Shown: positions 1 through 42,497 of the stretch, one piece after another | Layout of the letters: every line of letters begins with the position of its first letter | How positions within the stretch are numbered: position 1 is the first letter of the stretch | Source of the DNA: Desulfurococcales archaeon | GTDB lineage: Archaea; Thermoproteota; Thermoprotei_A; Sulfolobales; Desulfurococcaceae | Direction: 5' to 3' | Assembly: GCA_015520735.1 (NCBI GenBank) | Contig: WAPN01000029.1 | Coordinates: 1-42,497, forward strand | DNA length: 42,497 nt | The notes under the pieces: model-generated | Seen by the model: only the letters and a program-made list of their open reading frames with translations | The model's database searches: none | Told to the model about the DNA's origin: nothing | Program-made: the position numbers and the translations under genes

Positions 1-443
1 GCTTCATATTCTAGTTCTCCCAGTATGGTTATGAGGGTGGACTTGTATATGTTGATATATAGTTGTTTAAGCTCATCATCGACGCCCTTAAGGTTTAGAT
101 CAATGCTCTGGTTCTCCTCATAGATCTCCCATGCCTTCTTGCCCTGGACAACTCCTCTCAGAACACTCTTCGTGGCTTTATCAATTGCCTCATGCAGTAG
201 CCTGCCAACCAGCATTGTTTTTGAGGGCTTGGGTCTAGTGCCGGCCTTCCTCCTCAACCATACATCGCGTCTCGTGGGGCAATACTTGCCGGCGACCTCG
301 TAGACGCCTAGGCCAAAATATGCTCTTGGCTTAATTGGCGGCCTGTCCCAGCTCCATCCCCTGAGATCCTCGTCCACAGGATCGGTTCTAGCCCAATAAT
401 ACATTCTCCTAATAAACCTAAACAGTTGCCTCCTATTGATCAT
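1..443 (-). CDS. csa1: Csa1, Cas4-family CRISPR adaptation protein (partial, 3' end outside window)
   Basis: The gene starts with ATG at 443 and runs off the left edge, so only about 147 N-terminal residues are visible. Residues 43-63 contain FGLGVYEVAGKYCPTRRDVW, typical of the Csa1 (Cas4-2) family of type I-A systems, with an early Cys (C55) of the kind used for the Fe-S cluster. Residues 80-90 (GRLLHEAIDKA) match the His-containing first motif of RecB/Cas4-type PD-(D/E)XK nucleases. The family takes part in spacer acquisition with Cas1, Cas2 and Cas4, whose genes would be expected just beyond the window. The gene is divergent from csa3 at 583 and has a TATA-like box about 30 nt upstream, implying a near-leaderless transcript. 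The fold assignment is firm; the catalytic half cannot be seen. Confidence 0.85.
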   Translation of the reverse strand, partial: MINRRQLFRFIRRMYYWARTDPVDEDLRGWSWDRPPIKPRAYFGLGVYEVAGKYCPTRRDVWLRRKAGTRPKPSKTMLVGRLLHEAIDKATKSVLRGVVQGKKAWEIYEENQSIDLNLKGVDDELKQLYINIYKSTLITILGELEYE

Positions 444-470
444 CTAGTCCGCACCCAGTATGAGGATAAG

Positions 471-484
471 TGTATAAATACATT
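471..484 (-). promoter_or_regulatory. TATA-box promoter of csa1
   Basis: Read on the - strand this is TGTATTTATACAC-like sequence, a good archaeal TATA element about 30 nt before the csa1 ATG at 443. The spacing predicts transcription starting at or very near the start codon. Inferred from sequence only. Confidence 0.5.
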
Positions 485-516
485 TATCACAACTAGATCA
501 TGAGGCAGAACTTTTT

Positions 517-531
517 CCTGATCTGATCAGG
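517..531. promoter_or_regulatory. Perfect palindrome between csa1 and csa3, candidate Csa3 operator
   Basis: CCTGATC, one central T, then GATCAGG form a perfect 7+1+7 inverted repeat. It lies just upstream of the TATA-like box of csa3 (about 538-547) and about 35 nt beyond the csa1 TATA box. Two further AGATCA half-sites flank it at 495-500 and 555-560. Csa3-type CARF regulators are known to control adaptation genes in Sulfolobales by binding promoter dyads. That this is such a site is inference from position and symmetry. Confidence 0.5.
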
Positions 532-534
532 GAA

Positions 535-548
535 CAGGATAAAAATAC
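535..548 (+). promoter_or_regulatory. TATA-box promoter of csa3 (left copy)
   Basis: CAGGATAAAAATAC is a TATA-like element beginning about 45 nt before the GTG start at 583. It abuts the palindrome at 517-531, the position expected for an activator site. No convincing Shine-Dalgarno sequence precedes the gene, which fits a short leader. Confidence 0.4.
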
Positions 549-582
549 AAAACCAGATCAAATAATAGGGACTTGAAAATTG

Positions 583-1212
583 GTGAAAATATTCCTATTA
601 CCCATAGGATTCCACGAAAATATACCCATGAGAATACTCGTGTCAAACCATGCGGGTATAGATGACAAGATATTCATCCTCACATGCAAACCAGCAGTAG
701 TAGGGGTCAGAGCAGCCTTTGAGCAACTGAAGAGCCAGTGCATAGTCAACAAGATCCCAGAGCCCTTACTCCTAGAACTCCCCTGCGGAGACCCCTACGA
801 ATCAATAATAATGATCAAGAAAACACTGCAGAGAGAAACAATAAACAACGCCGAGGTAATCGTCGGGGTCGGCGGAGGCCTCAGAATACTCTCACACCTA
901 GCAACAATAGCGCTCACAATACTAGACAAACCATACACCATACACTACGTGCCAGAGGCAGGAGCATTCAAAGAATACAGAATACCCGAACAATACATCG
1001 AAACCATAATGCACAAACTAACAAAAATAGAACAAGAAATCCTAAAAATCATAGTAGAAAAACCCGGGATAACCATAAAAGAAATAGCCAACGCGACAGG
1101 CAAAAAAGAAAAAACAATAGCAAACATAACAACACAGCTAAAACACAAACAACTCATAACACGCCAAAAAAGAAAACTATACCCAACACCACAGGCAAAA
1201 ACACTAGTATAA
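583..1212 (+). CDS. csa3: Csa3-type CARF-wHTH transcriptional regulator (left copy)
   Basis: This is a two-domain regulator of type I-A CRISPR loci. The N-terminal half (about residues 1-140) is a CARF-like Rossmann domain with the glycine-rich GVGGGLR segment near residues 96-102, the region that binds cyclic oligoadenylate in the family. Residues ~148-209 form a winged helix-turn-helix (EIANATGKKEKTIANITTQL region). I favour GTG at 583 over the preceding TTG at 580 because it gives the usual MKIFLL-type start. It sits between divergent csa1 and the leader of CRISPR array 1, the position of adaptation-type Csa3 (Csa3a). It differs clearly from the second csa3 at 39162, so the locus has two specialised regulators. 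Confidence 0.85.
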   Translation: MKIFLLPIGFHENIPMRILVSNHAGIDDKIFILTCKPAVVGVRAAFEQLKSQCIVNKIPEPLLLELPCGDPYESIIMIKKTLQRETINNAEVIVGVGGGLRILSHLATIALTILDKPYTIHYVPEAGAFKEYRIPEQYIETIMHKLTKIEQEILKIIVEKPGITIKEIANATGKKEKTIANITTQLKHKQLITRQKRKLYPTPQAKTLV

Positions 1213-1486
1213 AACATCCCGATCGTTTCTGGGATTCTGGTTTTTCTCTCTTCGCGGTTTTTGGTTATAGATCATTAGATTGTGTTATGCTTGTTATTGA
1301 AGTGTTAATGGGATCCATACTGTTCCCGGGTGATTTTCCCTGCTGTGCCCGGGAAAACCATGAGATGCATACTTAAACCTTTCTCCCCGAGATCCCCATG
1401 AGCTTCATGGAGAATCCGGAAGCCCGAATCGATAAACCTAAAAACAATTATTGACACAAAAACAACTGAAGAAACAACCAAGAACA
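1213..1486 (+). promoter_or_regulatory. Leader of CRISPR array 1
   Basis: This AT-rich, gene-free stretch lies between csa3 and the first repeat. The repeats on the + strand end in ATTGAAAG, the usual crenarchaeal 5' crRNA handle, and the decayed repeat is at the other end, so the leader must be on this side. Visible elements are an inverted repeat TTCCCGGG/CCCGGGAA (1323-1330 and 1348-1355), a small dyad CCATGA/TCATGG (1396-1410), TATA-like CTTAAACC (~1371-1378) and GATAAACC (~1431-1438), and GAAACAACCA at 1471-1480, which resembles the first half of the repeat. Confidence 0.7.
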
Positions 1487-1838
1487 GAAACAATAAACAA
1501 AAATTGAAAGTGCAGACACAGGGATTCACGGCTGGCTCGACCTTCTACGGAAACAATAAACAAAAATTGAAAGGAGACAAGCTATAGGAGAGTCCCGCCA
1601 CAAGAACTAGTACATAAAGAAACAATAAACAAAAATTGAAAGTTAAACAGCTCCTAGCCGAGCCGGTTCTCAGAAAGACCGAAACAATAAACAAAAATTG
1701 AAAGATCACAGAATACGCCCTCAAATACCTAGAACAACAGGAAAGAAACAATAAACAAAAATTGAAAGTCAGAAGAAGAGACAAGACATACGGGACATGC
1801 ACCCTGCATAGGGGAAACAATAAACAAAGAATTAGAAG
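1487..1838 (+). CRISPR. CRISPR array 1: five repeats, a decayed sixth, five spacers
   Basis: A 24-nt repeat starting GAAACAATAAAC and ending AAATTGAAAG occurs at 1487-1510, 1550-1573, 1619-1642, 1681-1704 and 1745-1768. The last unit (~1814-1838) is degenerate, with an inserted G and an altered 3' half. Spacers are 1511-1549 (39 nt), 1574-1618 (45), 1643-1680 (38), 1705-1744 (40) and 1769-1813 (45). The ATTGAAAG end marks transcription to the right, with the leader at the left. All intact repeats are the same variant as the oldest repeats of array 2. Processing by the Cas6 encoded at 31988-32902 is expected. Confidence 0.97.
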
Positions 1839-1868
1839 ATATTCTTTCAGGTAATGTATGATAATCCG

Positions 1869-2765
1869 TCATAACCTGCTGAGATAATATACAAAATTGG
1901 GAAGAATGATAACTAGGATAAAAGCTCCAGGTTCTATATGCAAGCTAAATCGATGAGGCCTCATCTGGTATCCATAGCTAATTCTTTTATCAGTGGCTAA
2001 GTTTATTGTTCCTATTAGGTTTGATTTTTCGAACACGTATCCGGGCTTTATGAAGCCTAGTGTCCATATGTGCATGGTTATGGTTCTGGACTGGTTTGCG
2101 GCCGGTGTTATTCTGGTTACATTGTATCTCACTGGGTCGTTGGTTCTTAGTACAATGTATGCTGGTTTGTTGCTCCGGATTATGAGTACTACTGGGATCT
2201 TACCGTGTATCGGGTATGGCTTCTTCACGAATATCATGTTTCTAACCATTTTGTTCTTTATCTTCATGAGATCTGTTGTCCAGGCCCTGAGCACCAGTAC
2301 GTTGCTTGTCTTTCTCAGCTTGTCGAGGTCAATATATTTTATCGATATGTAGATGTAGCTTGCACCCCTGGTTTTCACGCCTAGCAGGATCTCTGCTTTC
2401 CGGGGTGCTTTTGGCCCGGCCCGATATGTTAGCTCTACAGGAATTGGGAGGATCTCCCCCGACCTGGCCATGAGGACATTATTTCCGAATCTATAATTAT
2501 TGGGTACACTCACAATAACTGCTCCCCAATCGGGTGGAAGCTCACTTAGGCTACCAATAAAACCTATAGAACCAGTGTCCGTAGTGCTAGAAACAAGCGT
2601 TTTACCGGCTCCTGTGGTCGAGCGATTCCTAGGCTCTGCAACCGATCTAGTACTACTAGTACTATAAACCGGTAATTGATAATGACCCATAATGGCGATC
2701 ATAGAGATTAGTACCAATACCTCGACTATAATGGGCACCAATGATCCAGTACGCAAATCACTCAT
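1869..2765 (-). CDS. Hypothetical membrane-anchored or exported protein
   Basis: I do not recognise this 298-residue protein. Residues about 10-29 form a single hydrophobic segment (VPIIVEVLVLISMIAIMG) preceded by a short RTGS stretch, so it is probably an N-terminal anchor or signal. A Ser/Thr-rich linker follows (about 35-70), then a beta-rich domain. A second hydrophobic stretch lies at the extreme C-terminus (about 280-293). The basic-then-hydrophobic start is vaguely like an archaeal type IV pilin leader, but the length and linker do not make that convincing. It is convergent with CRISPR array 1 and divergent from the gene at 2941. Confidence 0.65.
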   Translation of the reverse strand: MSDLRTGSLVPIIVEVLVLISMIAIMGHYQLPVYSTSSTRSVAEPRNRSTTGAGKTLVSSTTDTGSIGFIGSLSELPPDWGAVIVSVPNNYRFGNNVLMARSGEILPIPVELTYRAGPKAPRKAEILLGVKTRGASYIYISIKYIDLDKLRKTSNVLVLRAWTTDLMKIKNKMVRNMIFVKKPYPIHGKIPVVLIIRSNKPAYIVLRTNDPVRYNVTRITPAANQSRTITMHIWTLGFIKPGYVFEKSNLIGTINLATDKRISYGYQMRPHRFSLHIEPGAFILVIILPNFVYYLSRL

Positions 2766-2940
2766 AAGAAATCATATTTTCATTGTACCTTATAATCAAT
2801 TCTAAACTATCTTAAATGAACAACGTAATAGATATTATTACATATTTTAAAACAATAGTATCAATAGATCAGTGGTGTTACGGATATTTTAATAAATAAT
2901 TATTCATAAATTAATTTTCATGATTTGAGGTGTTTTTGTT

Positions 2941-3966
2941 ATGAGCAAAGACTTAAGATCTCTCCAAGAAAACGAATTTATGGATTATCTTAGCCGTAAA
3001 TTGGATAATGTTGTTCTTATGAGTAAAATTGTCCTGAACGGTAATCTTGTCGTGTCTAAGACTCTTAGATCGAGCGGGAAGATATACGAGTATATAAAAG
3101 AGCCGTGCCGGGAAGGTTTTTGCTACGTACATTTAAGGCTGATAAGCAAGGGTGAAGAAGTAGGTGAGCTCAAGATATTCTTATTCAGAGGAAAAGTAGT
3201 AGCGTGTATAGGGAGAATAGGAAGCGAGAAGATATATGGAAACAACGCATTAGGCGTTCTAGAAAAGCTACGTTCTATGGGAATAGAGTACATTAAAATG
3301 ATAGCGTATAGTTTTGAACAGTCACTAATTGATATGGACTTAGAGAGAATGATAACAAAGACTATTGTCTCACCTCAACCGAAAAGAGCTGAGACAGGGG
3401 AGAAGGAGATCGAGAAAAAGAGACCTGCAGAGAAGAAAGTGGGAGACATTAACACGTATATTGCTACAAAGCTGGGATTGCTGGATATACCCGTGGTTAA
3501 TGTTGCGATCATAAGGGGTAAGAATCATCTCTTGATTGATGTAGTATGTGATGAGGAGAGCGAGATACCGCCGCCTAAAAACATAGCTCTGGCAACGATA
3601 AAATACTATATAGAAGCTGTGGGAGTGGATAAGGCGAAAGAGAAGATCAAGGTTGTTGTGCACCATAAAAAGATATATACAGAGACATATGACTTGAGCA
3701 GGGATATCCATATATGGAGGCTCCTGGGTTCTATACCCGAGATAATCCAGAAATATAATCTATATGCTGAAAAACTCAAATATAACATAAAGAACAACAG
3801 AGCCCTCGAGATCTCCCTTGTGCTGAAACGCTATGGAATATACTCTACTGCCAACATATACGAATTGACCAGAGAGATCTACAATAGACTGAAGCAGGAG
3901 TGGAAGGGAGATCTCAGAGTAAAGGCTAAAATAGGGGCATGGGGACTAGAGGCCAAATACCCATAA
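2941..3966 (+). CDS. Hypothetical cytoplasmic protein, two domains with charged linker
   Basis: This 341-residue protein has no family I can name. It has an N-terminal alpha/beta domain (about 1-140) with the pattern ELKIFLFRGKVVACIG. A highly charged Lys/Glu-rich linker follows at about 145-165, then a C-terminal domain of about 175 residues rich in Lys and Tyr. There is no signal peptide or membrane segment. GAGGTG about 10 nt before the ATG supports this start. The pattern of a short beta-strand region followed by 'G-x-V-V-A' resembles the C-terminal part of the broken gene at 5277-6047, but the similarity is too weak for a homology claim. It appears monocistronic. Confidence 0.65.
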   Translation: MSKDLRSLQENEFMDYLSRKLDNVVLMSKIVLNGNLVVSKTLRSSGKIYEYIKEPCREGFCYVHLRLISKGEEVGELKIFLFRGKVVACIGRIGSEKIYGNNALGVLEKLRSMGIEYIKMIAYSFEQSLIDMDLERMITKTIVSPQPKRAETGEKEIEKKRPAEKKVGDINTYIATKLGLLDIPVVNVAIIRGKNHLLIDVVCDEESEIPPPKNIALATIKYYIEAVGVDKAKEKIKVVVHHKKIYTETYDLSRDIHIWRLLGSIPEIIQKYNLYAEKLKYNIKNNRALEISLVLKRYGIYSTANIYELTREIYNRLKQEWKGDLRVKAKIGAWGLEAKYP

Positions 3967-4498
3967 GGCCCAGATAATACCTGATCAAGGGATAAACACA
4001 TACTAGGAAACTGGTAGAAGAGAAAGATACGGGCCTCGAGAAAGGTTGCTTGATCAGAATATATTGATGGAGAAAGATAGTGTCATGGTCTCTAGCTTAG
4101 ACACCGAGGATATTATGTTTTGAGGATATAGTGTCGTCGTAAATACTATGTCCTAGCTACATAGTGGTTGAGGATCTCGGAACAGTGTGGAAAATACTAT
4201 GAAGCCGCTGAGAGACTCCTATGATCAGCCATGAAAATCCACGATGAATCACTGGAAGCAGTACCGCTGCTAGCTCATAGAGCATTGCGACGCATGATCA
4301 TGGCTCTCTCATACTACTATACTCCAAAAGAAGCAATCCTTCATAACACCAGTGGCCGTAGGAGGAGCCAGATAACGCGGATTAGTCCCAGAATATTCAA
4401 GGAGATCGTCAGGGGCGCTATGTAAGTAGGGAAAAAATGGTATTTGTTTTTGTTTACTTATCCATGTGCCCTACTCCTATTTCTCCCAGTCCTCCCAG
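3967..4498. other. Gene-free stretch with one hairpin
   Basis: I see no supported gene here. A 64-codon open frame at 4231-4425 has no ribosome binding site and no recognisable composition, so I leave it out. ACTATGT (4145-4151) and ACATAGT (4159-4165) form a 7-bp stem with a 7-nt loop. The rest is unremarkable; the stretch may be remains of an older gene next to the two broken genes on its right. Confidence 0.4.
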
Positions 4499-5246
4499 TC
4501 ATTCCAGGAATTTCTCGGCCTTGTCGTCCTCCATTATGACACCATGCTGTGGTGCGATCATTCTAATGTCTAGTCCTCTGATTGTTTCTAGCCGTTTATC
4601 TAGTGGGCGGCGGCATGGGAGGTAGCGGCGGTGAAACCCCTCCATCAGCTTGGCGCGACTCTCGAAGTCTTCGACGAAGAGCACCATGTATTCCGGGAAG
4701 ACTGCAGCACCCAGGTCTCCCGTGAAGAGTATTTTTGACACCGAGTCGTAGAGGTGAAAGTTGCTGGGGCTGTGGAGGAAGTGTGCTGGTAAGGCTTTTA
4801 GAATGGTCTTGCCCAGAACTATATCCATCCCTTGGTCAGGGAAATGGGCTTATCCTCTTTATATCGAGGGCTCCTGGGTGGAGGATGAACCCTACCCATA
4901 GCTCTGATATATAGATCGTCGCGTTGGGGGAAGACGTCTAGGAGGATGTTGGGGCTGCCGATGACGTCGGGGTCCTGGTGGCTGAAGAAAAGCGCGTCTA
5001 CCCTGGCAGGGTCTATGAGCTCCGAGACGTTCTCTAGGACTCGCTGGAACACATAGTATCCGCCCGGATCGATCAGGAGCCCATGGCCGCTGTCGACGAC
5101 CATGTACTGGTTAGCCAGTATTCCATTCTCAGCCCCCGACTCGTCTATGCGAGCCAGACGAACTTGTGATCCCCGTCATCGTAGAGGATATAGGGCTTAT
5201 GTATACGTAGACCTATAGCGACATCGCATCCGGGACAATAATGCAT
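4499..5246 (-). pseudogene. Broken ODP / flavodiiron-like metallo-beta-lactamase fold gene
   Basis: Read right to left from ATG at 5246, the pieces make one protein only if frame changes are allowed. The first frame (MHYCPGCDVAIGLRIHKPY) ends at a TAG near 5147. A second frame carries IDESGAENGILANQY and VVDSGHGLLIDPGG, then FFSHQDPDVIGSP, the metal-binding signature of ODP domains. Between about 4905 and 4838 the family-like ISELWVGFILHPGALDI lies in a third frame. From about 4835 another shift gives MDIVLGKTILKALPAHFLHSP, LFTGDLGAAV and MIAPQHG. The intact ancestor would be about 245 residues and bind a di-iron or dioxygen/NO-type site. At least three frame changes make a decayed gene the simplest reading; sequencing error is less likely because flanking genes are clean. 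Confidence 0.75.
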
Positions 5247-5276
5247 GGGCCTTAACTGGGATTAAAACTGTAAAAA

Positions 5277-6047
5277 CTATTCAGGCTGACGGAGAACACC
5301 ATATAATCTAAGCTTAACTAGCTCCTTTACATAGTTCAAAGGCTTGTCGTCGTCAAAGAACTCTTTATCGCCTACGACGACGTATACGCCGCGCAGCTCG
5401 CCGCACACGAAGAGCATCCTGAGCCTAGCGTCGTCTCCGTCGCCCGAGATGTAGATCGCCGAGTACTTCTTAAAGATGCCCTCACCGGATGACAGGAGCT
5501 CCTCGACGTAGCTGTGTAGCGTCCCATTCCCGAGAACCCTCACCTCGTTCTTTATGAGGACGGGCTTCATTATGAGCTTCGTCACCCATGATATGCTTGC
5601 GAGTTTCTCCGAGTAGTCTGCAGGGCCTGTACCAGAGAGCCCGGCGGCTACTGTTGCCACGACCTGCTTGGAACTGGCTTCTTTCTCGACTTCGCGGGCT
5701 AGGCTCTCGGCGATCTCCACAACGTATTTGGAGACAACCCATTTACGGGGCCCATTATATGTTGCATCGGCCACGAGACCATTACTGCTGGTACTGTAGA
5801 TCAGCTCGATCGTACTCTTAGATCCCTGTAGCCTTATACATGCCGAGCCGTTACCGGGCTCAACAAGGATCTCTTAGATGTCCCTGAACCTGAAGATCCT
5901 CAGCCTGCGGAACTCCAGGACTACCCCCTCATAACTCCTTCCGACGACGTAGGGCATGTTTGATAAGACTAACTCCCTGTCACAGAGAACCCTGATATCG
6001 TTCCTCGGATCAATACCGACAGGTATCTTGATCTTTTACTTGAACAT
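5277..6047 (-). pseudogene. Unrecognised gene interrupted by two in-frame TAA codons
   Basis: One reading frame continues from ATG at 6047 to the stop at 5277 (about 256 codons), but it contains TAA at 6036-6038 (codon 4) and again at 5874-5876. Between and after these the frame is clearly coding-like: KIPVGIDPRNDIRVL, then EILVEPGNGSACIRLQG, then the last 165 residues beginning VADATYNGPRKW. I cannot name the family. It lies 30 nt upstream of the broken ODP gene in the same orientation, so the two probably formed one operon that has decayed as a unit. The downstream 165-residue frame could still be translated from an internal start. Confidence 0.6.
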
Positions 6048-6418
6048 ACTGTTTCATCGTAGCATAGGATCAGGTATGATTTAACACGCCATTATTTCAG
6101 TATAATTACTAATAAATTAACAAAACTAACCAGTGTATTATAGTCTCGAAACATAAATCTAATGAATTTGTAAAAAATTTATATTAATATCCCAACCCAT
6201 CTGCTAGAAGAACGCTAAGGGCTTTGAGCAATAGATCCAAATAGGATCTTATGAAGGCGCGGCAAATATTTCCGATAAACTACAGCCTACGATCTAGGTA
6301 CTGGGAGCCCTACACCGCGATGCCGCGGGAACATTCTGTCTGAATAAATTGAGAAAATAACTATATAACGCAACCGTCATATATCCATTTCTAGTGACGA
6401 AGAGGGAAGAATGGGGCT
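6048..6418. other. Gene-free region with promoter of the exported-protein pair
   Basis: No gene is apparent. CTATATAAC at 6361-6369 is a good TATA box about 50 nt before the GTG at 6419. A short GC hairpin, CCGCG/CGCGG around ATGC, lies at 6315-6328. The AT-rich stretch 6080-6190 probably carries the lost promoter of the broken operon on the - strand. Confidence 0.4.
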
Positions 6419-7414
6419 GTGATAATCAAATATTTGTTTGTCTTTCTAACAGTGCTGATACTATTGCTCGGCTCGTTATGCAACGCCAGCATATATGCTT
6501 ATAGTGCCGCGGAACTGGAGAATGCTAGACTTGTAGGAGTGGTGACCACGATCATACTGGAATCCTATTGTACGCCCTCAGGAGTGACCACCACGAGCTT
6601 TCCAGTGAATGGTATGATTCCGTTCCTTTATAATAGGAACGATATGTTCTACAGCAAATATGATGTCCGTATTTATTGGGATGGACGCGCTGTAGCGGCA
6701 ACTTACGTCCCGGCAGTACTAGATGTGTATAAGGCTACTGGGAGGGGAAAATATGCTGGCGAAGAAATAATTTCTAGAAGGCCGTCCTTGATAGCTCTAA
6801 TGGCTGTTTTCAGCGGTAGCAGGCACGTAGAAGCCGATAGGAACATACAGCACATAGAGTACTATAGACTTGGGAACGGCATACTGTATCTCGGGGTATT
6901 GTCTAGGCAGACTCTATATGTGTATAAGGTAGTAGTGAAGACGAGATCTACATGCAGACAATGCATTATTGATAAGGCTTGGGCCGAAGCCGCGGCGAAG
7001 ATATCCTCGTCACTGAAGCTCTATGATTTCAGCAGAGCAAGCTTCGGGCTAGTCCAGCGTGAAGCCGGGGTCACAGCTAAGATCATAGACTGGAGAATAA
7101 CTGGGAATGAATATGAGTACACGGTCGTATTCGTGATCCCCATATACGAGATCGATATAGGGTATGAGGCTGGTGTCCTTCTAAGGATAGATCAATATCT
7201 GCATAGGGGGCAGGAACCACGAACCCAGACAGGCGGTGAGGCAGAACAGGGTACATCCATTATAAATATCTCGTACTACAGCCTTAACTGTATAGGAGAG
7301 AATGCCCTCTACTCTGACAGCCCGCCCATGGAGCAATATATGGGATATTATCTCTTCGACGCCCATTGGGGAACCGGCAGACTGGTTCTCGCGCATGAAC
7401 ACGGGCGGGGGTGA
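6419..7414 (+). CDS. Secreted hypothetical protein
   Basis: This 331-residue protein is of unknown family. Residues 3-27 form a clear signal peptide (KYLFVFLTVLILLLGSLCNAS), with likely cleavage near the end of it. The remainder is a Tyr- and Arg-rich extracellular domain with no second membrane segment. A CRQC pair near the middle could form a disulfide or bind a metal. GTG at 6419 is chosen because it directly precedes the signal sequence and AGGG lies about 14 nt upstream. The next gene starts 10 nt after its stop and is also exported, so the two probably form a cell-surface operon. Confidence 0.7.
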   Translation: MIIKYLFVFLTVLILLLGSLCNASIYAYSAAELENARLVGVVTTIILESYCTPSGVTTTSFPVNGMIPFLYNRNDMFYSKYDVRIYWDGRAVAATYVPAVLDVYKATGRGKYAGEEIISRRPSLIALMAVFSGSRHVEADRNIQHIEYYRLGNGILYLGVLSRQTLYVYKVVVKTRSTCRQCIIDKAWAEAAAKISSSLKLYDFSRASFGLVQREAGVTAKIIDWRITGNEYEYTVVFVIPIYEIDIGYEAGVLLRIDQYLHRGQEPRTQTGGEAEQGTSIINISYYSLNCIGENALYSDSPPMEQYMGYYLFDAHWGTGRLVLAHEHGRG

Positions 7415-7424
7415 GGCATAGATA

Positions 7425-9344
7425 ATGAGTACGTCGAGGAACCTAGTGGTCATGCTGTTTCTCACAATGATCTTCGGAGGAGCCATGCCTTTAGTAGTGT
7501 CTCCTCACACACTCTGGGCCACCGATACATTGGCAGGCACGAAATACGATGTTTTCATCGCCTCTAATGTATCGATCAGACTCTACTTGCTTGATAAAAA
7601 CCTGAGCGTCTTCGAGGCACCTTTATCGAAAGCTCTTCCCTCCTCTTGCACAAACATGTCTGTCCCTCTCTTATCTAGGAGTAACTATCAGGAGATCAGC
7701 GTCTTACCCGGTATAAGCGGCATAGTGAGGGTTACCCCGTTCTATCTGCCCAATGGCTCACTGGTATACAGTGTTTTATTCGTCATATATGACTATCTGG
7801 GCTGTACGAAGAACCGAGCCAGGCTCCTCAGGGTCATAACCGAGTATAGAGGAGAGGGAATGCTCAACGCCTATATAGCCGTCGCGGTCCCCATAAAGGA
7901 TCCGGACGAGTATGGCGTAGAGTCAATACTCTATCCGAAGAACATAGTGATATCCTACAGATATTTCAACACGACGCACTTCGAGGTAGACATCATAATC
8001 TATAGCGCGTCATACAACATATATGGCGGGGGAATACCTTCGAGAACATACAATGCCAGGTACAGGTTCCTGGTCAGCCTCATGGACTGGAGGTCATGGT
8101 ACTGGGACTGTAACAAATGGGTTCCAGCTGGGGTCTTCCCGCTCGCATCACCCTTGATCGCCCCAGCTCTCCTGATTTACCGCCTATACCATAACTACTA
8201 TGATGATACAGAATACTACATGGATCACCATAGTGATCTTGAGAAAATAGTTGAAAAAATAGCCAGACTCAAGGAGACGAGCGGCTGGATTAAAGCCGAT
8301 GAATACCTGGCCAATTTCTCTGAGCAACCAGCCCTTAGAGCCCTAGGAGTGTTCAATACGACTTATCTAGGGAGGAGCATCGAGATCGACTACCTCAGAC
8401 ACAATGTATTAGGACCGATAATAGAAGCCCGTATCCCGCCTATCAACGGGATCCAGGTTGAGACTATGCAGAGCCTGTCGGGGAAAGCTAAGGAACAGCT
8501 AGCAGAGGGTCTAGTAGAGTATATTAAACGCGGGGATAAGGCGGTCCTCGAGAATGTCATTGAAGAATACAACGGGTTTGTCACAGGCTTCAAAACCTAC
8601 TACATGGGAGGAGGGAGAGCCGGGCTGGCATGGGCGTTTGTCTCAGATCCCGAGGCACCCGGTATAAAAGGTATAACAATGTTGGCTCTGCCGGGCATTG
8701 TGATGAGAGCAAAGCTCGGCCTAGGCGATAAGCCCAGATACTCTGTGATCAGCTTAGCCTGCCCCAATAACCCGGCCAGGATAAAGGCTCTATACAACGT
8801 CCCGTGCGAGCAGTACCTTCACTGGATAAGGCGTAGTGCGGGAACGCATGTTGTCCTAGCAATCGATACGAGGCTCGCCAGAGCAATGCTTTTCAGCCCC
8901 ACGAAAGCGGGCAGGGCTATAAACGCGTTAATGTCCAGAATTACAACGATGTACGCGCGTACATGGTATAGGATCGCGTGCGGGGACAATCCGGCAGAAC
9001 TACTCAGAGAATTCGTTTCAGAATTAAACAAGACAATCGTATCTACAGGGTTATGGCTTGGCGGGAGAGACGGCGCCGCGATCCTCGAGGACATCATAAA
9101 CCATAATGGCCGCATAGAGCTCGAAGCACCGTCGACGCATACTAGTCACGGCGGCACGGCTGTGACGCCATGGATAACAAGAACCACTATTACGCCGAGC
9201 CGAAAGACCGGAGAGAATTGTACAGTGATATCTAGGCCTGCATCGGCTTCGACCAGGCATAACAACTATTATATGATCGGCGCCGCAGCATTGGTCGTCA
9301 TCTGCTCAGCCGCCTACTGGTTCTGGAGACGAATAAAGAGATGA
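7425..9344 (+). CDS. Large exported protein with C-terminal membrane anchor
   Basis: This 639-residue protein has no recognised family. Residues about 8-24 form a signal sequence (VVMLFLTMIFGGAMPLV). Residues about 615-633 form a single membrane helix (MIGAAALVVICSAAYWFW) followed by RRIKR, the stop-transfer arrangement of a surface protein anchored with its bulk outside the cell. A Ser/Thr-rich stretch just before the helix (about 570-610) looks like a stalk, which is common for archaeal surface proteins. Several scattered Cys residues could form disulfides. It lies in an operon with the secreted protein at 6419. A peptidase or binding role is possible, but no catalytic motif is evident. Confidence 0.7.
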   Translation: MSTSRNLVVMLFLTMIFGGAMPLVVSPHTLWATDTLAGTKYDVFIASNVSIRLYLLDKNLSVFEAPLSKALPSSCTNMSVPLLSRSNYQEISVLPGISGIVRVTPFYLPNGSLVYSVLFVIYDYLGCTKNRARLLRVITEYRGEGMLNAYIAVAVPIKDPDEYGVESILYPKNIVISYRYFNTTHFEVDIIIYSASYNIYGGGIPSRTYNARYRFLVSLMDWRSWYWDCNKWVPAGVFPLASPLIAPALLIYRLYHNYYDDTEYYMDHHSDLEKIVEKIARLKETSGWIKADEYLANFSEQPALRALGVFNTTYLGRSIEIDYLRHNVLGPIIEARIPPINGIQVETMQSLSGKAKEQLAEGLVEYIKRGDKAVLENVIEEYNGFVTGFKTYYMGGGRAGLAWAFVSDPEAPGIKGITMLALPGIVMRAKLGLGDKPRYSVISLACPNNPARIKALYNVPCEQYLHWIRRSAGTHVVLAIDTRLARAMLFSPTKAGRAINALMSRITTMYARTWYRIACGDNPAELLREFVSELNKTIVSTGLWLGGRDGAAILEDIINHNGRIELEAPSTHTSHGGTAVTPWITRTTITPSRKTGENCTVISRPASASTRHNNYYMIGAAALVVICSAAYWFWRRIKR

Positions 9345-9383
9345 TAGACGATCATTTTCCCCAGATCCTTTGAGCAGACGCTG

Positions 9384-9475
9384 ACTATTTACAACCATGC
9401 CCAGCACCGGGATCACATGTTTTTGTTCCGTACTAGCTTAGAGACTCCATGTACATGGGGGAGAGTGTAAATAGT
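9384..9475. promoter_or_regulatory. Wide inverted repeat enclosing a 12-bp palindrome upstream of the mnh operon
   Basis: ACTATTTACA at 9384-9393 is exactly complementary to TGTAAATAGT at 9466-9475. Between them lies the perfect palindrome CCATGTACATGG at 9447-9458. All three elements lie 35-125 bp upstream of the operon's TATA box. They could be operator sites, a looping arrangement, or the 3' end of the preceding transcript. The regulatory reading is inference. Confidence 0.4.
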
Positions 9476-9509
9476 TTTCTGCTATGGATCAATGACTGTT
9501 CATGCTTCA

Positions 9510-9519
9510 TTTATATATA
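9510..9519 (+). promoter_or_regulatory. TATA box of the antiporter/hydrogenase operon
   Basis: TTTATATATAG is the strongest TATA element in the intergenic region. Standard archaeal spacing puts transcription start near 9537-9542, about 140 nt before the first gene. Confidence 0.55.
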
Positions 9520-9682
9520 GCCTAATAGTATATTATCGAATATATCATCGGAGACACCGTGGTAAATCAACCCATGGATAAAGCCTAGCTCGTGATTTGT
9601 GATCAATTCCTCGGCGCGTCATCCGAGAATCTCGTTATCAATTTTTGTATTGCCTGTATCGTTCTTACCATGGTGCTGATTA

Positions 9683-9976
9683 TTGACAGATTTATGGATG
9701 ATGTTTATAATTGTATCTATACCGCTCTACATTGTAGCCTTCATACTCTATGCTATAAGGGGGTTCAGGGGCCCCACTGTATTTGATTCAACAATATCAA
9801 TAGATGCACTTTGCTACGATGTGTCGGCTTTCATGGTTATTTTAAGTGTTTACTTCCGATCATACTTGTTGCTCGGCGCCGGGATACTCCTCGCTTTATG
9901 GGCGTACATCCTTGACGTCGTAATCGCCCGCTACTATGATAGGCTCACACGTATAGGTGATAGTGGGGGAGATTAA
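9683..9976 (+). CDS. mnhF: MnhF/MbhB-like antiporter subunit
   Basis: This 97-residue protein has three predicted membrane helices and the MnhF/MrpF pattern: a short N-terminal helix, the RGFRGPTVFDSTISIDAL loop, then two helices. It is a small subunit of Mrp-type Na+/H+ antiporters and of the related membrane-bound hydrogenases. GGTG at 9672-9675, seven bases before TTG 9683, supports the TTG start; ATG at 9698 or 9701 is the alternative. Its stop overlaps the start of mnhG by one base. It is the first gene of a 17-gene run. Confidence 0.85.
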   Translation: MTDLWMMFIIVSIPLYIVAFILYAIRGFRGPTVFDSTISIDALCYDVSAFMVILSVYFRSYLLLGAGILLALWAYILDVVIARYYDRLTRIGDSGGD

Positions 9977-10335
9977 TGGATCTAGGTGGAATCGTCTTAT
10001 CGATTATCGGTGGAGTAATTATATTTGTTGGAGGACTCTTCGATCTCATAGCGGCTCTAGGTGTCAACAGGTTCCCTGACTTCTACACTAGGTTGCATGC
10101 CATAACAATTGGTACGATCGGCGGGGCGGTCTACCCCATAATAGGCTCGGCGATCCTTGTTTTCGGCGTGCCCGGCTTATCCCTTGGTGTGAGGCTCTCG
10201 TTTGCTCTACCTATGCTAGTCATCGCATCACTAATACTGATTACGGCGCCTACTGGAAGCCACGCAGTCGCCAGAGCTGCATATAGGTCAGGCCTCAAGC
10301 CTTATAGACGTGTCTCCGAGGAGGTGAAGAAATAG
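9976..10335 (+). CDS. mnhG: MnhG/MbhC-like antiporter subunit
   Basis: This 119-residue, three-helix protein has the family hallmark GVNRFPDFYTRLHA near residues 29-42 and LITAPTGSHAVARAA near 86-101. It is a structural subunit of the Mrp cation/proton antiporter module. It is tightly coupled to mnhF (one-base overlap) and followed at once by the next gene. The basic C-terminal tail is probably cytoplasmic. Confidence 0.92.
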   Translation: MDLGGIVLSIIGGVIIFVGGLFDLIAALGVNRFPDFYTRLHAITIGTIGGAVYPIIGSAILVFGVPGLSLGVRLSFALPMLVIASLILITAPTGSHAVARAAYRSGLKPYRRVSEEVKK

Positions 10336-10593
10336 TTGATCCCGGTGCTCCACCTAGTAATGCTCGCAGTTATACTCGGCGTCTCCTTTATAACGATATT
10401 CTTGATGGTGTTCGAGAGGGATCTGCTTAAGATGATTGTTTTGTCGGCTGCGCAGTCTACATTCTATGCGATAGTCCTGTACATATTATTGGTCCCGGAC
10501 GTAGTCCTTGCCTACATCGCCGTCGCAGTCGGAATATATACTGCACTGTTAATGTTCGCAGTCAAAAAGACGGAGAGGTTTGAGGAGGCATGA
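10336..10593 (+). CDS. MbhD-like (DUF4040) antiporter subunit
   Basis: This 85-residue, three-helix protein belongs with MbhD and the DUF4040 domain, equivalent to part of the C-terminal region of MrpA (the MrpA tail/NuoJ-like region). It contains FERDLLKMIVLSAAQS and DVVLAYIAVAVGIYTALL, where the Ala-rich helix after a charged turn is typical. The start is TTG at 10336 with GAGGTG about 10 nt upstream, inside the end of mnhG. Its stop overlaps the next start by four bases. Confidence 0.85.
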   Translation: MIPVLHLVMLAVILGVSFITIFLMVFERDLLKMIVLSAAQSTFYAIVLYILLVPDVVLAYIAVAVGIYTALLMFAVKKTERFEEA

Positions 10594-11375
10594 GGGTAAC
10601 AGGTCTTATTGCGGCTATCTCGATATTGATAGTATTGTTTGCATTGGCGTATGGTCTAGTCGTACTGGGTATTAGCGGTCCGCCCGCCCCCGTCAAACTG
10701 AGGCTATTAGGCGAGAAATACCTGTACTACATGATCAATCCCGCAACGAAATACTTTACCGCGGAATCCCCTGAGGGCGTATCAGCAATACTCTGGGACT
10801 ATCGTGGGCTAGATACGCTTTATGAGACAATGGTTTTATTCGGCGCCATCATAGGTGCGATCCTCGTATATAGGGAGTACCTGTATAGCGAGCCGAGGAA
10901 GACCGGGAAGATCTATGGCTTAAGTCACATTGTAAGGACAGTGTCCAAGATCATTATTTGGCTGACAATTATTATAGCGGTCGCCTTCGGCTTTACGGGG
11001 CAGATAACCCCCGGCGGAGGATTCATTGGAGGCGCTGCATTCGCTGTTGCACCTGTCCTGCTAGTCCTAGTGTATACGCTGGGCTATGCACGCAGGCTAG
11101 GATTAACGCATAGAAGAGCACTTCTCCTTAGAGCAAGTTTTCTCCTACTACTATTACTGGTTATCGTCACGCCTCTAATCGCCGGCGGATACATATTCCA
11201 GAACCAGGCCAAGCCCGGATCGGCTTTCAGCTTCCCCGGTAGATTCATTGACTCAACACCCCTCGGCGGCAGTATATTCTTCTTAAACCTATTCGAGCTT
11301 TTTGCCGTCGCGGGAGCCTTTACGGTGGCCTTTATCCTGCTTGGAGTGATCGCGAGTCTTAAGGAGGGTGAGTAG
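10590..11375 (+). CDS. mnhB: MbhE-MnhB (MbhF) fusion antiporter subunit
   Basis: This 261-residue protein fuses two modules that are separate genes in classical Mbh clusters. Residues 1-100 match MbhE, with DYRGLDTLYETMVLFGAI at about 70-87. Residues ~115-261 match MnhB/MbhF, with the diagnostic TGQITPGGGFIGGA at about 136-149. About six helices are expected. In Mrp complexes these parts link the antiporter-like subunits to each other. ATGA overlap with the previous gene indicates translational coupling. Confidence 0.9.
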   Translation: MRVTGLIAAISILIVLFALAYGLVVLGISGPPAPVKLRLLGEKYLYYMINPATKYFTAESPEGVSAILWDYRGLDTLYETMVLFGAIIGAILVYREYLYSEPRKTGKIYGLSHIVRTVSKIIIWLTIIIAVAFGFTGQITPGGGFIGGAAFAVAPVLLVLVYTLGYARRLGLTHRRALLLRASFLLLLLLVIVTPLIAGGYIFQNQAKPGSAFSFPGRFIDSTPLGGSIFFLNLFELFAVAGAFTVAFILLGVIASLKEGE

Positions 11376-11792
11376 ATGATGGGTATAGGCGAGGTTTTCT
11401 GGCTATACATATGGCTCATAATTATGGCTAATATGGGCTTGGCCATATATGGTTTGATCATGAGGCCCAATATACTGAAGAAGATCGCTTGCCTGACGGT
11501 TCTAGCTGACACTAGCTTCATAGTCTTAGCGTTCATCGGGTACAGGTTCAAGTATCCTGTATCGCCATATATAATGACTAACTGGGCCCCTAATAATGCA
11601 ACCATCACGCACTTCATTAGTGAAAGCGTCGATCCTCTCCCCCCAACACTTACCATAACCGCTGTTGTAATAAATCTATCAATAACAATACTCCTTGTAT
11701 TCCTGGCCATAAGACTGTATGAGGTATACGGTACGCTGGACGTCAAGAAAATAGCTATGATCAAGAAGGAGCTCAGGGGTGGGGAAAAATGA
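11376..11792 (+). CDS. mnhC: MnhC/MbhG (NuoK-like) antiporter subunit
   Basis: This 138-residue, three-helix protein is related to NuoK. The C-terminal helix pattern LPPTLTITAVVINLSITILL (about 87-106) is the MnhC signature that lines the ion path. A longer loop between helices 2 and 3 makes it somewhat larger than bacterial MnhC (about 115 residues). The gene lies directly after mnhB with no spacer and overlaps mnhE by four bases. Confidence 0.9.
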   Translation: MMGIGEVFWLYIWLIIMANMGLAIYGLIMRPNILKKIACLTVLADTSFIVLAFIGYRFKYPVSPYIMTNWAPNNATITHFISESVDPLPPTLTITAVVINLSITILLVFLAIRLYEVYGTLDVKKIAMIKKELRGGEK

Positions 11793-12289
11793 GGGCAAGA
11801 TATATAGCTGTATGGCTTGCAGGAATCTTCATCTACTTCCTAATAGTCGCAAGGATAACGTTGTTCGACCTAGTCGTAGCACCAATAATATCCATGGTCG
11901 CGGCTTTGATCATGGGCGGCGAAGTGGTTAAGAAACCCTACAAAGCATTCTCCCCGAAGAGATGGCTGTACGGACTAGCGTACATGTTGTACTACTTGCT
12001 CATTGTCGAGCCGACCTGCCACCTACGAGTAGCCTCAATGGTGTTGGGGCTCAGGGATTACAGGCCTGACATAGTTGAGGTTTCATTCGACTATAGAACA
12101 GACTACGCAATAGCCGCTACAGCTAACTCTATAACCAATACGCCGGGAACCATAGTAGTAGACATCGATCCTAGGAACAAGAAATACTACGTGCACTGGC
12201 TTGAAGCCTATACGCGTGATCCCCGTGTAGCTAGGGAGAAGATAATCTCGGTTTTTGATAAGTGGATCAAGAGGATCTTCGAGGATTGA
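11789..12289 (+). CDS. mnhE: MnhE/MbhA-like antiporter subunit
   Basis: This 166-residue protein has two or three N-terminal helices and a soluble C-terminal domain. The family pattern is visible in NSITNTPGTIVVDIDP (about 117-132) followed by YYVHWLEA. It is the non-NuoL-type subunit E of Mrp antiporters. The start overlaps mnhC and its stop shares bases with the start of mnhD (TGATG), so translation is coupled throughout. Confidence 0.92.
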   Translation: MRARYIAVWLAGIFIYFLIVARITLFDLVVAPIISMVAALIMGGEVVKKPYKAFSPKRWLYGLAYMLYYLLIVEPTCHLRVASMVLGLRDYRPDIVEVSFDYRTDYAIAATANSITNTPGTIVVDIDPRNKKYYVHWLEAYTRDPRVAREKIISVFDKWIKRIFED

Positions 12290-13866
12290 TGGAGATGGAG
12301 TCCTTCATACCCGTACTCACGCCGATCATCAGCTTGGTCGGAGCAATACTGTTGGCTCTGTTCAGCGTAACCTTAAAGTCTAGAAGGGTAGTTGACACAT
12401 TATTCCTGGCTACAACTGTAGTCACAGCGGTAATGACAGGATACGTAGCGTACACTGTCTTCCGGTTTAACGAGACCCTAGTATATGGGTCTGGAGGATG
12501 GCTTCCACCACTAGGGATAGTCTATATCGTGGATAAGCTGTCAGCAACTATGGCCCTACTGTCATCGCTGATAATCCTGTTAATAGCGGTTTACTCGATC
12601 GGGTACTTCGGAGGCAAAGAGCATGGGATCCACTATCTCTACGTACTGATATTACTTATGTCGTCAGCGCTTATCGGCATATACTATACAGGTGATCTAT
12701 TCAACTTCTTCGTCATGATAGAACTAATGGCCGTAACCGCCTACGCTCTCGTGGGCTACCATAAGAGCAAAGGAGAAGCTGTCGAGGCAGCACTAAAGTA
12801 TGGCATGATAGCTTGTCTGGCAGGGATACTGCTGTTTCTAGGAATAGGCTTCATATACGCTTACATAGGCACGTTGAGCATACCTGATTTGTCAGCGAAG
12901 ATTCTCGGCTTACCGACACCGATGAACATGTTCAGCGGCAACACGGCGGTCGAGGCTGCACCCCTGCTCCTCATAGTCGGTCTAATAGTCTGGTCCCTGA
13001 TGCTGGAATCGGCTGCTTTCCCGCTCCACTTCTGGCTCCCAGACGCACACTCTGAGGCCCCCTCACCTGTATCCGCACTATTATCCGGCCTTGTTGTGAA
13101 CGCTGGACTGTACGGGCTGATAAGGCTGTTCTACACGGTATTGTCCGAGGGAAGAAACGCCGTCAGCGGGTTATCAGTCATACTCGATATCCTGATAGTC
13201 CTGGGATGCCTCGGCGCATTATATGCATCGGTAATGATGCTTATAGAGAGCGATATAAAGAGGATCATTGCTTACAGCACGGTGATGCACGTATCCCTCA
13301 TCATTATCGGTATAAGTATTGGGACGAAGTACGCCCTGGCTGCCTCGATATATCATTTCATAACACATTCCATATCCAAGGCCTTAGCGTTCCTATCCGT
13401 CGGAGTATTAGTTTCAGCTGCAGGCACGAGGAACATCAGGGATTTAAAAGGATTTGCTAAGCTCTATCCAGGGGCCTCGGCAGGCATGATCATCGCTATG
13501 CTAGGGCTTGCCGGCGTACCTCCTCTGGGTACGTTCCCGAGCAAATTGTTATTGATAGCCGCGTCAGTGGGCGCTGGCAACATAGGCGCCGCGCTAATAA
13601 TAATCATTACAAGCGCTATAGCGGCCATCGGGTATTTCAGAATAATAAACCTCCTCGTCAACGAGGCCCCCGTCAAGGCGGGCATGTTTAGAGCAGGGCG
13701 GACAATCAAGGCGTCAATAACGATACTATGCATCCTAGTAGTACTTGTAGGCTTAGCCCTTCCACTCCTCTCGCAGCTCTCAACCAGTATCTCAGGACAA
13801 CTATTCAATCCCACAAACTATATAGGATCCGTGAAAGGCATCATAGAGCGCTTCCTCGGCCACTAG
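12289..13866 (+). CDS. mnhD: MnhD-like (NuoN/NuoM family) ion-translocating subunit
   Basis: This proton-conducting antiporter-like protein of about 525 residues has roughly 14 helices. It keeps the key elements of the family: Glu in FVMIELMAVTAYALVGY, and HFWLPDAHSEAPSPVSALLSG around the broken helix. I choose ATG 12289 (MEMESFIPV), which overlaps the mnhE stop, over an earlier in-frame GTG at 12262. It closes the Mrp-type half of the operon. A gap of about 115 nt with its own TATA-like box follows. Confidence 0.92.
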   Translation: MEMESFIPVLTPIISLVGAILLALFSVTLKSRRVVDTLFLATTVVTAVMTGYVAYTVFRFNETLVYGSGGWLPPLGIVYIVDKLSATMALLSSLIILLIAVYSIGYFGGKEHGIHYLYVLILLMSSALIGIYYTGDLFNFFVMIELMAVTAYALVGYHKSKGEAVEAALKYGMIACLAGILLFLGIGFIYAYIGTLSIPDLSAKILGLPTPMNMFSGNTAVEAAPLLLIVGLIVWSLMLESAAFPLHFWLPDAHSEAPSPVSALLSGLVVNAGLYGLIRLFYTVLSEGRNAVSGLSVILDILIVLGCLGALYASVMMLIESDIKRIIAYSTVMHVSLIIIGISIGTKYALAASIYHFITHSISKALAFLSVGVLVSAAGTRNIRDLKGFAKLYPGASAGMIIAMLGLAGVPPLGTFPSKLLLIAASVGAGNIGAALIIIITSAIAAIGYFRIINLLVNEAPVKAGMFRAGRTIKASITILCILVVLVGLALPLLSQLSTSISGQLFNPTNYIGSVKGIIERFLGH

Positions 13867-13914
13867 CCGTTTTCACAGATCAGGAAACCGCTCCTACAAA
13901 CATGGAATCACGGG

Positions 13915-13930
13915 TTCTTTAATTTAAACC
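13915..13930 (+). promoter_or_regulatory. Probable internal promoter before the CooF-like gene
   Basis: TTCTTTAATTTAAACC is TATA-like and lies about 60 nt before TTG 13984, in the only sizeable gap (117 nt) of the operon. It could let the CooFS-hydrogenase half be transcribed independently of the Mrp half. Inference. Confidence 0.35.
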
Positions 13931-13983
13931 ACTCAATAAGGGCATAACGAGCACAGCATCGCTTGATCCAAGGTGCTGTTGGT

Positions 13984-14604
13984 TTGGCCGTATCTGATAA
14001 ACCGATGGTCTACATAGATCCTACGAGATGCGTGGGATGCCGATCCTGCGAGATAGCCTGTGCAGTAGAACATTCACAAAGCAAGCACCTTTTCTTCGCC
14101 ATCAAGGAGTATCCGAGGCCAAAGGCTAGGATAAGGGTTGTGTACCTATGGGATCTAGGCCTCCCCTCACCCCTGAACTGCCGCCACTGCGAACAAGCAC
14201 CGTGTATAGAGGTCTGCCCGACAAGGGCTTTGGAGAGAGATCAAGATGATGCCGTTGTGCTTAATCCCTTGAAGTGTATCGGTTGCCTCACCTGCGGTGT
14301 TGCATGTCCATTCGGCGTGCCAGAACTCGATGTTTTCAACAAGATAATGGTGAAGTGCGATCTCTGCCCTGATAGGAGAGCGGAGGGTCTCCCACCTGCG
14401 TGTGTCGAGGCCTGCCCAACCGGGGCTCTGATGTACGGTACCGTAGGTGAAGTTATGAGGAGGCGTAAAGAGCTGGTAATGAGGAAAGTCTATGAGTCCA
14501 GGAAGGAAGGCGTCAGATCCTATATGATCTTTTCGCCAGAGGCTAAAACACCTCTTCACATCCTCGCAGAGAAGACCCGTACATCTAGATGGTTTGAGTG
14601 GTGA
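13984..14604 (+). CDS. cooF: CooF/HycB-like polyferredoxin electron-transfer subunit
   Basis: This protein of about 206 residues has four Cys groups, each able to hold a [4Fe-4S] cluster: CVGCRSCEIAC, CRHCEQAPCIEVC, CIGCLTCGVAC, and CDLCP with a later CVEAC. This is the CooF/HycB/DmsB arrangement, an electron relay between a catalytic subunit and a membrane partner. The start is set at TTG 13984 because AGGTG (13971-13975) stands eight bases upstream; TTG 13963 is the alternative. It overlaps the following CooS-like gene by four bases (GTGA), so the two are almost certainly made and assembled together. Confidence 0.88.
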   Translation: MAVSDKPMVYIDPTRCVGCRSCEIACAVEHSQSKHLFFAIKEYPRPKARIRVVYLWDLGLPSPLNCRHCEQAPCIEVCPTRALERDQDDAVVLNPLKCIGCLTCGVACPFGVPELDVFNKIMVKCDLCPDRRAEGLPPACVEACPTGALMYGTVGEVMRRRKELVMRKVYESRKEGVRSYMIFSPEAKTPLHILAEKTRTSRWFEW

Positions 14605-16451
14605 TCCCGGGCTTGACCGAGAAGGCGTATATTGGTTTAAAAATTAAGGGGTACGTCTCAATTACCCCAGACGTAAATGAGCTCGTTAAGAAGGCGGATC
14701 TAGAAGGCGTTGATACCGTCTGGCATAGGTTCCAGTATCAGCAACCCCAATGCGGGTTCGGACTTACCGGTGTATGCTGTAGGCACTGTAACACCGGACC
14801 ATGCAGGGTAGATCCTTTCGGTTATGGTTTCCCGACTGGTACGTGTGGAGCCAGCCCGGATCTCATAGCTTCAAGGGATTTACTTGATCTAGTGGTTCAT
14901 GGGGCCACGACGAGGTTGCAGGAAGCACTGATTATGATAAATACCGCCAAGGCCGTGGCGGAAGGGAGAACGAAAGACTATGGTCTAAAGAACCCGGAGA
15001 GACTCCACGAGCTAGCGGACACACTAGGGCTGAAGGCCGAAAAAGACCTTGATCTTCTTAAGTCCCTAGCTGAAACGCTTGAGACAGAGATCCATAGGCT
15101 TACGGATGAGCCACTGCTAACAGCTGTTAAGCTTGTACCGGAAGAAATTGTAGAGATATGGGAGAAAAACGATCTACTGCCCAAGGGATTTTCAAGAGAA
15201 CTTATGGATGCAAACTATAGGTCAAACATGGGAACAGACTCTGATCCAATCAGTGTAGTGAAGCAGGCTATTAGGATATCAATACTCGACGGCCTCCTAG
15301 CCACGTTCACAACGACGATTATGGATGAGATCCTGCTCGGCGATAAGGCGCCCGGAAAAGGCCGTAGCGGGCTTGGAGTCATTAGTCCCGATAACGTCAA
15401 TATATTCATTAGGGTCATGCCTGTCTTTGCTGGCAAGATAAAGATGGCGGCACAGGATCCAAAGCTTTTAGAAATGGCGAGAAAAGCGGGAGCAAAGGGC
15501 ATATCCGTCATTATTCCAAGCGGCAACATGATCATGCAGGAACTACCGATTATAACAGGGCTTACCGAGGTAATGGTCGTTGATCACCAGTGCATATATC
15601 CCCACATAGTCGAAATCGCGAGGAAATACCATACAAAGATCGTTATTGTCGACCCAGTGGCTAAGCTGCCAGGAGCCATACATATGCCAATGACACCCGA
15701 GAACGCTTCAAGAGTTGCCAAAGAGATAGTTAGGCTCGCGGTCAAGAACTATGTCAATAGGAAACCCGAGAAGATCTATAGGCCCACTCACATCTCGGAG
15801 TTCACTACCAACCCGACTCTAAACGGGCTAAAGAAAGCATTCGGGGGGTCCTTCAAGCCCATAGCCGACGCGATAAGGGACGGTAGTATAAAAGGAGTAG
15901 TGGTAATGCATCACTGTACTAACCCGAAGGTTAAGCACAACTATGGCCACTACACTATCGCTAAGAAATTGATCGAGAACGACGTGCTGGTATTGACTAT
16001 GGGGTGTTCAATGATGGCGGCCGCGTTGACAGGCCTTGCAAAGCCGGATTCAATTAAGCTTGCAGGCAACGGGCTCATGAGGCTTCTAGCGGCCTTCAAC
16101 CTACCGCCAGTAATACCGCTAGGACCATGCGTTGAAACCACAAGGGAGCTACTCATACTATACGAGATAAGCAAGGAGCTAGGCACACCATTCAATAAGG
16201 CCCCATTCGCAGCGAGCGCGCCGGAGTGGATGAACGGCAAAGCACTAAGCGCGGTGCTTTACTACATGGCGCATGGTTTGCTCAGCCATGTCGGGACAGT
16301 ACCGCAGATCCTAGCGGCACCGGGTGTGGAGAAGTTCCTAACGGAGGAAATGGAGAAGATCACGGGAGGAAAGCTAGTCATTGAGCCAGATCCAGACGCT
16401 GCCGCGGATATAATCCTAAAGCACCTCGAGAAGAGAAGCCTTACCCCATAA
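14601..16451 (+). CDS. cooS: CooS-like (Ni-CO dehydrogenase family) protein with incomplete C-cluster
   Basis: This ~616-residue protein is homologous to the anaerobic Ni-CODH catalytic subunit. The N-terminal Cys set for the D- and B-clusters is intact (C52, C60, C61, C64, C69, C83, numbered from GTG 14598). Of the C-cluster ligands, the equivalents of Cys333 (VVDHQCIYP), Cys446 (HHCTNP), Cys476 (LTMGCSM) and Cys526 (LGPCVET) are present, as is the active-site Lys (SAPEWMNGKA). The HGHEP His (His261) is replaced in IRVMPVFAG. The segment that carries Cys295 in classical CooS (GICCTGNE) reads VIIPSGN and is about 17 residues shorter. The His-rich proton path after the B-cluster is also absent. 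No cooC follows. CO oxidation is therefore doubtful. The protein may act on another substrate or serve as an electron scaffold. Confidence 0.88.
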   Translation: MIPGLTEKAYIGLKIKGYVSITPDVNELVKKADLEGVDTVWHRFQYQQPQCGFGLTGVCCRHCNTGPCRVDPFGYGFPTGTCGASPDLIASRDLLDLVVHGATTRLQEALIMINTAKAVAEGRTKDYGLKNPERLHELADTLGLKAEKDLDLLKSLAETLETEIHRLTDEPLLTAVKLVPEEIVEIWEKNDLLPKGFSRELMDANYRSNMGTDSDPISVVKQAIRISILDGLLATFTTTIMDEILLGDKAPGKGRSGLGVISPDNVNIFIRVMPVFAGKIKMAAQDPKLLEMARKAGAKGISVIIPSGNMIMQELPIITGLTEVMVVDHQCIYPHIVEIARKYHTKIVIVDPVAKLPGAIHMPMTPENASRVAKEIVRLAVKNYVNRKPEKIYRPTHISEFTTNPTLNGLKKAFGGSFKPIADAIRDGSIKGVVVMHHCTNPKVKHNYGHYTIAKKLIENDVLVLTMGCSMMAAALTGLAKPDSIKLAGNGLMRLLAAFNLPPVIPLGPCVETTRELLILYEISKELGTPFNKAPFAASAPEWMNGKALSAVLYYMAHGLLSHVGTVPQILAAPGVEKFLTEEMEKITGGKLVIEPDPDAAADIILKHLEKRSLTP

Positions 16452-16491
16452 TCTTTTTTCTAAATCCATAGCAGACAGCGAGGAGCAGATC

Positions 16492-17937
16492 ATGATTGTG
16501 CCACTAGCAGTTTTAGTTGGTTTACCTTTAGCTGCTTTTATATTGTCTATCATATTAGGCGAAAAACACGTTGGAAAAGCAAATATACTCTTTAGCGTTA
16601 TCTTGATATTTTACGGAATAGTGTTTTATTTATACTATGCCTATCTAGGCTTCCCAATAACACATATCAAACTATATAGTACTGGCACGCTCGGCGAAGT
16701 TTACGGGTTCATAGTTGATCCCTTCTCGGCGAGCATGGCCCTCATAATATCGATTGTCGCGGGGGCCATAATGCTTTACAGCACAAATTATATGTCACCG
16801 CAGAACAACTATCACCCAGTAGTTACTGGTAAGCCCAGGTTCTATGCATGGATGTATCTCTTCATTTTCTCGGTAATACTCTTCGTTTTCTCCTCCAACC
16901 TGATACAGCTCCTGATAAACTTTGAGCTAATGAGCCTTGCATGCTGGGGCCTAATATCATACTACGGTACGCCCGAGGCCGCCAGATCATCTTATAAAAT
17001 GCTGGTAATAACTCATCTCGGCGCATATGGAGGCCTTGGGGCAGCGATAGGGTACCTTGCATTAAACTATGGAAGCGTATCATTAAGCATATTGAGCTCC
17101 TTAAGTCCGTCCGGCAAGCTACTAGTGTTGGGACTGATAATGTGGGCGGCCATAACTAAATCGTCCCAGTTCCCAACATATTCATGGCTTCCTGACGCAA
17201 TGGTTGCCCCAACCCCTACATCCGCTCTCCTCCATGGCGCCACTATGATCGAGATGGGGCCCTACCTAGTAGCTAGGATAATCTACTCTATGGGTAGTGT
17301 CCCCGTGAATGCACAGTATATTATACTGGTACCGATAGTCTTTTCAGTTGTTATCTCCACCCTCATGTACCCCGTGCTGAAGGATGGAAAAAGACTACTT
17401 GCCTACTCCACTATAGCCGAGGCAGCCATAATGTACTTCACGGTATCCCTAATGATATATTCTCTCCGGCTCGGATTATCCCTGTTCCTGCTCTATTTCA
17501 CCGCCCATGCTTTCCTCAAGAGCCTCGGCTTCTTATTGATGGGTAGCGCAGGTTACTCTGTCGGAACGCATGATCTCACGAGGATAATAGGGTATTTCTC
17601 GTCTAGTAAGTTCATGTACAATCTATTGTTGTGCGTTTTACTGGGACTCTCGGGTGTTCCATTGTTTTCTATTGCAAAGGCCTACATGGTGATATTGTCC
17701 GGCCTTGTTCTCGACAAGCCGATCTACTTAACGGCTCTCTTGGCGGTACTCGCTGAATCCGCGGTGCTACTAGCCGTGAGCATGCACTGGTTTGGTAGTA
17801 GAAGAGCATCCGCTAGGTCGATCCATAGTCTTCCCCCGTATATGTACGCATCGTTCATAATACTATTAGTAGGACTGTATCTTTCCCAGATATGCGCTTT
17901 CACAGTAATGATACCAAGCATATATAGGGTGATGTAG
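16492..17937 (+). CDS. NuoL-type antiporter-like membrane subunit
   Basis: This 481-residue, ~14-helix protein is closest to NuoL/MnhA-type subunits. It has LLINFELMSLACWGLISYY with the pump Glu, KSSQFPTYSWLPDAMVAPTP at the broken helix, and SALLHGATMIEMGPYLVARI. These are the residues expected for proton or sodium translocation. GGAG about ten bases before ATG 16492 supports the start. A T-rich run at 16454-16459 follows cooS, but the operon appears to continue. It is the first of three consecutive antiporter-like genes. Confidence 0.88.
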   Translation: MIVPLAVLVGLPLAAFILSIILGEKHVGKANILFSVILIFYGIVFYLYYAYLGFPITHIKLYSTGTLGEVYGFIVDPFSASMALIISIVAGAIMLYSTNYMSPQNNYHPVVTGKPRFYAWMYLFIFSVILFVFSSNLIQLLINFELMSLACWGLISYYGTPEAARSSYKMLVITHLGAYGGLGAAIGYLALNYGSVSLSILSSLSPSGKLLVLGLIMWAAITKSSQFPTYSWLPDAMVAPTPTSALLHGATMIEMGPYLVARIIYSMGSVPVNAQYIILVPIVFSVVISTLMYPVLKDGKRLLAYSTIAEAAIMYFTVSLMIYSLRLGLSLFLLYFTAHAFLKSLGFLLMGSAGYSVGTHDLTRIIGYFSSSKFMYNLLLCVLLGLSGVPLFSIAKAYMVILSGLVLDKPIYLTALLAVLAESAVLLAVSMHWFGSRRASARSIHSLPPYMYASFIILLVGLYLSQICAFTVMIPSIYRVM

Positions 17938-17940
17938 AAT

Positions 17941-19302
17941 ATGGTTCAGCCGCCCTACATAGCGCTGTTGCTGTTGATCGTTTACCCATTATTGGTCATC
18001 ACATCGATCCTAGCTGATGCCTCGAAGAAAAAGCTGATCGGGCTTATATCGACGACCACGTACTCTCTGCTAAGCATTATACTAGTCTTGGCCATAGTTA
18101 TTGGAGGAATACCCGCTAGAATAAAACTGCCATTAGGGATCGGCATCTACGTGGATACTTTTTCCTTAGTATACGTGATGACATCATCCATCATAGTATT
18201 GGCAGCAGGCATTTACATGTATGTAAGATATAGTGGTGTAAGTGATGAGAGATTCGCAAAGTACGGTATCCTATCCCTCCTACTATATGTTACATCACTG
18301 CTCGTACTGACTGACAACTGGCTGGTCTTCGCAATCCTATGGGAGATCATTAGTTTTATAGCCTATTACATGATTCTATCAACATCCAGGGATACCGGCC
18401 CCCACTACACATATTATCTAACAATGCATACAACCGGTTTCATGATACTGGTAGGTGCCGCTCTCCTATACGCCGACAACGCCTGTAATATGACGAGAGG
18501 TATTGGTGAAAGCCTTGTTGTCCCAGCACTATTGCTCGCCACCGGGTTCATGAGCAAAGCCGGCATCTTTCCGTTCCATTATTGGGTTCAACAAGTATAT
18601 GATAACATAGACCCCCTTTACTCGGCACTTTTCTCGGGCATAGTCGACCCGCTGGGGATATACGGCCTATACAGGCTTGCCTCGGCCTCGAGCTTACCCG
18701 AGAACTACGTGTGGCTACTGATCTCCCTATCCCTAATCTCGATGACAATCTCTGTCATATGGTATTGGGGTGCCAGGAGACTTTCCTCGATGCTTGCATG
18801 GTCGACTATATATAATATGTCCTGGATGATGCTCGCTCTGACACTTCCAGGTGCGGGAGCACTAGCGCTTATCCTACCACTATATATTATGTGCCACGGC
18901 CTCTCCAAGGCATCGGCGTTCATGACGATGGGCATATATGGGGACGATTACTGCCGCATCAGGAAGCTCTACCCGCATGCCGGGTTCTTGCTCGCCGCAT
19001 CCATACTCGCGATCGAAGGTGCTCCACCGTTCAATCTATTCATAGCCAAGATAATGATACTTAAGAATGCGATTGCCTCGCTGGGCGTGGTTGCCGCGAT
19101 ACCTATTATCGGATGGTTTATTAGCAGCCTCTTTTTCTTCAGGATAATGGCTTCAATATTGTTTCCGAGGAGCAACATATCTGAGGAAAGCATAGGCTCC
19201 TCTCTGAGCTTCTTAGATGCATTGATCGCCTTGATGCTCGTGCTCAATGTCTTCTCCTACTGGATAATATCCTGTATCGCAGGGGGAGGTGCGATCATTT
19301 GA
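17941..19302 (+). CDS. Divergent NuoN/NuoM-like membrane subunit
   Basis: This 453-residue protein has ~13-14 helices. The Glu region is kept (FAILWEIISFIAYYM) and so is the Lys of the broken helix (SKAGIFPFHYW). After that the usual LPDAH stretch reads VQQVYDNIDPLY, and the next helix has VDPLGIYGLYRL where active pumps carry a Lys. It therefore looks like an antiporter-like subunit with a partly lost ion path, perhaps structural. It begins three bases after the previous stop and overlaps the next gene by four bases. Confidence 0.82.
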   Translation: MVQPPYIALLLLIVYPLLVITSILADASKKKLIGLISTTTYSLLSIILVLAIVIGGIPARIKLPLGIGIYVDTFSLVYVMTSSIIVLAAGIYMYVRYSGVSDERFAKYGILSLLLYVTSLLVLTDNWLVFAILWEIISFIAYYMILSTSRDTGPHYTYYLTMHTTGFMILVGAALLYADNACNMTRGIGESLVVPALLLATGFMSKAGIFPFHYWVQQVYDNIDPLYSALFSGIVDPLGIYGLYRLASASSLPENYVWLLISLSLISMTISVIWYWGARRLSSMLAWSTIYNMSWMMLALTLPGAGALALILPLYIMCHGLSKASAFMTMGIYGDDYCRIRKLYPHAGFLLAASILAIEGAPPFNLFIAKIMILKNAIASLGVVAAIPIIGWFISSLFFFRIMASILFPRSNISEESIGSSLSFLDALIALMLVLNVFSYWIISCIAGGGAII

Positions 19303-21338
19303 TCATGTATCTCGTCGGCACCCTATTCGGCGCTATGGTGTCAGCCTATATCCTGGCCATACTGTCTTCTCTCGTGCTTAGAAGCAACTACACATTATCG
19401 ATCAGGGCTGGGCTTTCATTTGTATTTATCGCATCACTATCCCAGCTAATATTGTCATCCATTATCGTGGTCACGGGGATCAGCGCTTGTCTCTATGGCT
19501 ATTTCTGCATAGATAGTTTCTCGGCCTTATTCCTAATAGTGATAGGGCTAGCAGGCCTATCGATAAGCCTCTACGGGATGGAGTACATGAAGATCTACAG
19601 GGGGCTAGGCGGGGCATGGACGTATTCCCTAATGGTTTCACTATTCCTTTTCTCAATGGCAATGCTGTGTATATCCAATAATTTACTCTTATTCGTGTTT
19701 TTCTGGGAGATAATGACCTTGACGAGCATTATACTGATAGGATGGGAGTACGGGAAAGAATATGTTGCCAGGGCAACCAAGCAGTATCTCTACACGATGC
19801 TACTACTGAACAGTTTCCCCCTGATACTCGGAGTCTCTATGCTATGGGCTAGCTACGGGACTCTGCAACTTAGCTCCTTAGAGAAAATGATTGATACCCA
19901 CAACCTCGCATGGTTGCTGTCAATAGTTATGCTCTACATCGCCTTCACGGCCAAAGCCGGTCTATATCCACTCCACTTTTGGCTCCCGGATGCACACCCA
20001 GCAGCGCCAAGTAATATATCATCCCTTCTCAGCGGTGTAATGATAAAGATGGGTGCCTATGGGTTATTCGGCGTGATGCTGAGGTATCTGCATCCCCCTA
20101 TAATTCTTTATTATTTGTTGCTTATCCAGGCGTTGTTGTCGATCTTCTGGGGCTCGATCAAGGCGATAAGCGAGGATCACGCCAAGAGGCTTCTAGCCTA
20201 CTCGAGCGTCTCCCAAATAGGCTATATAATGGTTCCCCTGAGCCTCTCAGCGATTTCATTGGGTTTTAACAAGGCACTTTCAGCGCTTTTGCTCGCAGCC
20301 GGATTGGCTTATCTATTCGCTCACAGTATTTTTAAGACCCTCCTGTTCCTGACGAGTGGCTGCTACATATATGTTTACGGATCAGCCGATCTGGACAACG
20401 TGGCCAATATTGGCATGGTGAGCAAGACCGCCATGATCAGTATCATAATAGGTTCTCTAAGCCTCGCCGGGCTACCGCCCCTGCTCGGCTATATCGCTAA
20501 GCTGTCGATATACGCTTCGATCCTAAGGGGAGCCTCCCCACTGTACAGTATCATCGCAGCAATAGTGATAGCGCTGTCTCCGCTGACACTACTGTATTCT
20601 GTCAAATATATGGCTCCAGCGCTCAGGCTTGTAGAGAAAAAAATGATAAGGGAAAAGATAGGGTACCCAATGACTGCTGGAATGCTGATACCTGTTGTAT
20701 CGCTTGTATTGTTCGGCCTATACTCGATCTTCGGCTTATTCACGGATATATCCTGGCGTTACTACAGCCCCGTAACTAGTACTGCCCCAATAGAGGCCGG
20801 GCTGATCCATGTTATTTCCCCCTACGGCTACTACCTACCATTAATAGTTTCCGCCTCGATCGCTCTAGGTTTACTGCTAGGATACATCGATAGGGGCAGA
20901 GACGTTGTCACCAGTAGAATATGGACGACCGGATACATTATTCCGCCCAACAAGCACCTTTTAAGGCCCAGCTACCTATACATAGAATTCTCAAAGCTCT
21001 TTAAGCCGGCCATGGGATTTTCGCACGAGGTCTACGAGTGCCTTGTATGGAGGATACCATCGAAAATCGTTTACTCCGGCATAGCCTCAAGGATAACCCG
21101 GTTTTTCGGCGGTCTAAACGGCTGGTTCGCCACCAAGGCACGGGGGCTCGCTGAAAAATATTCGAGAATAAAGGAGTTCAAGCTGGACGAGCTCGCCGGA
21201 TCCTCGGTCTTGGCGGCAGTAAGGATGTTCGGCAATATGGCTAGGCTGATCATAGTCTCCCCGATAGCCCTGTTTACCACAGCTTTGCTTATACTCTCGA
21301 TAATAGTCCTCATAATACTCTTGTTCTGGTGGGTGTAG
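19299..21338 (+). CDS. hycC: HycC/HyfB-type proton-pumping membrane subunit
   Basis: This large antiporter-like subunit (679 residues) keeps a full set of pump residues: FVFFWEIMTLTSIILIGWEYG, AKAGLYPLHFWLPDAHPAAPSN and SSLLSGVMIKMGAYGLFGVM. After the ~14-helix core comes a C-terminal extension (about 540-679) with an amphipathic stretch and a terminal membrane helix (LFTTALLILSIIVLIILLFWW). This resembles the lateral arm of NuoL and HycC/HyfB. It lies directly before the NuoH-like gene, as in formate hydrogenlyase and CO-dependent hydrogenase clusters. Confidence 0.88.
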   Translation: MIMYLVGTLFGAMVSAYILAILSSLVLRSNYTLSIRAGLSFVFIASLSQLILSSIIVVTGISACLYGYFCIDSFSALFLIVIGLAGLSISLYGMEYMKIYRGLGGAWTYSLMVSLFLFSMAMLCISNNLLLFVFFWEIMTLTSIILIGWEYGKEYVARATKQYLYTMLLLNSFPLILGVSMLWASYGTLQLSSLEKMIDTHNLAWLLSIVMLYIAFTAKAGLYPLHFWLPDAHPAAPSNISSLLSGVMIKMGAYGLFGVMLRYLHPPIILYYLLLIQALLSIFWGSIKAISEDHAKRLLAYSSVSQIGYIMVPLSLSAISLGFNKALSALLLAAGLAYLFAHSIFKTLLFLTSGCYIYVYGSADLDNVANIGMVSKTAMISIIIGSLSLAGLPPLLGYIAKLSIYASILRGASPLYSIIAAIVIALSPLTLLYSVKYMAPALRLVEKKMIREKIGYPMTAGMLIPVVSLVLFGLYSIFGLFTDISWRYYSPVTSTAPIEAGLIHVISPYGYYLPLIVSASIALGLLLGYIDRGRDVVTSRIWTTGYIIPPNKHLLRPSYLYIEFSKLFKPAMGFSHEVYECLVWRIPSKIVYSGIASRITRFFGGLNGWFATKARGLAEKYSRIKEFKLDELAGSSVLAAVRMFGNMARLIIVSPIALFTTALLILSIIVLIILLFWWV

Positions 21339-21342
21339 AGCC

Positions 21343-22293
21343 GTGAACGAGTGCCTGCTCGAAATGATCTGGGTAATCGTCCTAATACTGCTCGGGGCTT
21401 TTATAGCCCCGATCCTTGATGGGCTGAGACGCAAGATCAGGGCCAAGATCCAGAGGAGGATCGGGCCGCCGTTGCTGCAGACCTTCTATGATTTATCGAA
21501 GCTCTTCAACCTACAGCCCGTGCTACCCTTCAAGAACATGTTCATAGTCGTGTCACCCTATATTGCATTCGCAACACTGCTGGTATTATCGGCGGCAGTG
21601 CCATTGCCTTATGTTCCAGGGTTCAGCACAGTGTTTGATGCCATCACGCTCCTGTATACATTGTTGTTTGTATCCGTGCTCGTTGTTCTTCTCGGGCTAG
21701 CATTGCCGAATCCCTACTCAAACGCTGGATCGACCAGGGAGGCACTGACTATAACGGTGTTCGAGGTTTTCATCGCCTTCACGATCGTCGGTATTGCGTA
21801 TAGTATGAAGACGCTGAACCTCTACGGCCTCGCGGTGCTGTACGGCTTCCCCAAGAACTATCTGAGGATAAGCACTCTTTTCCTATCAGCATCGCTCTTC
21901 ATACTAGCATATATCGAATCCGCCTACACACCATTCGATATGGGCGAAGCGGAAACAGAGGTGCTGGGAGGACCATACCTAGAGTTCAGCGGGAGATACT
22001 ATGGGTTATTCCTCTACGCCCTGCTCCTTAAGAGATACATACTCCTATCACTCCCAGTATCCCTGGTCCTCGTATCCCCTATAGCAATGATGCTTAGAGC
22101 CTTTATCCCAGAACCACTGCTATCAGTGGTTGTCCTTGGTGTTTTTGTCCTATTCCTGTTCATTACAATGAGCGTCTACTCTGTGGTAGAGGCGCTCTAC
22201 CCTAGATACAGAGTTGACTTGGCGTTTAAGCCTCTGATCCTTGCGTCCGTGATACCATTTATCGGGCTTGTCATGGGGTGGCTTGGTTGGTAG
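21343..22293 (+). CDS. hycD: NuoH/HycD/MbhM-like membrane anchor of hydrogenase
   Basis: This 316-residue protein with ~8 helices is the NuoH-type subunit that docks the soluble hydrogenase arm on the membrane. Family features are GLRRKIRAKIQRRIGPPLLQTFYDLSKLF near residues 28-55, and FDMGEAETEVLGGPYLEFSGRYYG near 203-226, the acidic loop lining the coupling chamber. The start is GTG at 21343, four bases after the preceding stop. It overlaps the next gene's possible upstream start. Confidence 0.93.
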   Translation: MNECLLEMIWVIVLILLGAFIAPILDGLRRKIRAKIQRRIGPPLLQTFYDLSKLFNLQPVLPFKNMFIVVSPYIAFATLLVLSAAVPLPYVPGFSTVFDAITLLYTLLFVSVLVVLLGLALPNPYSNAGSTREALTITVFEVFIAFTIVGIAYSMKTLNLYGLAVLYGFPKNYLRISTLFLSASLFILAYIESAYTPFDMGEAETEVLGGPYLEFSGRYYGLFLYALLLKRYILLSLPVSLVLVSPIAMMLRAFIPEPLLSVVVLGVFVLFLFITMSVYSVVEALYPRYRVDLAFKPLILASVIPFIGLVMGWLGW

Positions 22294-22301
22294 AGTTCTG
22301 G

Positions 22302-24005
22302 ATGAGGAGCATCGAGGATCTGGGAAGAGAAGAAGTGATGAGTATTGTCGATAAGGAGCTCCACGGCCTATACACCGAAAAGTACGCTCCTACAAGAGAT
22401 CTCATAATCTACTTCGCTCCGAGGGAGAATATAAGGGAGATAATAAGGCGGCTGATGATGTTCTCCTACACGAGGCTGAGCGTAATTGTGGGGAATGACG
22501 AGAGGTACTTTAGGCGCGACTTTTCCCTGACATACATAGTATCGTTCGATAAGCAGGATCTCTACATAGGCGTTAGAACGTATTTACCGGAATACGACTT
22601 AGAGATCGCGAGCATAGCAGACATGGTTAAGGCCGCCTGGTGGAATGAGAGGGAGAACAGAGATCTCTACGGCATAGAGTTTATCGGGCTGAAAGATAAG
22701 CGCAAGCTCGTGTTACCTGAGTACTGGCCCGACGACGCGCATCCGTGGAGAAAAGACTACCCCTACAATAAGCCTGTGATGGACTGGAGAGAAGGGCTCC
22801 CAGACTATAAGCCTGTCGGGCGCCACGAGGACCTTGACGTGATAGGTTTGGGGCCTTACCATATGATCAACGACGAGCCTATACATTGGAGACTATATGT
22901 GAAGGGAGAAACAATAGTTGATGCGGAACACAGGGGATTCCATAACTGGAGGGGTATCGAGAAAATAGCGGAGGGGAGGCTAACATATAACCAGATCCCC
23001 TTTATAGCTGAGAGGATATGCGGGATATGCGGGTTTACCCACGCGACATCCTACGTACAGGCTGTGGAGTCTCTAGCTGGCATAGATATCCCTGATCGGG
23101 CGAGATATATCAGGAGCCTCATGCTGGAGATCGAGAGGATCGAGAGCCATCTCCTATGGATCGGGATTGCCTGCCACATACTCGGCTTCGACACAGGCTT
23201 CATGCTTTCGTGGAAGATCCGCGAACACATAATGCACTTGGCAGAGGTGCTAACGGGTAACAGGAAAACATACGGAATGGATATTGTAGGCGGCGTTCGG
23301 AGGGATGTGCTGGGAGATAGGCTGGGCAAGGCAAGGGACTCAGTGAAGAAGATCAGGTACGAGTACAGGGAGCTCTACAACATGCTGATAAACAACTCGA
23401 TACTTGTCAAGAGGACGCGTGGCGTGGGAGTCCTTCCGAGGAATAAGGCTATAAGCTACGGAGTTGTAGGGCCCGTCGCAAGGGCTACCGGGCTAGACAT
23501 AGATGTTAGGAGAGATCATTCCTATGCAGCTTACAAGGAGCTCAGCTTCGATGTACCCGTCTATAGTGAGGGTGACGTCCTAGCTATTACCCTAGTGCGT
23601 CTAGACGAGGTGTTCGAATCCCTCGACCTGATCGAGCAGATCCTAGACGCTCTCCCGGGAGGCCCGCTAGCAGTGGATGTGAAGGATATCCCAGAGAACA
23701 AGGAGGCTGTAGGTGTAGTGGAGGCTCCCAGGGGCGAGGACATACACTATGTTAGGAGCGGCCTGTACAATAAGATCCAGAGATGGAGGGTTAGGGCTCC
23801 CAGCTACGCCAATATACCGCCGGTCAAGGAAATGCTTATCGGGTACAGGCTCGCCGATGCGCCAATAATATATGCATCGGTCGACCCCTGCCTAGCATGT
23901 ACGGAGAGATACCTAGTGATAGATGTCGATACGGGCTCGAAGAAGATCATGACAGACGACGAGCTGAGGGCCAAGTCCAGAAAACTATCCACCAGAATAG
24001 GGTGA
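22302..24005 (+). CDS. hycE: Group 4 [NiFe]-hydrogenase large subunit, NuoC-NuoD fusion (HycE type)
   Basis: This ~567-residue protein has a NuoC domain (about 1-165, ending in WWNERENRDLYGIEF) fused to the NuoD-type catalytic subunit. Both metal-binding pairs are intact: RICGICGFTH (C248, C251, numbered from GTG 22278) and DPCLACTER (C538, C541). This marks a functional Ni-Fe site rather than a complex I quinone site. About 37 residues follow DPCxxC, so there may be little or no maturation cleavage. Start choice is uncertain among GTG 22278, TTG 22287 and ATG 22302; I prefer the ATG. No hydrogenase maturation gene lies in the window, so those must be elsewhere. Confidence 0.92.
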   Translation: MRSIEDLGREEVMSIVDKELHGLYTEKYAPTRDLIIYFAPRENIREIIRRLMMFSYTRLSVIVGNDERYFRRDFSLTYIVSFDKQDLYIGVRTYLPEYDLEIASIADMVKAAWWNERENRDLYGIEFIGLKDKRKLVLPEYWPDDAHPWRKDYPYNKPVMDWREGLPDYKPVGRHEDLDVIGLGPYHMINDEPIHWRLYVKGETIVDAEHRGFHNWRGIEKIAEGRLTYNQIPFIAERICGICGFTHATSYVQAVESLAGIDIPDRARYIRSLMLEIERIESHLLWIGIACHILGFDTGFMLSWKIREHIMHLAEVLTGNRKTYGMDIVGGVRRDVLGDRLGKARDSVKKIRYEYRELYNMLINNSILVKRTRGVGVLPRNKAISYGVVGPVARATGLDIDVRRDHSYAAYKELSFDVPVYSEGDVLAITLVRLDEVFESLDLIEQILDALPGGPLAVDVKDIPENKEAVGVVEAPRGEDIHYVRSGLYNKIQRWRVRAPSYANIPPVKEMLIGYRLADAPIIYASVDPCLACTERYLVIDVDTGSKKIMTDDELRAKSRKLSTRIG

Positions 24006-24011
24006 GTGGCC

Positions 24012-24566
24012 ATGGCAAAGTACTTTGAGAAAACCGACAAATGGGTCGTCACTTTCAAGTACCCACTGGAACCCCTCGAGCCTCCAAGAGAACTGAGGGG
24101 AAAGCCAGAGATAAACCCTGACCTGTGCATCGGGTGCGGTGCATGCGCAGAGGCATGCCCTCCAAACGCCATAACGAAGGAGATTGATTACCGGGAAGGA
24201 TACGCGAAGATAAAGATCTTCTATGGAAGATGCATCTACTGTGGCAGGTGCTGGGAGGTCTGCCCAGAAGGAGCTATAGTTCTCACCAATATTTTCGAGA
24301 TGGCCACGCCGTCGAAGGACGATCTGATCTACGAGGTCAACCTAGAGCTCCACACATGCTCCCGATGTGGCAGGTATACGGAGTTCACTGAGAGACAGGT
24401 TCACAGAGCATACACTCTTCTCACAGGGATACCAAGGGAGAGGAGAAAAGAGCTTCTAGACAGGATGTTCCTCTGCCGGGACTGTAGAAGACAGGTTTTC
24501 TCGCACGACGCACTACGTAATAGGAGGACTGATAAATATGGGAGGGCGTCCCAGACCCCGTTTTAG
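24012..24566 (+). CDS. hycF: NuoI/HycF/MbhN-like 2[4Fe-4S] ferredoxin subunit
   Basis: This ~184-residue protein has two ferredoxin motifs, CIGCGACAEACP (about 41-52) and CIYCGRCWEVCP (about 76-87). A C-terminal CSRC/CRDC quartet (about 118-160) can bind a metal, as in HycF/MbhN. It relays electrons between the CooF-like protein or ferredoxin and the small subunit. ATG 24012 is chosen over GTG 24006 because GGTGAG sits six bases before it. It overlaps the next gene by 29 bases. Confidence 0.92.
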   Translation: MAKYFEKTDKWVVTFKYPLEPLEPPRELRGKPEINPDLCIGCGACAEACPPNAITKEIDYREGYAKIKIFYGRCIYCGRCWEVCPEGAIVLTNIFEMATPSKDDLIYEVNLELHTCSRCGRYTEFTERQVHRAYTLLTGIPRERRKELLDRMFLCRDCRRQVFSHDALRNRRTDKYGRASQTPF

Positions 24567-25263
24567 GAGCGTATGGGTATTCCACGTAGATGCCAGCGCC
24601 TGCAATGGATGTGATATAGAGGTGCTCGACGTCCTGACGCCATTCTATGACGTCGAGAGGTTCGGTGTAAAGCTTGTGCCAACGCCGAGGCAAGCAGATG
24701 CACTACTTGTCAGCGGCTCGGTGAACAGGCAGGCCGTGATAGGTCTTAAGAGAGTATACGAGGCGATGCCGCCCAAACCAAGAATAGTGGCCGCTGTGGG
24801 GGCATGTGCTATCGCTGGGGGGATCTTCTACGACAGCCTAGCAGTGTACGGCGGTGTAGACAAGATAATCCCCGTACACATATACATACCCGGTTGCCCG
24901 CCTAGACCCGAAGCAATACTGTTCGGCCTCGGCCAGCTGCTGGGCCTCGTAAATAAGAAGATCGAGCCGAGAATACTGTATCCGGGAAGACGCGTCCTAG
25001 ACCGCAAGTATGGCGTGCTCTTCAATGAGAGGCTCTATAAGGATCTGAGATATTATCTTACAAGGTATGTGGGCTATTATGATCGCGACTATATACTAGA
25101 TGATCTCCTTGAAATAATAAACAGTTCAAGGACGGTTGAGGAGCTTAGGGAGAAGATCATGGATAAGGCTTCGAGGCTTAAAGACCCGCGGCTAAGAGAA
25201 GTCTATAGCATAGCCGGCGGATACATAGTTGAGAAAATCAGGGAGGAGACAGGGGCTGTATAG
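24538..25263 (+). CDS. hycG: Group 4 [NiFe]-hydrogenase small subunit (NuoB/HycG/MbhJ)
   Basis: This 241-residue protein has the four Cys of the proximal [4Fe-4S] cluster: ACNGCDIE (C22, C25), VGACA (C90) and IPGCPPRPEA (C120). It passes electrons to the NiFe centre in the NuoD-type partner. The C-terminal ~90 residues (from about 150) extend beyond the minimal NuoB fold, are helical and charged, and are of unknown role. The gene is the last recognisable subunit of the operon. Confidence 0.93.
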   Translation: MGGRPRPRFRSVWVFHVDASACNGCDIEVLDVLTPFYDVERFGVKLVPTPRQADALLVSGSVNRQAVIGLKRVYEAMPPKPRIVAAVGACAIAGGIFYDSLAVYGGVDKIIPVHIYIPGCPPRPEAILFGLGQLLGLVNKKIEPRILYPGRRVLDRKYGVLFNERLYKDLRYYLTRYVGYYDRDYILDDLLEIINSSRTVEELREKIMDKASRLKDPRLREVYSIAGGYIVEKIREETGAV

Positions 25264-25570
25264 GGTAAGCATAGAGTACAGGTATAAGAGACACAAGCTA
25301 TCAGCCGAGACCAGGCATTACGAGGTACTATTCGGTGTCATTGAAACTATCGGAGAATATGACGACAAGACAATCTATGATGCAATCAATAAATGTATAA
25401 ACGAGAAATATAGGAAGAATCTTCTAGACAGCATAAGGCTTGGGAAGAATGTCAGGATATACATTAGCGGCGAGGATCTAGGGAAGATATTGGCTGTGCT
25501 AGACCGGGAGGACTGGAAGCCTGTGCCCCGGGAATATGACTACGTTCTTGTACTGGAACATCTAGATTGA
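25229..25570 (+). CDS. Small hypothetical protein at the end of the hydrogenase operon
   Basis: This protein of up to 113 residues is unrecognised: soluble, no Cys pairs, with alternating strands and helices (IYISGEDLGKILAVLDRE near the C-terminus). It overlaps the end of the small-subunit gene, and its stop overlaps that of the convergent regulator at 25562 by nine bases. The start is uncertain. TTG 25229 opens the frame, but the best Shine-Dalgarno sequence (GGGAGGAG, 25241-25248) stands seven bases before a CTG at 25256. A role in assembly or maturation, analogous in position to HycH, is a guess from context. Confidence 0.6.
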   Translation: MRKSGRRQGLYRVSIEYRYKRHKLSAETRHYEVLFGVIETIGEYDDKTIYDAINKCINEKYRKNLLDSIRLGKNVRIYISGEDLGKILAVLDREDWKPVPREYDYVLVLEHLD

Positions 25571-26695
25571 TAGCGGGAATATGCAAAGCGGCTTTTCATT
25601 CCCTCTTATAAGATCCTCCATCGTATTCGTTATCACAGAGGAATATGCTTTAACTAGCTCGCTGTAGAGCTCCTTTATGTTATCAAACACGATCCTACCT
25701 ATATGGGTGAACGTGGTTTTTCCATGGTCGATTCCTCCCCTCTTAGTCTCGATCAGCTGTATACCAAGTATTTTCTCTATTCTCTCCAAGTCCTTGATCG
25801 TTCTCCGAATACGGGAATAGGATATCCCAACGAGCTTACTCGTCGCCCTTATACTCTTATACTCCAAAATGTAGTCGACAATATTTATGAAGGAGTCATC
25901 GATCAAGACATCGCCGATTCTAAGCATCGGCTTAGAGCTCTCGTAGATAAAGCTGATTATGGATGAAAGCGATAATTGTCCATGGCCGTGGCAGAGAAAC
26001 GCTATACAGTCCCTGAAAGAGATCATCTCTATATCGGGATTATCGCTTGGAGCAAGAACGGTGAGCGTGTCGAGAGCCCCTCTGATAAAGAAGATCTTCA
26101 CATCATAATTGAACCACTTAGTCGTGCAATGCCGTGCATCCGCCAGGTTGAGGAGAAGCCTGACCTCATCGTATACCCTGCCATCCTTGATAAGCAGGAC
26201 TGGGCGATAACCGTATATCCTCGACATCTCGATAAACAGGTCTATATCGTCCTTCTCCGTATTCTTATCGACTTTTAAGATAATTATCCTTTTAAAGCCA
26301 GGGCGTACATACATCAGTTGCTTTAGAAAGGATCTGAAGGATATTATGTCCAGCAGATTCTCACTATAGAGCATGATATAGTCAAACGAGTCGAGACGCT
26401 CAAAAATGTTCTGACCAAACTTCTCCATATCATCGACCAGCCCAACAGGCACGTCGTGAGGATAAACTTCCTTGATGAACTCGCCGCTCTCCACCATGTT
26501 GAAGGGGAGGTTAAACACGATGTTCTTACCATAGTTCTCGTACGCGTAATCAATCACCGTCTTATCAATATTGGAGTAACCAATATCTAGCTTTAAATCG
26601 CTGAAAAGCCGTGTCAGCATGCCAAGTCTCTTAAATATGAAAAGCTGATTCAACAAATCGACACCATATATACAATAAGCTTTTATGCTAAACAA
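25562..26695 (-). CDS. Putative regulator with ModE/LysR-type winged helix at the C-terminus
   Basis: This 377-residue protein has an unrecognised N-terminal alpha/beta domain (about 1-255) joined to a winged helix at ~262-345. The latter contains ATSKLVGISYSRIRRTIKDL and GIQLIETKRGG followed by TTFTHIGRIVFDNI, the pattern of ModE and LysR DNA-binding domains. Having the DNA-binding part at the C-terminus is the reverse of ModE. The gene is convergent with the hydrogenase operon, so it may sense a ligand and control that operon or the neighbouring nuclease gene. The ligand is unknown. Confidence 0.65.
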   Translation of the reverse strand: MFSIKAYCIYGVDLLNQLFIFKRLGMLTRLFSDLKLDIGYSNIDKTVIDYAYENYGKNIVFNLPFNMVESGEFIKEVYPHDVPVGLVDDMEKFGQNIFERLDSFDYIMLYSENLLDIISFRSFLKQLMYVRPGFKRIIILKVDKNTEKDDIDLFIEMSRIYGYRPVLLIKDGRVYDEVRLLLNLADARHCTTKWFNYDVKIFFIRGALDTLTVLAPSDNPDIEMISFRDCIAFLCHGHGQLSLSSIISFIYESSKPMLRIGDVLIDDSFINIVDYILEYKSIRATSKLVGISYSRIRRTIKDLERIEKILGIQLIETKRGGIDHGKTTFTHIGRIVFDNIKELYSELVKAYSSVITNTMEDLIRGNEKPLCIFPLSI

Positions 26696-26949
26696 CTAGC
26701 ACCGATTCATGCACAGACCCCATTATCTACTACTGATGATCAGCCTAAAATAGATTAATCAACCCGACGGGAACAGCCAATCTGATCCAATACAGAGCCC
26801 AGCCACACCGCCCTGAGCCGGATACGCGCTACAAGGATAGTGGATAACCCGTTACTGGCTCGGATGTTAATGGTCTGAGCCGTTGCAGGGCTACATGATG
26901 CACAACAAATATTATCAAGACACGCCAGTGTTTTATCGGGTAACAAGTA

Positions 26950-28341
26950 ATGTGTTCCAGCACCCGGATATTGCTCGACAACCTGTATGATTTCCTAGCA
27001 AGCCATTATCTAAACACGTCAATGCTTAGCATCCCGCACGAGTACATGAGGCTTATTGGCCGCGACCCCTTCGAGATAGGCGCGGTAGCGTTTCTCTCGG
27101 CACTATATGATTTCCAGATGCGGATTAGCCTGATAAGATCAAGGTTTCTGGAGATCATATATTATCTCAGCGAGAAAGGGATCGGGATATTTGATCTCCT
27201 CGACGATAAATACTTCAAGGATATGCTCGGCAAACTGCTAGAAAAGACATCGTTCTTCCACAGGTTTGATCGTAGTGCAGGCCTCTTCAAGATCCTTTTG
27301 AGAGTATACTATGAAACAGACTGGGGATCCCTCATATCCAGTATGGAGGGAGACATAGATGTTGGGATAGCCGAGTACATCTACTATAGATCAGTCTTTT
27401 CGGCGCCGTCCAAGGAACTAGCCGGGCTATTAAACAGGTTTCTTTCAAGAAAAAGGAGTTCTCCGCATAAGAGGATCAACTTATTCATTAGATGGATGGC
27501 TAGGGACGAGTACCCCGATCTCGGGCTATGGTCCAGCATCATTGATAAGAAATGCCTCCTAGTCCCCCTAGGTACAGAGATAGCGAGAACAGCCGCTAGG
27601 GTCTTCCTGGGAAGAACCAGGGAGTTGCCGAGGAGCAGGAGGAGCGTCTATCTCGTCACAAACATTCTCAGCGGCATCAACCCTGAGGATCCCATAAAAT
27701 ATGATTTTGTCCTATCCAGGCCCATGATCCTCGGCCTATGTAATAAGGATATGGAGTATTCATACTGTTGGGTATGTCCACTAAAGAATATATGTAAGGC
27801 CGCATCGAGGATCGATCCTGAGCACCAGAGACGCGTGTTCGAGGAAAAGCTCAGAATAATGGATGAGGAGAAAAGGTATGATCGCATCCATAACATCGTC
27901 TTGAATAAGGGGGTCAAGTACATCTCCGAGAAATATGTTGATCGTCTCGGCCTCATCTGCTCCTCGGATAGAAGCGTCGATCACGGGTTAAGACCCGATT
28001 TCTTCTGCAACCATAGCTCCCCCATAACCCTGGTCGCGGAGGCTAAGACAAGCACAAGGGCTAAGGAGGCGCCAGTACAGCTGAAGACGTATATTGATGA
28101 ACTGAAGGTAAGGGAAACTACTGATAAAAAGTATTTTGCCTTCCTAATATTCGGAAAACATGATCCCGTAGAGCTTAACCATATCATCGAGTCACTATAT
28201 CTAACCAATACCACGCACACGGCAGATCATATTGAAATTATAATCGTAGAAAAAGAACCGCCCATAACTATCAACATAAAAACGAAGTTAACACATGGTT
28301 CTAACCAAGATGCCGTAGAGCAAATCCGCAGGTTAGCCTAG
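26950..28341 (+). CDS. DUF2400 HhH-type protein fused to a RecB-like PD-(D/E)XK nuclease
   Basis: This 463-residue protein has two modules. Residues ~40-285 match DUF2400 (TIGR02757), a helix-hairpin-helix DNA-glycosylase-like family: FLSRKRSSPHKRINLFIRWMAR, then LVPLGTEIARTAARVFLG, then INPEDPIKYDF. They end in C264, C273, C276 and C282, spaced like the Fe-S loop of endonuclease III (x8, x2, x5 here). Residues ~325-402 carry a nuclease core: D350 (RPDF), E364 and K366 (VAEAK), then Q377 and Y381 (QLKTY), the QxxxY motif of RecB/Cas4-type nucleases. The Asp that catalyses base excision in EndoIII-type enzymes is replaced by Gly208 in PLGTE. Base recognition coupled to strand cleavage, in repair or defence, is inferred. 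Confidence 0.72.
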   Translation: MCSSTRILLDNLYDFLASHYLNTSMLSIPHEYMRLIGRDPFEIGAVAFLSALYDFQMRISLIRSRFLEIIYYLSEKGIGIFDLLDDKYFKDMLGKLLEKTSFFHRFDRSAGLFKILLRVYYETDWGSLISSMEGDIDVGIAEYIYYRSVFSAPSKELAGLLNRFLSRKRSSPHKRINLFIRWMARDEYPDLGLWSSIIDKKCLLVPLGTEIARTAARVFLGRTRELPRSRRSVYLVTNILSGINPEDPIKYDFVLSRPMILGLCNKDMEYSYCWVCPLKNICKAASRIDPEHQRRVFEEKLRIMDEEKRYDRIHNIVLNKGVKYISEKYVDRLGLICSSDRSVDHGLRPDFFCNHSSPITLVAEAKTSTRAKEAPVQLKTYIDELKVRETTDKKYFAFLIFGKHDPVELNHIIESLYLTNTTHTADHIEIIIVEKEPPITINIKTKLTHGSNQDAVEQIRRLA

Positions 28342-28511
28342 CGGAGGAAAACAGCGATCTCCTATAAACACTTGCTGGTCGCGCTATATCCCATTGTATT
28401 CGCCCGAAAGAAGCCTGGATTTCTAAACACGATGAAAGAACAAGGTATTTCACGGAGTAAGAAAAATGAGTAATTATTGTTCCGCAATAGCTAATTAAAA
28501 CGATAAGTAGG

Positions 28512-28521
28512 TTTAAATATC
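28512..28521 (+). promoter_or_regulatory. TATA box of vapBC
   Basis: GTTTAAATAT lies about 35 nt before the TTG start of vapB at 28555, spacing typical of a near-leaderless crenarchaeal promoter. Confidence 0.45.
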
Positions 28522-28554
28522 CGTATACAATATCCATGGAATCGGTGTAAACGG

Positions 28555-28785
28555 TTGAGTGCGGTCCTAAGTATACGCATACCCCGCAGGCTCAAAGAGG
28601 AAATGGATAGGCTAAAGGGGGAAATAGATTGGAAAAAAGAAATAATAGATTTCATAGAGCAGCGGATCAAGTACTATAAGAAGCGCCTTGTCCTGGAGCA
28701 AATCCAGGGAGAACTCGAAAAACACCCTGAACTGCCCAGGGGTTCCGGCGCTAGGAGTGTGAGGGAAGACCGTGATCGTGATTGA
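28555..28785 (+). CDS. vapB: VapB-type antitoxin
   Basis: This 76-residue protein has an N-terminal ribbon-helix-helix pattern (AVLSIRIPRRLKEEMDRLKG) that would bind its own promoter, followed by a long basic and acidic helix that would wrap the toxin. It starts with TTG at 28555 and overlaps the PIN-toxin gene by 14 bases, the usual arrangement of vapBC pairs. It neutralises the RNase at 28772. Confidence 0.82.
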   Translation: MSAVLSIRIPRRLKEEMDRLKGEIDWKKEIIDFIEQRIKYYKKRLVLEQIQGELEKHPELPRGSGARSVREDRDRD

Positions 28786-29185
28786 TGCCTCGTCTGTTGC
28801 TAAATATGTTCTTAAAGAAGAAAACTGGCGTGAAATAAGAGGATTCCTCTTGTACAGCGAGGTGTTCAGCCTAGATTTGATGCTCAAAGAAGTATTAAAC
28901 GCTGTGTGGAAGCACTGCTCCTTATTTGGGTCTATACCCGTCGAAATAGCTTATGCAAAGAAGAGCATCCTGTTCAAACTAGCCGATCAAGAAATTATAA
29001 GGATCGAGCCCCAATACAAGTATTTAGATAACGCATTCGAGTTCGCTCTGAAAAATAAGGCAACAATATATGATTCCCTCTACATAGTTCAAGCCCTTGA
29101 AAAACGAGCAGAACTACTGACAAGCGATAAGAAACAGGCAGAAATAGCGGAAAAACATGGTGTAAGTACAATCTTTATACCATAG
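28772..29185 (+). CDS. vapC: VapC PIN-domain ribonuclease toxin
   Basis: This 137-residue PIN domain has the four acidic residues of the active site: D5 (VIDASSVAKY), E40 (LMLKEVLNAVW), D101 (TIYDSLYIVQAL) and D119 (LLTSDKKQAEIA). VapC proteins cleave RNA, often tRNA. It appears intact and is paired with the overlapping VapB. A second, broken PIN gene remnant lies at 31531-31747, so the area has held more than one such toxin. Confidence 0.9.
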   Translation: MIVIDASSVAKYVLKEENWREIRGFLLYSEVFSLDLMLKEVLNAVWKHCSLFGSIPVEIAYAKKSILFKLADQEIIRIEPQYKYLDNAFEFALKNKATIYDSLYIVQALEKRAELLTSDKKQAEIAEKHGVSTIFIP

Positions 29186-29696
29186 AATACTTTGCTTATT
29201 TCCAATCCGTCGATCCCAATTATTCGGTCACATATATGATTTCTTCGGGGCTCTCTACTGTGTGATCACGGGCATACCCTGTTTAGGCCCAGCTATGACT
29301 GCTTCTTCACAATATGTGTTATAATGCACGGTTAAGATCTAGATCCTTTTTGAAGCCTTAGCATACTTATCCCTGTTAAGCCCGGATTGTTTTGATTAGA
29401 ACTAAAACAGGACATGTTGTTTTCGGAGAAGCTAATCCTTGGATTTTATAATGAAAAACAATATAAATATTTGATAATTACACGGTTTTTGATCCCTTTA
29501 TGCGATAGTAGCATATATTGATATGCTTTTTCGAGTACTACTTATGAGAGTAGAAATTAAATATGGGAAATATTATACGAGATAGAGATGTCGTAAAGTT
29601 CATTGGATGAAAGATTAGGTTGATAATGTCGAGGCAGTATCTTAAGAAATATGATGAGAATCTACATATGTATTAGATTGGTGGTGAAGGAGTAGT
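29186..29696. other. Gene-free AT-rich region before the ABC exporter
   Basis: I see no gene. 29440-29500 is very AT-rich, with several TATA-like runs. AAGGAG at 29686-29691 is the Shine-Dalgarno sequence of the following ABC gene, and the promoter must lie between about 29540 and 29660. No repeat or hairpin stands out. Confidence 0.4.
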
Positions 29697-30623
29697 ATGA
29701 CCGTGGTCGAAGCTATTGGACTGTATAAGAGCTTCGGACCTGTTGAGGCTGTCCGTGGTGTTTCTTTTAGTGTACCTCGCGGCGAGATTTTTGGTCTTTT
29801 GGGTCCTAATGGGGCGGGTAAGACTACGACTATAAGGATGATCACTGGTTTATTAAGGCCCGATAGAGGACGAGCGTTTATAATGGGTATTGATGTGCAT
29901 AGAGACCCTGTAAGGGCTCGGAGCCATATAGGCGTTGTTCCAGAGGTTTCGAATCCATATGTGGATCTGAGTGTCTGGGACAATCTTCTACTTATAGGCA
30001 AGCTCTATTGCATCCCTAAAGAAACCATTATTGAGAGGGGAAAATTCCTCCTAGAGGAGCTCGGTCTATATGATAGAAGAAGCTCCAAGGCAAAAACACT
30101 ATCTAAGGGGATGAGGAGGAGGCTCTTACTGGCTATGGCTCTAATCAGTGATCCGGAAATATTGTTTCTCGACGAGCCAACATCAGGACTAGATGTTTTT
30201 AGTGCTCGGAGAATCAGGTCGATGATTACGGAGCTTCGCAGGAATGGTAAGACTATAGTGTTAACTACCCACAATATTGATGAAGCTGGCATGCTTTGTG
30301 ATCGTGTGGCGATCATTAATAAAGGAAAAATCATAGCTGAGGGCACGCCTGATGATCTAAGGATAAGATATGGGAAATATATAGAGATAAAGGTTTCATT
30401 TGATAATAGTATTGATTCTAGCGTTCTCAACGAGTTCAGAGATCATTACAATGTAACATGTGATGAGAGATGGGTAACCATAATATGTGAGAAGAACGAA
30501 TTAGATGAAGTATTAGATAAGATCATGAATATTAAACACAGGTTAGGTCTAAGAATAAAGGATCTACATATTGAATCCCAGTCATTCGAGGACATATTCG
30601 TCAGAATAGTTAGGGGTGAGTAA
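29697..30623 (+). CDS. ABC-2 exporter ATPase subunit (DrrA/CcmA-like)
   Basis: This 308-residue ATPase has Walker A GPNGAGKTT (36-44), the signature LSKGM (135-139), Walker B LFLDEP (156-161) followed by TSGLD, and the switch His in TTHN (192). A C-terminal ~80-residue domain like that of the DrrA/NatA group follows. It powers the permease encoded next, which starts within or just after its stop. Substrates of such pairs range from drugs and lipids to peptides; the sequence does not tell which. Confidence 0.93.
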   Translation: MTVVEAIGLYKSFGPVEAVRGVSFSVPRGEIFGLLGPNGAGKTTTIRMITGLLRPDRGRAFIMGIDVHRDPVRARSHIGVVPEVSNPYVDLSVWDNLLLIGKLYCIPKETIIERGKFLLEELGLYDRRSSKAKTLSKGMRRRLLLAMALISDPEILFLDEPTSGLDVFSARRIRSMITELRRNGKTIVLTTHNIDEAGMLCDRVAIINKGKIIAEGTPDDLRIRYGKYIEIKVSFDNSIDSSVLNEFRDHYNVTCDERWVTIICEKNELDEVLDKIMNIKHRLGLRIKDLHIESQSFEDIFVRIVRGE

Positions 30624-30624
30624 T

Positions 30625-31374
30625 ATGGTCGCAGGTATAAGTGATTATTTGAAGAAGATATGGGCCTTGAGCATTAAGGATATGAGGCTTTATTATTTCA
30701 AGGGACCAACGATCGTAATGGGTATCATTATGCCTATGTTTTTATGGCTTGCATTTATGATCGGTTCGTCTCCAAGTATGGGTAGTGCGGTTGCCATGTT
30801 ATTATCCATATCCTCCTTTTTTGCAGCCTCTTCCATCACACCTGTGATACTCCCGTGGGAAACTAGGCAAAAGACACTTGAAATGATACTAGCAAGACCA
30901 ATAACTATTGAACTAATATTATTAGGAACCTGCCTCGCATCAATGCTCTACGGCGTCTTTGTATCGTTAGTTATAATTGTTATAGGGATATTTCTTGGTG
31001 TATGCCCGGCAAACATACCTGTTCTTATCGTGTCCATACTATTATCATCAATATGCTATTCGTTTATGGGTCTTCTTTTCTCTGCTATACCCTCCGATGT
31101 ACCGGCAGACGCTGTTCTATTATCAAGCGTTATCAGGATGCCACTTATATTCATAAGCGGAGTATTTGTTCCAATAAATAGACTACCAGCGTTTATTAGA
31201 CCCTTATCGTATATATCGCCGCTAACATATTATGCCGATGTAATTAACAAATTATACATTGGAAATTCAGCGTTTAACATGGGGATAGACTTCTCAGTCT
31301 TACTATTATTGACAATAATTCTAGGAATATTCACTATCGAAACGAACAGGCGTACTATCATCAAGAGACTATAA
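30625..31374 (+). CDS. ABC-2 type permease
   Basis: This ~249-residue membrane protein has six helices and the ABC-2 fold. The late motif LPAFIRPLSYISPLTYYADVINKLYIG is typical of this permease family. ATG 30625 is chosen because GGGGTG (about 30613-30618) provides a Shine-Dalgarno sequence; GTG 30616 is the alternative. It forms a two-gene exporter with the ATPase upstream. Confidence 0.88.
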   Translation: MVAGISDYLKKIWALSIKDMRLYYFKGPTIVMGIIMPMFLWLAFMIGSSPSMGSAVAMLLSISSFFAASSITPVILPWETRQKTLEMILARPITIELILLGTCLASMLYGVFVSLVIIVIGIFLGVCPANIPVLIVSILLSSICYSFMGLLFSAIPSDVPADAVLLSSVIRMPLIFISGVFVPINRLPAFIRPLSYISPLTYYADVINKLYIGNSAFNMGIDFSVLLLLTIILGIFTIETNRRTIIKRL

Positions 31375-31530
31375 TATTTTAGATCCAATAATGGCAAGCA
31401 ACAATAGGGCCCGCCCTCGATTAAAAATAATAAATCAATAGCATATCGAATTATCCATTGCCCTAAGCTAGGGACTCCTCCAGGCTATGTATCTAAAGTA
31501 ATAAATACAGTGTTCAGGGTATTCAATGTG

Positions 31531-31550
31531 ATTCTATACTATTCTATACT
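31531..31550. repeat. 10-bp tandem duplication in the PIN remnant
   Basis: ATTCTATACT occurs twice in a row. The length is not a multiple of three, so the duplication changes the frame of the gene relic that contains it. Confidence 0.8.
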
Positions 31551-31747
31551 ATAGAGAAGATATCATCAAGGTATCATACGAGCTACATAGCCTTATCAGC
31601 GATTACATCGACTGCGTCATCGTGGCGACAGCAATATCTCAACAAGAGCCACTAGTAACAGAGGATAAGATAATTATTGGAGTGGAGAATATAGTAAAGA
31701 AACGCTACGATATCAATGTATTTACTTATTATGACTTAGTATATTAG
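31531..31747 (+). pseudogene. Remnant of a PIN-domain (VapC-like) gene
   Basis: From about 31532 to the TAG at 31747 one frame reads YREDIIKVSYELHSLISDYI, then DCVIVATAISQQEPLVTEDK and IIIGVENIVKK. These are the third and fourth conserved blocks of a PIN domain (acidic residues in DYIDCVIVATA and VTEDK). The N-terminal blocks are missing. A 10-bp tandem duplication (ATTCTATACT twice, 31531-31550) puts the preceding GTG at 31529 out of frame. Removing one copy would join GTG ATT CTA TAC TAT to the PIN frame. Confidence 0.65.
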
Positions 31748-31987
31748 ATTAGCCGCATCCTTTTGGAAAGTTTATAATGAAAGATTCGAAGAAGCAAGCT
31801 TTGATCCAACTATAATAGATGAGCAATATAGTGGCCGTAAATGCTCGAGAGAAAAACATATATTATGTAGGATATTGTGATTTAGCATAATTATATAGAG
31901 TTCTTTTTAGTCCTTTTTCCTCAATAATTGTATTGAGGAGCCCTTGTTTTATTGGGAAGGGAGAACACTGTTCCTCTCGTAGTCTTT
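31748..31987. other. Stretch between the PIN relic and the cas operon end
   Basis: No gene is supported. One open frame at about 31760-31881 (reading SFWKVYNERFEEASFDPTII) has no start and may be another gene scrap. On the - strand this region receives the 3' end of the cas interference operon. AT-rich runs at 31895-31930 could terminate it. Confidence 0.3.
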
Positions 31988-32902
31988 TCACATTTGTCCT
32001 GGCTCTATTATTATATGGCCGAATCCTGTTGCTCTTCCTACTCCAACGCCTAGTGCTGCCATGTATGTCATTATTTCTCCCAGGTATTTCTCCATGTCTA
32101 TGTATCTCCCATAGTACTTTAGGTAGTCCTGGTTGATGTAGAGGTTCATGTACCCGGTTATTGTTGGCTCCGGCCTGTGCTTATAGATGATCCATTTTAG
32201 CTTGACGGTTTTAAGGGTGGTGTACGGCTCGTTGAAGATCTTATGGAGTATCAGCAGTTGTCTCCTGTATTTCCTGAGGCTGTACGAGCCCGTGTTGTGC
32301 AGCATCAGGTAGATCGGTGTCGAGAATATGTTGAATACCGTTGGTATAAGTGATTTGTGCTTTGTCCGCTTAAACGGGTCTCTGAGCATTGTGGGGGAGG
32401 AGAACACTATCTTGAGCTTACCGCTCCTCAGAGCCCTCCTCGCAATATCTAATGATGCCTCCCTCATATTTATGTATTCGAGCTCGTTAAGTACAACACA
32501 TACCCTCTGATCCATGAAGACGAAACAGTCATCGAGACCCATCACCGCCTCCAAGAATTTTTCATGACTCAACAGCTTCTCGGGGAAACCAATATAGAAC
32601 CAGTAATCCCCATTCAAAACCACTCTGGAGGGCCTATCATCGCACCTGGCCGTATCACCCCTGCAATCAATACTGCTGTACACGCACCTAATCCTCCCAC
32701 CGACACGGGTATAGAGGGGAGAAACATGAATAAGCTTGGGATAACCAGACTTAGAAGGCTGGAAGAAACCACTGAGCTCCGGCAATACCCTAATAATAAT
32801 GGTCTTGACAAGCTTACCAGTGAACAAAACACCCCTAAAACCCTCAATGTACAAACCTATACGGAAGAAATGAATATTATTGCTCATCACACACAGCCCC
32901 AT
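31988..32902 (-). CDS. cas6: Cas6 crRNA-processing endoribonuclease
   Basis: This 304-residue RAMP protein has the diagnostic glycine-rich loop near its C-terminus, GVGVGRATGFGHIII (about 285-299). It cleaves the repeat RNA, leaving an 8-nt AUUGAAAG handle of the kind seen in both arrays. It is the last gene of the type I-A operon. The start may be ATG 32902 or the in-frame ATG 32887 (MSNNIHFFRIG), which fits Cas6 N-termini better. Confidence 0.88.
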   Translation of the reverse strand: MGLCVMSNNIHFFRIGLYIEGFRGVLFTGKLVKTIIIRVLPELSGFFQPSKSGYPKLIHVSPLYTRVGGRIRCVYSSIDCRGDTARCDDRPSRVVLNGDYWFYIGFPEKLLSHEKFLEAVMGLDDCFVFMDQRVCVVLNELEYINMREASLDIARRALRSGKLKIVFSSPTMLRDPFKRTKHKSLIPTVFNIFSTPIYLMLHNTGSYSLRKYRRQLLILHKIFNEPYTTLKTVKLKWIIYKHRPEPTITGYMNLYINQDYLKYYGRYIDMEKYLGEIMTYMAALGVGVGRATGFGHIIIEPGQM

Positions 32903-32914
32903 ATAGACAAGGTA

Positions 32915-33763
32915 TTATCTACACTCGACCGGTATAATAGCCGTAATCTCCTCTATTTCGCTTCTGGAGTAAAATTTTGAAGCATATCCTCCTAATTTAT
33001 CGCTTCTCTCTATTGATGCCGCCGTGTAATCAGCTAATGAGATTAATCCTGTCAATACGGCGTTGTATATAAAGGCTTCATTAACATTCTTGCTACGCAG
33101 GTAATCCTCTATTTTCTTGATTTTTTGCTCCAACGTTCTAGCTGTATAGAGGCTAAAAAGGGTATCACGCATGTTTGGTAGAGCTTTTTCAATAATATTA
33201 TCTAGTATGTTATTTAGTTGGTGGGACACTATCTCAGAATACCTTTCTAAGCATGTTTTTATGCCTAGAATATATTTTTCTAGATCACTTCTTTTCACAA
33301 CATTATATACGCCGTTCACGTATTTTATGAGTCCTCTGTTCATGGCTTCAATTAACTCGTTTAATCCACGGTTCATTGAATAATGATGTCTCTTAACGGA
33401 TTCCACTAAGAGATACCTCAGCATTTGATAATCTATTCCAGCTACATCATCCTCGAGGATTTCCTCGCTGATCCTATACATTAGTATGCCGCCAACAATT
33501 TCGTGGAACGCATATCCATAATTCCATTTGGCGGGTCTCTCTTGGTACATGGTCATTATTTTCCCTATATCATGTAGTAGAAACGGTAGGAGAAGGTAGG
33601 AGTGAATCACCTTTCTATGGTTATCTCCTTCTATTATCCTGCAAGTGACAGTATATAGTCTCTTGTTGATATTTGTCTTTAAAGCGACGAGAAGAGTGTC
33701 TATGGAGTGCCCAATTAAACTATATTTCCTGCCATCCTTAGCAATATATGCATGAAAATACAT
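32915..33763 (-). CDS. cas3'': Cas3'' HD nuclease
   Basis: This ~282-residue HD-domain nuclease is encoded separately from the helicase, as usual for type I-A. Metal ligands are visible as GHS (H24), LLHDIGK (H69, D70), FHE (H92) and KRHH (H131, H132), with a late SLADYTAA Asp. It degrades target DNA with the Cas3' helicase and Cascade. The start is set at ATG 33763, because GGAGGT lies seven bases before it; a frame-opening TTG at 33778 lacks such a site. Confidence 0.9.
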   Translation of the reverse strand: MYFHAYIAKDGRKYSLIGHSIDTLLVALKTNINKRLYTVTCRIIEGDNHRKVIHSYLLLPFLLHDIGKIMTMYQERPAKWNYGYAFHEIVGGILMYRISEEILEDDVAGIDYQMLRYLLVESVKRHHYSMNRGLNELIEAMNRGLIKYVNGVYNVVKRSDLEKYILGIKTCLERYSEIVSHQLNNILDNIIEKALPNMRDTLFSLYTARTLEQKIKKIEDYLRSKNVNEAFIYNAVLTGLISLADYTAASIERSDKLGGYASKFYSRSEIEEITAIIPVECR

Positions 33764-33790
33764 TGTTTCTACCTCCAATGGCTAACAATC

Positions 33791-35590
33791 CTAGTCCACC
33801 AACAATCCTTTCCAAGGCTTGTAGAGCCTAGGTTCGACTACTATGCCGGAAAAGAAGCCATTGCCGCGGTATGAGTTCCTATGAACCCTGTATCCACAGA
33901 GACTCCTACATATTATCTTCTTTAGTTCCGCAGGATCTCTTGGAGCTGTTTCAAAGCATGGATAAGGCTCACCGTTATCGTCAAAAACAATATATAGTAT
34001 GAATGATTTCCTTGAGAGGAGAGTGTTCGCCCTAATTATAAGCCAAGCTAAGCTTACTGGTACCGCTTCAATAAATAGTTCTTCAATAGTAATATCATTT
34101 ACCAAGTGTTGATCTGTGATATCCACTGGAAAAACAGGTATCAAAACACTATTCCTAATAATACCGGTGTTTTTCATACATGATTTATACATTAGCTCCC
34201 TCGTTTTACTCCAGCCTATTCTTGTTGAGAGAATTATTTCTTTGAGTGCAAGTAGAAGTCCGCTATCTGTACCTGGTGTTAATCCTTGGTAGATTTTCTC
34301 GATTAACTCGTAATAGCCTATGATGTTGCTTGAGCCTCTCCCCCTGGGCAATCTCCAGTTTATATTATCCCCGTACTCCTTGATCAGCTCGAGCGTATTC
34401 AGCACTATTTCGGGATCATATATGTTTTTATAGCTGTCCTCATTATCATTGATGATAAATACTTGGCCGGTTATGTCTTCCCGTAGTTCCCTGTTTATTC
34501 TCCCGATTCTTTGGACAAGGGTTGTCGGAGGAGCTGGATCAGTGTAGATAGCGTCGAAGCTTACGTCTATTCCGGCCTCAACTACCTGGGTAGCAACGAC
34601 TACATCCGCCTCACGTATTCTTTTCTCCATAGCTTCTCTTTCCGAGTGCTTAAGTCTTCCATGAACCAGAACAGGATCCAGATCCATTGATAGCAAATGG
34701 TCGTAAATATTCACAGCTCTAACGGGCCTATTGGTTATAATTAGTATTTTCTTCCCTGTCTCGGCTTTGTCCTTTATTTCTTTCGCAAGCTTGTTGAACT
34801 TTATTGATAGGATCTCTGTTTTCCATCGAGTAGATTCTACTCTTTGATCGAATTCCCTATCTACTGCTTCGCCAACGACTTTCCCGTTTACTCTGATCTT
34901 ATCCCCATACTTTATCCACAGCGCCACGCCGTTTTTCGACCTAGTATAAGCCAGTATTCTCCTATAGATGGTGTTTCCCAAGATTACGGGGATCGTCGCG
35001 GAGATTATCGATATTGGCGTGTTTAGGTAAGGGAGGACACTGACTAAGGATGTGAAACTAGTATATAGTTTCTCCTCCGGTGCTCCTGGATCGCCACCGT
35101 ATAGATGGGCTTCATCAAGTGTTATCATTGAGGTAAATATCATTGATCTGCTCGCTTCGTAGTGCTTGTAGTACGTGTTGGGTTCGCCGATAGATAGCTT
35201 TAACATGTTTAGCATGAAGCTATCGATCGTCGTTATATTATATAGTTTAGTGTAGAACGGGTCTTTTCCTGATAGAGTCATGCCGCTTGCTTGATACCCC
35301 ACATTGTTCTTCACGTCTTTAATCATGTTAAATGGATATTTATCTCCTTCCAAAAGATCTGTATATAGACTCCTAATTATGCTCCTCATGGGTAGTACGT
35401 GTATGTACCCGTAGAATACTCCTGATCTGCGTGTCTTATAGGCTATAAACGGAAATACTGATGATTTACCATAACCAGTTGGTGCTTCATATATTGTTAT
35501 AAGTGGCTTATTCGTCCTGCTATAGTGTTTCTCATAGGTTTCAATGAGAAAATCGTTAAGTATCCTCAAGACTGGTATATATCCCTCCAT
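33791..35590 (-). CDS. cas3': Cas3' superfamily 2 helicase
   Basis: This 599-residue helicase has motif I EAPTGYGKSS (35-44), the DEAH box TLDEAHLYGGD (158-168), motif III SAT and motif VI VQRIGRINREL. It unwinds DNA recruited by the type I-A Cascade while Cas3'' cuts it. Its start overlaps the end of csa4 by 25 bases. The ATG at 35590 has GGAGG only one base upstream, so the true start may be slightly downstream. Confidence 0.93.
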   Translation of the reverse strand: MEGYIPVLRILNDFLIETYEKHYSRTNKPLITIYEAPTGYGKSSVFPFIAYKTRRSGVFYGYIHVLPMRSIIRSLYTDLLEGDKYPFNMIKDVKNNVGYQASGMTLSGKDPFYTKLYNITTIDSFMLNMLKLSIGEPNTYYKHYEASRSMIFTSMITLDEAHLYGGDPGAPEEKLYTSFTSLVSVLPYLNTPISIISATIPVILGNTIYRRILAYTRSKNGVALWIKYGDKIRVNGKVVGEAVDREFDQRVESTRWKTEILSIKFNKLAKEIKDKAETGKKILIITNRPVRAVNIYDHLLSMDLDPVLVHGRLKHSEREAMEKRIREADVVVATQVVEAGIDVSFDAIYTDPAPPTTLVQRIGRINRELREDITGQVFIINDNEDSYKNIYDPEIVLNTLELIKEYGDNINWRLPRGRGSSNIIGYYELIEKIYQGLTPGTDSGLLLALKEIILSTRIGWSKTRELMYKSCMKNTGIIRNSVLIPVFPVDITDQHLVNDITIEELFIEAVPVSLAWLIIRANTLLSRKSFILYIVFDDNGEPYPCFETAPRDPAELKKIICRSLCGYRVHRNSYRGNGFFSGIVVEPRLYKPWKGLLVD

Positions 35591-36723
35591 TCCTCCAGCT
35601 TAATTATATTCGATAGATCTCTAATGAGAATATTGAGCGCTCCCAGCGGATGATCCACTTTATCCTTCAGCATGAAGTATAGTCTTCTCCAAGGAGTATT
35701 CTTACCGCCTTTCTCTAATGAGCTAATAATACTGTCCCTGACAAGGGCTATGGTCCTTATACAATCATATAGTGCTTCCCCAGATCCTCTTGACGCCCTA
35801 TAAATATCCGACACTATAGTTATGAGTGGGGCTATAAATTCTGCAACTGTTTGGAACCTAGCTGATTTCCTCGCTCTAGGCAACTCATCATAATATATTC
35901 TCAGCAGATCAAGTATTGCATTAATAATTTCTCTCGAAGTTTCAGATAGGTCTGATATGATGTCCTCCAATCCTTCACTAGCCAATAGTTCGCTGCGAAC
36001 GAGTGTAGGTCTCTTTCCCGACTTATCTATTGTAATTAGGAAACCTAGCGGTGATCCGCTGATTATTCCGAGCTCTGCTATATAGTTTGCCACTATGTAG
36101 GCGAGAATATTAGGTGGGGAACTATAGTATTCCGCTATTTTCTCCTTGATTTCCTTTAACAATACTGATTCAATGTATTGTAGTGGGGTAAGATAGACCA
36201 TGAATCCCTTTCCACTTTGAGTAACGTAGCCAATGTATCCTCCTAAGACTGCTAGAGCAAGTGATATGACACTCATATGCTTGTAGGGATGCTCCTTGTG
36301 TTTATCGGAAATCCTAGCTATATATCCCGGTTTTGAATACTCGAAAAACTCTATCCTGGCTAGGGCTGGTGCTGTTAATTTCTTGGCTAGATTATTATAC
36401 CCGCCGTTTTTGAGCGATTCTATGACAAATCTTATAATTGTTGTCGGGTCATCTTTACTATAGAATGATCCCAGAACCTTTCCTATGCTTGTATTATCAT
36501 TGCCTGTGAAGTAGAAGCATTTTACTCTTCTAACATAAAACTGCTGAAGTGTTCCCTCTATTTCCTGAGCAAACAAGACTGGATCATTTATACATATAGT
36601 ATTGTCTCTTAGTTCGTAAAGGGATTTATCCATATAGTTGAGTGACAGGTCTATGAAGATCCTGCCGAGCGTGCCAGGCGGATATAGTTCTATGCATAGA
36701 TGATCACTCATACACACTATCAC
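35566..36723 (-). CDS. csa4: Csa4 / Cas8a2, type I-A Cascade large subunit
   Basis: This 385-residue protein between cas5 and cas3' matches Csa4 (Cas8a2) in position, size and general pattern. It starts with an N-terminal MSDHLCIELYPPGTLGRIFIDL stretch, is rich in Ile/Tyr and ends in a helical C-terminus. It is thought to recognise the PAM region in type I-A Cascade. It starts with GTG 36723, overlapping the cas5 stop by four bases, or with ATG 36711. The family diverges fast, so part of the call rests on its neighbours. Confidence 0.82.
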   Translation of the reverse strand: MIVCMSDHLCIELYPPGTLGRIFIDLSLNYMDKSLYELRDNTICINDPVLFAQEIEGTLQQFYVRRVKCFYFTGNDNTSIGKVLGSFYSKDDPTTIIRFVIESLKNGGYNNLAKKLTAPALARIEFFEYSKPGYIARISDKHKEHPYKHMSVISLALAVLGGYIGYVTQSGKGFMVYLTPLQYIESVLLKEIKEKIAEYYSSPPNILAYIVANYIAELGIISGSPLGFLITIDKSGKRPTLVRSELLASEGLEDIISDLSETSREIINAILDLLRIYYDELPRARKSARFQTVAEFIAPLITIVSDIYRASRGSGEALYDCIRTIALVRDSIISSLEKGGKNTPWRRLYFMLKDKVDHPLGALNILIRDLSNIIKLEEWRDIYQS

Positions 36724-37511
36724 CTTATATCTAGTTTTTCCTTGGGAAGTATGAGTGGAGAATATGGTGTCTCAACGACAGCAGCGTCTTCTAGCGGCTT
36801 TACCTTCATAGTGCCACCATATACTCTGCTTGTAAATTCTGGGACGACGTATTTGTCGAGATATTCTTCGTATTTTTTAGGCATGTACGAAGTATATGCT
36901 TCCCTCATAATTTTCCAGAAGTAGATGATCCTGTAGTTTTCCCTAGGCTCTACTATGTTTAAAGGTGTTGGGAAAATTGTACTGATGGTCTTTTGTTCTT
37001 CGGTTACTGTTAGTTGTTTTACTAGTTTTACACTTCTTACTGATACCAGTCCTTCCTTGCTACCGATCCTCGTGATCCCCCATGCCGCCTTGGCTAGTTC
37101 TTCACCGTATTCCTGCTCGACTATGTAGGCGATTACAGCGTTTGATGGTGAGTATATTTTACCCGTGCCTATGGCGGCTGACCAGAATCTTTCATCCATT
37201 TTATATCGGGTCCTAAGATAAGCGTAGGAGTAGTATTTGTTAATATCAATTATCTCGGTAACGCATGGTCGGGGATAGCCCATAGCGGCGTAGCTCACAA
37301 TATCTAGTAACTTAACGGCTGGACTGTACGCTTTCTTAACATGATAAATAGTCTCCACAGGCTCTCTCAGTCTTAGATATGGGGCAGCTAACGCTCCTAT
37401 CAAGGTTGTTGGGGGAGGGTAGGGCAGGGCTTGTCCTCCCCCGCTTTGATATGGTGGCCTGATCATGTGGCCCCATGAAAAAACTATATCTACTAATAAG
37501 ATGCTCTTCAA
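36720..37511 (-). CDS. cas5: Cas5a RAMP protein
   Basis: This 263-residue protein has the Cas5 N-terminal region VDIVFSWGHMIRPPYQSGGG followed by LPYPPPTTLIGALAAPYLR, characteristic of type I-A Cas5. It holds the 5' handle of crRNA in the Cascade complex. The start is TTG 37511, two bases after the csa2 stop. The C-terminus overlaps csa4. Confidence 0.92.
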   Translation of the reverse strand: MKSILLVDIVFSWGHMIRPPYQSGGGQALPYPPPTTLIGALAAPYLRLREPVETIYHVKKAYSPAVKLLDIVSYAAMGYPRPCVTEIIDINKYYSYAYLRTRYKMDERFWSAAIGTGKIYSPSNAVIAYIVEQEYGEELAKAAWGITRIGSKEGLVSVRSVKLVKQLTVTEEQKTISTIFPTPLNIVEPRENYRIIYFWKIMREAYTSYMPKKYEEYLDKYVVPEFTSRVYGGTMKVKPLEDAAVVETPYSPLILPKEKLDIR

Positions 37512-37513
37512 CC

Positions 37514-38536
37514 TTACTTCATCCCCAATAGTTCTTGTATGTACTCATAGGATATGTTGAATGCTTCGTCGGGTGTCTTGGCCTCGTATATGCTTACACG
37601 GGACTCCCCGGCTACCGGTTTTCCTTCCGCCGAATAGTATGCTAGGAGCGCTTTCTCATCTATCTTTGATGCCCCCTTACCTAGTAGTTCTACAGCATGG
37701 TTCACTGATTCTATTGTCTCCTCAATGTACTTGCTCGTATGTGCTGGCCGGACATTCAGGGTTAGCGGATGCGTAGTGAGTATTGCTAGGCTCATTATCT
37801 TCCAGTTAGGCGTGAACCTCGTCCTTTTTGCTCCGAAGAGCATTTGTGTTACTAGTAGATGCATTGCTTTGAATGCTGCCTCAATCCTCTTAGATCTCTC
37901 CTCAGGGGATACCAGGAGCTTCGGCTTACTGTTTTCTAAAGCTATGCTTGAAACGCCTATTCCGTCTATGTCTAGCCCGAGCGTTAACACATATAGAGCG
38001 CTTCCAGCTTCTATATTATATATTGCTTGTGTCTGGATCGACAGGGGATCGTATCTGACATGGAATTGTGCCTCCGCAGCACTTGTCTTGATAGAGTCTA
38101 GTGCTGGGATCATGTATCCTGCGTAGAATCTGCTCGTCCTTTTTAGAGCTGCGTCAGTGTTTAAGAAGCCGCCTATGTCTTCGACCACGCAGTGCTTAAC
38201 GATCGTCTCCTCGACGCTCTCCGGTTTCTTGAAGTCGGGTGCTGGGATACCTGTTCTTTTGAACACATTTTTATCCGTGTGTTTGAGGAATATGCCTTGC
38301 CTACATAGATTACACACTGGTAGACCTGTTTCCTCAGCTATCTTTGCGAGTATTTCCTGGTAAGCATGAGCTATGCTCTCACCACTGATCACCGGAACGT
38401 ATCTGAGAATATACCCGTTACTTGTTGGAATGACTACTGGTGCTCTTCGATGCTTCACATAGTTGCCGGCGCTTTCAGTCATATTTAGCGCTTCAATATT
38501 TAATAGGATCCGGGCCGAGATGCTCGTATAAACCAT
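37514..38536 (-). CDS. csa2: Csa2 / Cas7 backbone subunit
   Basis: This 340-residue protein begins with SISARILLNIEALNMTESAG and NYVKHRRAPVV, then YVPVISGESIAHAYQEIL, all hallmark patterns of Csa2 (Cas7). Multiple copies coat the crRNA spacer in type I-A Cascade. It lies between csa5 and cas5 with three- and two-base spacings, indicating a single transcript. Confidence 0.94.
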   Translation of the reverse strand: MVYTSISARILLNIEALNMTESAGNYVKHRRAPVVIPTSNGYILRYVPVISGESIAHAYQEILAKIAEETGLPVCNLCRQGIFLKHTDKNVFKRTGIPAPDFKKPESVEETIVKHCVVEDIGGFLNTDAALKRTSRFYAGYMIPALDSIKTSAAEAQFHVRYDPLSIQTQAIYNIEAGSALYVLTLGLDIDGIGVSSIALENSKPKLLVSPEERSKRIEAAFKAMHLLVTQMLFGAKRTRFTPNWKIMSLAILTTHPLTLNVRPAHTSKYIEETIESVNHAVELLGKGASKIDEKALLAYYSAEGKPVAGESRVSIYEAKTPDEAFNISYEYIQELLGMK

Positions 38537-38539
38537 GCT

Positions 38540-38989
38540 TTATTCACCCTCTCCCTTCTCGTGGATTGAAAAAGCCTCTAATACAAGTCTTCTCGCATAT
38601 GACGGATCTTCTCTCACCTTTGCAAGGAAACCCTTTATCTCGTCTTCTCTCGGGAGACGCGGGCACGGCATACACTGGATCTTACCTTTTAGATCGTCTA
38701 GTCCCTCTAGTACCTCGACTACATCGCCATAAATACCGTATCCGAGCCTCTTATCCTCATCATATTCGCAGCACCTCACTGTAAACTCTCTACCATCTTT
38801 CTCCGACCTCATCCTAACAACAATGCTCCTACCATATAAGCTACTTATAGTTCGGAGCATGTCATAAAGCGCTATCTCTATTGCTTCAGAACCCATGGCC
38901 ATAGCCATTCTGTCCACAGGCCCATACCGTTTCGTGTCAATGAAGTACTTGATGATTTTCACAATACTTTCATACCCATCGCCAGGCAT
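38540..38989 (-). CDS. csa5: Csa5, type I-A small subunit (Cas11a)
   Basis: This ~149-residue protein is the first gene of the interference operon, with the Csa5 pattern VDRMAMAMGSEAIEIALYDML near residues 26-46. It binds target DNA with the large subunit. I place the start at ATG 38989, where GAGGGAG precedes it at the right distance. The upstream ATG at 39025 lies only a few bases from the TATA box, too close to be transcribed. Confidence 0.85.
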   Translation of the reverse strand: MPGDGYESIVKIIKYFIDTKRYGPVDRMAMAMGSEAIEIALYDMLRTISSLYGRSIVVRMRSEKDGREFTVRCCEYDEDKRLGYGIYGDVVEVLEGLDDLKGKIQCMPCPRLPREDEIKGFLAKVREDPSYARRLVLEAFSIHEKGEGE

Positions 38990-39025
38990 TTTCAACTCCC
39001 TCTGATTATCTTCATTAGATATCAA

Positions 39026-39161
39026 GGTATATAAATCTTATGCGTTTCTTAGGTTTCAGAATTATTCCCAAATATAGAAACAACCATAAAAAGTGTTCTC
39101 ACAAAGAGAAACAATTAATAAACTAAACACCTAACTACAAGATATAGGGGTGACTTATAAA
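39026..39161. promoter_or_regulatory. Divergent promoter of the cas interference operon and csa3
   Basis: On the - strand, GATTTATATACC (39027-39038) is a strong TATA box for csa5. On the + strand, TTAATAAAC (39115-39123) is a likely TATA box for csa3, and AGGGGTGA (39146-39153) its Shine-Dalgarno sequence. Two segments, GAAACAACCA (39077-39086) and GAAACAATTAATAAAC (39108-39123), resemble the first half of the CRISPR repeat, 31 bp apart. The second covers the csa3 TATA element. Confidence 0.55.
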
Positions 39162-39827
39162 ATGACCACCATCCTCCTGGCAACACTGGGATTTGACGAA
39201 AGACACGTCATACGTAGCCTACTAGCCATGGGGATGGGCGGCGTCTCAAAAATAGTATTACTTATACCGTCATGGAATATCGATGAGAGGACAAGGAAAG
39301 CCGTCCAGGAAATAAAAAATATAGCAGGACTCGCAGGGATCAAGGAGGAAAACATACTATTGCACAGAGTAGATATAGAAGACTTCTGGACCGCTGTTTC
39401 CCAGATCATGGACATCTTTAAAAAAGAAATACTGAGAGGAAACAGCAAGTTCAAGATAAGCCTTGGGGGAGGCTTGAGAGCATTAGTTATTGAGGCATAT
39501 ACTGCTGCATTACTCGTCAAGCAGGAGAACATAGATATCGATATCAGAATAGACATCGAGGCACGAGACAAATCAATAGAAATAAATCCGAAAAACATAC
39601 CCATATGCGAAACACCGACAACACTAGAGCTAGAAATACTTGAAAAACTCCAAGAAAACCCGAGCATAACCCTTACAAGGCTGTCGAAGATACTGGAAAA
39701 GCCAAAAACAACAATATGGAAAACCGTGAAAAAGCTTGAAGAAAAACACCTGCTAGAAAAAAAGGACAATAAATACATGCTTACAACCAAGGCGAAAACA
39801 TTACTAAAAATCTACCGGGCCCATTAA
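39162..39827 (+). CDS. csa3: Csa3-type CARF-wHTH regulator (right copy)
   Basis: This 221-residue regulator has a CARF domain (about 1-145) opening with TTILLATLGFDE, and SLGGGLRALV at 100-109 in the ligand-binding site. A winged helix at about 155-221 (LTRLSKILEKPKTTIWKTVKKL) follows. ATG 39162 is chosen over GTG 39150 because AGGGGTGA lies eight bases before it. It is divergent from the interference operon, the position of Csa3b-type regulators that control interference genes. Its sequence differs from the adaptation-side copy at 583. Confidence 0.9.
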   Translation: MTTILLATLGFDERHVIRSLLAMGMGGVSKIVLLIPSWNIDERTRKAVQEIKNIAGLAGIKEENILLHRVDIEDFWTAVSQIMDIFKKEILRGNSKFKISLGGGLRALVIEAYTAALLVKQENIDIDIRIDIEARDKSIEINPKNIPICETPTTLELEILEKLQENPSITLTRLSKILEKPKTTIWKTVKKLEEKHLLEKKDNKYMLTTKAKTLLKIYRAH

Positions 39828-40608
39828 TACTATTCAAAACCACCTGTTAATTTGTTCTTCAGGAATCCCGATGCAACTACACTAACTGGCCGCCGACTAC
39901 GCCCGGATTTCCCGAGAACCAGTCAAATACGTCTTGTATACATATCCTAGTTGACTCAAGAAAATAATTATTTTCTCAACAGATCTAGTCTAGGCCGCAG
40001 TAATATTAGAGACAGATAGGGCACCACTACTAAATCATCACCTTATAGTTATATGTTTATATTGAGATATCCTCGTGTAAGGGCGTCGTGAGTGCAAGCT
40101 ATTATCCGGTGTAACGGGGATAACGTATTAGTAAAAGGTAAAAGCCGAACAACTAACTATGTTATCGCCGAATAATCATATTTCTTTTAAGTATTTTTCG
40201 ATCTCCGGGATAGTAGGTGGGGCCCCAGACAACACCAAGACATACCGAAAATTATAACAGAGAACCAGTTGCGAGATAGTGGAAATACTGCGCTCCATTA
40301 TAGCTATTATATGGAGGTAGTTGTTCATTAAGTACATCGACTCCGGTAGAAAAGCATACATATAATGGATCCTCATAGGGGCTTTCAATCCTATTTAATC
40401 CCTATAGGTGATACTATGAGGATCGAGTTTGTTCCAAGCAGAATACTACGCTCACCTTATAAGATGCGAGATATTTAAGAGAATAAGTGCATGTTTCAGA
40501 TTTTTGCTATGTTTCTCTATATAAAGTATCTAACATACAATAATGGTGCTTCCATAGTAATCCTTATGTACTGGTGGGGGTACTAGTTACTAGTAGGGGT
40601 ACTAGTAT
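39828..40608. other. Gene-poor region with gene scraps and an orphan repeat-like unit
   Basis: I see no convincing gene. A 70-codon frame on the - strand (40176-40388) has no Shine-Dalgarno sequence and starts with TTG. A 20-codon frame at 40416-40478 (MRIEFVPSRILRSPYKMRDI) does have GGTGAT eight bases upstream and may be the stump of a lost gene. CTTTCAATCC at 40382-40391 resembles the start of a CRISPR repeat. Three TACTAGT copies close the region. Confidence 0.4.
40581..40606. repeat. Three TACTAGT units just before the ATPase gene
   Basis: TACTAGT occurs at 40581-40587, 40588-40594 and 40600-40606, each containing the palindrome ACTAGT. The longer GGGGTACTAGT is repeated at 40577-40587 and 40596-40606. 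The last copy ends two bases before the ATG at 40609. Such placement would let a bound protein, or the gene product itself, block transcription or translation. Confidence 0.6.
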
Positions 40609-41730
40609 ATGCTGTTTGACATAAGGCCCAAGACACAGCTCAAAGATTTGTTTGACCGGGAGAAAGAGATTGATGAGCTGAGACAAAGCCTTGAGCTCGG
40701 GGAACCACTCGTCATCATTTACGGTGTGCGGAGAGTTGGTAAGACAAGCTTGTTAAGAGCATGCCTTAACGAGTTTGGTTACCCCTACGTACTAATTGAT
40801 GTCCGTGAGATCTTTGAAGAACACGGTTATGTAACTAGGAGCCACCTTTATGAGAAAATGGCCAGGTTCTTCACCAGCAATCTAGAGTTCTTTGAGAAAC
40901 TAGGGTTCCGGATAAAGGATCTACTGAAACGAGCTAAGGCATTCCAGGTAAGCGGTATAGGTATCGAGTTGAATCCATCTGTAAATGTGGATTTAACGGG
41001 TACTCTCAGGATATTTAATGACTGGGCTAGGAGACATGACACAAGGTTCGTTGTAGCATTTGATGAAGCACAATACCTAAGGTTTTCAGGTGCAATCAGG
41101 TACGATGGGGTTTTTGCATGGAGCTATGATAACCTAGAGGATCTGACAATAATAGTAACTGGTAGTGAAGTAGGTGTTCTTAGAGACTTCCTAAAACTAG
41201 ATAACCCGAAAGCCCCTCTCTATGGGAGATATGTACGGGAGATCATGCTTGGGAAATTCACTCCTGAACAAAGTAGGGAGTTCCTTAAGGAGGGATTCAA
41301 TGAATTAGGCATGGATGTACCTGATCATGAGGTAGATGAAGCCGTCAACAAGCTGGATGGAATCCCGGGATGGCTTACACTCTACGGCTACTATCGTGGA
41401 GTACAAAAACTAGATCATAGAAGAGCACTAGAAAAAGTATTTAATACAAGCTCTAAGCTGATAATGGAGGAGCTTGAAAAGATCATAGCTCCTTCGAGGC
41501 AGAGGTACCTAGCAATACTAGAGGCAATAACACATGGAGCGACCCGGTGGACCCAAATAAAAACCTATGTAGAATACAGAACAAGAACACATATAGCAGA
41601 CAAGAACTTTACAAACCTACTAAAGAAGCTGGTAAAGTACGGAGTAATAGAGAAGCAGAAAGACCAATACAAGATAACAGACCCACTAATAGAACACGCA
41701 ATTAAAACAATTGTTTCCCAACCTACATAA
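40609..41730 (+). CDS. Archaeal-type AAA ATPase (PF01637-like) with C-terminal winged helix
   Basis: This 373-residue protein has Walker A YGVRRVGKTS (38-47) and Walker B VVAFDEAQ (148-155). The linker RFSGAIRYDGVFAWSYD follows, then the GSEVGVLRDFL sensor region. A C-terminal winged helix (about 300-365) ends the protein. The architecture is that of the STAND-like archaeal ATPases common in Thermoproteota, many in variable, defence-rich regions. The function is unknown. It lies between the cas genes and array 2. Confidence 0.85.
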   Translation: MLFDIRPKTQLKDLFDREKEIDELRQSLELGEPLVIIYGVRRVGKTSLLRACLNEFGYPYVLIDVREIFEEHGYVTRSHLYEKMARFFTSNLEFFEKLGFRIKDLLKRAKAFQVSGIGIELNPSVNVDLTGTLRIFNDWARRHDTRFVVAFDEAQYLRFSGAIRYDGVFAWSYDNLEDLTIIVTGSEVGVLRDFLKLDNPKAPLYGRYVREIMLGKFTPEQSREFLKEGFNELGMDVPDHEVDEAVNKLDGIPGWLTLYGYYRGVQKLDHRRALEKVFNTSSKLIMEELEKIIAPSRQRYLAILEAITHGATRWTQIKTYVEYRTRTHIADKNFTNLLKKLVKYGVIEKQKDQYKITDPLIEHAIKTIVSQPT

Positions 41731-41761
41731 ACAAAAAATCTATTGAGAACCATGTCCAAAA

Positions 41762-42497
41762 ATTCTAATTTTTGTTTATTGTTTCTTGATTGATGATAAA
41801 CAGGCGATTGAGTGGTTAACAGAGCTCTTTCAATTTTTGTTTATTGTTTCTTATGCAAGAATGGATAAGATAGAGAACTATCTACGTGAAAAGCTTTCAA
41901 TTTTTGTTTATTGTTTCGGTGTGAGGTAGTATATCTGTCCCGAGCCGTTGATCATCAACTTTCAATTTTTGTCTATTGTTTCTTTTGACGATAAAGCCGA
42001 GAGGATAAGAAGAGGGCTTCTAACTTTCAATTTTTGTCTATTGTTTCGGATTGAAAACTCATTTTACGAGGTGAGCTTAGTAAAAATTCTTTCAATTTTT
42101 GTCTATTGTTTCTTATCCTGGTGTGTTCAGGGATGTCAAGGAGTTCTTTACTTTCAATTTTTGTCTATTGTTTCTTGATATTACAAGCATACCGTACCCG
42201 CCAACCAGTACCGCCTTTCAATTTTTGTCTATTGTTTCATGAATCGTAAGTTCCAACTACATGCGTCCACTTGTTTAGCTTTCAATTTTTGTCTATTGTT
42301 TCTTTAGGAGTGTGCGGGTCTGGTGCCCAGAGGGGAGAGCCCTTTCAATTTTTGTCTATTGTTTCAGAAGGCGATAGACCAAGGCCTATCCTTTAACAAG
42401 TTCTATCTTTCAATTTTTGTCTATTGTTTCATAATGCTATGAAGCAATATCTTGTGATTGCACGTGTCACTTTCAATTTTTGTCTATTGTTTCAAGA
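41762..42497 (-). CRISPR. CRISPR array 2: 12 repeats, continues past the window
   Basis: On the + strand the 24-nt unit starts CTTTCAATTTTTG and ends TATTGTTTC. Repeats lie at 41762-41785 (degenerate, three mismatches), 41827-41850, 41894-41917, 41959-41982, 42024-42047, 42089-42112, 42151-42174, 42215-42238, 42279-42302, 42342-42365, 42407-42430 and 42470-42493. The 11 complete spacers are 38-43 nt. Transcription runs on the - strand, so the leader lies beyond the right edge and 41762 is the oldest end. The first three units have GTTTATTG; all nine later ones have GTCTATTG. Confidence 0.97.

Follow-up and report, generated by a model that had tools for sequence, protein, structure and literature searches.

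The closest described counterparts of the locus presented here are the formate dehydrogenase-linked Hyf/FHL clusters, including those of P. abyssi, the FHL and Mrp-Mbh-Fdh clusters of T. onnurineus, and cluster L133 of genome G008. Shared with the locus is the order of a CooF-like protein followed by HyfD, an antiporter-like protein, HyfB, HyfC, HyfG, HyfH, and HyfI. Hydrogenase-4 (Hyf) of E. coli provides, in HyfD and HyfB, the best NCBIfam matches for two antiporter-like genes of the locus; to our knowledge it includes neither a Mrp set nor a CooF-CooS pair. Swapping of the input module has been documented in the Desulfurococcaceae, where a sudA-like gene stands in place of fdhA (PMC3035292). 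The CODH-hydrogenase-Mrp cluster of T. onnurineus (TON_1017-1031), which has previously been introduced into Pyrococcus furiosus (PMC4731540), and its homologue on contig C3 of the present genome have in common with the locus a CooF, a CooS-like protein, a group 4 hydrogenase, and a Mbh-type Mrp module. In a survey of 1942 CODHs, only those with complete motifs were found beside [NiFe] hydrogenases, which was read as a coupling requirement (PMC6344411). The CooS-like protein of the locus, hereafter CooSx, resembles CooS-V from Carboxydothermus hydrogenoformans and the clade D CODHs in having changed C-cluster ligands on a CODH scaffold. No CO activity was measured for CooS-V (PMC9311411). The only listed structural groups without both the His and the first Cys ligand are the Cdh-type groups A-4 and A-6 (Inoue 2019, PMC6344411). 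These are archaeal Cdh-type proteins (ACS alpha) with substitutions, whereas CooSx is of the CooS type with a loop deletion.

The window is the whole stretch of DNA that was analysed, 42,497 nucleotides from a heat-loving archaeon of the Desulfurococcales. Within it, 17 open reading frames, all on the + strand, extend from 9683 to 25570, with neighbours mostly overlapping or lying a few bases apart. They encode a Mbh-type Mrp set (seven genes), CooF, CooSx, three Hyf-type antiporter-like proteins, HyfC, HyfG (a 30/49-kDa fusion), HyfH, HyfI, and a 113-residue protein, x113. The features are as follows.

9683-9976, + strand: mrpF-like gene (PF04066, MrpF)
9976-10335, + strand: mrpG-like gene (PF03334, PhaG/MrpG)
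10336-10593, + strand: mbhD-like gene (PF13244, MbhD)
10590-11375, + strand: mbhE-mnhB fused gene (PF04039, MnhB, residues 114-245)
11376-11792, + strand: mrpC, NuoK-like (PF00420, NuoK/MrpC)
11789-12289, + strand: mrpE (PF01899, MnhE)
12262-13866, + strand: mrpD, antiporter-like subunit 1 (PF00361; alignment)
13867-13962, no strand: intergenic gap with the TTTAATTTAAA box (box conserved in three genomes)
13963-14604, + strand: cooF-like polyferredoxin gene (Fer4_11 and other Fer4 matches)
14598-16451, + strand: CooSx (PF03063, Prismane/CODH, 4e-110; TIGR01702; alignments)
14751-14846, + strand: D- and B-cluster cysteines of CooSx (alignment)
14913-14915, + strand: Arg 106 of CooSx, His 93 in CODH (alignment)
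15411-15422, + strand: RV(M/L)P of CooSx, HGHNP in CODH (alignment)
15507-15518, + strand: site of the 15-residue in-frame deletion in CooSx (alignment)
15591-16130, + strand: kept C-site cysteines of CooSx (alignment)
16492-17937, + strand: antiporter-like subunit 2, HyfD-like (NF005097, hydrogenase 4 subunit D, 1e-109)
17941-19302, + strand: antiporter-like subunit 3, fast-evolving (PF00361)
19299-21338, + strand: antiporter-like subunit 4, HyfB-like (NF005086, hydrogenase 4 subunit B)
21343-22293, + strand: HyfC/MbhM-like membrane anchor of the NuoH family (PF00146, NADHdh)
22278-24005, + strand: HyfG-like fusion of 30-kDa and [NiFe] large subunits (PF00329, PF00346, PF00374)
24006-24566, + strand: HyfH-like 2x[4Fe-4S] subunit (Fer4)
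24538-25263, + strand: HyfI-like small subunit (PF01058, Oxidored_q6; four Cys)
25229-25570, + strand: x113, 113 residues (no Pfam or NCBIfam match)
25562-26695, - strand: convergent regulator with a LysR-type HTH (sequence comparison)

The original prediction of one + strand run joining Mrp genes, a CooFS-like pair, and a group 4 [NiFe] hydrogenase is confirmed by the open reading frames, the Pfam matches, and the relatives. Its four NuoL/M/N-type subunits correspond to four Proton_antipo_M matches, in the frames starting at 12262, 16492, 17941, and 19299. The gene order is kept in three related MAGs, two of them split or partial. In JALVYU010000031 (G001) the same run encodes proteins 82-97% identical to those of the window (x113: 70%), in JAMOPC (G033) it is divided over two contigs, and in JALWBS010000113 (G132/L040) the part from cooF to x113 is present. 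Given this recurrence, a chance arrangement is rejected. Antiporter-like subunit 3 shows only 32-38% identity in G033 and L040. Pfam and NCBIfam profile searches gave no family match for x113, which is 33-36% identical in L040. The convergent regulator is weakly related to the regulator preceding the intact CODH cluster, and is a probable partner regulator of the locus.

The Mrp module comprises the MrpB-G, MbhD, and MbhE set, with the MbhE part of the fused gene assigned by position and length and having no family match of its own. What had been described as a full Mrp set is of the Mbh type, lacking a MrpA/NuoL-like Mrp subunit. Likewise, the four antiporter-like genes proposed as ion-pump subunits are present, but in the MrpD of the window, G001, and G033 the alignment places a glutamate at the TM7 lysine position (LESAAFP). 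The MrpDs of clusters C3, C20, and C30 keep this lysine. The widest gap within the run, ∼96 bp between mrpD and cooF, contains the AT box TTTAATTTAAA, which may be a second promoter or regulator site and may mark a second transcript start. Such a gap would be expected if the run encoded two neighbouring but separate machines, one specified by its Mrp genes and the other by its CooF-CooSx-hydrogenase genes. That arrangement is compatible with any reading of CooSx, and no Mrp genes occur in the 20 kb around the formate dehydrogenase-linked cluster of G008. We consider the two-machine arrangement unlikely, given that the Mrp adjacency is retained in G001 and G033, and that every other cluster of the genome has its Mrp genes directly next to those for hydrogenase. 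The Mrp, CooFS, and hydrogenase products may then co-assemble into one supercomplex, although the box before cooF would let the Mrp and hydrogenase genes be transcribed apart, and this box and the MrpD glutamate weigh against taking a single machine with four pumps for granted.

The large subunit of the hydrogenase carries the cysteine pairs of a NiFe site (RICGIC and DPCLAC) and the small subunit four cluster cysteines; together with the NuoH-like anchor and the antiporter-like subunits, these features are those of a group 4 [NiFe] hydrogenase. In the tree, it is sister to the formate dehydrogenase-linked L133 and its kin (L133-L135) with support of 100/100, and its sequence thus assigns it to the FHL lineage and not to the CODH-linked ones. 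The Thermococcus CODH cluster, to which the layout had been likened, is consequently displaced as the closest relative, the counterpart of that cluster being the intact one on C3. Relative to TON_1017-1031 and the C3 cluster, the locus has lost CooS ligands, lacks cooC, belongs to another hydrogenase lineage, and, as predicted, differs in gene order; it also has two more antiporter-like genes than C3. In G008, a molybdopterin oxidoreductase gene, probably FdhA judging from its molybdopterin domains, lies directly before cooF. Pfam searches found no molybdopterin gene, and hence no formate dehydrogenase subunit, among the 17 genes of the locus. Since the hydrogenase is sister to the formate dehydrogenase-linked lineage, CooSx would occupy the place of FdhA. 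The locus further differs from the Hyf/FHL clusters in that its input is neither FdhA nor SudA, the Mrp genes lie upstream, and the antiporter-like genes total four.

As a separate observation, HyfG matches in many relatives carry in-frame stops, almost all in the 36-41% class and with all three stop codons represented. These are probably separate MbhK and MbhL genes read through.

The alteration of CooS noted in the original prediction proved far greater than stated. With CODH-II numbering anchored by PDB alignment, CooSx is seen to lack both Fe1 ligands of the C-cluster. His 261 is lost where RV(M/L)P replaces HGHNP with one residue deleted, and an in-frame deletion of 15 residues removes (A)GMCCTGNEVLMRLG, including Cys 295. 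Of the acid-base pair His 93/Lys 563, the histidine is replaced by Arg 106 and the lysine is kept. All D- and B-cluster cysteines are retained (residues 52 and 60; 61, 64, 69, and 83), and Cys 332, 440, 470, and 511, corresponding to Cys 333, 446, 476, and 526 of CODH-II, are invariant. Both ligand losses occur in all four window-type genomes, the other three proteins being 63-94% identical to that of the window. Around the C-site, Arg 272, Pro 275, Asn 310, Met 313, and Glu 315 are invariant in CooSx groups A and B, and His 330 and His 438 are conserved nearby in the window type. Methionine as a stand-in for His 261 was ruled out by the leucine at that place in G033. An AlphaFold model built from four input sequences only had a pLDDT of 51 and a pTM of 0.42.

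These losses are what is new here. The MbhE-MnhB fusion and the absent cooC, both advanced as distinguishing marks, are ordinary: each of the other four Mrp clusters of the genome (C3, C20, C5, and C30) has a fused homologue, of 265-365 residues, and cooC, though indeed missing at the locus, is encoded on C3 beside intact cooFS.

Could CooSx still oxidise CO (CO + H2O -> CO2 + H2) with a remodelled C-cluster? It scores 498 bits against TIGR01702, above the cut-off of 478, retains a CooF partner (52-54% identical to the CooFs of canonical CODH clusters), Lys 563, and the four cysteines, and falls in the tree inside the CODHs of CO-dependent hydrogenase clusters. We nevertheless judge this quite improbable, as both Fe1 ligands and His 93 are gone, the C295A and C295E variants of CODH-II were Ni-deficient and had no CO oxidation activity (PMC9311411), and the CODHs found in the survey beside [NiFe] hydrogenases all had complete motifs (PMC6344411). 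The genome, moreover, encodes an intact CODH-hydrogenase-Mrp cluster with cooC on C3, so that a second CO oxidase, here without cooC, is unnecessary.

The ω value for CooSx between the window and G001, the one pair for which dS could be estimated, is 0.033, similar to the 0.029-0.044 of the hydrogenase subunits; this places CooSx under strong purifying selection. Compared with L040, CooSx is 63% identical and the antiporters 32-56%. The identical in-frame loss in four genomes, together with the single-pair ω, rules out both an assembly artefact and a pseudogene. The double ligand loss is found also in genus g172, with the order CooF-CooS'-HyfG-HyfH-HyfI, and in G165. The window type, g172, and G165 (groups A, B, and C) form one CooS clade (A+B, 95/98; A+B+C, SH-aLRT 98) yet adjoin three different group 4 hydrogenase lineages. 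Inheritance of CooSx and hydrogenase as one unit is contradicted by the HyfG trees, in which the placement of group B is unsure. The loop losses may share an origin, but this is less secure because long branches join the clades, and convergence could account for them instead.

On balance, we favour a modular FHL/Hyf-type energy-converting hydrogenase with a Mrp ion module, in which CooF-CooSx replaces FdhA; it is the likelier account, though by no means a secure one. The argument is built from sequence: ligand losses, kept residues, conservation, selection, gene order, and hydrogenase ancestry. CooSx is most likely a repurposed electron-input enzyme with a predicted four-Cys cluster, descended from a Thermococcus-type CO dehydrogenase and no longer a normal one. 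Because His 261, Cys 295, and His 93 are lost, a [Ni-4Fe-4S] C-cluster with a Ni-Fe1 site would not be possible. Instead, Cys 333, 446, 476, and 526 would hold a closed cubane, either Ni-3Fe-4S or 4Fe-4S in type. The B and D clusters, both intact, would carry electrons between the C-site and CooF, with onward transfer from CooF to the [NiFe] site, and the membrane subunits of the Hyf and Mrp modules would presumably pump ions. The substrate is probably not CO, and may be another small molecule.

A 4Fe-4S cluster bound wholly by cysteines would have no open site. This speaks against a catalytic role, except where Cys 526 carries Ni or a labile Fe. CooSx might be a catalytically silent scaffold or electron relay, its plain 4Fe-4S C-site wiring a donor such as ferredoxin to CooF and the hydrogenase: the four remaining cysteines exactly suit a cubane, the other active-site ligands are gone, and the B, D, and CooF clusters are retained. 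This, too, seems unlikely to us. The residues conserved around the C-site exceed the needs of a relay, and a dimer of 617-residue subunits would be costly, since ferredoxin feeds Mbh directly. By ligand alignment, CooSx conforms to neither a working CODH, CooS-V, nor HCP. A H2-driven hybrid-cluster-protein-like reductase of hydroxylamine or NO, as supposed for CooS-V, is suggested by CooS-V itself, in which a CODH scaffold one ligand short holds a Fe/S/O cluster and slowly reduces NH2OH (PMC9311411). CooS-V, however, retains five of six C-cluster ligands, including the His, with Cys 295 alone changed to Glu (PMC9311411), whereas the hydrogenase-linked CooSx lacks the His and Glu ligands altogether, having no His at 261 and no residue of any kind at 295. 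Such a reductase is accordingly the least probable of the activities considered.

A repurposed input enzyme would have broader meaning. CooSx is a conserved, selected exception to the complete-motif rule, and recurs beside three hydrogenase lineages. As a tentative proposal, somewhat short of even in our estimation, CooSx would stand beside the CODH and hybrid-cluster types as a third enzyme class built on the CODH/prismane scaffold, having as its active site a four-Cys cluster that lacks the pendant iron, acting on another small-molecule substrate, and repeatedly plugged into group 4 hydrogenases of the Thermoproteota with or without ion-pumping modules. Annotation by TIGR01702, which calls a CODH, would wrongly credit the second CooS as CO oxidation capacity. 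If CooSx acts on another substrate, it would constitute a natural experiment on the role of the CODH pendant iron, and hyperthermophilic archaea would possess an energy metabolism that has so far gone unrecognised.

The window contig belongs to a 1.53-Mb metagenome-assembled genome (MAG) whose near relatives are labelled Desulfurococcales. Seventeen nearly gapless + strand genes occupy positions 9683-25570, and Pfam and NCBIfam searches confirmed the gene inventory and coordinates of the original prediction, as follows.

From 9683 (+): Mrp genes in the order MrpF, MrpG, MbhD, MbhE-MnhB, MrpC, MrpE and MrpD (MrpD, 12262-13866)
Next (+): a CooF-like polyferredoxin, then a Prismane/CODH protein, CooSx (14598-16451)
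Next (+): a HyfD-like protein, a divergent antiporter-like protein and a HyfB-like protein
Next (+): the hydrogenase genes HyfC, HyfG (30-kDa and large subunit), HyfH and HyfI
25229-25570 (+): x113, a 113-residue protein without a Pfam or NCBIfam family match

The gap of ~96 bp upstream of cooF holds a conserved AT box, a feature that could allow separate expression of the Mrp half and the cooF-hydrogenase half. Directly upstream of the Mrp genes (6419-9344, +) are encoded two large proteins of 331 and 639 residues, neither with a Pfam match at E 0.01 or better. Both display hydrophobic N-termini resembling signal peptides, and the longer has in addition a C-terminal hydrophobic tail.

As known from CODH structures, the pendant Fe1 of the C-cluster is bound by His261 and Cys295. 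CooSx was aligned to CODH-II, with residue numbers assigned by manual counting along the tagged chain of 656 residues; His261 is the second His of HGH, Cys295 is the second Cys of CCTG, and Cys333, Cys526, Lys563 and His93 provided further landmarks. CooSx retains the D-cluster Cys39/47, the B-cluster cysteines, Cys333/446/476/526 and Lys563. His261 is lost (HGHNP has become RV(M/L)P, minus one residue), Cys295 is lost through an in-frame 15-residue deletion that takes out (A)GMCCTGNEVLMRLG, and His93 is replaced by Arg. The four cysteines left in the C-site would fit a cubane. Sequence tests for CODH, CooS-V and HCP are failed by CooSx in all three cases. Its TIGR01702 match of 498 bits lies above the cut-off of 478, and thus automatic annotation will label it a CODH.

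Cys295 is an established Fe1 ligand, and the CODH-II variants C295A and C295E are unable to oxidise CO (PMC9311411). CooS-V, where Cys295 to Glu is the sole ligand loss, has an Fe/S/O cluster, lacks CO activity and reduces hydroxylamine slowly (PMC9311411); in CooSx, by contrast, both ligands are gone. Among 24 structural groups, both are missing only in Cdh-type A-4 and A-6, and [NiFe] hydrogenase association is confined to E-1, F-1 and F-2, all with complete motifs (PMC6344411). CooSx shares the double loss with A-4 and A-6 but is of the CooS type.

The cluster is real and conserved. One related MAG (JALVYU010000031) keeps the full gene order at 82-97% identity (x113, 70%), and another (JAMOPC) keeps it on two contigs, with 80-82% for CooSx, 83% for the large subunit and only 38% for the third antiporter. 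In JALWBS010000113 the order is kept from cooF to x113 plus the convergent regulator (CooSx, 63%; large subunit, 72%); its contig ends just upstream of cooF, placing Mrp linkage beyond its reach. For the single pair of window and JALVYU (dS is saturated for the JAMOPC and JALWBS genomes), omega was 0.033 for CooSx (HyfI, 0.029; HyfG, 0.044; x113, 0.132; third antiporter, 0.138), which ranks CooSx with the most tightly constrained of the cluster's genes. The survey covered ~400 genomes of the phylum, together with a named genome collection scanned once with exact peptides; the host and the window-type relatives are MAGs. Elsewhere in the window, 33791-38536 (-) carries genes from a type I CRISPR-Cas operon, among them DevR/Csa2, a Cas5-like protein and a Cas3-like helicase; ORFs of identical lengths (263, 385 and 599 residues) are consecutive in the JALVYU relative (L028:470-4190).

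In large-subunit trees the window type groups with a cluster from a complete genome, G008 (SH-aLRT 98 in one tree, 100/100 in another), with the order molybdopterin oxidoreductase, CooF-like, HyfD, antiporter, HyfB, HyfC, HyfG, HyfH, HyfI. Such an order is of the formate-hydrogenlyase (FHL) type. CODH-linked hydrogenases, including that on contig C3 of the window's own genome, lie elsewhere in these trees. Because of this placement, the plain reading is that CooSx would have taken the place of FdhA, the usual input enzyme, in an FHL-like machine. Of the antiporter-like genes, four in all, three are Hyf-type and already present in the G008 relative; the remaining one is MrpD. The likeness to Thermococcus CODH-hydrogenase-Mrp clusters drawn originally holds for C3, where such a cluster is intact, but not for the ancestry of the window hydrogenase.

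The C3 cluster encodes a V4R protein, a LysR-type HTH protein, CooF, an intact CooS and a CooC-like ATPase, followed by one HyfB-like protein, HyfC, HyfG, HyfH, HyfI and an Mrp set. The absence of cooC is therefore true of the window cluster but not of the cell, in which CooC is available. On contig C20 a C3-like cluster is preceded by genes for a pyridine-nucleotide-disulphide oxidoreductase and for a CooF-like protein, matching the sudA-linked complexes reported for Thermosphaera and relatives (PMC3035292), and C5 and C30 carry Mbh/Mbs-type clusters. All four contain the MbhE-MnhB fusion, which does not set the window cluster apart as had been supposed. Convergent to the window cluster is a LysR-type HTH protein (25562-26695, -) with weak identity (27%) to the HTH protein that at L023:1352-3127, together with a V4R-domain protein, lies upstream of the intact CODH cluster. 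We take the latter two to resemble a CorQ/CorR-like pair, of which the window presumably keeps the R-like half only.

Proteins of the CooSx type also occur in five genomes of g172, a genus in another class of Thermoproteota, and in four of these direct inspection of the sequence showed both losses. The loci read are compact (cooF, altered CooS, HyfG, HyfH, HyfI), with no membrane genes beside the set; cooF is inverted relative to the other genes in L085, and L086 ends after HyfG. His93 is replaced by Tyr and Lys563 by Glu, and the NiFe cysteines of the hydrogenase are retained. Downstream of the hydrogenase genes in two genomes is a nitroreductase-family gene (L083:9643-10335, L084:114-806), which may hint at a redox partner. 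A further, very divergent CooS-like protein of 610 residues in one g172 genome (L088:6840-8672, -) has TGHQ and a Cys-containing loop. G165, a genome from the window's order but another family, encodes a shorter form (547 residues) in a Hyf-like cluster; in this form the strand with His261 and the loop with Cys295 are absent, but the four cysteines are retained. Its cluster (L170:12216-17611, -) has its own HyfD/B/E/F-like membrane genes, and thus the window type is not alone in combining an altered CooS with several antiporter-like subunits.

In the CooS tree the window and g172 types join (95/98), and with G165 added the three groups fall together (SH-aLRT 98). This join may be partly an artefact because the branches are long; built in singly, the window and g172 types each took the same neighbourhood, which in the first tree was near Thermococcus AM4 CODH-1 (6t7j) and other hydrogenase-cluster CODHs. 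The three partner hydrogenases are not sisters, that of G165 being closest to its own CODH-linked hydrogenase and that of the window to FHL, so that the altered CooS pairs with different hydrogenases. Such recurrence favours a function linked with hydrogen or protons and argues against decay.

Beyond the observed residues, gene order, selection and ancestry, we infer an electron route via the C-site of CooSx. Electrons would be exchanged at its four cysteines and would pass through the B and D clusters and CooF to HyfH/HyfI/HyfG. The HyfB/D-type and Mrp subunits would translocate ions. Four ion-pump-like subunits had been predicted; indeed, all four antiporter-like proteins have the TM5 Glu, but the TM7 Lys is present in only three. 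In MrpD it is Glu, as in JALVYU and JAMOPC, whereas the MrpDs of C3, C20 and C30 have Lys, and four genes thus need not mean four equal pumps.

The ordinary part of the cluster is a modular group 4 hydrogenase with a swapped input. The new part, as judged from sequence, is a CooS-type protein without both Fe1 ligands as the putative input, recurring with different hydrogenases.

Follow-up and report, generated by a model that had tools for sequence, protein, structure and literature searches.

A CooS homologue without the pendant-iron ligands of the C-cluster in [NiFe]-hydrogenase gene clusters of Thermoproteota

A hydrogenase operon from a Desulfurococcales archaeon encodes a homologue of the carbon monoxide dehydrogenase (CODH) catalytic subunit CooS that has kept the cysteine ligands of the B and D clusters along with the four cysteines of the C-cluster cubane, and that has lost both ligands of the pendant iron. 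We refer to this protein as CooS* and describe it from a window of 42,497 nucleotides, the whole stretch of DNA that was analyzed (contig WAPN01000029.1). The same lesion is present in at least nine archaeal genomes: that of the window, three other Desulfurococcales, and five members of another class of Thermoproteota. Within the hydrogenase complex, CooS* probably either carries electrons or takes part in a redox reaction yet to be recognized. The reading that we tentatively place first is that of a pseudo-CODH that would have lost CO chemistry and that, with an all-cysteine cluster at its C site, would serve as an iron-sulfur electron-transfer subunit.

Results

The protein is a full-length CooS homologue (Table 1), with a prismane domain (PF03063, E 4e-110), a match to PDB entry 6t7j (E 2e-160), and a score of 498 bits against TIGR01702, for which the cut-off is 478. 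The AlphaFold2 model of the window protein, made from alignments of the homologues gathered here, reached a pLDDT of 92.0 and a pTM of 0.92, and the model of a member of the second group, described below, reached 92.7 and 0.93; the fold is thus predicted to be intact in both groups. In Foldseek comparisons, the window model matched the CODH of Thermococcus AM4 (6t7j, a Ni-free structure of protein made without CooC) with a TM of 0.95 at 1.3 Å, and CooS-V of C. hydrogenoformans (7b7q) with a TM of 0.93. Together with gene order, these results agree with the first-pass annotation of this DNA, which had described a conserved but altered CODH fold in a hydrogenase operon.

For comparison with canonical enzymes, residues are numbered as in C. 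hydrogenoformans CODH-II, with the numbering verified individually at the positions concerned. The ligands of a type II D-cluster (C39 and C47) are present as C52 and C60, those of the B-cluster (C48, C51, C56, and C70) as C61, C64, C69, and C83, and the four cubane cysteines are likewise retained. All ten are invariant across the nine CooS* proteins. In the window protein they are the only cysteines, compared with a total of 18 in the canonical paralogue of the same genome, and under random loss the probability of such a cluster-only pattern is about 2.5e-4.

A complete C-cluster set comprises five cysteines and one histidine. CooS* lacks it, as His261 and Cys295 are gone in nine of nine members. 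In the window, the deletion of 15 residues takes out the CCTGNE loop, which contains Cys294 as well as its neighbor Cys295, and one more residue is missing at Asn262. The first-pass annotation had correctly recognized the retained cysteines and the loss of His261 and Cys295, although it put the missing stretch at about 17 residues and mispaired the segment that remains: the counterpart of IIPSGN is the later VPIAGN rather than ICCTGNE, and the CCTGNEVLMRLG segment is absent. Its observation that the histidine proton path is missing also stands, with both His93 and His96 replaced. Loss of His93 in both groups leaves the acid-base pair His93/Lys563 incomplete. More broadly, sites 93, 96, 259-261, 266, 522, 523, 525, and 567-569, in the C-cluster pocket and its neighborhood, hardly vary among 23 canonical CODHs, and both CooS* groups have changes there. 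A substitute His and Cys at the lost positions is what the first-pass annotation had named as evidence against its view; in the alignment, no His or Cys that could replace them has arisen in both groups. Histidines 330, 438, and 559 were gained in the Desulfurococcales proteins alone and, judging from the alignment, are possible lineage-specific ligands.

Table 1. Features of the CooS* operon in the window, with residues of CooS* matched to those of CODH-II
Feature	Position	Strand	Remark
Mrp-type antiporter genes mrpF, G, B, B, C, E, D	9683..13866	+	
cooF-like polyferredoxin, 213 aa	13963..14604	+	
cooS* (pseudo-CODH in the favored reading)	14598..16451	+	617 aa, GTG start overlaps cooF end
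D/B-cluster Cys codons C52, C60, C61, C64, C69, C83	14751..14846	+	kept in 9/9 CooS*
Former proton-path site, His93 to Arg106, His96 to Glu109	14913..14924	+	
Former His259-Gly-His261 site, now Arg272-Val-Met274	15411..15419	+	Arg at 259 invariant, 9/9 CooS*
15-residue deletion junction, residues 304-307 VIIP	15507..15518	+	Cys294/Cys295 loop gone
Cubane Cys C332 (CODH-II C333)	15591..15593	+	
Cubane Cys C440 (CODH-II C446)	15915..15917	+	
Cubane Cys C470 (CODH-II C476)	16005..16007	+	
Cubane Cys C511 (CODH-II C526, Ni ligand)	16128..16130	+	
Lys548 (CODH-II Lys563)	16239..16241	+	kept in Desulfurococcales CooS*, Glu in second group
Group 4 hydrogenase membrane subunits, three antiporter-like and one HyfC/NuoH-like	16492..22293	+	
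[NiFe]-hydrogenase large subunit fused to 30-kDa domain	22278..24005	+	both CxxC motifs present
HyfH-like ferredoxin subunit	24006..24566	+	
HyfI-like small subunit	24538..25263	+	
Small ORF, 113 aa	25229..25570	+	operon-end position kept in two other CooS* operons
Convergent regulator, ModE-type HTH	25562..26695	-	beside two other CooS* operons too

The [Ni-3Fe-4S] cubane of CODH is bound by four cysteines, and the pendant iron has a His and a Cys as its ligands (Wittenborn 2018, PMC6168284). In the D. vulgaris enzyme, the C301S change at the Cys294-type position gave an inactive protein that contained no Ni and in which about 30% of the pendant Fe had shifted into the cubane (PMC6168284). 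CooS* has lost the pendant-iron ligands and this Ni-incorporation cysteine, so the expected product would be a Ni-free, all-cysteine cubane. The first-pass annotation had offered three meanings, namely a different substrate, an altered metal cluster, or an electron scaffold. That the metal cluster is altered is well supported by the pattern of kept and lost ligands. It is improbable, by contrast, that CooS* retains nickel in a [NiFe3S4] heterocubane without the pendant iron and with some CO chemistry left. CooS* does keep the Ni ligand (Cys526) and the three Fe ligands, and in the window's group Lys563 as well. However, the equivalent of Cys294, where mutation in D. vulgaris prevents Ni incorporation (PMC6168284), is deleted, and the pocket residues His93, His96, and Ile567 are changed in both groups. 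Furthermore, no cooC lies in the cluster, and the genome already contains a full CODH operon.

The window operon combines cooF with a group 4 [NiFe]-hydrogenase whose large subunit carries both CxxC pairs (RICGICGFTH and DPCLACTER), as in the CODH/ECH module. The NiFe site is thus intact, as first annotated, and the reported coupling of cooS* to the gene for a CooF-like ferredoxin is seen in their overlap, where cooS* starts (GTG at 14598) a few bases ahead of the cooF stop codon (14602-14604). The absence of a nearby cooC was also confirmed. There is none in the operon, and the sole true cooC found in the genome adjoins the canonical cooS on another contig, within a cooF-cooS-cooC-hyf-Mrp operon (L020; C3). 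In a third Hyf-Mrp cluster (L038, G000:C20), the front end consists of a GltD-like flavoprotein together with a CooF-like protein. Each Hyf-Mrp cluster therefore has a front end of its own, which is canonical CooS on C3, the flavoprotein on C20, and CooS* in the window. This suggests that front ends are interchangeable and that CooS* fills one such place.

Other genes were noted in the same genome. The 113-aa ORF at the end of the operon has no match in Pfam or NCBIfam, and its copies in L015 and L017 show 77% and 33% identity. The convergent regulator has an HTH similar to those of regulators encoded upstream of canonical cooF-cooS operons, but not the Cys motif that these carry at the N-terminus, which suggests that it responds to a different signal. 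Further along the window (33791-38536, minus strand) are CRISPR-Cas genes, including a Cas3-like helicase and Cas5-like and Cas7/Csa2 (DevR) homologues amid unidentified ORFs. Elsewhere, a hydrogenase-like large subunit without CxxC motifs (L040: RFCVEDPDP, LDPCAPDLDR) is encoded at G000:C5:148677-149789 and on G001:C26; in G000 as in G001, the match contains one in-frame TGA.

The Desulfurococcales orthologues, all from MAGs, are 94% (L015), 82% (L016 and L018, one genome), and 63% (L017) identical to the window protein. The second group, from five genomes of one genus in the other class, is 36-37% identical to it and has likewise lost His261 and the same loop, with Arg at 259. A contig scan, which reaches close relatives, returned Desulfurococcales members only, and the second group came from whole-genome searches; outside the Thermoproteota, the distribution is as covered by the scan for close relatives. 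Gene order in the Desulfurococcales, as far as contigs extend, is cooF, cooS*, three antiporter-like genes, hyfC, hyfG, hyfH, and hyfI. In the second group it is cooF, cooS*, hyfG, hyfH, and hyfI, with no membrane subunits, and in one genome (L082) cooF is inverted and lies a few kb off. Linkage to cooF and hydrogenase genes is retained in all CooS* clusters seen, and both CxxC motifs of the large subunit are intact wherever readable. The first-pass annotation had advised a search for this gene order in other Thermoproteota, and cooF-cooS*-hydrogenase clusters were found in both classes.

Two sets of genes in the second group deserve separate mention. A SagB-type nitroreductase-family gene directly follows cooS*-hyfG-hyfH-hyfI in two genomes (L080 9622-10335 and L081 114-827). 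In addition, a distantly CooC-like ATPase that carries a CxC motif adjoins apparent pgk/gap genes in genomes where CooS* is present and canonical CooS was not detected (L095 4702-5532 and L096 5241-6116, the latter on the minus strand). With such an ATPase encoded, Ni handling is possible in the second group, and for that group we no longer take a complete lack of CooC as a sign that the protein is Ni-free.

Between the window and L015, cooS* has a dN of 0.029 and a dS of 0.888 (dN/dS about 0.033), and hyfG has a dN of 0.027 and a dS of 0.596; synonymous sites are saturated in more distant pairs. The similarity of the two ratios implies that CooS* is roughly as constrained as the catalytic subunit of the hydrogenase and, on this measure of substitution, it is under strong purifying selection. 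Chance, sequencing error, and assembly chimerism are ruled out, because eight other genomes share the lesion and because dN/dS is low. A decaying, pseudogene-like paralogue is scarcely credible, despite the loss of catalytic residues. Selection contradicts it, and so do a reading frame that is open in nine genomes, the invariance of the ten cluster cysteines, and the preserved gene order.

Constraint is unevenly distributed along the protein. Between the two groups, the D/B segments are the best conserved (66% against a background of 34%), and the surroundings of H93, C526, and K563 fall below background, at 11-31%. Within each group, the C-site segments are conserved above background (65-77% against 60% for the window and L017); these segments differ between groups.

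Canonical CooS and CooS* occur together in G000, G001, and G447, as would be expected if CooS* were a non-catalytic partner of the canonical protein, whether as a heterodimer, a regulator, or a decoy. We regard this as very unlikely. In four second-group genomes with CooS* (69-88% complete), canonical CooS was not detected, so that CooS* seems not to need one as a partner. Furthermore, the dimer-bridging D-cluster cysteines are kept for a homodimer, and CooS* has a cooF and a hydrogenase of its own.

In a tree computed with ligand columns removed, the nine CooS* proteins group as a single clade (88/98) nested among archaeal clade-E-like CODHs, which include AM4 CODH and the genome's own canonical paralogue. 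By this placement, CooS* is derived from archaeal CooS. Both CooS* branches are long, leaving one group out shifts the placement of the other slightly, and a double origin was not rejected by an AU test (p 0.13). The partner proteins of one group, hydrogenase as well as CooF, are not sister to those of the other. On these phylogenetic grounds two histories remain, namely a single origin with exchange of partners or parallel loss in two hydrogenase-linked CODHs. The searches also recovered other divergent CODHs. Several Thermoproteota have CooS-V-like CODHs with Glu at 295, a CODH-V-like ligand pattern (L067-L076), and in a deep CODH-like group (L077-L079), the loop has diverged to GCTCVGQD/E, the Lys563 position is occupied by Gln, and the His261 region reads INIMITGHQH.

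Discussion

CooS* is most readily compared with the clade-E-type CODH of AM4, which it resembles in sequence (41% identity), in fold, and in its B and D clusters. Similarly, its operon contains the cooF, hydrogenase, and Mrp partners of CODH/ECH/Mrp operons. Unlike CooS*, AM4-type CODH keeps all five C-cluster cysteines, His261, the proton-path histidines, and Lys563, and the genome's own AM4-type operon includes a cooC, whereas the CooS* operon does not. The CODH/ECH module differs in the same respects, with a complete C-cluster motif and a nearby cooC (the rule in PMC6344411). Replacement of both pendant-iron ligands with retention of the four other cysteines has been described for structural groups A-4 and A-6 of Inoue 2019 (PMC6344411). 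Those proteins, however, are of Cdh-type clade A and carry D/P or N/S substitutions for His/Cys1, whereas CooS* has a loop deletion, and they are not reported with NiFe hydrogenases (PMC6344411), to which CooS* is linked.

CooS-V, a clade D protein, has a CODH fold without CO chemistry through changes at position 295, as CooS* probably does. Its hybrid cluster is ligated by His259, Glu295, and Glu556 in its redox states (Jeoung 2022, PMC9311411; PMC10502027), which shows that the CODH scaffold can carry such a cluster (PMC9311411). One might therefore picture CooS* with an Fe/S/O hybrid cluster like that of CooS-V or the hybrid cluster proteins (HCPs), acting as an H2-fed scavenger of hydroxylamine, NO, or other oxidants; the four common cysteines and the similarity in fold to CooS-V would fit. 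We hold out little prospect for this. In CooS-V, Cys295 became Glu, and His259 and Glu556 were kept. In CooS*, the loop with position 295 is deleted, Arg occupies 259, and the Glu556 position (His561 in CODH-II) is Asn or Ala. In addition, CooS* branches with the archaeal clade-E-like CODHs, apart from CooS-V, and lies in a hydrogenase operon, whereas the gene context of CooS-V has no obvious C1 links. HCPs belong to the same superfamily (PF03063) and have the four Cys positions in common with CooS*, but their His and both Glu ligands are missing from it, and the sequence match is weak (E 0.01-0.2; 26 bits against the HCP profile, with a cut-off of 361). The comparison with HCPs in the first-pass annotation thus fails, as CooS* has neither of the two Glu ligands of the hybrid cluster.

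In the electron-transfer role that we tentatively favor, CooS* would not interconvert CO and CO2, and its C site would hold an all-cysteine cubane, most likely [4Fe-4S]. The homodimer would act as an Fe-S adaptor, exchanging electrons, via its B and D clusters, with CooF and the HyfI/HyfG core, which in the window operon would be coupled to ion-pumping membrane and Mrp subunits. On the other side, the likely partner would be a low-potential carrier such as ferredoxin, and our guess is that it might gain access where loss of the loop has left an opening. Hydrogen evolution, which the first-pass annotation took as the direction of electron flow, may be that direction. We prefer electron transfer to catalysis because, between the groups, the D/B segments are kept and the surroundings of H93, C526, and K563 are conserved below background, and because the pocket residues are changed in both. 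The absence of cooC from the CooS* cluster, when it stands next to cooS in the canonical operon of the same genome, also counts in its favor. Nevertheless, a pure relay would need an accessible second entry point, and above-background conservation of the C site within groups is what an active pocket would also show. Moreover, hydrogenases of this type normally accept electrons from ferredoxin, with no adaptor like CooS*.

A possible, though less likely, alternative is that CooS* catalyzes a reaction on a new substrate. The rebuilt C site would then accommodate a different or larger molecule, whose electrons would be exchanged with the hydrogenase via B, D, and CooF. Pocket conservation within groups and the front-end position keep this reading alive. 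CooS* occupies the place where an electron-donating enzyme is expected, and C-site segments that are conserved within groups and different between them would suit pockets tuned to different ligands. In R. rubrum CODH, changing the C-cluster His (H265V) raised the efficiency of hydroxylamine reduction from 450 to 1600 per M per s (Jeoung 2022, PMC9311411), and the SagB-type gene after the operon in two second-group genomes points the same way. Yet with a cysteine at each of the four cubane corners there is no obvious open site, the acid-base residues are gone, and the groups share no new candidate ligand or catalytic His or Cys. Somewhat less likely again is that a CODH scaffold rebuilt on an all-cysteine, possibly heterometal, cubane catalyzes a redox reaction new to the CODH/HCP superfamily, driving or driven by the ion-pumping NiFe hydrogenase.

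Only complete-motif CODHs have been stated to accompany NiFe hydrogenases (PMC6344411), and the CooS* family is an exception to that rule. A 2026 marine survey left out sequences with changed C-cluster cysteines (PMC13240472), and filtering of this kind in published surveys has left the group overlooked; in the open-access papers searched, we found no description of a CooS*-like protein in Thermoproteota. Because the window protein scores above the NCBI cut-off for "CO dehydrogenase catalytic subunit," such genomes would be credited with a second CO enzyme where there is probably none. More generally, CooS* provides a natural test of the role of the pendant iron of the C-cluster, and it also probes the possible uses of the CODH scaffold without that iron.

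Follow-up and report, generated by a model that had tools for sequence, protein, structure and literature searches.

A 463-aa ORF at positions 26950-28341 (+) of contig WAPN01000029.1, from a heat-loving Desulfurococcales archaeon, raises the question of what a single protein would do with both a DNA glycosylase fold and a nuclease. The stretch of 42,497 nucleotides that was analysed is called the window here. Pfam, an AlphaFold2 model and fold matches divide the product of the whole gene (26950..28341, +, 463 aa) into an HhH-GPD (DUF2400) domain, an Fe-S loop and a NucS-like PD-(D/E)XK nuclease. The HhH-GPD glycosylase-fold domain covers residues about 1-263 (26950..27738, +), as assigned by the DUF2400 score of 83.8 bits, by hhalign and by fold. 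It is followed by an EndoIII-like Fe-S loop with four Cys (residues 264-282; 27739..27795, +), recognised by conservation and by alignment to the EndoIII Cys loop. The NucS/EndoMS-like PD-(D/E)XK nuclease domain (residues 306-445; 27865..28284, +) is delimited by invariant residues, fold and hhalign. The protein ends with a C-terminal extension of 18 residues (28285..28338, +), which has low confidence in the AlphaFold2 model and lies beyond the stop of the same-genus orthologues; in these orthologues (L003 and L004) the stop codon comes 18 residues earlier than in the window gene.

The original prediction for this gene, the joining of a DUF2400 Fe-S/HhH domain to a PD-(D/E)XK nuclease, is borne out by Pfam, in which PF09674 (DUF2400) matches residues 87-257 far above its gathering score of 25, and by the AlphaFold2 model (pLDDT 92.1, pTM 0.89), which contains two folds. 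TIGR02757, which had been named as a search model, matches as well, but with 81.9 bits against a cut-off of 139.2, so that the protein is a DUF2400 relative rather than a TIGR02757 equivalog. It had also been stated that no characterised example is known. In agreement with this, no published account of the fusion, or of DUF2400 as a glycosylase, was found in searches of open-access literature, and a search within PMC10140301 brought up ligase-nuclease fusions but none of the window type.

The relationship of the N-terminal half was determined with an alignment (A3, also the basis of the model) of 54 rows drawn solely from the window and related loci: nine of subgroup A, to which the window protein belongs, three of subgroup B, 10 from Thermoplasmata and 32 bacterial. 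In hhalign, the DUF2400 part of A3 aligns with 30 archaeal EndoIII proteins over 218 columns (Prob 96.5, E 9.8e-10). In this alignment, K174 coincides with the Schiff-base Lys of EndoIII, which lies in the PGIGxKT motif. The EndoIII DTH motif is matched by G208 at its catalytic Asp and by E210 at its His, and the four Cys fall on the Fe-S loop of EndoIII. The EndoIII-style Cys loop had been predicted correctly: it reads C264-x8-C273-x2-C276-x5-C282 in the window protein and is kept in all subgroup A (9/9), subgroup B (3/3) and Thermoplasmata rows (10/10) and in 2/32 bacterial rows. K174 is present in 54/54 rows. Position 208 is Gly in 9/9 subgroup A rows and Asp in all others (3/3 B, 10/10 Thermoplasmata and 32/32 bacterial), while position 210 is Glu in 9/9 subgroup A rows and His in 42/42 rows of stand-alone proteins. 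A regular expression scored 79 of the best 80 of 143 relatives and gave the same division, with Gly in nine (L039-L047, all subgroup A) and Asp in 70; the locus that it missed (L092) reads PLDIH by eye.

By fold, residues 1-292 match Pa-AGOG (VIA-align Z 10.5, rmsd 4.7, 219 aligned), human MUTYH (Z 10.2, rmsd 4.8, 231 aligned) and D. radiodurans EndoIII-1 (Z 9.7, rmsd 4.5, 215 aligned), although a Z near 10 in a mostly helical domain can reflect a common arrangement. Foldseek alone returned nothing at E <= 0.001 for the window model, a single-sequence search of the PDB and profile searches gave no significant match, and PF00730 (HhH-GPD) does not match the window protein up to E 10; one profile search aligned the catalytic PVDTH segment of EndoIII at E 0.058. 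AGOG, which heads the fold matches of subgroup A, was considered as the parent family and dropped, since hhalign yielded no alignment with 20 AGOG proteins (Prob under 1), and an EndoIII-like kinship is favoured. The window protein thus resembles Endonuclease III and the other members of the HhH-GPD superfamily (PF00730; by fold also AGOG, MutY and OGG1) in the fold of residues 1-292, the position of the Schiff-base Lys and the Cys4 Fe-S loop. It differs from them by a Gly in place of the catalytic Asp, by the missing PGIG hairpin sequence and by the fused nuclease. The domain that had been called glycosylase-like is so by fold and by kinship to EndoIII, but not by its catalytic Asp. This replacement makes ordinary glycosylase chemistry doubtful, and it is probably the nuclease half that does the cutting. 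Its occurrence in all subgroup A loci suggests that base excision may have been given up there.

In the C-terminal half, the residues H314, D340, D350, E364-x-K366 and Q377-x3-Y381 stand out. Both H314 and D340 occur in 9/9 subgroup A rows of A3; D350, E364, K366, Q377 and Y381 occur in 8/8 rows that have residues there, the ninth row (L046) stopping earlier. D350, E364-x-K366 and QxxxY are the residues that had been predicted, and their conservation in homologues, together with the PD-(D/E)XK fold of residues 306-445 in the model, speaks against the two objections raised beforehand, namely that the C-terminal part might not fold as a nuclease or that its acidic and Lys residues might vary. 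The core fold with D...(E/D)xK that characterises PD-(D/E)XK nucleases is found in the model, in the fold matches and in the conserved D350, E364 and K366. The best fold matches are NucS (2vld; Z 8.7, rmsd 3.3 Å, 107 aligned), BsmI (Z 8.5, rmsd 3.4, 121 aligned) and EndoMS (Z 8.3, rmsd 4.2, 110 aligned), which are tied within 1 Z. Comparison of a seven-row nuclease profile in hhalign gave NucS Prob 86 (E 5e-6), Cas4 Prob 63 and Hjc Prob 19. Single-sequence profile scans gave weak E-values, with NucS_C matching 4/7 sequences (best E 5e-4) and Cas4 5/7 (best E 0.004). Judged by sequence profiles, the nuclease is nearer to NucS/EndoMS, a mismatch endonuclease of archaea, than to RecB/Cas4, NucS being the best match of the three families tested. 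The earlier label 'RecB-like' was therefore roughly right, but it did not name the nearest profile. No Pfam nuclease model scores over its cut-off against the window protein: Cas4 reaches 12.7 bits versus 22.7, and NucS_C has no match up to E 10. The likeness to the C-terminal domain of NucS/EndoMS (PF01939) lies in the PD-(D/E)XK core with D, E-x-K and Q-x3-Y, in the best profile score of the three families and in a place among the top fold matches. The difference is that residues 1-292 are HhH-GPD instead of the NucS N-terminal domain, and that the host has its own NucS. The window genome in fact holds separate genes for AGOG, EndoIII and NucS, and the fusion protein is thus not simply a replacement of one of these.

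The reading that we prefer, at a probability of about one half, is that of a single-chain archaeal lesion or mismatch endonuclease, in which the glycosylase fold inspects bases and the NucS/EndoMS-type nuclease cuts. The HhH-GPD domain (endonuclease III/AGOG-type), with its Fe-S loop, would scan the DNA and probably flip out a wrong or damaged base. Having lost the catalytic aspartate (G208), it may recognise more than it excises. The NucS/EndoMS-type PD-(D/E)XK domain would then hydrolyse the backbone at this base or close to it, using D350, E364, K366 and a divalent metal. We infer that the substrate is DNA, that bases are flipped, that cutting depends on a metal, that the two halves are coupled and that the protein serves genome maintenance rather than defence. 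According to PMC7690668, EndoMS flips bases and cuts both strands, which makes a NucS-type nuclease with a glycosylase-fold reader mechanistically plausible. The same paper notes that some archaea have no characterised MutS/MutL or EndoMS and that further repair routes are expected (PMC7690668).

The distribution of the fusion is less favourable to this endonuclease reading. Matches to the gene were found in 8/147 related genomes, the window's own included, and some of these are fragments; such a patchy distribution is unlike that of core repair genes and counts against it. In G006, a nuclease-only match sits at a contig end and is probably a cut fusion. When the genome collection was scanned with an alignment of subgroup A and B sequences, 143 relatives came up, and the 80 best were analysed further. 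Among these 80, eight loci of subgroup A (L039-L046) have a tail beyond the DUF2400 part; one of them (L041) is cut by a contig end and another (L046) stops early, ahead of the nuclease residues. L047 is a fragment, and subgroup B has three loci (L048-L050). The other 68 come from bacteria and Thermoplasmata and look like stand-alone DUF2400 proteins: in 66 of them a DPxKYD motif was found, with tails of 14-48 residues counted from the motif, and the two that the motif script left unscored (L064 and L087) end soon after the Cys loop. These stand-alone DUF2400/TIGR02757 proteins share with the window protein the same domain, including the invariant K174-R175, W182, D190, G192, W194 and D247-P248...D252. 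They differ in lacking the nuclease tail, in having D and H where the window protein has G and E, and, for most bacterial members, in lacking the Fe-S loop. Subgroup A is hosted by Desulfurococcales, Thermoprotei and Nitrososphaeria MAGs. One further locus, L046, lies on a contig labelled Candidatus Omnitrophota and shares 77% identity with L043, the copy from Nitrososphaeria; this is probably a case of a mis-binned archaeal contig, or else of transfer. Subgroup B is hosted by Methanodesulfokora, Culexarchaeum and an Archaeoglobi MAG, and other genomes hold further copies. Among three same-genus genes, dN/dS lies at 0.21-0.24 in the HhH half and at 0.13-0.15 in the nuclease half, so both halves are under purifying selection. 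As both halves are constrained in this way (0.13-0.24) and two independent half-structures are recovered by fold, the pairing of the domains is more than chance.

Subgroup B is the reverse of subgroup A: the glycosylase Asp is kept, and in the nuclease half D, E, Q and Y are aligned, but a Glu stands at the K366 position in 3/3 loci (ExE for ExK). This loss of the Lys also counts against the endonuclease reading. The subgroup B model (pLDDT 89.8, pTM 0.81) matches EndoIII with Z 14.3 (rmsd 4.0, 211 aligned) and NucS with Z 12.4 (rmsd 2.5, 103 aligned), and its tail matches NucS by fold and not by profile. In a tree of the glycosylase half alone (61 rows, quick method), A and B form one clade (SH-aLRT 99), as would be expected from a single fusion. 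PF09674 was searched in 398 genomes of the phylum and matched in 24, mostly in a third, very divergent group C that belongs to one family of the phylum. The 16 group C proteins that were collected (L019-L034; 417-461 aa) have PLT-x-E in place of the Asp motif in 15/16 cases and a tail pattern E..PD..EPH in 16/16, i.e., a different nuclease-like tail. Their N-terminal part aligns with DUF2400 (Prob 98, E 3e-13). Group C has a very long branch in the tree and its placement is unreliable. Profile comparison found no alignment among the tails of A, B and C, which is weak evidence because the alignments are shallow. Tentatively, and at less than even odds, these proteins might represent a new alternative-excision class of single-chain archaeal enzymes, in which a retired glycosylase fold (DxH to GxE) would act as base-flipping sensor for a NucS-type nuclease. 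In subgroup B the roles would be reversed, and group C may pair the sensor with an unrelated nuclease. On this tentative view, glycosylases would have been converted repeatedly into endonucleases guided by lesions.

The alternative that survives best, although it is rather unlikely, is that the protein is still a glycosylase/AP lyase. In that case K174 and a relocated acid, e.g., the invariant E210, would remove the base, while the attached nuclease would act in cis as AP endonuclease or trim the 3' end. The presence of K174 throughout the A3 alignment and of E210 in every subgroup A row agrees with this, as does the Asp kept in subgroup B. Moreover, a Gly at position 208 is no proof of lost activity, as an HhH-GPD protein of Saccharolobus islandicus without the Asp still excises bases, according to PMC11754123. 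This Sis-HhH-GPD is likewise a crenarchaeal Fe-S HhH-GPD protein without the catalytic Asp, with Ser152 at the position of Gly208, and it uses a Glu. It differs from the window protein in its size of about 26 kDa, the missing nuclease, a catalytic Glu134 at the Lys position and a standard HhH-GPD motif (PMC11754123). Against a retained glycosylase stand the identity of the replaced residue, as D138 of EndoIII has been named as catalytic, and its pattern of loss: among the best 80 of 143 relatives, the Asp persists in the 70 other loci scored and is replaced in subgroup A's nine only.

A role in phage defence, in which incoming DNA would be recognised by its modified or damaged bases and cut, much as in type IV restriction, is an unlikely explanation. 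The patchy distribution would suit it, and according to PMC11078745 DNA glycosylases can provide antiviral defence in prokaryotes. The defence-rich surroundings that had been predicted exist in part. The window copy has cas6, cas3-HD and cas3 helicase genes at less than 10 kb and adjoins a gene pair with a PIN-domain protein; the small gene upstream of the PIN gene has no Pfam match, so the pair is VapBC-like by position only. Elsewhere in subgroup A, L043 adjoins hsdM, hsdS and hsdR genes (type I R-M) and a DEAD-box helicase, and two AAA/OLD-like ATPases are neighbours of L042. Around L045, the genes scanned code for an M29 peptidase, an ABC ATPase and DUF58 proteins, which argues the other way. 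Defence genes are thus near two of the three subgroup A loci with about 10 kb or more of sequence, leaving aside the window and the same-genus copy L040, a number too small to show an association. Defence genes are abundant in crenarchaeal genomes in any case. The window protein itself has no match among the PADLOC models, nor have five neighbours of L048, among them the MoxR-like and DUF58 genes, and a scan of viral contigs gave 62 pattern stretches with no relative among them. A conserved operon partner was considered and dropped, and no partner or self-protection gene recurs beyond the window's genus except in one block. This block of ABC ATPase, MoxR-like AAA and DUF58 genes (Pfam) lies upstream of the fusion gene in L045 (subgroup A; 3931-7696) and L048 (subgroup B; 1167-4918). 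Clusters of this type are common, so their recurrence is weak evidence.

A structure-specific nuclease for branches, flaps or junctions, with NucS-type cutting guided by HhH DNA binding and no base recognition, is very improbable. Both halves are DNA-binding folds, and branched DNA was the substrate in the first studies of P. abyssi NucS (PMC7690668), but the conserved K174 region and the Fe-S loop of a base-excision fold would be left unexplained.

If the preferred reading of a lesion or mismatch endonuclease is true, a lesion-reading fold with strand cutting in cis, in place of base excision, would be a new entry step into repair, or else a new form of modified-base restriction. It would also provide a function for DUF2400, a widespread unannotated family. 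The residues K174, G208, E210, E364 and K366 make this reading directly testable. For the stand-alone proteins, a hint to a repair role comes from their surroundings: at 14 of the 54 stand-alone loci examined, all 14 from Thermoplasmata, the Fe-S-loop DUF2400 gene has a member of one gene family no more than three genes away, and the member at L056 is a PolX-like DNA polymerase (Pfam). In the window, the divergent neighbour of the fusion gene (25565-26695, -) encodes a ModE-like HTH domain (35 bits, below the cut-off) and an N-terminal part without assignment. Its orthologue is 89% identical in G001 and 64% in G033, and it is interrupted by stops in G020.
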